Shown: positions 1 to 25,440 of the stretch, piece by piece
Position numbering within the stretch: the stretch's first letter is position 1
Layout: the number at the start of each line of letters is the position of its first letter
Source: Entamoeba histolytica HM-1:IMSS
Lineage: Eukaryota; Evosea; Mastigamoebida; Endamoebidae
NCBI RefSeq assembly: GCF_000208925.1
Contig: NW_001914904.1
Coordinates: 1,786-27,225, forward strand
DNA: 25,440 nt
Direction of reading: 5' to 3'
The notes under the pieces: model-generated
Told to the model about the DNA's origin: nothing
The model's input: only the letters and a program-made list of their open reading frames with translations
The model's database searches: none
Translations under genes and position numbers: made by a program

Positions 1-225
1 CTAAAGAATGGGATAATTTACAAATTAGGAAAATACAAATTAAAACTATTTTCCAAAAAACGAAGAAAAACAAAAAAGAGTATAACAAGAAAGAGAAAAC
101 TCAATTATATTTCATTTATATTTCATTAAATAAGAAATGATTGTTTAATTTGTTTTTATAAAAATAGAATGAGGAATGTTAGATAATACATACTATATCT
201 TTACCATTTGATAATTTTCTATTTA

Positions 226-281
226 TATCTCTAGAAATGTTTTATATAACTATTTGTATCTCTAGAAATGTTTTATATAAC
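226..281. repeat. Direct repeat of 25 bp containing TTTTATATAAC
   Basis: Two 25-bp copies, 226-250 and 257-281, share TATCTCTAGAAATG followed by TTTTATATAAC at a 31-bp period. Further copies of the TTTTATATAAC core lie near 501 and 525, and variants lie near 620-635, ahead of the gene at 693. They may be TATA-like promoter elements or protein sites. The right inverted repeat carries the mirror copies. Confidence 0.6.
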
Positions 282-290
282 AATTTAAAA

Positions 291-491
291 GGTCATACTG
301 TGACCCGCTATGCAGGTCATACTGTGACCCGCTGAGCAGGTCATACTGTGACCATCAAGCACATTTTTTCATTAATTTTTTTTTTAATTTTTCAAAAATA
401 TATATCTAAAGGAAAAAAATGAAAAGAAAAAAAAAGAAAAAAACCATCAGATGGTCATACTGTGACCCGCTATGCAGGTCATACTGTGACC
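291..491. promoter_or_regulatory. Iteron-like dyad array, left copy (candidate replication origin)
   Basis: The 15-bp unit GGTCATACTGTGACC has 5-bp arms (GGTCA/TGACC) around a 5-bp centre. It occurs at 291-305, 315-329 and 339-353, then again at 453-467 and 477-491. Within each cluster the spacing is 24 bp, so sites lie on about the same DNA face every two turns or so, and the 9-bp spacers are CGCTATGCA or CGCTGAGCA. The two clusters flank 354-452, which is nearly all A and T. Iterons beside an easily melted tract are typical of Rep-dependent origins in plasmids and viruses; the origin role here is inferred. A multi-site operator for a dimeric regulator is the main alternative. Confidence 0.65.
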
Positions 492-692
492 CTTAAATGG
501 TGTTTTATATAACAAAAATGAAATGTTTTATATAACATATCCTATCAATACACAAATAAGAATTTATACAAGAAGTTAAACAATGTTATACAATGTTATA
601 CAAATCAACAACTCCCATTTTATATAATGTTTTATACACAAAAAACACATGTGTTTGTTATACACTTCTGATCTCTTATTTCTCATTCATCA

Positions 693-1040
693 ATGAATAG
701 TCCAAGAACCAATGATAAGCCCAAGAAGTCTAAAAGAGTTAGTGAATATAAAAGATACCAAAAAAGGTATTATTTCATCACTAACAAAAAAGATTATTTT
801 GATATAATATCTTATATTTTAAATACTTATAAATATAGAGCTTTTATTGGATTTCGAATGCATAAAGATGATAAAGACACTGTTAGAATCTTTATCTGGT
901 TTTATAATAATGTTACATTAAGATATTATAAAATCAAAGACTATTATGATATACCTAAGGGAATGTCAAATAGAGATATTCTCAAAGAAATATATTCTGA
1001 AAAGATATTATTCAAGGATGGAATACTTCCTCAAAGATAA
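693..1040 (+). CDS. Small protein, possible degenerate HUH Rep-type domain
   Basis: The product has 115 aa. The first nine residues (MNSPRTNDK) are encoded inside the inverted repeat and are identical to those of the unrelated gene at 10468. After a basic segment, the order of elements resembles the N-terminal HUH nuclease domain of CRESS-DNA Reps: a hydrophobic strand YYFITN, a helix, a strand-turn IGFRMHKDDKD, a strand VRIFIWFYNN where the HUH motif would lie, and an NRDILKE...FKDGILPQ stretch where the YxxK motif usually lies. The two histidines and the tyrosine are absent, so it should not be an active nuclease. It aligns loosely by eye with residues 3-95 of the 258-aa protein at 11156-11932. 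A DNA-binding role on the adjacent dyads is an inference. A novel unrelated fold remains possible. Confidence 0.7.
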   Translation: MNSPRTNDKPKKSKRVSEYKRYQKRYYFITNKKDYFDIISYILNTYKYRAFIGFRMHKDDKDTVRIFIWFYNNVTLRYYKIKDYYDIPKGMSNRDILKEIYSEKILFKDGILPQR

Positions 1041-1110
1041 AGATAATTGATTTCTTATTTTATTTTTGTTTTCCTCTAATCTAATCTAATCTCATTTTCC
1101 CATTCTTCAA

Positions 1111-1428
1111 ATGTCTGATAAAACTCCATCATCCAGACTTCCATCAACTTATATTGGTAGAAGACTATTCTCTATTTATAATGATGACGATGACGATGAA
1201 TATAGAAATCCTATGGTCTATGATATGTGTGGGACTTGTACATATAAACACCAGTCTGACTATGACATTGTCATCCCTGATTATTCTACTCATTATAATA
1301 GTCAAAATCAAAATGAAAATCAAAATGAAAATAATACCTTTATGATTATTGATAATAATATTAATAATAATGAAAGAGAAATGTCCTTTGACTCATTTGA
1401 TGATGAGAATTACTCCAATCTACTCTAA
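1111..1428 (+). CDS. Hypothetical acidic, Asn/Asp-rich protein
   Basis: The product has 105 aa and I do not recognise it. It contains a run of five Asp near residue 26, a QNQNENQNENN stretch and an N-rich tail, so most of it is probably disordered. The segment YRNPMVYDMCGTCTYKHQ carries two close cysteines. The start is preceded by CATTCTTCAA, similar to the ATTCA-type initiator near other genes here. It follows the 115-aa gene on the same strand after 70 bp. An overlapping 63-aa frame starting at 1154 is judged a shadow. Confidence 0.6.
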   Translation: MSDKTPSSRLPSTYIGRRLFSIYNDDDDDEYRNPMVYDMCGTCTYKHQSDYDIVIPDYSTHYNSQNQNENQNENNTFMIIDNNINNNEREMSFDSFDDENYSNLL

Positions 1429-1479
1429 AAATTAAATCTAATTGATTTCTTAAAAATTCTTCAATTATATTATTCGTGT

Positions 1480-1938
1480 TTAAAAGTCTAAATAATTCTC
1501 ATCTGTATGGACTACTTTAAATAATCTATGGAATTTCTCTACTTCATAACTACTCTTAAATTCAAACAATTCTTCTGGACTAAATGTAGATGTAATTATT
1601 AATGTATAATTAACTGGATTAATTATAATAGTATCATCTTCTTTACTACTTATTTGTGCTTCAAAATTATAATAATCTCCCCATGTAAATATACTACTTT
1701 TAATATAATTAACACTATCTTTATCAATATCATCTAATAAAACTACTTTTTGTTTTTTATAATTTCTCCATAATTTACTTGTACTTTTATTATAGGGAAT
1801 TATTTGTCCTACTCTTTTACAAACTTCATTTGCTGTAAATGTCTTTCCTGTCCCAGTTTTTCCCCACAAAAAGATGTTCTTCCCTTCTATTGCCTTTCTT
1901 ACCGTCTCTTCAAATATACCTCCTTTCTCTACACTCAT
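1480..1938 (-). CDS. Stand-alone SF3 helicase domain of CRESS-Rep type
   Basis: The product has 152 aa. Motifs in order are Walker A GKTGTGKT (residues 26-33), Walker B VVLLDDID (65-72), a WGDYYNFEAQ segment (86-95) matching the conserved tryptophan/aromatic region of Rep helicases, a sensor strand IITST (114-118) followed by SPEELF, and FHRLFKVV near 137-144 with a possible arginine finger. This is the order in the helicase half of circular ssDNA virus and plasmid Reps, yet there is no room for an HUH nuclease. It would hydrolyse ATP and unwind or load at an origin, probably with a separate DNA-binding partner. It diverges from the gene at 1975 with only 36 bp between start codons. Confidence 0.8.
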   Translation of the reverse strand: MSVEKGGIFEETVRKAIEGKNIFLWGKTGTGKTFTANEVCKRVGQIIPYNKSTSKLWRNYKKQKVVLLDDIDKDSVNYIKSSIFTWGDYYNFEAQISSKEDDTIIINPVNYTLIITSTFSPEELFEFKSSYEVEKFHRLFKVVHTDENYLDF

Positions 1939-1974
1939 ATTTCTTTTTTCAGTTCTTATCTCTTTAAATATTCA
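1939..1974. promoter_or_regulatory. 36-bp bidirectional promoter between 1938(-) and 1975(+)
   Basis: On the minus strand the order is ATATTTAAAG (1962-1971), then GAAC (1952-1955 region), then the start codon. This is the TATA - GAAC - initiator order described for E. histolytica core promoters. On the plus strand AAATATTCA abuts the ATG at 1975 and resembles the Entamoeba initiator AAAAATTCA. Both transcripts must have very short leaders, as is common in this genus. Confidence 0.5.
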
Positions 1975-2814
1975 ATGTCTACTAATAAAACAAACATTCC
2001 TCATAAAATTGACCAATGGTTTAAAAAGACAACAAAACAAAAATACGTAGAACAACTTAGAAAGTCTATCACTGAAAGAAATATTCATACTGACATTTAT
2101 TTTTTATATCATTTAATTCAACAAATTTATCATTTTCAAATTGTTCTTACTGATATTAATGCTCAAAAAGATAAGATTCATATCATGTATCCTGTTTCTT
2201 CTGTTTATTTTATTGGAGATATTAAAACACCTTTGAATATCTCTATTTATAAACAACTCACTACAAATTTAATCTCTTTAACTAGACTTAAAGGGTATAG
2301 ATACTCATTAGAATCTACTTTCAAATATTTGTGTCAATTCTTGACTAATGTTGGGATTCTTATTAGATACACTTATCCTGAAGGAATTCTCTCTATTAAC
2401 TTTAACTTTAGAGTTTATACTCAACAAAATACTTTCATTTCTGAACTTAAATCAAAAAATGATTTAATGCTATTTGTTCATAATCCTGCTATCACTATAT
2501 TTAATCATCTCAAAACACAATTCAATTCTAATAATCATCTTCTTGTTCTACAAAATCCACTCTTTGTTAATATAATGTTTTCTGGAAATGATACTGGAAT
2601 AGTAGCTTTCTTAAATGATTCCTCTCTATTGTCTTCTGAAAAAAGTCTTCCTAAAGTCAATCAATTGGATACTTTTAATTTCTCTATTGATAATCTAGTT
2701 GCTCTAAATGTTAATAACACTGATCCAGATACTAATATTAATCAAGATGACGTTCAATTAGAAGAATTCTCTTTTACAAATTTTCAACATACTTTACTAT
2801 TAGATTCTAATTAA
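1975..2814 (+). CDS. Hypothetical protein (279 aa)
   Basis: I do not recognise this protein. The ATG at 1975 (MSTNKTN) is preferred over reading further upstream, because upstream codons lie in the divergent helicase gene and give a composition unlike the rest. The N-terminal ~60 residues are basic and helical (IDQWFKKTTKQKYVEQLRKS). The middle is a mixed alpha/beta region with many hydrophobic strands (IVLTDINAQKDKIHIMYPVS, NISIYKQL, GILSINFNFRVY), and the last ~50 residues are Asn/Asp-rich. Codons end mostly in T, as in the next gene (Rad52-like), and it lies 51 bp upstream of that gene on the same strand, so the two may be co-expressed. Confidence 0.75.
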   Translation: MSTNKTNIPHKIDQWFKKTTKQKYVEQLRKSITERNIHTDIYFLYHLIQQIYHFQIVLTDINAQKDKIHIMYPVSSVYFIGDIKTPLNISIYKQLTTNLISLTRLKGYRYSLESTFKYLCQFLTNVGILIRYTYPEGILSINFNFRVYTQQNTFISELKSKNDLMLFVHNPAITIFNHLKTQFNSNNHLLVLQNPLFVNIMFSGNDTGIVAFLNDSSLLSSEKSLPKVNQLDTFNFSIDNLVALNVNNTDPDTNINQDDVQLEEFSFTNFQHTLLLDSN

Positions 2815-2865
2815 TGTTTTATTATTTCTTTATTCCTATGAATCTATTATTTTTCTCTTTTCATT

Positions 2866-3996
2866 ATGAGTCTCACAAATGTTAATAACACCACTAATCC
2901 TAAGAAACCAAAAATTAATATTCCTACTTATCAAGAAAAACTTAAACGTGATTTAAAGAGTAGAATTAGTACTCTTAACCATACCCAAAATAAAAAAGAA
3001 GTCTTTGATTTCATTGATGAATACTTCGATCATAATAAATACACTATTCAATTAGAAAGAATGAAATTAATGGGTTCTAAACAATTAGTTAAAATGTTCA
3101 GTCCTCCTATCAATGTAGACTTCTTAAATAAAATGTTTAATGAAAATCTTCTCTCTGGTGCTATGTATAACAAAATTCTTCAATTTAATGAATCTCATAT
3201 AATTAGAAAATTAAATGGTTTATATGTCGATCAAACTATCTTTGATATCCTTCAAATGAATAGTATTGAATTAATGCGATACTTTGATATAGATAACAAT
3301 ATCTTTCTAAAAGGTAATCTTAAAGGAAATAAAATGATGTGGTTACCTACTCCTGTTTGTACTCTAATTCTCAATAATCTTCTTGGTCCTGGTAATTGGG
3401 AAATAATGGAAAGAATCGATTCTATTGAAAAAAATGGGATATTTACTATTCATGGAAAATTAGTCTTATGGCTAGCAAATGGTACACATTATGAAACTGA
3501 TGGCTATACTACTAAATTCTTTGAACAAAAAATTACTTCTTCAAATTATTTTAATGCTATGAAATCTCACAAAACTTGGTTTACTCGTCTATTATTGTCT
3601 CAAGCTTTTCAATGTTTTCTTTCTATTAATAGTGTTAATGCTGAAATAATGGAAAATATGGGTCAAACTGAATTATTCTTGGATGAATTAAAAGAGAAAA
3701 ATCTCAGTATAAAAGGTACAGATCCTATTCTTATTGAACAATCTCATCACTTGAATCAAAATGTTGTTAAAGAGTTTCATTTGTTAGAGGATCTTTCTAC
3801 TAGTACTATGACTATTCCTAATACTACTACTACTACTACTACTACTAATACTAATACTAATGTATTTAACAATGATAAGATTCCCTTAAAAGAAACTGAT
3901 GACTCTCTTAAGACTATATCAGTTAAAGAAATTAATGACAACGATAATGATGATGATTTTCTAAATGAAATAATAGATGAAATTGACGAAAAATAA
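2866..3996 (+). CDS. Rad52-like single-strand annealing protein
   Basis: The product has 376 aa. The region at residues ~159-255 has the layout of the Rad52 annealing core: LGPGNWEIMERID, then GIFTIHGKLVLWLANGTHYE, then TDGYTTKF, then a loop ITSSNYFNAMKSHKTW and a helix TRLLLSQAFQCFL. This corresponds to the strand-strand-strand, G-[YF]-G-like turn, and KxAxTxAxKRAL-like helix of Rad52/Rad22 proteins, although basic residues of that helix are partly replaced. Residues 1-150 are helical and unassigned, and the C-terminus is a Thr repeat and an acidic tail. Such proteins anneal complementary ssDNA and drive recombination-dependent replication in phages and viruses. Its presence fits the near-identical inverted repeats. 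The assignment is by eye from the core only. Confidence 0.55.
   Translation: MSLTNVNNTTNPKKPKINIPTYQEKLKRDLKSRISTLNHTQNKKEVFDFIDEYFDHNKYTIQLERMKLMGSKQLVKMFSPPINVDFLNKMFNENLLSGAMYNKILQFNESHIIRKLNGLYVDQTIFDILQMNSIELMRYFDIDNNIFLKGNLKGNKMMWLPTPVCTLILNNLLGPGNWEIMERIDSIEKNGIFTIHGKLVLWLANGTHYETDGYTTKFFEQKITSSNYFNAMKSHKTWFTRLLLSQAFQCFLSINSVNAEIMENMGQTELFLDELKEKNLSIKGTDPILIEQSHHLNQNVVKEFHLLEDLSTSTMTIPNTTTTTTTTNTNTNVFNNDKIPLKETDDSLKTISVKEINDNDNDDDFLNEIIDEIDEK
3820..3862. repeat. (ACT)n trinucleotide repeat inside the Rad52-like gene
   Basis: A run of ACT/AAT triplets encodes a poly-Thr/Asn linker between the annealing core and the acidic tail. The repeat is in frame, so length changes would not break the gene. 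Confidence 0.85.
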
Positions 3997-4011
3997 TTCA
4001 TTTATTTCTTC

Positions 4012-7000
4012 TTATTTAATATTCATTCCCTTTTCTTCCTGCTTAATCATAACATATCCTAAGTATCGAATGTCATTGATACTTTCTAGTAATCCTTTAA
4101 ATGGAGATGAATCATTGATATAATACATCATAGGCTCAAAGATAAAGTCATACAAGTTAGTAAAGAGCCATTTATCTATTGCCCAATTTGTATCACTATC
4201 TCTTTTATCATATGGAATATAAATTATGTCATTTGTATTTTTAATTCTAAAGAATGTTTCAATAGGTACTACATTAATAAGATCTTCTTTTCCAAATACA
4301 CTATAGATATCTCCATAATTTGTTCCCATTATAACAATTAATTTATTAGGTGAATCATATCTTTGAAGTCTATTTCTTGCTCCTTGAATTTCATTCATCA
4401 TTTCTCCATATTCACTATCGCTAGCATCTTCAAATATAATTACCTCTACATTCTTTTCATCTTGTTCATTAATAACCCATTTCTTTTTCTTTTCTTCTTT
4501 ATACTTCTCTTCTATATTATTGTAATAATCTATAATATATTGAGGATCATATTTTTCATTCCTAATTTCTTCTACACTTTTCATTTCTAATTCAATTGGT
4601 CTCCATATCATAATTTCTGCTGTTTTGAAATACTCACTTGGACTAGGAATATAATAGTTTCTCCATTCTTCAAATCCATTTCTTATCTTTTGATATTCTT
4701 TATGACTATAATTGACATCTTCTCTATCATATTTCTGTTCTTTTGTATAAATAATATTCATTGCTTCTTCTATCTTATCTAGAATCTCAATAAGTCCTTC
4801 TTTTTCTTCATCTTCTGTAGTTAATCTTGTACTTATTAATGTCATAATGTTAGCCATCTCTTCATTACTCATTGTACTTTCGGGTGGTTTGTCATCTATT
4901 CTACTTCCATTAAAGTACTTCATCATGAGTCTATAGATTTTGTCAGTGTAAACCCATCCATTCTTAACATTCTGATCTTCATCATTCAAAATGTAAATGT
5001 CCTTATTTTCTTTCTTTCTCTGAATTTTATAATCAACTGCATTAATAGTATAATCACTATAATCCTTAAATGTAGTCATATTGAGTAGATCATCAATAAA
5101 GAGTGTTTCCTCTCCTTTACTAAGACTAAATGTAACATTATTTCCTACAATATCTTTTGTGAATATAACACTTCCATTCTTGTATGATAAATACATGCAT
5201 TTATATTGCCATTCATTCAACAATCTCTTCATTTCATTAATATCCTTTGTTTGGAGTATCTCCTCTAATGATGCCTTTGCACTGACTGGACTGTACTGTG
5301 GATCTCCTGTAATATCCTCCCATGATTGGAAATATTGAATGTCATTCTCAACAATTACATCAGATACTATATCTAGATCACTTCTAATTTTTACAATATA
5401 TTCACTAAATGTCATTTTAGTACCATTTGCAAATATAATTTTTGTGTCTTTATCTATACTCTTAAAATCTCCATTTGTTAAATAGTGAAGATAAATATCA
5501 GCCATATATTTTGATGCAGGAATTCCTCTTACTGTTAGAAGATTCTTTAAGTTAGTAATTGTATCTTTACTTTCATCATATTTAAAGTTAGAAGGGAAAC
5601 ATTTTTTTACAAGTGATTCTTTTAAATAAAAATTATTCTTATCTTGAGGTTCATTTAAATTTAATAAATCTTTTAATACATCAAGATAACTTTTTAGACT
5701 TGTATCTTTAATTTCAATTAAAGTATTATAATAGTTAAAACGAGAGTCATCTGAGTTAAGTGCATGTGAAATCAATTCCCCCATAAATGCAATTTGTGCA
5801 TATTTTGTATAGTATGAATCATCTAAATCATTATTTTCAGAACGAGTATAATGTAGTGCTGCACTTTGAATATTATTATAACTGTTCCAATCAATAAAAG
5901 GTAAATTAATACCTTGGTTCTCAACAGAGATTTCACTAACAATAATATCATATTTATTCTTATTATTTTCTATAAATTGATTAATATTACTTCTTTCTTT
6001 TTCCATTATTATAACTCCTTTAATACACTTTGTTTGACATTCACATAACCATTGAAGATATGATGTCTTGTCTGAGTATAACTTACTTGTATACATACTT
6101 CCTTTGTTGATGTCATCTAATACAACTTGAGTATATTTCTCTAAATCTAAATCTATGTTATATGGAGACATATCATCATGTAGTGTGCGTCTTTCTACTT
6201 TGAGTTGGTTTTCAGAATTATTCTCTACTATATCAATGTATCCATATTGTGAATCAGGACTATTGTTATCATAAGTACTTACATCTCCTTTGATTAGAAA
6301 CTTTCCTTCTACCTTATCAAGACTTAGTCTATTATCTAAGAGAATTCCTTCTAGAAATGTATTACTCTTAAATGCTTTTAGATTGTCACTAATATAAATA
6401 GAGTCATTCTCATATGCCTCTATTTTCTGTTTTGTGAGAAAAGTACAATCTACTATGCTCATACCTGATACTAAACTATTTCCTAGTGATTGATCATCTG
6501 TAGTTGTTCTAATATCAAATGTACAATTCTTTAATTTGAGATTTTTAACAGTAAGATATCCTGCACTACATATCATTGCATCATTTATTTGAACAGAGTC
6601 TGTATCACTACTCTTAGTAAATTCACTATCTCCCTCCTTCTTATAATTATTTATAGTTGTATCACAAAATACTACTATTCTATTACTTTTTTTGTTTGTC
6701 ATAGTAATGTTTTTATTAGTAATAAAACCAAATGAATAAACATGAAGGATCTTATCAAGTTCTATGTCTTCATTCATGTCAAATTTAATGAGTGATGCTT
6801 GTTTAGTAGAATAAACATTTTCTCCATTTTTTTCCACTTCTTCTAATTGACTCTTATCTGTATAAGTTATTTCCATATAAGCATTAGCAAATGGATTTTC
6901 TATTATTTGTCCTTCTTGTGTTTTAATTGTAACTGGTTCATTCATATAAACTTTATACTTATCTGGATTGTTTGTATAAAAAATATCTGTTTTACTAAAA

Positions 7001-7371
7001 ATTAAAGTAGAGTCTTTTTTGAAAAGACAATTACAATAGAATTGTATCTTATTCATATCAAATTCTTTGCCATTGACCTTAAATTTAAGAAGAGACATTT
7101 CTCCTTCTACTATCAAAGTAATGTTTGTTGTTCCAGTATCTCTATTAAATGCAAAAACAATAACATCATCAGATAAAGATGGTATATTATCATCAACAAT
7201 AGATAATGGAACATCTTTCAAATTAATGTCCTGTTTAAAGTCAAAGTGAAAGAAATGGCGTCCACTACCTGTAGAATTGTATACCCAATGAGGATCATTC
7301 TCATCTTTAATAATAGCAGAATGACATTGATGGTCATTAGACTTTTTGTTCTTTAGATTTCTTCTGTACAT
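4012..7371 (-). CDS. Very large hypothetical protein with possible beta-helix region (1119 aa)
   Basis: I do not recognise this protein. Residues ~190-370 contain short regular strand-turn units rich in Asn, Asp and Thr (VVFCDTTINNY, VKNLKLKNCTFDI, GMSIVDCTFL, FLEGILLDN, GKFLIKGDVSTYD), a pattern seen in parallel beta-helices of surface, tail-spike and carbohydrate-acting proteins. The middle (~420-900) is mixed with many aromatic residues. The C-terminal ~150 residues form an alpha/beta pattern (VEVIIFEDASD, KLIVIMGTNYGDIY, DLINVVPIETFF). No signal peptide or membrane segment is seen. It is the largest gene of the element. Its 5' end overlaps the 3' end of the Tdp1-like gene by 35 bp in another frame. 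A structural or attachment role is inference. Confidence 0.75.
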   Translation of the reverse strand: MYRRNLKNKKSNDHQCHSAIIKDENDPHWVYNSTGSGRHFFHFDFKQDINLKDVPLSIVDDNIPSLSDDVIVFAFNRDTGTTNITLIVEGEMSLLKFKVNGKEFDMNKIQFYCNCLFKKDSTLIFSKTDIFYTNNPDKYKVYMNEPVTIKTQEGQIIENPFANAYMEITYTDKSQLEEVEKNGENVYSTKQASLIKFDMNEDIELDKILHVYSFGFITNKNITMTNKKSNRIVVFCDTTINNYKKEGDSEFTKSSDTDSVQINDAMICSAGYLTVKNLKLKNCTFDIRTTTDDQSLGNSLVSGMSIVDCTFLTKQKIEAYENDSIYISDNLKAFKSNTFLEGILLDNRLSLDKVEGKFLIKGDVSTYDNNSPDSQYGYIDIVENNSENQLKVERRTLHDDMSPYNIDLDLEKYTQVVLDDINKGSMYTSKLYSDKTSYLQWLCECQTKCIKGVIIMEKERSNINQFIENNKNKYDIIVSEISVENQGINLPFIDWNSYNNIQSAALHYTRSENNDLDDSYYTKYAQIAFMGELISHALNSDDSRFNYYNTLIEIKDTSLKSYLDVLKDLLNLNEPQDKNNFYLKESLVKKCFPSNFKYDESKDTITNLKNLLTVRGIPASKYMADIYLHYLTNGDFKSIDKDTKIIFANGTKMTFSEYIVKIRSDLDIVSDVIVENDIQYFQSWEDITGDPQYSPVSAKASLEEILQTKDINEMKRLLNEWQYKCMYLSYKNGSVIFTKDIVGNNVTFSLSKGEETLFIDDLLNMTTFKDYSDYTINAVDYKIQRKKENKDIYILNDEDQNVKNGWVYTDKIYRLMMKYFNGSRIDDKPPESTMSNEEMANIMTLISTRLTTEDEEKEGLIEILDKIEEAMNIIYTKEQKYDREDVNYSHKEYQKIRNGFEEWRNYYIPSPSEYFKTAEIMIWRPIELEMKSVEEIRNEKYDPQYIIDYYNNIEEKYKEEKKKKWVINEQDEKNVEVIIFEDASDSEYGEMMNEIQGARNRLQRYDSPNKLIVIMGTNYGDIYSVFGKEDLINVVPIETFFRIKNTNDIIYIPYDKRDSDTNWAIDKWLFTNLYDFIFEPMMYYINDSSPFKGLLESINDIRYLGYVMIKQEEKGMNIK

Positions 7372-8254
7372 CTGAGAATTTCCAGATCACACCTAATTCA
7401 GCATTTCTAGATGGGGAATATTTAGAGCCCCAAGCATAATAAGTAAGATTAGCCGAAGTAAGAATGAACCAATCAGCAAGAGGATTAAGAGTATGGATGA
7501 AATAGCGTTTAAAGTGATAAGGAAGTGAAGAGTGAATATAATTTAATTTATAGAGAGTATTTTTATCTAAGTTATTAATAAGAAAATAAGACATATCTGA
7601 ATTTTTTCGAGAGTCAAGATCAAATGGACAATTAAAGGTAGAATTGTCTAATCCAAGAGTATCCAATAAATTATAATTAAGCATAGCAGTTGGAGTTTGA
7701 ACAATACAAGAGCCATGAGGTTGAGTAGGAAATAAATGATTCCAACAATTTGTATGAGAAGTAATATTAGGAATACTCACTGATAAAATAGCATGAACAT
7801 TAGACCAATCATAATTTGATAAAGACATTTTTAAATTAATGTTATAAGTAGTAAAGAATAAGTTGAGAAGATCAGTGTTTTTTGTAGTTGAAGGAGTAGA
7901 TGTGAAAGGAATATTGAGAATGTAATAATCATTCCAACAATTTTGAATTAATTGATTTGTAATGTTAGTAGACATAATAATCAATCTAAGCATTCTAGAT
8001 GTAGTAATTAAGACAAATTTAGCATGATAAATTCCATTATTATTAAGATTATGATAGATGATGTATTTCTGATCATCAAGAGTGTCATTGTATGCATTAT
8101 TACAATGAATGATAAGATTAGGATGCCAGTAGTGAATCTTGATAAGATTCATATTAACCATATAACTTGAAATGATATAGTCTATTATGTCTCCATTAAG
8201 TCCAGAGAAGATGAAATTAGGGGAAAATGTTGAAGATGTTAGTAGAGTTTCCAT
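7337..8254 (-). CDS. Tyrosyl-DNA phosphodiesterase (Tdp1)-like enzyme
   Basis: The ATG at 8254 gives 305 aa; longer reading needs a non-ATG start. Tdp1 belongs to the phospholipase D superfamily and uses two HxK(x)nN motifs to hydrolyse the bond between DNA ends and a protein tyrosine. Both are present: HAK at 77-79 with STN at 95-97, and HFK at 247-249 with TSAN at 266-269. Around them lie further family signatures: a YDW..VHAILSVSIP segment before the second half, AWG at 274-276, and NAELGV near 284-289. It is shorter than the animal enzyme because the N-terminal extension is missing. It diverges from the small membrane-protein gene at 8323 and is followed by the 1119-aa gene. Removing covalently bound Rep or topoisomerase from replicating DNA is a plausible role. 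Confidence 0.85.
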   Translation of the reverse strand: METLLTSSTFSPNFIFSGLNGDIIDYIISSYMVNMNLIKIHYWHPNLIIHCNNAYNDTLDDQKYIIYHNLNNNGIYHAKFVLITTSRMLRLIIMSTNITNQLIQNCWNDYYILNIPFTSTPSTTKNTDLLNLFFTTYNINLKMSLSNYDWSNVHAILSVSIPNITSHTNCWNHLFPTQPHGSCIVQTPTAMLNYNLLDTLGLDNSTFNCPFDLDSRKNSDMSYFLINNLDKNTLYKLNYIHSSLPYHFKRYFIHTLNPLADWFILTSANLTYYAWGSKYSPSRNAELGVIWKFSDVQKKSKEQKV

Positions 8255-8322
8255 GAATTGGTTAATTAAACTTAGATTAATGCATATAAACTCGCAACTC
8301 AAAAATGCAATAGAAAGAGAGA

Positions 8323-8577
8323 ATGGAAGAGATCTACAATATCTTTTGGGGTGTCTCAATCTTTATAAATTTCATAGTGATCTTAGTTGTTGTGAATGTT
8401 ATCCTTTTGATGTGCTGTTGTTGTCGAAAAAGAGATGTTCAACGGTTGAAAGAGGTGTTAACAAAAGACAAGAAAGTGAAGAAAGGGAGAAGAAGAATAG
8501 AAGCACAAAGCCAAAAAGAAATTCAAGAAGACATTAATAATAACAAATCTAATGAAAACAGCGAATTAATTGAATAA
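8323..8577 (+). CDS. Small single-pass membrane protein with Cys cluster (84 aa)
   Basis: The protein has a short acidic N-terminus (MEEIYN), one hydrophobic segment at residues ~8-30, four consecutive cysteines at 31-34 beside basic residues (RKR), and a charged Lys/Arg/Glu-rich tail of about 45 aa. This is the layout of a membrane protein with a palmitoylated juxtamembrane cluster and a cytosolic tail. Small proteins of this kind are common in viral genomes, but the function is unknown. It starts 68 bp from the divergent Tdp1-like gene. The next gene on the same strand starts at 8609. Confidence 0.65.
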   Translation: MEEIYNIFWGVSIFINFIVILVVVNVILLMCCCCRKRDVQRLKEVLTKDKKVKKGRRRIEAQSQKEIQEDINNNKSNENSELIE

Positions 8578-8608
8578 TTTTAGAAAAGAACTTAAAAGTT
8601 TAGAATCA

Positions 8609-9964
8609 ATGAGTTATAATTCGAATACTCTATCTATTATATCAGGGATTAAAGATGATGTCAAAGAATTACTTACTAAAAACCAATTAATCCAATTAAA
8701 TAGGATTCTATCAGGAAGTACAATAGTTAATAATATAAAATCAGGAGCAGTTGTGAATACATTAAAATTTATTAAAAAACCAAGTATTGATAATTTAAAT
8801 AATTTATTAGATTCATATACAGCAATCAAAATATTCAAGATAGAAAAAGGTATAATTAACAAAACAAGAGAAAGAATTAATAATTATTATAAAGAAAACG
8901 AAGATCCAGTCTTTAGTGAATCAACAATCCAATTAGTAATATTACTGTATCAACTAATTAATAAAAACAATCCAATGTTTACTGATAAAGAAATTAAAAT
9001 CAAAGGATTAGCAACAATATATATAATGTCTATAATGTTAAGATACATGTTTAATTTAAATGTCCTTCCAAAAGAATTTAATGAGAATTTTGAGAAAGTA
9101 GGAGCTTTTAATGAGTATAAATATCCGATTTATGTAGACACAAGAAATGGAGATAATGTAAATGAGGGACTTGTACCAAATCTATGGGTCAAAGGAATAA
9201 TTGTACCATACATTAATGAGACTCTATTAAGAACAGTAGAAATTGAGTACAGTATCATAATGAGCATTCTGTATATTGAAGATGTATTAGAGAATATTCG
9301 AGTCAATATTGAAAGAGGAAATAAAGCAAATGATACATATGATAAGATGATAAAACAACAAAAAGAATTAGAAGTATTACAAGGGAAATTAGGATATGAT
9401 TTAAACCAAGATATTTGGTTAAGAAATCTAATATACAGAAGATATCCAGAGATTTCAAGTATTAATAGTGAAAAGACAATTGATGGAGTAATTATTTATC
9501 CAGAAACAATCCAGTTTCTGAACCAATTAGAAGAAATCCAAAAAATGACATTAGAAGAAAGATTAAGTATATTTGCTAATCATTATAATCAGAATTATAT
9601 ACAAGTTCTTTCATTAGGAAATAGTATAGCATCAAGAATAATAGACATGAAGAAGATAGACAAAGAAGTTGTAATGAATTTAGAAGAGATGACATATACT
9701 AAACCAAAGAAAAGAGTTGTTATTAGCAATAATCCAGTAGAAGTAGTTGAAGGAGAGAAAATCCGATTAATGAGTAAAATAGCAAATGAAAGTACAGAAA
9801 GAGAAGAAAGACAAATAATGAATGAATTAATGAGCAAAGATAAGGAGATCAAAGATGTGATTGCACAAATAGAAGAAGAAGGAGAAATAGAAGAAGAGGA
9901 TACAATTCCACTAGAGGAGAAAGAAGAAGATAGTTCTATTTCAAGAGTGAGAATCCATATCTGA
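8609..9964 (+). CDS. Hypothetical helical protein (451 aa)
   Basis: I do not recognise this protein. The ATG at 8609 (MSYNSNTLS) is chosen; an extended frame to 8570 would begin with TTG. It is rich in long helices (AIKIFKIEKGIINKTRERIN, YDKMIKQQKELEVLQGKL) with a central segment VPNLWVKGIIVPYINETLLR, and ends in a Glu-rich, probably disordered tail. No signal peptide or obvious membrane span is seen. Codons are A-rich, unlike the T-rich genes to the left. Its TGA stop overlaps the ATG of the next gene by one base, an unusual arrangement for a eukaryotic nuclear gene pair. Confidence 0.75.
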   Translation: MSYNSNTLSIISGIKDDVKELLTKNQLIQLNRILSGSTIVNNIKSGAVVNTLKFIKKPSIDNLNNLLDSYTAIKIFKIEKGIINKTRERINNYYKENEDPVFSESTIQLVILLYQLINKNNPMFTDKEIKIKGLATIYIMSIMLRYMFNLNVLPKEFNENFEKVGAFNEYKYPIYVDTRNGDNVNEGLVPNLWVKGIIVPYINETLLRTVEIEYSIIMSILYIEDVLENIRVNIERGNKANDTYDKMIKQQKELEVLQGKLGYDLNQDIWLRNLIYRRYPEISSINSEKTIDGVIIYPETIQFLNQLEEIQKMTLEERLSIFANHYNQNYIQVLSLGNSIASRIIDMKKIDKEVVMNLEEMTYTKPKKRVVISNNPVEVVEGEKIRLMSKIANESTEREERQIMNELMSKDKEIKDVIAQIEEEGEIEEEDTIPLEEKEEDSSISRVRIHI

Positions 9965-10203
9965 TGATAGAGAATAACAAGATAACTCCCATGGAACTTG
10001 AAGTCAATGTGATGAGTAGTGATCGTGTTATAGCAGGAAATAGAAGAGTAGTAAAGAAGTATGACTTTTCAGAAGCAATTCAAAAGGAGATAAGAAGAAG
10101 CAATGAGGAGAGAGGAAAACTAGTCTTCAAGAAAGTAGAATTAAGAGAGATACATAGAGTATCCACTCCAACACAAATTATCTTCAAGAAAGTAGAAAAA
10201 TAA
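9964..10203 (+). CDS. Small basic protein overlapping the upstream stop codon (79 aa)
   Basis: The start codon shares one base with the stop of the 451-aa gene (TGATG). An internal ATG at 9991 (MELEVNV) is an alternative. The product is highly charged and basic, with FKKVELREIH and IFKKVEK, two similar FKKVE segments near residues 55 and 74. No domain is recognised. The overlap suggests translation from a shared transcript by reinitiation, or a transcript start within the upstream gene. It converges with the gene at 10232-10468, with 28 bp between stops. Confidence 0.55.
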   Translation: MIENNKITPMELEVNVMSSDRVIAGNRRVVKKYDFSEAIQKEIRRSNEERGKLVFKKVELREIHRVSTPTQIIFKKVEK

Positions 10204-10231
10204 AGTAATTGAGAATTTGTTAAACATTAAA

Positions 10232-10468
10232 TCAATTAAAATTGTCAAGATAATCATCAAGATAATCATCGAGATTATGATCATCAAGATAATCATCATA
10301 TTCAAAGGAGTCATTTTCAAGATTATAATAATATTCATAATCTTCACTATCATATTCTTCAATGTCATTGTTTTTGTCAACACCTTCAACAATAAGGTCT
10401 ACTGTAATTACATGACCTGAAGGGATGACTATAAGATCAATCTTATCATTGGTTCTTGGACTATTCAT
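10232..10468 (-). CDS. Small very acidic Asp/Tyr-rich protein sharing its N-terminus with 693-1040
   Basis: The product has 78 aa. Residues 1-9 (MNSPRTNDK) and the whole upstream region lie inside the inverted repeat and equal those of the gene at 693, but the rest is different. After a short hydrophobic stretch (IDLIVIPSGHVITVDLIVEG) the protein becomes almost purely Asp/Glu/Tyr/Asn, ending in repeats of DDYLDD. Such tails can mimic DNA or bind basic proteins, as an inference. Alternative frames over the same bases are judged shadows of the AAGATAATCATC repeats. Confidence 0.6.
   Translation of the reverse strand: MNSPRTNDKIDLIVIPSGHVITVDLIVEGVDKNNDIEEYDSEDYEYYYNLENDSFEYDDYLDDHNLDDYLDDYLDNFN
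10243..10305. repeat. Short tandem repeat AAGATAATCATC
   Basis: Imperfect 12-bp units on the plus strand encode, on the minus strand, the DDYLDD/DDHNLDDYLDD repeats at the C-terminus of the acidic protein. Confidence 0.7.
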
Positions 10469-11159
10469 TGATGAATGAGAAATAAGAGATCAGAAGTGTA
10501 TAACAAACACATGTGTTTTTTGTGTATAAAACATTATATAAAATGGGAGTTGTTGATTTGTATAACATTGTATAACATTGTTTAACTTCTTGTATAAATT
10601 CTTATTTGTGTATTGATAGGATATGTTATATAAAACATTTCATTTTTGTTATATAAAACACCATTTAAGGGTCACAGTATGACCTGCATAGCGGGTCACA
10701 GTATGACCATCTGATGGTTTTTTTCTTTTTTTTTCTTTTCATTTTTTTCCTTTAGATATATATTTTTGAAAAATTAAAAAAAAAATTAATGAAAAAATGT
10801 GCTTGATGGTCACAGTATGACCTGCTCAGCGGGTCACAGTATGACCTGCATAGCGGGTCACAGTATGACCTTTTAAATTGTTATATAAAACATTTCTAGA
10901 GATACAAATAGTTATATAAAACATTTCTAGAGATATAAATAGAAAATTATCAAATGGTAAAGATATAGTATGTATTATCTAACATTCCTCATTCTATTTT
11001 TATAAAAACAAATTAAACAATCATTTCTTATTTAATGAAATATAAATGAAATATAATTGAGTTTTCTCTTTCTTGTTATACTCTTTTTTGTTTTTCTTCG
11101 TTTTTTGGAAAATAGTTTTAATTTGTATTTTCTAATTTGTAAATTATCCCATTCTTTAG
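10442..11159. repeat. Right copy of long inverted repeat (about 718 bp)
   Basis: This is the reverse complement of 1-719 with one base missing. At its inner end it contains the start codon and first nine codons of the gene on the minus strand at 10232-10468. At its outer end it contains the stop codon (11156-11158) of the 258-aa gene. It therefore spans a whole intergenic control region. The repeat cannot be compared beyond 11159 because the left copy meets the window edge. Near identity implies a recent origin or continuing gene conversion. Confidence 0.95.
10670..10870. promoter_or_regulatory. Iteron-like dyad array, right copy
   Basis: This is the mirror of the left array, read here as GGTCACAGTATGACC, at 10670-10684, 10694-10708, 10808-10822, 10832-10846 and 10856-10870. 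The spacers, the 24-bp period and the A/T tract between clusters (10709-10807) are preserved. I did not notice the 15-bp motif elsewhere in the window, which ties it to the inverted repeat. Confidence 0.65.
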
Positions 11160-11932
11160 ATTTCTCTAGCATTTCTTATGTCTTCTGCATATCGCATATA
11201 TTCTGAAAGAACATATTTTATCTCTTGAAGTGCTTTCTTCCCTGTTGTAGACTCTGTAATGTTCTCTAGAATTTCTACATATTTCTTCACTTTCTCATAA
11301 GCTTTTCTTCTGACTGTAAACTCCTTTTCTTTATCTTTTATGATTTGCTTCAACTGCGACATTTCAATCTGACTAAAATCTTCTTCTTCTTCCTTAATCA
11401 TCCAATCTTCAACACTTAAAACTTTCTCTTTTTCCTTAATCATCCAATCTTCAACACTTAAATCAATTTCCTCTTCCTTAATCATCCAATCTTCAACACT
11501 CAAATCAATTTCTTCTTCCTTTACTATTGGCTTCTCTTCTATTAATATTGGCTTCTCTGATTTTATTATCGCTTTTTCTTCCATTATTATTGCCCTTTCT
11601 TTCACTTCCTTTAATGGCCTTTCTTTCTCTTCTCTTATTTCACTATCAAAGTCTCTAATCTTATTGATATGTTCTATAATATCTCCTTTCTTACGAAGGT
11701 ATTTTATCGTACGTTCATAATCATAATCATATCTGTTTTTGTATATTTTTATTCTCTTTGAAATATTCTGATTTAACTTTGGTATCTCTATTGTGTACTT
11801 CACATATATATATACTTTATCTTCTTCCTTGTCTTTTGCTGAGACAATATATGTCATGTAACGATTCATCATCAAGTACTCCTTTACTTCATCATAATAG
11901 CTTATTGGTGTTATTACTAGAAAGCTACTCAT
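11156..11932 (-). CDS. Repeat-containing protein with Rep-like N-terminal domain (258 aa)
   Basis: Residues 1-95 follow the order of a CRESS Rep nuclease domain: strand FLVITP, helix YDEVKEYLMM, strand YIVSAKDKEED, strand KVYIYVKYTIEI in the place of the HUH motif but without histidines, and KYLRKKGDIIEH where the catalytic YxxK motif lies, here present as YLRK. It resembles the 115-aa protein at 693 by eye. A Glu/Lys-rich linker follows, then three 14-aa repeats around LSVEDWMIK and a coiled C-terminus. The stop codon lies inside the right inverted repeat. The gene sits 61 bp downstream of the SF3-containing gene on the same strand, so the pair may be a split origin-binding protein and helicase. 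The Rep link is tentative. Confidence 0.7.
   Translation of the reverse strand: MSSFLVITPISYYDEVKEYLMMNRYMTYIVSAKDKEEDKVYIYVKYTIEIPKLNQNISKRIKIYKNRYDYDYERTIKYLRKKGDIIEHINKIRDFDSEIREEKERPLKEVKERAIIMEEKAIIKSEKPILIEEKPIVKEEEIDLSVEDWMIKEEEIDLSVEDWMIKEKEKVLSVEDWMIKEEEEDFSQIEMSQLKQIIKDKEKEFTVRRKAYEKVKKYVEILENITESTTGKKALQEIKYVLSEYMRYAEDIRNAREI
11390..11515. repeat. Three 42-bp tandem repeats inside the 258-aa gene
   Basis: Units starting near 11390, 11432 and 11474 each encode 14 aa with the core LSVEDWMIK. The two units nearest the protein N-terminus are identical in protein sequence and the third differs in a few acidic or basic positions. The period keeps the frame. The repeat may be a multivalent binding motif. 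Confidence 0.85.
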
Positions 11933-11993
11933 AACTGTTTTTTTTTAATTTCTTTTCTAAAAAATAGTATATAAATATTTAATAATATTTCTA

Positions 11994-13457
11994 TTATAAT
12001 TCAATGAATCCATCATCTACTTCTTCCGTATCTGTTTCTTCTTTGTCTTCTCCTGAGTATTCATCTTCTGAATTAGTGGTGCTATAGTCTGTCTCACTCT
12101 CTATCAGTTTCTCATCTTCATACCTCTCATCTTCACATTTTCTGTCTTTCTCTTCATCACTCTGTTCTTTATCTTCTCTTCTTCTTCGATTTGAGACTCT
12201 TTGGATTTCTGACTCAATGATTGCTTTCTTCTTTCTCATTAAATACTCCTCATAATCTTCAAGAATCTTCCTCTTCTGTCTTTCTGGATTGGGAAGTTTA
12301 ATCTCTTTCTCACTTGGTAATTGGATGTACTTCTGAATGTCATAGATATATCCATGCTTTTCATTTAACTCCTTTTTAATCCATTCATTCATATTGACTG
12401 TATCACACTCCTTTAACTCATTGACTGGAATAATCGAATCAAAAAGATACTTGTATTCTCCTCTCACTTCTTTTTGTGTGAAGATCGGTCTTTCTTCTTC
12501 TATACACTCCTCTTTCTGTTCAGGATAAATCACAGCATTTCGTTCAATAAACTTCCATATGTCACTGAAATGTCTCTGGAAATTGATGTAATCTTCTTTG
12601 TTGACTATGATGATTGGAATCAATGGGAAGATGTATTCATACCCATACTTGATATCAACACTCGAGATGTTTCTGTTCATCAATGCTTTCAACTCGGTAC
12701 TTTTCACTTCACTCCAATTAATATCATCTAAGATTCGGAATATTTTATGTGGCTGATTTGACATTTTACTGTATTCAAGATTGTTTGAATGATAAATGTA
12801 ATACTCATCAGGAACAATAAACTTTGTGAAGAAGACACTCTTTCCTATGTAAGTACTTCCAACACAGATGAATGTCTTGAATCGATCCACTCCTCGTTTG
12901 TATGTATTCTTCAAAAAGTCTGTAAATGACTTGTACAATGGATGGTCTTCATTTGGTAAATACAACTTCTCTGTCTTTGTAATCAATGCCTTTGTTAGAT
13001 ACTTGTACCTATTAGTTTTCCATGTCATTCGTAATTCATTGATTGTGTATGTCTCAAGTCCACTTCTTGCTGCTCTACTCTCAAATGTATCTTGATCAGC
13101 TGACTCTAGAATGGTTTTTCTACTCTCAATTGTTCTTTTGATAAAGTAGAATCCTTTTATATACTCTGCTTTCTCCATCATTAGAATCTTAATCACCTCC
13201 TTTTGTGTTTCTATATACTCATTGATTGTTCTAAACTTTTCATTTTCTGGAATTCTTTTTCCATAACTGATTATTATTGGAACACTTAGATAATGCAACG
13301 AGATTATATAATTGTCGGTGTACTTGTCTACATATTTCTTGATTATCTCAAGGGTGTTTTCTCTCAAAGTCTCTTCATCAGACTTCTCCATAGATTCAGA
13401 AACTACTGCACTCTCTTTATCTGGATCATCGACAACATACTTAAGGACACTCCACAT
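11994..13457 (-). CDS. SF3-like Rep helicase protein (487 aa)
   Basis: Motifs are Walker A GSTYIGKS (200-207), Walker B FRILDDINW (240-248), a strand IPIIIVNKEDY with the sensor Asn (~286), and FIERNAVIY (~303-311) with a probable arginine finger. This spacing is that of SF3 helicases of Rep type. Residues 1-195 are helical and contain no HUH motif that I can find. The last ~120 residues form a low-complexity tail of mixed Arg/Lys and Glu/Asp ending DGFIEL. It should be an ATP-driven origin-unwinding factor. It lies upstream of the 258-aa gene in the same orientation and is divergent from the gene at 13519 across 61 bp. Confidence 0.75.
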   Translation of the reverse strand: MWSVLKYVVDDPDKESAVVSESMEKSDEETLRENTLEIIKKYVDKYTDNYIISLHYLSVPIIISYGKRIPENEKFRTINEYIETQKEVIKILMMEKAEYIKGFYFIKRTIESRKTILESADQDTFESRAARSGLETYTINELRMTWKTNRYKYLTKALITKTEKLYLPNEDHPLYKSFTDFLKNTYKRGVDRFKTFICVGSTYIGKSVFFTKFIVPDEYYIYHSNNLEYSKMSNQPHKIFRILDDINWSEVKSTELKALMNRNISSVDIKYGYEYIFPLIPIIIVNKEDYINFQRHFSDIWKFIERNAVIYPEQKEECIEEERPIFTQKEVRGEYKYLFDSIIPVNELKECDTVNMNEWIKKELNEKHGYIYDIQKYIQLPSEKEIKLPNPERQKRKILEDYEEYLMRKKKAIIESEIQRVSNRRRREDKEQSDEEKDRKCEDERYEDEKLIESETDYSTTNSEDEYSGEDKEETDTEEVDDGFIEL

Positions 13458-13518
13458 GACTAATTCTATTTAATTATTCAATTCCTTCTTTTTGAGTTCA
13501 TCTTATTTTCATTTAATA

Positions 13519-13932
13519 ATGCGTCTACTGAAACACAATATTCGTAAACAAAAACAAAATACTACTACTTCTATTAATACTACTACTACTACTAATAATA
13601 ATAATAATAATAATTGTAATAATAATAGTCATGACACTTCTTCTATTCAATCTATTAAACAATCTAAGCCTAGAAAGGTTTCTGATGAAATTAATAAGAA
13701 ATATTCATCTCTCTTGAAGAAATTATGGGAAAATGAAAAATTACTTGATAAGTATAATCTAAGTGAAGAAGTAAAGACACTTCTTAATACTCGAATGCAT
13801 TTATGGTTAGAGTATTATACAATTAATCAAGCTATGAGTTCTAATCATGACTCTGACTCAAACTCTAATTCTAATACAAATATCTTTGAATATATTGATA
13901 GCTTTTCAGAAATAACTAGTTTTTATAATTGA
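13519..13932 (+). CDS. Hypothetical small basic protein with Thr/Asn repeats (137 aa)
   Basis: The ATG at 13519 (MRLLKHNIRKQKQ) is chosen over a TTG at 13492. Residues 1-13 are strongly basic, followed by poly-Thr and poly-Asn encoded by ACT and AAT triplets, then a helical core (DEINKKYSSLLKKLWENEKLLDKYNLSEEVKTLL), a second helical stretch with TRMHLWLEYYTINQAM, and a Ser/Asp/Asn-rich tail. No domain is recognised. The basic N-terminus could bind nucleic acid. The next gene follows after only 16 bp on the same strand. Confidence 0.65.
   Translation: MRLLKHNIRKQKQNTTTSINTTTTTNNNNNNNCNNNSHDTSSIQSIKQSKPRKVSDEINKKYSSLLKKLWENEKLLDKYNLSEEVKTLLNTRMHLWLEYYTINQAMSSNHDSDSNSNSNTNIFEYIDSFSEITSFYN
13561..13630. 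repeat. ACT/AAT trinucleotide repeats in gene 13519-13932
   Basis: Runs of ACT then AAT triplets encode Thr and Asn tracts near the N-terminus. Similar triplets occur in the Rad52-like gene. Confidence 0.85.
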
Positions 13933-13948
13933 TCTAATATTTTAATTT

Positions 13949-14524
13949 ATGTTTAGCTTTTCGAATAAGGAAAAAGAGAAAATTGAACAAATAGGTGATT
14001 TAATCACACAAAAAACAGACAAAACAGACAAAACAGATGAAATTGTTACTAGTACAATAACAAAAGTTATTAAATTTAATGACACTCAATTGACTAACTA
14101 TTATAGAATCGATTTAATGGACTTTATTGAACCTACTTATGGAAATTTAAGACCTACAAGTCTTAAAATTAATCTTACTAATTATGACGACAAGATCTCA
14201 ACAATCACATTCTCATATATTCATACTCCTCTTATTAATGAATTAATTGATCACATCAATCAATCTACACTCTCAGTTAATAATCAATTTAATAAGTCAT
14301 TCTCTTATACTGTTCAATCCCCTTATTTAACTTATTATCAATTAGATTCTCAAATGAATTTAACTGACATCGACATCTCTCAATTAACTAATGTTAATCT
14401 GATTAAAGAAAGATCACAAACAGTGTCTCTAGGTGGAATTTATCTCTCTCTAAATAGATTCTCTTCTGGTTCTTGCTCTGTTGAATTATCTATGACTCTC
14501 TCTTACAAGTTAAGACTATATTAA
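13949..14524 (+). CDS. Hypothetical beta-rich protein (191 aa)
   Basis: I do not recognise this protein. It starts with a charged segment and three TDK units (QKTDKTDKTDE). From residue ~40 on it is a succession of short strands (KVIKFNDTQL, YYRIDLMDFIEP, TSLKINLTNY, ISTITFSYIHTP, FSYTVQSPYLTYYQL, IYLSLNRFSSGSCSVELSMTLSYKLRLY), compatible with a beta sandwich or jelly-roll. A virion role is suggested only by that pattern and its position beside other beta-rich genes. The gene lies 16 bp after 13932. Confidence 0.7.
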   Translation: MFSFSNKEKEKIEQIGDLITQKTDKTDKTDEIVTSTITKVIKFNDTQLTNYYRIDLMDFIEPTYGNLRPTSLKINLTNYDDKISTITFSYIHTPLINELIDHINQSTLSVNNQFNKSFSYTVQSPYLTYYQLDSQMNLTDIDISQLTNVNLIKERSQTVSLGGIYLSLNRFSSGSCSVELSMTLSYKLRLY

Positions 14525-14615
14525 ATTTGGGATATATAACATTCATGGTTATTTTTAAAAGAATCTAATAATACGCTTAAACTAAATAAGATATATTACC
14601 ACTAAGATTTGTTTA

Positions 14616-15320
14616 ATGTTTTTTTTTATTATTTTAACAATTATTAACGTTGAAGGAAGATTTCTCTATGACATTATTGATGCCCAAGACAATGCACTTA
14701 ATTCTATAAATGAGGATAAGCCATACAATTACTTTAAATATGTTAACAATGAATATCAAACTGATTATTTTCCTCTTAATAGTTGTATTAGTTTTACTGA
14801 TTATGCTGCTTATTTCTTTTATAACAACAATACACATATGAATTTCACTTATTATGCTACTATGGAAAATTGTAAAAATGCATTTGCTCCTATTGAAAAC
14901 CGTACACTTCAAATTAATTATTCTACTATTGATGAAATTAGGAATTCATATCTTCTCATTTATACATATCATGACCAAGGATGTAAAAACTTACAAACTA
15001 TTTTTTCTAAAAAGAAATTATGTTTTCCTGACAATGGAAGATGGTTAAATATCACTATAGTAAATAATACAATTTATGGTGAAGAATACTCTGATTCATA
15101 TTGTTTAAATCTTGTTAATAGCTTCACTAATGATTTAGATATTTGTTTTGCAAATACTCAGAAAAATTATTTTTATATTGACCCTTCAAAAGAAGAATTA
15201 CCAGGATTAAATTTAGATTATGACTATAATTATAATCATGTTGATAATAATGCTGAAATGATGAATCCATTATTTTCAATGATAGTTGTTCTTGTAACTA
15301 TCTTTTTATGTCTTTTTTAG
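14616..15320 (+). CDS. Secreted or membrane-anchored glycoprotein (234 aa)
   Basis: The protein begins with a hydrophobic signal peptide (MFFFIILTIINVEG) and ends with about 18 hydrophobic residues (PLFSMIVVLVTIFLCLF) and no cytosolic tail, the layout of a GPI-anchor signal; a C-terminal membrane anchor is the alternative. The ectodomain has many N-glycosylation sequons (NFT, NRT, NYS, NIT, NNT) and six cysteines that could pair. It is Tyr/Asn-rich and matches no family I know. It may be a surface protein made on the host secretory pathway, or an envelope-type protein. T-ending codons match its neighbours. Confidence 0.7.
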   Translation: MFFFIILTIINVEGRFLYDIIDAQDNALNSINEDKPYNYFKYVNNEYQTDYFPLNSCISFTDYAAYFFYNNNTHMNFTYYATMENCKNAFAPIENRTLQINYSTIDEIRNSYLLIYTYHDQGCKNLQTIFSKKKLCFPDNGRWLNITIVNNTIYGEEYSDSYCLNLVNSFTNDLDICFANTQKNYFYIDPSKEELPGLNLDYDYNYNHVDNNAEMMNPLFSMIVVLVTIFLCLF

Positions 15321-15427
15321 TCTCTTATAAGACAAAGATTCAATGATAATAATATCATTACTAGAATCTAATTAATCGTTTCTCTTATTCTTTCTTTCTT
15401 TATTTTTCACTAAAACTAAGAAAAATT

Positions 15428-16087
15428 ATGAGATCAAGACGTGCAATAGCATCCACAAGAAGAAGTGGACTTACTCCAAAACCTACAGCAAAGAACTTTG
15501 ATATAAATGATTATGCTGGTAATATTAGTGTCTATAAAGTAGATCAGATTCTTCAATTTGATCCTACTAATATGAAAAGTGCTACAGCAATAGTAGAGAA
15601 TAGTGATACTTCTCAAATTAATGTTGATATGACTAGTTTAAAGACTGAATTATTTAGAATAAAGGCTAATTATGATTTAAGATTTAATGTCAAATTATCT
15701 AATGATGATAGTAATAATGATGATGATACTAATAGTAATGAAAAGATTTATGGAATAGGATTCTTGTTTATACTCAATGATAAGAAAACAAAATATGATG
15801 TTATTATGTATTGTAATACAAATGAAAATCAGATTCAAGTTCCTTTAGAAAGTAGTTTATCATTTAATCTTAATGACTCTTTCTTTTTATTTGGTGAAAA
15901 TTCATATTCATCACTTACTATTAATCATCCTATTGTTTCTATTGAATACAATGATTATCTCCAAATATTATTAAATAATATGCCATTTGGTCTTCAAAGA
16001 ATCTTAGGTAATTTCACTTTCTCTAATGTTCTCAGTATAGTAAGTTATGATTATAATGAAACTACTGGTTCATGCTACTTAAACTAA
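15428..16087 (+). CDS. Hypothetical beta-rich protein with Arg-rich N-terminus (219 aa)
   Basis: The first 14 residues contain five arginines (MRSRRAIASTRRSG), followed by a Pro/Lys segment and then mostly beta strands (ISVYKVDQILQFD, QINVDMTSL, LRFNVKLS, IYGIGFLFILNDKKTKYDVIMYC, QIQVPLESSLSFNLND, ILGNFTFSNVLSIVSYDY). A disordered acidic loop (SNDDSNNDDDTNSN) lies near residue 95. A basic arm before a beta sandwich is typical of small ssDNA/RNA virus capsid proteins, which makes this the best capsid candidate here, but no family is recognised and the claim is inference. Confidence 0.7.
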   Translation: MRSRRAIASTRRSGLTPKPTAKNFDINDYAGNISVYKVDQILQFDPTNMKSATAIVENSDTSQINVDMTSLKTELFRIKANYDLRFNVKLSNDDSNNDDDTNSNEKIYGIGFLFILNDKKTKYDVIMYCNTNENQIQVPLESSLSFNLNDSFFLFGENSYSSLTINHPIVSIEYNDYLQILLNNMPFGLQRILGNFTFSNVLSIVSYDYNETTGSCYLN

Positions 16088-16127
16088 TTGATTATTTCTT
16101 AAAAAGAATTCAATTATCATTTAATTG

Positions 16128-16763
16128 TTAATTAATTATCTCTTTCTTAAATAATTTTCTTCTTCTACTCATACCTTGATTAGGAGTATTCTTCTCATTC
16201 TCTCTTTTACTAGTAGTAGTAGTCTCATCACTTACAAATACATATTACACATTATCACTTCCTAATGTATATTCAGTAGTACTTTGTTCAAAAATAACAT
16301 CTTCATACTTTCCTAATAAAAATGCTGATTTTCTTGGTAAATGTAATGTACCTTTAATGTCTATTCCAAGATTTCTCTCTACCATAAATGATTTATTAGT
16401 AATAGAAAAGTCTCCATCATAATTCTCTATATCTGTCTTCCAATATGAAATTTTATATGAATTAGCTAAAAACAAATATGGAACTTTATCCTTACTAGAA
16501 ACTACCATTCCTCCTACAATATATTTATTAGAAATACTATTGTGAGAGTACAATCCTATTTGAATAGCATAATCGTAATCATCATTTGTTTTGTCTATTT
16601 CTTCATTATTCTGGATATCCTTTATTTTCATCTCACTCATATCCACTTTGTACAAGTACTTAATAACTTCTCTTGCCATAACTTCATTCACTAATGGAAC
16701 ATTAGTTGTAAAATCAATGCTATAATCTTTAAATACTTGAATATCAAGTTGCTTCTCACTCAT
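16128..16763 (-). CDS. Beta-rich protein (172 aa) with in-frame TAA and 38-codon extension
   Basis: The uninterrupted part runs 16763-16245 and gives 172 aa: an N-terminal helix region (VNEVMAREVIKYLYKVDM) and then strands (YDYAIQIGLYSH, KYIVGGMVVSS, VPYLFLANSYKISYW, GTLHLPRKSAFLLGKY, VIFEQSTTEYTLGS). A TAA at 16247-16245 ends it, but the same frame stays open for 38 further codons to a second TAA at 16128. The extension starts YVFVSDETTTTSK and ends with a basic MSRRRKLFKKEIIN, a plausible protein tail. It could be a recent nonsense mutation, stop-codon readthrough, a sequencing error, or chance. No family is recognised. Confidence 0.65.
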
Positions 16764-17992
16764 ATTCTTATTCTTATTTTCTAGTTCTTGTTTTTATATT
16801 CTAGAATTTAAATGAAAATAGAATAAAAGAGTTGAATTAGATAATTAACCTCTCAGTGATACTTTGTAGTTAAATGTGATGTTGAGTGCACAGCCTCGGC
16901 AACGAAAAAAAGCAAATAATGGAAAAAGAAGAGAAAGATATAAAAGAATAAAAAGACATAAGAAGTAGAAGGTGATGAAAAATAAAATTATGAAACTAAG
17001 AAAAAGTAGAAGAAGATAAAGAGTAATAAAATAGAATAGATAATAAAAGAAGAAAAGAATGAAAAAAGTGTACTTTTATTGTAAAAATTAGAACTATTCA
17101 ATAATAAGTGTCTAATATAATTATGTAAAATGATTAACAATATTTTATTATTGAAAAATATTTTACTCTTTTTTATGTTTATTATTTATATGTATAATTT
17201 CATCATGATGTTTATTATATATTCAATCATATGTGTTATGTTATTATAATATATAATAAGTGATAAAATATAAATGAAAATGATATGAATATATAACATA
17301 GATAGAATATAAAACAAAAGAATAATAAGAATAAATGATAAATAAAACGAGAAATGATAATCAATGATATAATAATAAAATCAAAGTATAAAAGATAAAT
17401 TTAATATTAATATAAATCAAAAGAGAATAAATGATAAGAATATAAAAATGATAAGAATATAAAAATGATAAAGATGAATATTCAAATAATAAAATACATT
17501 TAAATATAAAAGAATAACAATAAGAAAATCTAAATAATATAAACATAAAAATAATAAAATAAGAATAATATAATAATATAATAATATATAGATAATAAGA
17601 AGAATACAATGATATAAATAATATAAACAGAGAAATAAATATAAAAATACGATAGATAAATAACATATAAATAAAAGAATATGAATAATAAAAATAAATA
17701 TGATTCATCAAATCATCTATTTCATTAATATTTCATACAAAATGAATACAAATGATTATAAAATATAAACATAAATATTTACATATTCTGTATTTATCAT
17801 ACTTTTTATTTTTTATTTTTTTTAGGAGCAAAATATAATAAAGTGGAATATTCTATGGATGCAAATTTTTTTGCATCTTTTTCATTTTTGTAAATTATTT
17901 AGATGCATTTTTTCTTTGCTAATTTTCGTACCCGTAGAAATATTCCCAAAAGTAGATTATATGTTAAAATAAATGAATTGGGATTATGAATA
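16764..17992. other. AT-rich intergenic stretch between element and host genes
   Basis: About 1.2 kb with no supported gene. Most of it is A/T with runs of AATAA and ATATAA. Two local features stand out: a relatively GC-rich patch at about 16884-16904 (around GCACAGCCTCGGC) and a perfect hairpin at 17858-17877. Open frames here (for example 17361-17711 on the minus strand) are low-complexity and rejected. The junction between the virus-like genes and the host chromosome should lie in or near this stretch. Confidence 0.7.
17858..17877. other. Perfect 8-bp hairpin followed by T-run
   Basis: GATGCAAA and TTTGCATC are perfect arms around a TTTT loop, and the plus strand continues into TTTTTC. 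The same GATGCA core appears again at about 17902-17907. The function is unknown; in a eukaryote this need not be a terminator. Confidence 0.5.
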
Positions 17993-18418
17993 ATGTCAGC
18001 AAGAGATGAATGTGCTAAAGAATTATTAAGAATATATTTAAAATATAAGTGGAGATCAAGCACAGAAATATGAGAAATGATAGAAATAATAAAAGAAAAT
18101 CCAAATGGAATAATTAAAAGAATGAAGAAAGCATTTGGTAAGAATATTAATTTTAATGAATTAATGAATATAATAGAAATAAATGAAAGAAAACAAGATG
18201 TAAAGGAAATATTTGAATGGGTAAATAATGAAATAAATGAAAGATATTTAAAAGAATTGAAAGAAAAGAAATGTGGTGAATATATAAGATGTGCAAATGA
18301 CATTTTTAATGATAAGAAATTAACAGTAGCCACATGGAGGTCATTAAATATAAAAAGAAATGCATTCCTCCAAATAGTAAAAATGCAAGAAGGAGTAAGT
18401 ATGACAGGAAACATGTGA
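17993..18418 (+). pseudogene. Eroded gene of unknown function with an in-frame TGA
   Basis: From ATG 17993 the frame reads MSARDECAKELLRIYLKY, meets a TGA at 18071-18073, and then continues in the same frame from about 18077 to 18418 with a further 113 aa of coding-like sequence (NPNGIIKRMKKAFGKN, EIFEWVNNEINERYL, CGEYIRCANDIF). Another TGA lies just before 17993. Amino-acid content and A-rich codons look like real Entamoeba coding sequence on both sides of the stop, so a broken gene fits best. The alternative is a short gene starting at 18077. I do not recognise the family. It converges with the isomerase gene, leaving 60 bp. Confidence 0.45.
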
Positions 18419-18478
18419 AAAGTTATAAAAACAAAAAAATAATTAGAGAGCAAAGAAAAAATTAAATTGAATGGATTT

Positions 18479-20497
18479 TTAAATAGACATGGATTTATCA
18501 TATCTTACGAAAGCTTCAGCAGCAGCAAAATGAGCAAATCCTAATTTAGACAAGAGTTCAGCAGTATTTCTATTTCTTTCTTCAGCTCTTTGCCAAAATT
18601 CTCTTGGATCAGCTCCTGGGAATAATGGAAGATCTTTTTGTGATTGATGCTTGAAAGTAACAAGTCTTTTAAAAACAACTTCTTGTGGACTCATTGGAAC
18701 AATAAGGTCAGCACGTTCAATTTCCCATTCTTGCCATGCTCCTCTATAAAGAAGAATATCACATTGTTTTACCCATTCTTCTCCTTCACTTTCTAATTGT
18801 TCTAAAGCCTTTAAAACAACACGAGTACATTTTCTATGTGTTCCATGTGGATCACTTAAATCACCAGCAGCAAATACGATTTCAGGTTTAACTTGTTTAA
18901 GAACTTGTTTAACAATATCAATATCATTTTGTCCAACTGGTTTTTTACCAGTTTTTCCTGTTTGATAAAATGGTAAATTTAACAAATGAACATTTTCTCT
19001 TTTAACTCCAGCATGAACACTTGCATCAACAGCTTCACTTTCTCTAATAACTCTTTTAATTTCAAGAATTTCTTCATTATCTCTAAATCCACTTTCACAA
19101 CTTTTAGTCTTAAAGAATTCACTATACTCTTTGGCTTTTGACTCAAACAATTCAGTATTAGCTCCAATTAATTTAGAATATAAACATGCAAAATGTGTCA
19201 ATCTCTTTACGTCATCGTCCCATACAGCAATTGCCCCACTAGTTTCGTAGACAGTATGAACTTCATTTCCTTGTTCACATAAACGAGCAATTGTTCCTCC
19301 CATAGAAATAACATCATCATCTGGATGAGGTGAAAAGACACAAATTCTTTTATGATTTGATAATGATGAATCATATAATGATTTCTTATTTAATGTTGGA
19401 TGGTCAAATACTTTTAATGCACGTTCTGTTGGTTTAATTCTCTTTCCAGCTGGCCATCCAGTAATAGCATCTTGAATAGATTGGAAAACAAATAAATTAA
19501 CACTTTCAGCACTTCCACATTGTTCTAAAAGAGCATTCAAATGATGTTTATAATAATCTTCTTCTTGTAAACTTAAAATTGGTTTGTTACATTCTTTACT
19601 CAACCAAACAACAGCTTTCTTAATTAATGGTTTGTCATATTGAATATTTAATGTGCTATCTTTTAATGTTAAACTCCATGGATTTTTATAATAAGTTAAT
19701 TCACTAGAAGCAGGTTCATCAATAAAAACAGTAGTATTTGGATGTCTTTGTAATAAAGATGCTGCACATAATTCAGTTGATTCGCCTTCAATAGCTCGAG
19801 CAATAATTTTAGCTTTACCTTCTGCAAATGCAAGCAATAAAATTCTTTTAGCAGACATAATACTTCCAACACCCATAGTAATAGCTTGAAGTGGAACATT
19901 TTCAAGTCCAAAGAAATCACCTGATGCATCTAAACGAGTAATTCTATCTAAATATATTTTTCTTGTTATAGAAGTAATTGGAGATCCTGGTTCATTAAAT
20001 CCAATATGACCAGAACGTCCAATACCTAATATTTGTATATCAATTCCACCAGCTTCTTTAATTTGTTTTTCATAATTTAAACAAAACTCTTCAATTTTAT
20101 CCATTGGAAGAGTTCCATCTGGAATATGAATATTCTTTTTATCAATATCAATATGGTCAAACAAATTCTCATTCATAAACTTATGATATGATTGAATTTG
20201 TTCTGGTTTCATTGGATAATATTCATCAAGATTAAATGTTATGACATCTTTAAATGAAACTTCTCCAGCTTTATTTGCTCTAATAAGTTCAGCATAAATT
20301 GCAGTTGGAGTTGATCCTGTAGCTAATCCTAATACTGCATGTCCATTTTTAGCTTTGATTAAATCAATAATTTCATGTGCAGCAGCTATACTTGCTTCAT
20401 TACTTGTTTTATAGACTTTTGTTGGAATATGTTCGTTTTGACATAACTTAATGTCACGAACTATTGGTTGGGGAATATTTTCGTTTGTGGATGACAT
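18479..20497 (-). CDS. Glucosamine-6-phosphate isomerase/deaminase with LmbE/PIG-L domain
   Basis: The ATG at 20497 (MSSTNEN) gives 672 aa; a longer reading begins with TTG. Residues ~20-270 are a NagB-type domain with FNLDEYYPM (D/E near 91) and GIGRSGHIGFNEPGS (158-172), the active-site loops that interconvert glucosamine-6-phosphate and fructose-6-phosphate with ammonia. Residues ~385-650 are an LmbE/PIG-L deacetylase-like domain with PHPDDD (390-395), GDLSDPHGTHRK and other zinc-site residues. This fusion is known in Bacteroidetes and in Entamoeba, where the pathway feeds chitin synthesis for the cyst wall. It is about 2.5 times the length of the single-domain bacterial enzyme. No intron is needed. 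Confidence 0.92.
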   Translation of the reverse strand: MSSTNENIPQPIVRDIKLCQNEHIPTKVYKTSNEASIAAAHEIIDLIKAKNGHAVLGLATGSTPTAIYAELIRANKAGEVSFKDVITFNLDEYYPMKPEQIQSYHKFMNENLFDHIDIDKKNIHIPDGTLPMDKIEEFCLNYEKQIKEAGGIDIQILGIGRSGHIGFNEPGSPITSITRKIYLDRITRLDASGDFFGLENVPLQAITMGVGSIMSAKRILLLAFAEGKAKIIARAIEGESTELCAASLLQRHPNTTVFIDEPASSELTYYKNPWSLTLKDSTLNIQYDKPLIKKAVVWLSKECNKPILSLQEEDYYKHHLNALLEQCGSAESVNLFVFQSIQDAITGWPAGKRIKPTERALKVFDHPTLNKKSLYDSSLSNHKRICVFSPHPDDDVISMGGTIARLCEQGNEVHTVYETSGAIAVWDDDVKRLTHFACLYSKLIGANTELFESKAKEYSEFFKTKSCESGFRDNEEILEIKRVIRESEAVDASVHAGVKRENVHLLNLPFYQTGKTGKKPVGQNDIDIVKQVLKQVKPEIVFAAGDLSDPHGTHRKCTRVVLKALEQLESEGEEWVKQCDILLYRGAWQEWEIERADLIVPMSPQEVVFKRLVTFKHQSQKDLPLFPGADPREFWQRAEERNRNTAELLSKLGFAHFAAAEAFVRYDKSMSI

Positions 20498-20814
20498 GTT
20501 TTGCAAATAAGGTATATTTCTTTTTATCCAAAAACCCTCTTAAGTTTTGGAAGTGACTCACTAGAATGATTAGAAGTCTTTTTTTTAATTTCCTTATATT
20601 CTTTTTACTTCAAATTCCTTCTCTTATTTTCTGTTTTATGATAGAATACAACTCATCATTATTTTTAACCACGTCTTCGTTTAGTTTATAAATTGTTATT
20701 TATAACAATTTTATTTTTGAGTTTTGATGAACTTGATAATGTCTATTCATGTTATTTATTAATCTTGAAAAAGTATTTAAAAGAAAAGAATAAAAGAATA
20801 ATGATTAGTTTTAG
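20498..20814. other. Divergent intergenic region between isomerase and dynamin-like genes
   Basis: This 317-bp region separates two divergent start codons and should hold both promoters. The dynamin side has a clear TATA box. I see no gene, RNA or repeat in it apart from short inverted TTTATAA...TTATAAA motifs near 20687-20708. Confidence 0.6.
20773..20783 (+). promoter_or_regulatory. Entamoeba-type TATA box of the dynamin-like gene
   Basis: GTATTTAAAAG lies 32-42 bp before the ATG at 20815. It matches the E. histolytica TATA consensus GTATTTAAA(G/C) with one extra A, and its distance fits the short leaders of this genus. Confidence 0.7.
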
Positions 20815-23187
20815 ATGAACAACGAACATGAAGAAATCATATCACAAGAACAATTAGAAAAAGTGTCTAAGAATATTGAAGAAAAAGTACAAAAACTTAA
20901 ACAACAACCCAAAGAAAGTGAACAAGTTAATGTTGGAAAAAGTCAACCTATTCAACAATCAGTATCAAATATTCAACAAACCCAATTTTCCAATTTAACA
21001 CCTGAAATGCAACAACAATTAATGAGAATGTTTGTTGCTCAACAAGAAAAAACAAATGAAGATTTAATGTCTCAAACACAAAAAGGAATAAAAAGAAAAC
21101 GAAGAGAAATTGATGATCAGTTGTATAGACAAATTCGTGAAAAAAGTGAGAATGAACGAAGAGAAGTTGAAAAATTAACAAACCCAAATCAAAATGTTCA
21201 TAAACTTCATTCATTATTTAATGACTTACAAAGTTTATCAACAAGTCTTGGAATACCAATTGAAACACCAGAAATTGTTGTTGTTGGAATGCAAAGTGAT
21301 GGGAAAAGTAGTTTTATTGAAGCACTTGTTGGATTTCAGTTTAATGTAGTTGAATCAACTATAGGAACTCGTAGACCATTATATTTACAAATGTTTAATA
21401 ATCCAAAGCAACGTACGCCAAAGTGTTGTTTTGCAAATGAAAATGGAATTTTTGAAGAAAGGGAAATTGCTGTAGAATATCTAAGTAAAGAAATTTCATC
21501 TCGAACATGTGATGTTGCAGGAAGAACAAGTGTAAGTAATAAACCATTGATATTAAGAATTGAATTTAGTGGATGTAGTAATTTAACGATCATTGATACA
21601 CCTGGATTTCGGTTAGGAGGGGATGAAACATTGAAAGAAGATATAGACCAGATGGTGAAAGAACTTATAACACCTTCCAATAGGATAATTGTTTGTTTAG
21701 AACAATCAACCACAGAATGGGCAAATTCAGTTTCAAGACCACTTGTTAAAGAAGTTGATCCCAATTTTAATAGAACTGTTTTAATTAACACTAAATTTGA
21801 TAATAGAGTAAAAGAATTAACTGATACTCAAACAGTTGCAAATTATTTAAATGGAGATGAGTTAATTATTGGAGATAAAAAACCATTTTTTATTTCATTG
21901 CCATGTAAGAGAAATATTCCAATGGAACAATTTGCAGATTATATTATTGATTCATATATAAGTGATTATCGTCAATTACTTGAAATTGGATTTGATGAAA
22001 CAAAGTATCATGAACAATTAGGATTTCCACGAGCAAAAATATTTCTTGAGAATTTATTACAAAAGAAATACAAAGAAGCACTTATTCCAACTCTTAATAA
22101 ATTAAATGGACTTGTAAATAAATCACAAAATGAAATAATTGAAATGGAAAAAGAAATGACTCATATTGATCCATCATTATTAAGAAAAAGAAGTGTTAAA
22201 TTTATTCAATTATTTGCTAAAACAATTAAAGATTTACTAAATGGAAAATGTGGTATTAATCCAATGATTTATGGACAAACAGCCCAAGAAGAAAATCCAA
22301 ATTCAGGGTCAAATGATAATTGTAAGTTATGTGGAGGTGCTCAAGTTCAACGAGTATTAAAAACATATGAAAAAAAGTTAGATACAATGAAATGTAATGA
22401 ACCAACAGAAGATGAAATTCGAGGAGCATATGGAATGGGGACAAGTGATGAACTTGCAGCTCGAGTAATTGTGATGAATGCATCAAAGATTGCAATTGAA
22501 CCATTAATGCAAAGTGCTGTTGAAAATGTTAGTAAAGTGATAGAACGTTTTTTTGATATTTGTATTAACATTATTAAAGACTCACCAAAAGACCCAATAC
22601 TACCCCAATCAAACCCAGAAGATTTATTTAAATTAGAAATGAAAACAAATACTATTGATAGTGGAGTTATTGGATTAACTCGATTTGAAGGATTTCTAAA
22701 TGTTTTAAAACAAGGATATTCATCATTCATTATAAAATTAAAAATGGAATGTTTAAAGAAATTAATGGATGATTTTGAAGCATGTGTTAATTCTGTTGAA
22801 CTTCAAAAAGATACTAATACCATTCAAGAAGAAGAAAATTTATGTGAAACTATTAACCAGATGAAAGTTACAACAATTGCACAAGAATTATTCCAGATAA
22901 TTAAATCAAGAATGACTTCAATTATTATTGGTAAAATCAAAACATTTTTGGTATATCCAATTGAAGAACAATTATTATCATGGTTATTGGATGGATTTTT
23001 AGAGTTAGAATCAGACCAATATGAGAAAGTATTTAATTTCAATGAAGAATCATTACGTTTACAATTAGAGAAGTTAAAACAACAACATCTAATTTGCCAA
23101 CAAAATTATATGAAATTCAAATCAATGATAAAGGAAATAGAAATGACTCAACCCCAATCTAAGAACGCTATGGAAGTAGAATATTAA
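20815..23187 (+). CDS. Dynamin-family large GTPase with long N-terminal extension (790 aa)
   Basis: The GTPase domain begins near residue 150. G1 is GMQSDGKSS (158-166), the G2 Thr is in TIGTRRP (~182-187), G3 is DTPG (261-264) and G4 is TKFD (326-329). A helical middle/stalk region and a GED-like C-terminus follow, with no PH or proline-rich domain, as in dynamin-related proteins of membrane fission. Residues 1-145 are unusual: Gln/Glu/Lys-rich with a KRKRR cluster at 93-97 that could be a nuclear localisation signal. Two CxxC-like cysteines lie in CKLCGG (~residues 502-507). The gene appears intronless and converges with EMC7, leaving 68 bp between stops. Which Entamoeba dynamin paralogue it is cannot be told by eye. 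Confidence 0.9.
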   Translation: MNNEHEEIISQEQLEKVSKNIEEKVQKLKQQPKESEQVNVGKSQPIQQSVSNIQQTQFSNLTPEMQQQLMRMFVAQQEKTNEDLMSQTQKGIKRKRREIDDQLYRQIREKSENERREVEKLTNPNQNVHKLHSLFNDLQSLSTSLGIPIETPEIVVVGMQSDGKSSFIEALVGFQFNVVESTIGTRRPLYLQMFNNPKQRTPKCCFANENGIFEEREIAVEYLSKEISSRTCDVAGRTSVSNKPLILRIEFSGCSNLTIIDTPGFRLGGDETLKEDIDQMVKELITPSNRIIVCLEQSTTEWANSVSRPLVKEVDPNFNRTVLINTKFDNRVKELTDTQTVANYLNGDELIIGDKKPFFISLPCKRNIPMEQFADYIIDSYISDYRQLLEIGFDETKYHEQLGFPRAKIFLENLLQKKYKEALIPTLNKLNGLVNKSQNEIIEMEKEMTHIDPSLLRKRSVKFIQLFAKTIKDLLNGKCGINPMIYGQTAQEENPNSGSNDNCKLCGGAQVQRVLKTYEKKLDTMKCNEPTEDEIRGAYGMGTSDELAARVIVMNASKIAIEPLMQSAVENVSKVIERFFDICINIIKDSPKDPILPQSNPEDLFKLEMKTNTIDSGVIGLTRFEGFLNVLKQGYSSFIIKLKMECLKKLMDDFEACVNSVELQKDTNTIQEEENLCETINQMKVTTIAQELFQIIKSRMTSIIIGKIKTFLVYPIEEQLLSWLLDGFLELESDQYEKVFNFNEESLRLQLEKLKQQHLICQQNYMKFKSMIKEIEMTQPQSKNAMEVEY

Positions 23188-23255
23188 GATAAAGTAAAAA
23201 AAGAATTAATTAAAAGAATTAACTGTGATTTTATTTATTAAGAAAAATCATTCAT

Positions 23256-23916
23256 TTAATTTTTAATAAATTTTGGAACAAGTGTTGTTGGATCTACACG
23301 TTGACCATTTGGAAGAATGATATCAGGGTGTTTCATCATTCTACTTTCTTCTTCATCAATTGCTGACATGCTTAATTTTGAAAATCCAATTAATCCCAAA
23401 GAAACTAAAGCCATAATAATCATTGGATTTTTAATTAATGACCAATAATCAAATGAATCTTTTTCTTCTGTAAAATCTATTGGATGACCAACAAGATTTA
23501 CTGAATTATGGTATTTATCGTATTTTCTTGATATAACTGTTTGATTCACAATTTCAATAACTTCCCCATTTTCTAATAATTGAGGTCCTTCAACATAAAT
23601 TCGATACTTTCCATCTTCTAATCCCTTTCTAATGATATAAGTCGTAATTTTTTATATTAGTCATTTTCAACAAACACAATGAATGTCCCATTTTTATATC
23701 GTGGAACAACAATTCTCTGTGTAGAGGATAAAATAACAATAGAAATATCAACAAAATCATCTACAACATTATTATCCATTTTGTTTATAAAATAAACACA
23801 ATTTCTAAAGACAGTTCATACAAACCAGTAACCAATTGTGGTTTACCAATCATTGAAACCTTTCCTTTAATGTCAAGTGCATAAGATAAAGTGATTAAAC
23901 ACAGTAAGAAAAGCAT
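23256..23916 (-). CDS. EMC7: ER membrane protein complex subunit 7 (EMC7), three exons
   Basis: Exons read on the minus strand are 23916-23826, 23760-23676 and 23628-23256, with introns 23825-23761 (65 nt) and 23675-23629 (47 nt). Both introns start GTTTGT and end TAG. The spliced product has 182 aa: signal peptide MLFLLCLITLSYALD, a beta-sandwich lumenal domain with KNGTFIV / GLEDGKYRIYVEG spanning the second junction, and a membrane segment after IKNPMIIMALVSLGLIG, then a short tail. The NPM-hydrophobic signature and the GxFxVxxLxxGxYxV pattern are those of EMC7, a subunit of the ER insertase for tail-anchored and multipass proteins. It is a little shorter than the animal protein. It diverges from the proteasome gene across 116 bp. 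Confidence 0.85.
23629..23675 (-). other. Intron 2 of EMC7 gene
   Basis: It is 47 nt long on the minus strand, from GTTTGT to CATTAG. Removal gives FIVKGLEDGKY, the conserved strand-turn-strand of EMC7. Confidence 0.85.
23761..23825 (-). other. Intron 1 of EMC7 gene
   Basis: It is 65 nt long on the minus strand, from GTTTGT to TTGTAG. An earlier TAG inside it would give an implausible 21-nt intron and a broken frame; the chosen end gives DDFVDISIVIL in frame. Confidence 0.8.
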
Positions 23917-24032
23917 TTTGAATATTTCAAATTGTGTTTTTTAATAGTTTTTTTTTAATAATAAAAAATACTATTCAAAAAAGAATAAAAAAAAAAATAA
24001 AAACTTCAAAAGAAAAAACAAAAAACTTGAAA

Positions 24033-24812
24033 ATGGGAAAGAATAAAATGTTTACACAACAACCAGTAAGAGAAGCTAAGAATAAAGACCAATGGAGTCC
24101 ATATGAAGATAATTGTGGGTTTGTATTATTAATATAAAAGAAATAGAGTATATTCATTATTAGAACATGTGTTGTTATAAAAGGAGAAGATTTTGTTGTG
24201 ATTGCTAGTGACACACGTATGAGTAGAGATTATATGATATTGACAAGAAATGACTCTAAAATATATCCACTGTTTGTTCTTTAATAATTGAATTACATGA
24301 AAAAAAAATATAAATTAATAAATAGAACATCTAAATGTGTTTTTACTGGAAGTGGAATGAGAGCAGATATAAAAGAATTAACTGATCAAATCAAAGCACA
24401 CATCAAGAATTATAAATATGAAAATGGTAAAGAAATGTCAACAGAGTCAGTAGCACAAGTATTATCAAATACATTATATTCACATCGATTCTTCCCATAT
24501 TATTCATTTTCCTTGTTAGCTGGAATTAACAGTAAAGGGAAAGCAGTTACATATAATTATGATGCTGTTGGATCATTTGAAGAAAGAAAATATTCATGTA
24601 GTGGTAGTGGTGAAGAATTAGCATATCCATTACTTGATTCATTATTAAAAGATAGAACAGAACCATTAGGAGAGCAAGAAGCAATAAACATTGCAAGAGA
24701 TGTGATGACTTCTGCTTGTGAAAGAGACATACATACTGGAGATAATGTTGAAATAGTAATTCTTAATTCCAATGGAATAAGAAAAGAAGTACATTTTATG
24801 GCTAGTGACTAA
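24033..24812 (+). CDS. 20S proteasome subunit beta type-1 (beta6), three exons
   Basis: Exons are 24033-24118, 24164-24271 and 24326-24812, with introns 24119-24163 (45 nt) and 24272-24325 (54 nt). Both introns start GTTTGT and end TAG, and both junctions keep the frame. The spliced protein has 226 aa: WSPYEDNCGTCVVIKGEDFVVIASDTR spans intron 1, and SKIYPL/TSKCVFTGSGMRAD spans intron 2. RFFPYY, YDAVGSFEE, a GSGEELAYPLLD segment and ACERDIHTGD are signatures of the beta6 subunit (PSMB1/Pre7). This subunit is catalytically inactive: the residue after the Gly of NCG/T belongs to an unprocessed subunit type. It forms part of the inner rings of the 20S core. Confidence 0.92.
24119..24163 (+). other. 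Intron 1 of proteasome beta6 gene
   Basis: It is 45 nt long, starts GTTTGT and ends ATTAG. Removal joins GG to A and restores the conserved GT in NCGTCVV. Without it the frame stops at 24137. Confidence 0.9.
24272..24325 (+). other. Intron 2 of proteasome beta6 gene
   Basis: It is 54 nt long, starts GTTTGT and ends AATAG. Removal joins CT to A (Leu) and continues with the TSKCVFTGSG strand of the beta subunit. Confidence 0.9.
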
Positions 24813-25440
24813 ATCATTACATTTAATTTCTTTATTGGTTTAAAGTGTTATTTATTTTATTACAAACAACTGAAGAAAAATAAAATAAAAAGTTAATAAT
24901 TAAGTATTAATAGAAATAATTTGTATTATTCTTTATTTATTTTAGAATAATCATGTCTATTTATCTTTTTATAGTATTTCTACAATATATGTTTGAATAT
25001 ATTAGAAATAATGTTACATAACATTCTTCATATTTCTATTAACAATGTTGTTAACTTCTTTTATATTGTTATTTTCATTTTTTATTTCTTTAATTAATTT
25101 AATACTTTCTGTATTTATTATTTTATTGTTTCAATTCATTATTCTCTCTTATTTCATTATTTCCTTATACTTATTTTTCTTTTATTCATTTACTTTCATT
25201 CTCATTGTGATATACATTATTAATATCATTTATTAGAATGGTTTTATTCTTTTTATTTGTTACTCTTATTTTATATTTGTTTTTTCTTTTATTAATTTTA
25301 TATTGTTTCATTGAATATTTCCAGTTACTTATTTTCATTATACTTGAATTTAATTCATTTATTGTTATAATGACACTATCATAATTTCTATATCTTTCAT
25401 TCAATATCGTGTTTTGTTTTATTTTCCATTTCTCTTTATT
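24813..25440. other. AT-rich region after the proteasome gene, no supported gene
   Basis: About 630 bp of A/T-rich sequence, T-rich on the plus strand from about 25030. Open frames of 60-70 aa on either strand are made of Ile/Leu/Phe/Asn/Lys only and look like by-products of base composition. I see no RNA gene or repeat of note. Confidence 0.6.

Follow-up and report, generated by a model that had tools for sequence, protein, structure and literature searches.

The DNA viruses tied by sequence to Entamoeba, among the publications seen, are CRESS viruses, and the known families of these (Naryaviridae, Nenyaviridae and Redondoviridae) have small genomes. Papilloma- and polyomaviruses have palindromic binding sites at the origin, and the yeast 2-micron plasmid carries inverted repeats of ~0.6–0.7 kb whose recombination flips a segment. 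Whole CRESS virus genomes integrated in Entamoeba genomes have been reported (PMC7493932). In the initiator of papilloma- and polyomaviruses, a homologue of the CRESS virus HUH domain persists in inactivated form (PMC6668415), and the genomes measure 4–8 kb (PMC5954223). Adomaviruses are circular dsDNA of 15–22 kb, and in the guitarfish adomavirus the SF3 helicase alone was recognizable at first (PMC5954223). Among the repeats of Entamoeba, ERE1 is a 7.2 kb element with one 369-aa ORF and 2.2-kb terminal inverted repeats (PMC2657916).

We analyzed a 25,440-nt stretch of the Entamoeba histolytica HM-1:IMSS genome (contig NW_001914904.1; hereafter the window), positions 1–16897 of which hold the element described here. 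Like the CRESS viruses of Entamoeba, it encodes a Rep-type SF3 ATPase, and among solved structures o3 lies nearest to a redondovirus Rep; the element is, however, at least 16.9 kb long, carries 18 ORFs and has a Rep without conserved HUH motifs. An SF3 helicase initiator is also shared with Papillomaviridae and Polyomaviridae, where the HUH domain is inactivated and in whose counterpart here, o11, the HUH motifs are not conserved. These families differ in their 4–8 kb genomes and animal hosts, and no sequence match to the element was found. Adomaviruses resemble it in size range and in their SF3 helicase, but infect fish. In Pfam scans of 16 of the 18 ORFs in the visible part, no match was obtained to capsid genes of the Papillomaviridae, Polyomaviridae or adomavirus kind (nor were other adomavirus structural genes recognized), to the DNA polymerase B or retroviral-type integrase of Polintons and Polinton-like viruses, or to an FLP-type tyrosine recombinase as in the 2-micron plasmid. 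The latter shares with the element an identical inverted-repeat pair inside the molecule, but the element is nearly three times larger and has Rep-type helicases. It is neither ERE1, from which its 18 ORFs and 0.72-kb arms set it apart, nor ERE2; the repeat at its right edge is what recalls ERE2, through the length of full-size relatives and through its imperfect terminal repeats.

Gene map and inverted repeat arms

The 18 ORFs are intact and close-packed on both strands (Table 1), in agreement with the initial annotation, which had described a block of dense, strand-alternating genes. This set derives from 17 ATG-initiated ORFs of at least 80 aa ending within 1–16763, 16 of which (84–1119 aa) were kept; the one dropped (8187–8537, + strand, 116 aa) shares sequence with o7 and o8 in a different frame, and two small ORFs of 79 aa (o9b) and 78 aa (o9c) were added. 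Coding sequence occupies 86% of 1–16897 and 94% of 693–16763 outside arm 2. Rfam and tRNA scans of the window returned nothing.

Table 1. Features of the element and of its right flank (window coordinates).
Feature	Position	Strand	Description
Inverted repeat arm 1	1–719		iterons, GTTATATAAAACA repeats, promoter region and o1 start
o1	693–1040	+	115 aa; no family match; first 9 residues inside arm 1, same as in o9c
o2	1111–1428	+	105 aa; decayed copies in C239, C142, C318
o3	1480–1938	-	152 aa; stand-alone SF3/Rep-type ATPase
o4	1975–2814	+	279 aa; decayed copies in C239, C142, C318
o5	2866–3996	+	376 aa; possible Rad52-like annealing protein (weak)
o6	4012–7371	-	1119 aa; C-terminal part conserved, N-terminal and middle parts mosaic, variable
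o7	7337–8254	-	305 aa; tyrosyl-DNA phosphodiesterase (Tdp1)-like
o8	8323–8577	+	84 aa; probable single-span membrane protein (by sequence reading)
o9	8609–9964	+	451 aa; one match in genome
o9b	9964–10203	+	79 aa; start codon overlaps o9 stop
o9c	10232–10468	-	78 aa, acidic; starts within arm 2; first 9 residues as in o1
Inverted repeat arm 2	10442–11159		five iterons; o9c start
o10	11156–11932	-	258 aa; carries 42-nt tandem repeat
o11	11994–13457	-	487 aa; Rep-type initiator; SF3 ATPase domain intact
o12	13519–13932	+	137 aa; low complexity
o13	13949–14524	+	191 aa; one match in genome; jelly-roll capsid-like by eye only
o14	14616–15320	+	234 aa; apparent signal peptide and C-terminal membrane span (by sequence reading)
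o15	15428–16087	+	219 aa; N-terminus Arg-rich
o16	16245–16763	-	172 aa
ERE2-like dispersed repeat	16898–17933	+	internally shortened, 1036 bp; imperfect terminal inverted repeats; right edge of element
Glucosamine-6-phosphate isomerase/PIG-L fusion	18479–20497	-	first rightward gene with Pfam matches above cut-off

Positions 29–719 and 10442–11132 form an inverted repeat of 691 nt with 100% identity, and a longer alignment (719 nt, 99.86%, one gap) reaches window base 1, where the visible part of the element begins; contig bases 1–1785, immediately to the left, read N. The 15-bp iteron GGTCATACTGTGACC is present five times per arm (at 291, 315, 339, 453 and 477 in arm 1; at 10670, 10694, 10808, 10832 and 10856 in arm 2) and nowhere else in the window, and each arm carries the start of one gene, o1 or o9c. 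The long inverted repeat with iteron arrays noted earlier is thus confirmed, and we infer that the iteron-bearing arms function as origins.

Proteins encoded by the element

The putative initiator o11 has 72 database matches, including the window's own. Its SF3 motifs are invariant in 65 of 65 aligned sequences, and the HUH nicking motifs (H-x-H/Q, Y-x-x-K) are not conserved in the N-terminal part of the same alignment; of the Cressdnaviricota hallmarks seen in Rep, it displays the SF3 helicase domain (65/65) and lacks conserved nicking motifs. One conserved histidine (H55) is followed by H/Q at +2 in none of the 65, and the best tyrosine column with lysine at +3 (Y65, 54% Lys) lies only ten residues past H55. 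In the whole-protein analysis, residues 2–117 have the predicted order beta-alpha-beta-beta-beta-alpha-beta-alpha, roughly compatible with an HUH fold. Every named viral structure match in BFVD is either a CRESS Rep or an NS protein of the parvovirus type. The matches have low query-normalized TM-scores (0.14–0.27 over 43 rows) and mostly large rmsd, and the best Rep structure alignment covers 401 columns. Since no PDB chain was matched at E 1e-3 or better and Clp-type AAA+ proteins predominate among the top VIA rows, the fold of o11 alone does not single out Rep; a search of its profile against PDB sequences gave no meaningful match either. Nevertheless, o11 seems to descend from a CRESS-type Rep and to have lost the DNA-cutting site, and its N-terminal region is most likely an origin-binding domain without the conserved residues needed for nicking.

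The second ATPase, o3, matches Pfam PF00910 (E = 3.9e-9), and its nearest solved structure is the redondovirus Rep 9pqj (E = 2e-4). The presence of two SF3/Rep-type ATPases is accordingly upheld, and hhalign found no match between o11 and o3. The Tdp1-like enzyme was likewise recovered: o7 scores 39.4 bits against PF06087 (cut-off 22), and its Tdp1 matches among PDB sequences have E = 0.24 and weaker.

The proposed Rad52-like annealing protein, o5, fared less well. It has no Rad52 match in Pfam at E ≤ 10, and the genome has three PF04098 matches, none of them o5. Aligned by hhalign with the amoeba's own Rad52 profile, it scores 22.4 (probability 2%, E = 0.023) in the register of the Rad52 core, the highest of 16 element proteins and equalled by 1 of 200 shuffles. 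The likeness is at most suggestive.

Neither Pfam (16 of 18 ORFs) nor PHROGs (10 ORFs) recognized a capsid protein, a packaging ATPase or a protease; in PHROGs, o3 obtained mostly ATPase or helicase-loader type matches and the other ORFs weak matches of undefined function. We also aligned o4, o13, o15, o16 and the o6 N-terminus by hhalign with each other and with three proteins encoded by another Rep element, and pairs scoring at least 16 were tested with 60 shuffles. The sole pair involving a window protein that no shuffle equalled (0/60), o15 with the capsid-like ORF of C189, spans 27 residues at a low score and was not counted. An AlphaFold model of o6 from seven sequences failed (mean pLDDT 36). 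The beta-rich virion proteins of the initial annotation thus found no counterpart in these searches, the jelly-roll likeness of o13 being one seen by eye. Membrane or capsid roles may still be envisaged for o13–o16 and o6.

Two of these proteins are not wholly unseen, being already annotated as hypothetical proteins of E. histolytica. The o6 product is the same protein as EHI8A_086060, a database model in which o6 is fused with o7; it is annotated in HM-1:IMSS-B, and its cluster holds nine member sequences on five contigs. The o15 product is 93% identical to CL6EHI_125500; comparison of a single pair, with the C257 copy, gives a dN/dS of 0.14, and three other copies have internal stops.

Right edge and related copies

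The element had been described as lying directly beside conserved host genes with introns. Host genes are indeed present on the right, but the ERE2-like repeat intervenes, and introns were not confirmed, since two of the three genes seen there each consist of one unbroken ORF (672 and 790 aa). Of 554 candidate places of the ERE2-like repeat, 40 were scored. Three full-length relatives, whose ends match, measure 1916, 1922 and 1952 bp, which agrees with ERE2, an element of ~1.9 kb bounded by 22-bp imperfect terminal inverted repeats; these relatives, which may be decayed, contain no ORF longer than 104 aa, against the 173-aa ORF of ERE2. Insertion of ERE2 into the element with target duplication was considered, and no such duplication was seen by eye flanking the window copy or the C204 composite.

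Elsewhere in the genome there are three decayed, colinear copies of one older relic, and element fragments lie among ERE2-like repeats at several places. The o14–o15 pair is multi-copy, with extra o14 copies sitting in ERE2-flanked cassettes; o7, o9 and o13 have one match each in the assembly, and 16107–16897, which holds o16, has no DNA match elsewhere in the genome. The alternative foreseen earlier, ordinary scattered Entamoeba gene families, therefore fits o7, o9 and o13 poorly, although o14–o15 are indeed multi-copy.

Relatives of o11 number dozens in public sequence assemblies. Single-sequence and profile scans of IMG/VR (o11, o9, o5 and an o6 alignment) confirmed no relative, and none was found with the o11 profile in GTDB genome contigs, with o11 in phage records or with o3 in plasmid records. 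Among the longest contigs of the o6, o11 and o15 searches, only one record, of 19.9 Mb, was common to all three. Our literature search retrieved no description of such an element among the papers listed, in keeping with the initial annotation of an undescribed virus-like or plasmid-like element, whose replicon character is supported by Rep-type ATPases, a Tdp1-like enzyme and iteron-bearing repeats.

Nature of the element and alternative explanations

We find it moderately probable that an intact member of a so far undescribed family of DNA viruses of Entamoeba, or of virus-like replicons (or plasmids), sits integrated at positions 1–16897. Its Rep would be CRESS-derived and nickase-dead, and it would replicate from paired iteron origins, in the manner of papilloma- and polyomaviruses. 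Third-position GC (0.21 in the element, 0.12 in host genes) was counted against this explanation. The present state would be an integrated one, and the free form is presumably circular and double-stranded. In that form, o11, with or without o3, would bind the iterons of both arms and unwind the DNA there, and host polymerases would then copy it as dsDNA rather than by rolling-circle nicking. The possibly Rad52-like o5 and the Tdp1-like o7 may help to anneal and recombine DNA and to clean up its ends. Through recombination the arms would stay identical, and the stretch they enclose could be inverted, a behavior known from the yeast 2-micron plasmid.

A virion-free, plasmid-like replicon, in effect a eukaryotic counterpart of the 2-micron plasmid, with its origins in paired repeats, copied by Rep, flipped by recombination and occasionally integrating, would account for the identical iteron-carrying arms, for replication and repair genes being the sole recognizable ones and for the lack of a recognized capsid or packaging gene (Pfam, 16 ORFs; PHROGs, 10). 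We regard it as rather unlikely: Pfam scans of 16 ORFs gave no match to a site-specific recombinase; a size of ~17 kb with 18 genes, among them those for a putative secreted or membrane protein and a small Arg-rich protein, is in our judgement large for a plain plasmid; and the large, mosaic o6 might suit an exposed particle protein. The intactness of the copy, its join to amoeba DNA at a dispersed repeat and the other contig end, a repeat arm adjoining unreadable sequence, could instead betray an assembly artefact, with the ERE2-like repeat as the point where a free element of the culture was fused to amoeba sequence. This is improbable given the decayed relics of the same kind elsewhere in the assembly and the annotation of o6 in HM-1:IMSS-B (nine sequences on five contigs, in assemblies that are perhaps not independent), and the element itself would be real even so.

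An ordinary integrating transposon or Polinton-like element appears very improbable. Polintons are present in E. invadens (PMC2657916, table) and element fragments do occur among ERE2-like repeats, but Pfam scans of 16 ORFs matched neither a DNA polymerase B nor an integrase or a transposase, and arm 2 is internal because 5.7 kb of the element follow it. A codon usage resembling the one in three host genes (r = 0.94) and the several genomic copies of o14–o15 would suit a chance cluster of ordinary amoeba genes, a reading made barely credible by the Rep-type ATPases, the iteron-bearing repeats, the dense coding, the colinear decayed relics and the single-match genes.

Beyond the preferred reading of an integrated virus or virus-like replicon, we tentatively propose, at somewhat less than even confidence, that the element belongs to a new high-level lineage of Entamoeba dsDNA viruses of ~17 kb or more. 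This lineage would have arisen from CRESS viruses separately from papilloma- and polyomaviruses, through loss of the Rep nicking site and acquisition of genes for annealing and end repair together with an origin of paired inverted repeats. Among its members could be one of the unsequenced virus-like agents that have been reported from E. histolytica from 1960 onward (for the early reports, see PMC10925606 and PMC7493932). Virus-like particles of this amoeba have been on record for more than 60 years (PMC10925606), and an intact, gene-rich, Rep-based element in its genome provides sequences to test for. If the proposal is true, Entamoeba would add a case outside animal viruses in which a rolling-circle Rep became a papovavirus-like initiator unable to nick; what drives such a change has been called obscure (PMC6668415).

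Gene content and host setting

The virus-like element lies in contig C348 (81,341 bases, of which the window takes up 1786-27225; assembly of 16.95 Mb in 392 contigs), beside right-hand genes with Pfam matches to a glucosamine-6-phosphate isomerase/PIG-L fusion, a dynamin and a proteasome subunit. Left of ~16.9 kb, our ORF listing gave 17 ATG ORFs of at least 80 aa; 16 were used, 8187-8537 was set aside as overlapping o7 and o8, and two small ORFs were added. The coding share of 693-16763 is 94%, arm 2 of the inverted repeat excluded. Compared with three host genes, codon usage correlates at r 0.94 and third-position GC is 0.21 versus 0.12.

The o3 ORF encodes a lone Rep-type ATPase (Pfam PF00910, E 3.9e-9; redondovirus Rep, E 2e-4), and o7 scores above the Pfam cut-off for Tdp1; among PDB sequences, its Tdp1 matches are weak (E of 0.24 or more). 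The initial annotation had called o5 Rad52-like. In favor of this, o5 aligns weakly, in the core register, with the two Rad52 proteins of the amoeba (hhalign score 22.4, probability 2%), the highest score among 16 element proteins and one equalled in 1 of 200 shuffles; against it, no Pfam profile finds o5. On C93, a 261-aa ORF partially matches Rad52_Rad22 at 24.5 bits, a lower score than those of the amoeba's two other Rad52-type genes, and gave no BLASTP match to o5.

Across 95% of its length, the o6 protein matches EHI8A_086060 of E. histolytica HM-1:IMSS-B at 100% identity; this match and that of o15 (below) identify the host. EHI8A_086060, a public model of 1323 aa, presents o7 and o6 as one protein (window 4012-8254), apparently through a false intron. 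Among the 7,988 best candidates scored, o6 has at least seven database matches, this fused model included. In their alignment the C-terminal part is nearly fixed and the N-terminal and middle parts are exchanged or missing, a mosaic of the sort that may occur in surface proteins or exposed proteins of a particle. In o10, about three 42-nt tandem repeats code for near-identical 14-residue units.

Inverted repeat and relic copies

The two arms align as inverted copies over 719 columns with one gap, and a separate repeat search found a 100% identical stretch of 691 nt. Arm 1 is visible from window base 1, the contig's first 1,785 bases reading N. Each arm carries five copies of the iteron GGTCATACTGTGACC, as a triplet and a pair spaced at 24 nt; the relaxed form GGTCA-N5-TGACC occurs 10 times in 25,440 bases, always inside the arms. 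Since the same gene start closes each arm, o1 and the acidic o9c have their first nine residues in common. Arm fragments that survive in relics (C318, C189) share 81-90% identity with the window; against this background, the near-perfect match of the two window arms to each other suggests that one was recently copied onto the other.

In C239, C142 and C318, a DNA search matched all or parts of window 1428-4883 (84-85%) and all or part of 1087-1428 (72-74%). The relic genes are frameshifted; because the break in o3 falls at one shared residue in the three relics, which are 95.7-97.3% identical to each other, they probably represent one old relic, later duplicated. The C318 order (o2 through part of o5, followed by 9889-10495 at 76% and by arm 2 piece 10729-10796) matches that of the window, given an internal deletion. 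On the far side of its o2, the C239 relic has another o3-like ATPase fragment (32% identity over 137 residues); the element behind this relic may therefore have possessed an additional Rep-type gene at the site that o1 and the repeat occupy in the window.

No second match in the genome was found for o7, o9 or o13. Further copies of o14-o15 always comprise fragment 14563-16106 or part thereof. The o15 protein is 93% identical to CL6EHI_125500 and differs from the C257 copy by 23 synonymous and 15 non-synonymous changes (dN/dS 0.14; one usable pair, three copies with internal stops left out); for o14, dN/dS is 0.32-0.56 (six pairs, four copies).

Features of the element and of related loci
Feature	Contig and position	Stretch
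Arm 1	window 1-719
Arm 2	window 10442-11159
o10 tandem repeats	window 11372-11521
ERE2-like repeat	window 16898-17933
o3-like ATPase fragment	C239	L024:4095-4472
o14-o15 cassette	C257:658-4255
o14-o15 cassette	C204:14183-18623
o14-o15 cassette	C245:1-2891
Second element, copy 1	C189:19081-29129	L029:9082-10000 + L006:1-9130
Second element, copy 2	C174:15000-24999	L007
Poxvirus-A32-like ATPase	C189	L030:2425-4517
261-aa ORF	C93	L040:1204-1989

Right edge and ERE2-like repeats

The element's right edge coincides exactly with one terminus of a repeat of 1,036 bp, for which 40 of 554 candidate places in the genome were scored. Full-length members (1916, 1922 and 1952 bp) have imperfect terminal inverted repeats and fit, by length and ends, the published ERE2, which has 1,936 bp, 22-bp imperfect ends and a 173-aa ORF (PMC2657916); that ORF was not found in the three full-length copies. 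Twelve of 17 visible element-fragment ends abut an ERE2-like terminus within ~3 nt, the others being C189 left, C239 left, the o2 side of C142 and both ends in C318. Because cassette copies share junctions by descent, the twelve amount to about five independent joins. Deletions starting at a transposon end would explain them, and position 16897 would in that case be a truncation rather than a natural end.

Three cassettes hold o14-o15 between two ERE2-like repeats, as if two transposon copies had moved virus-like genes as a composite. Their outer right-hand flanks differ among copies, and no target duplication was seen at the C204 composite.

Other virus-like loci and a proposed mechanism

A second, different virus-like element of ~10 kb, large for a CRESS-type element, is present in two largely colinear copies with several common ORFs. 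Its Rep, split in two frames in C174, has apparent HUH (HAHAFF) and SF3 motifs and no PDB sequence match. A 507-aa Arg-rich ORF is capsid-like; its first 306 aa match Circo_capsid weakly, below cut-off (E 0.0085), and a 236-aa protein of the element resembles it (hhalign E 0.0019; 0 of 60 shuffles). C189 also encodes a poxvirus-A32-like ATPase (PF04665, 25.3 bits versus a cut-off of 22.8) adjoining 325-aa and 109-aa ORFs. Remnants of more than one type of virus may lie in C189.

CRESS viruses of Entamoeba, and integrated copies of them, are already known (PMC7493932). Among the papers listed in searches of a collection with few subscription papers or preprints, none describes the first element, in keeping with the view that its gene set is undescribed.

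Most likely, the Rep-type initiator o11 would assemble at the iterons, in either arm, and open the DNA for host polymerases, with no nicking; o3 may help with loading or may regulate. In working principle this would resemble the papovavirus or adomavirus initiator system, family membership not being claimed. Candidate particle or surface proteins are o13, o14 (whose sequence suggests a signal peptide and a membrane span), o15 (Arg-rich N-terminus), o16 and o6. The annealing and Tdp1-like functions would suit a genome that has long repeats and whose ends are damaged or linked to protein, and recombination would keep the arms identical.
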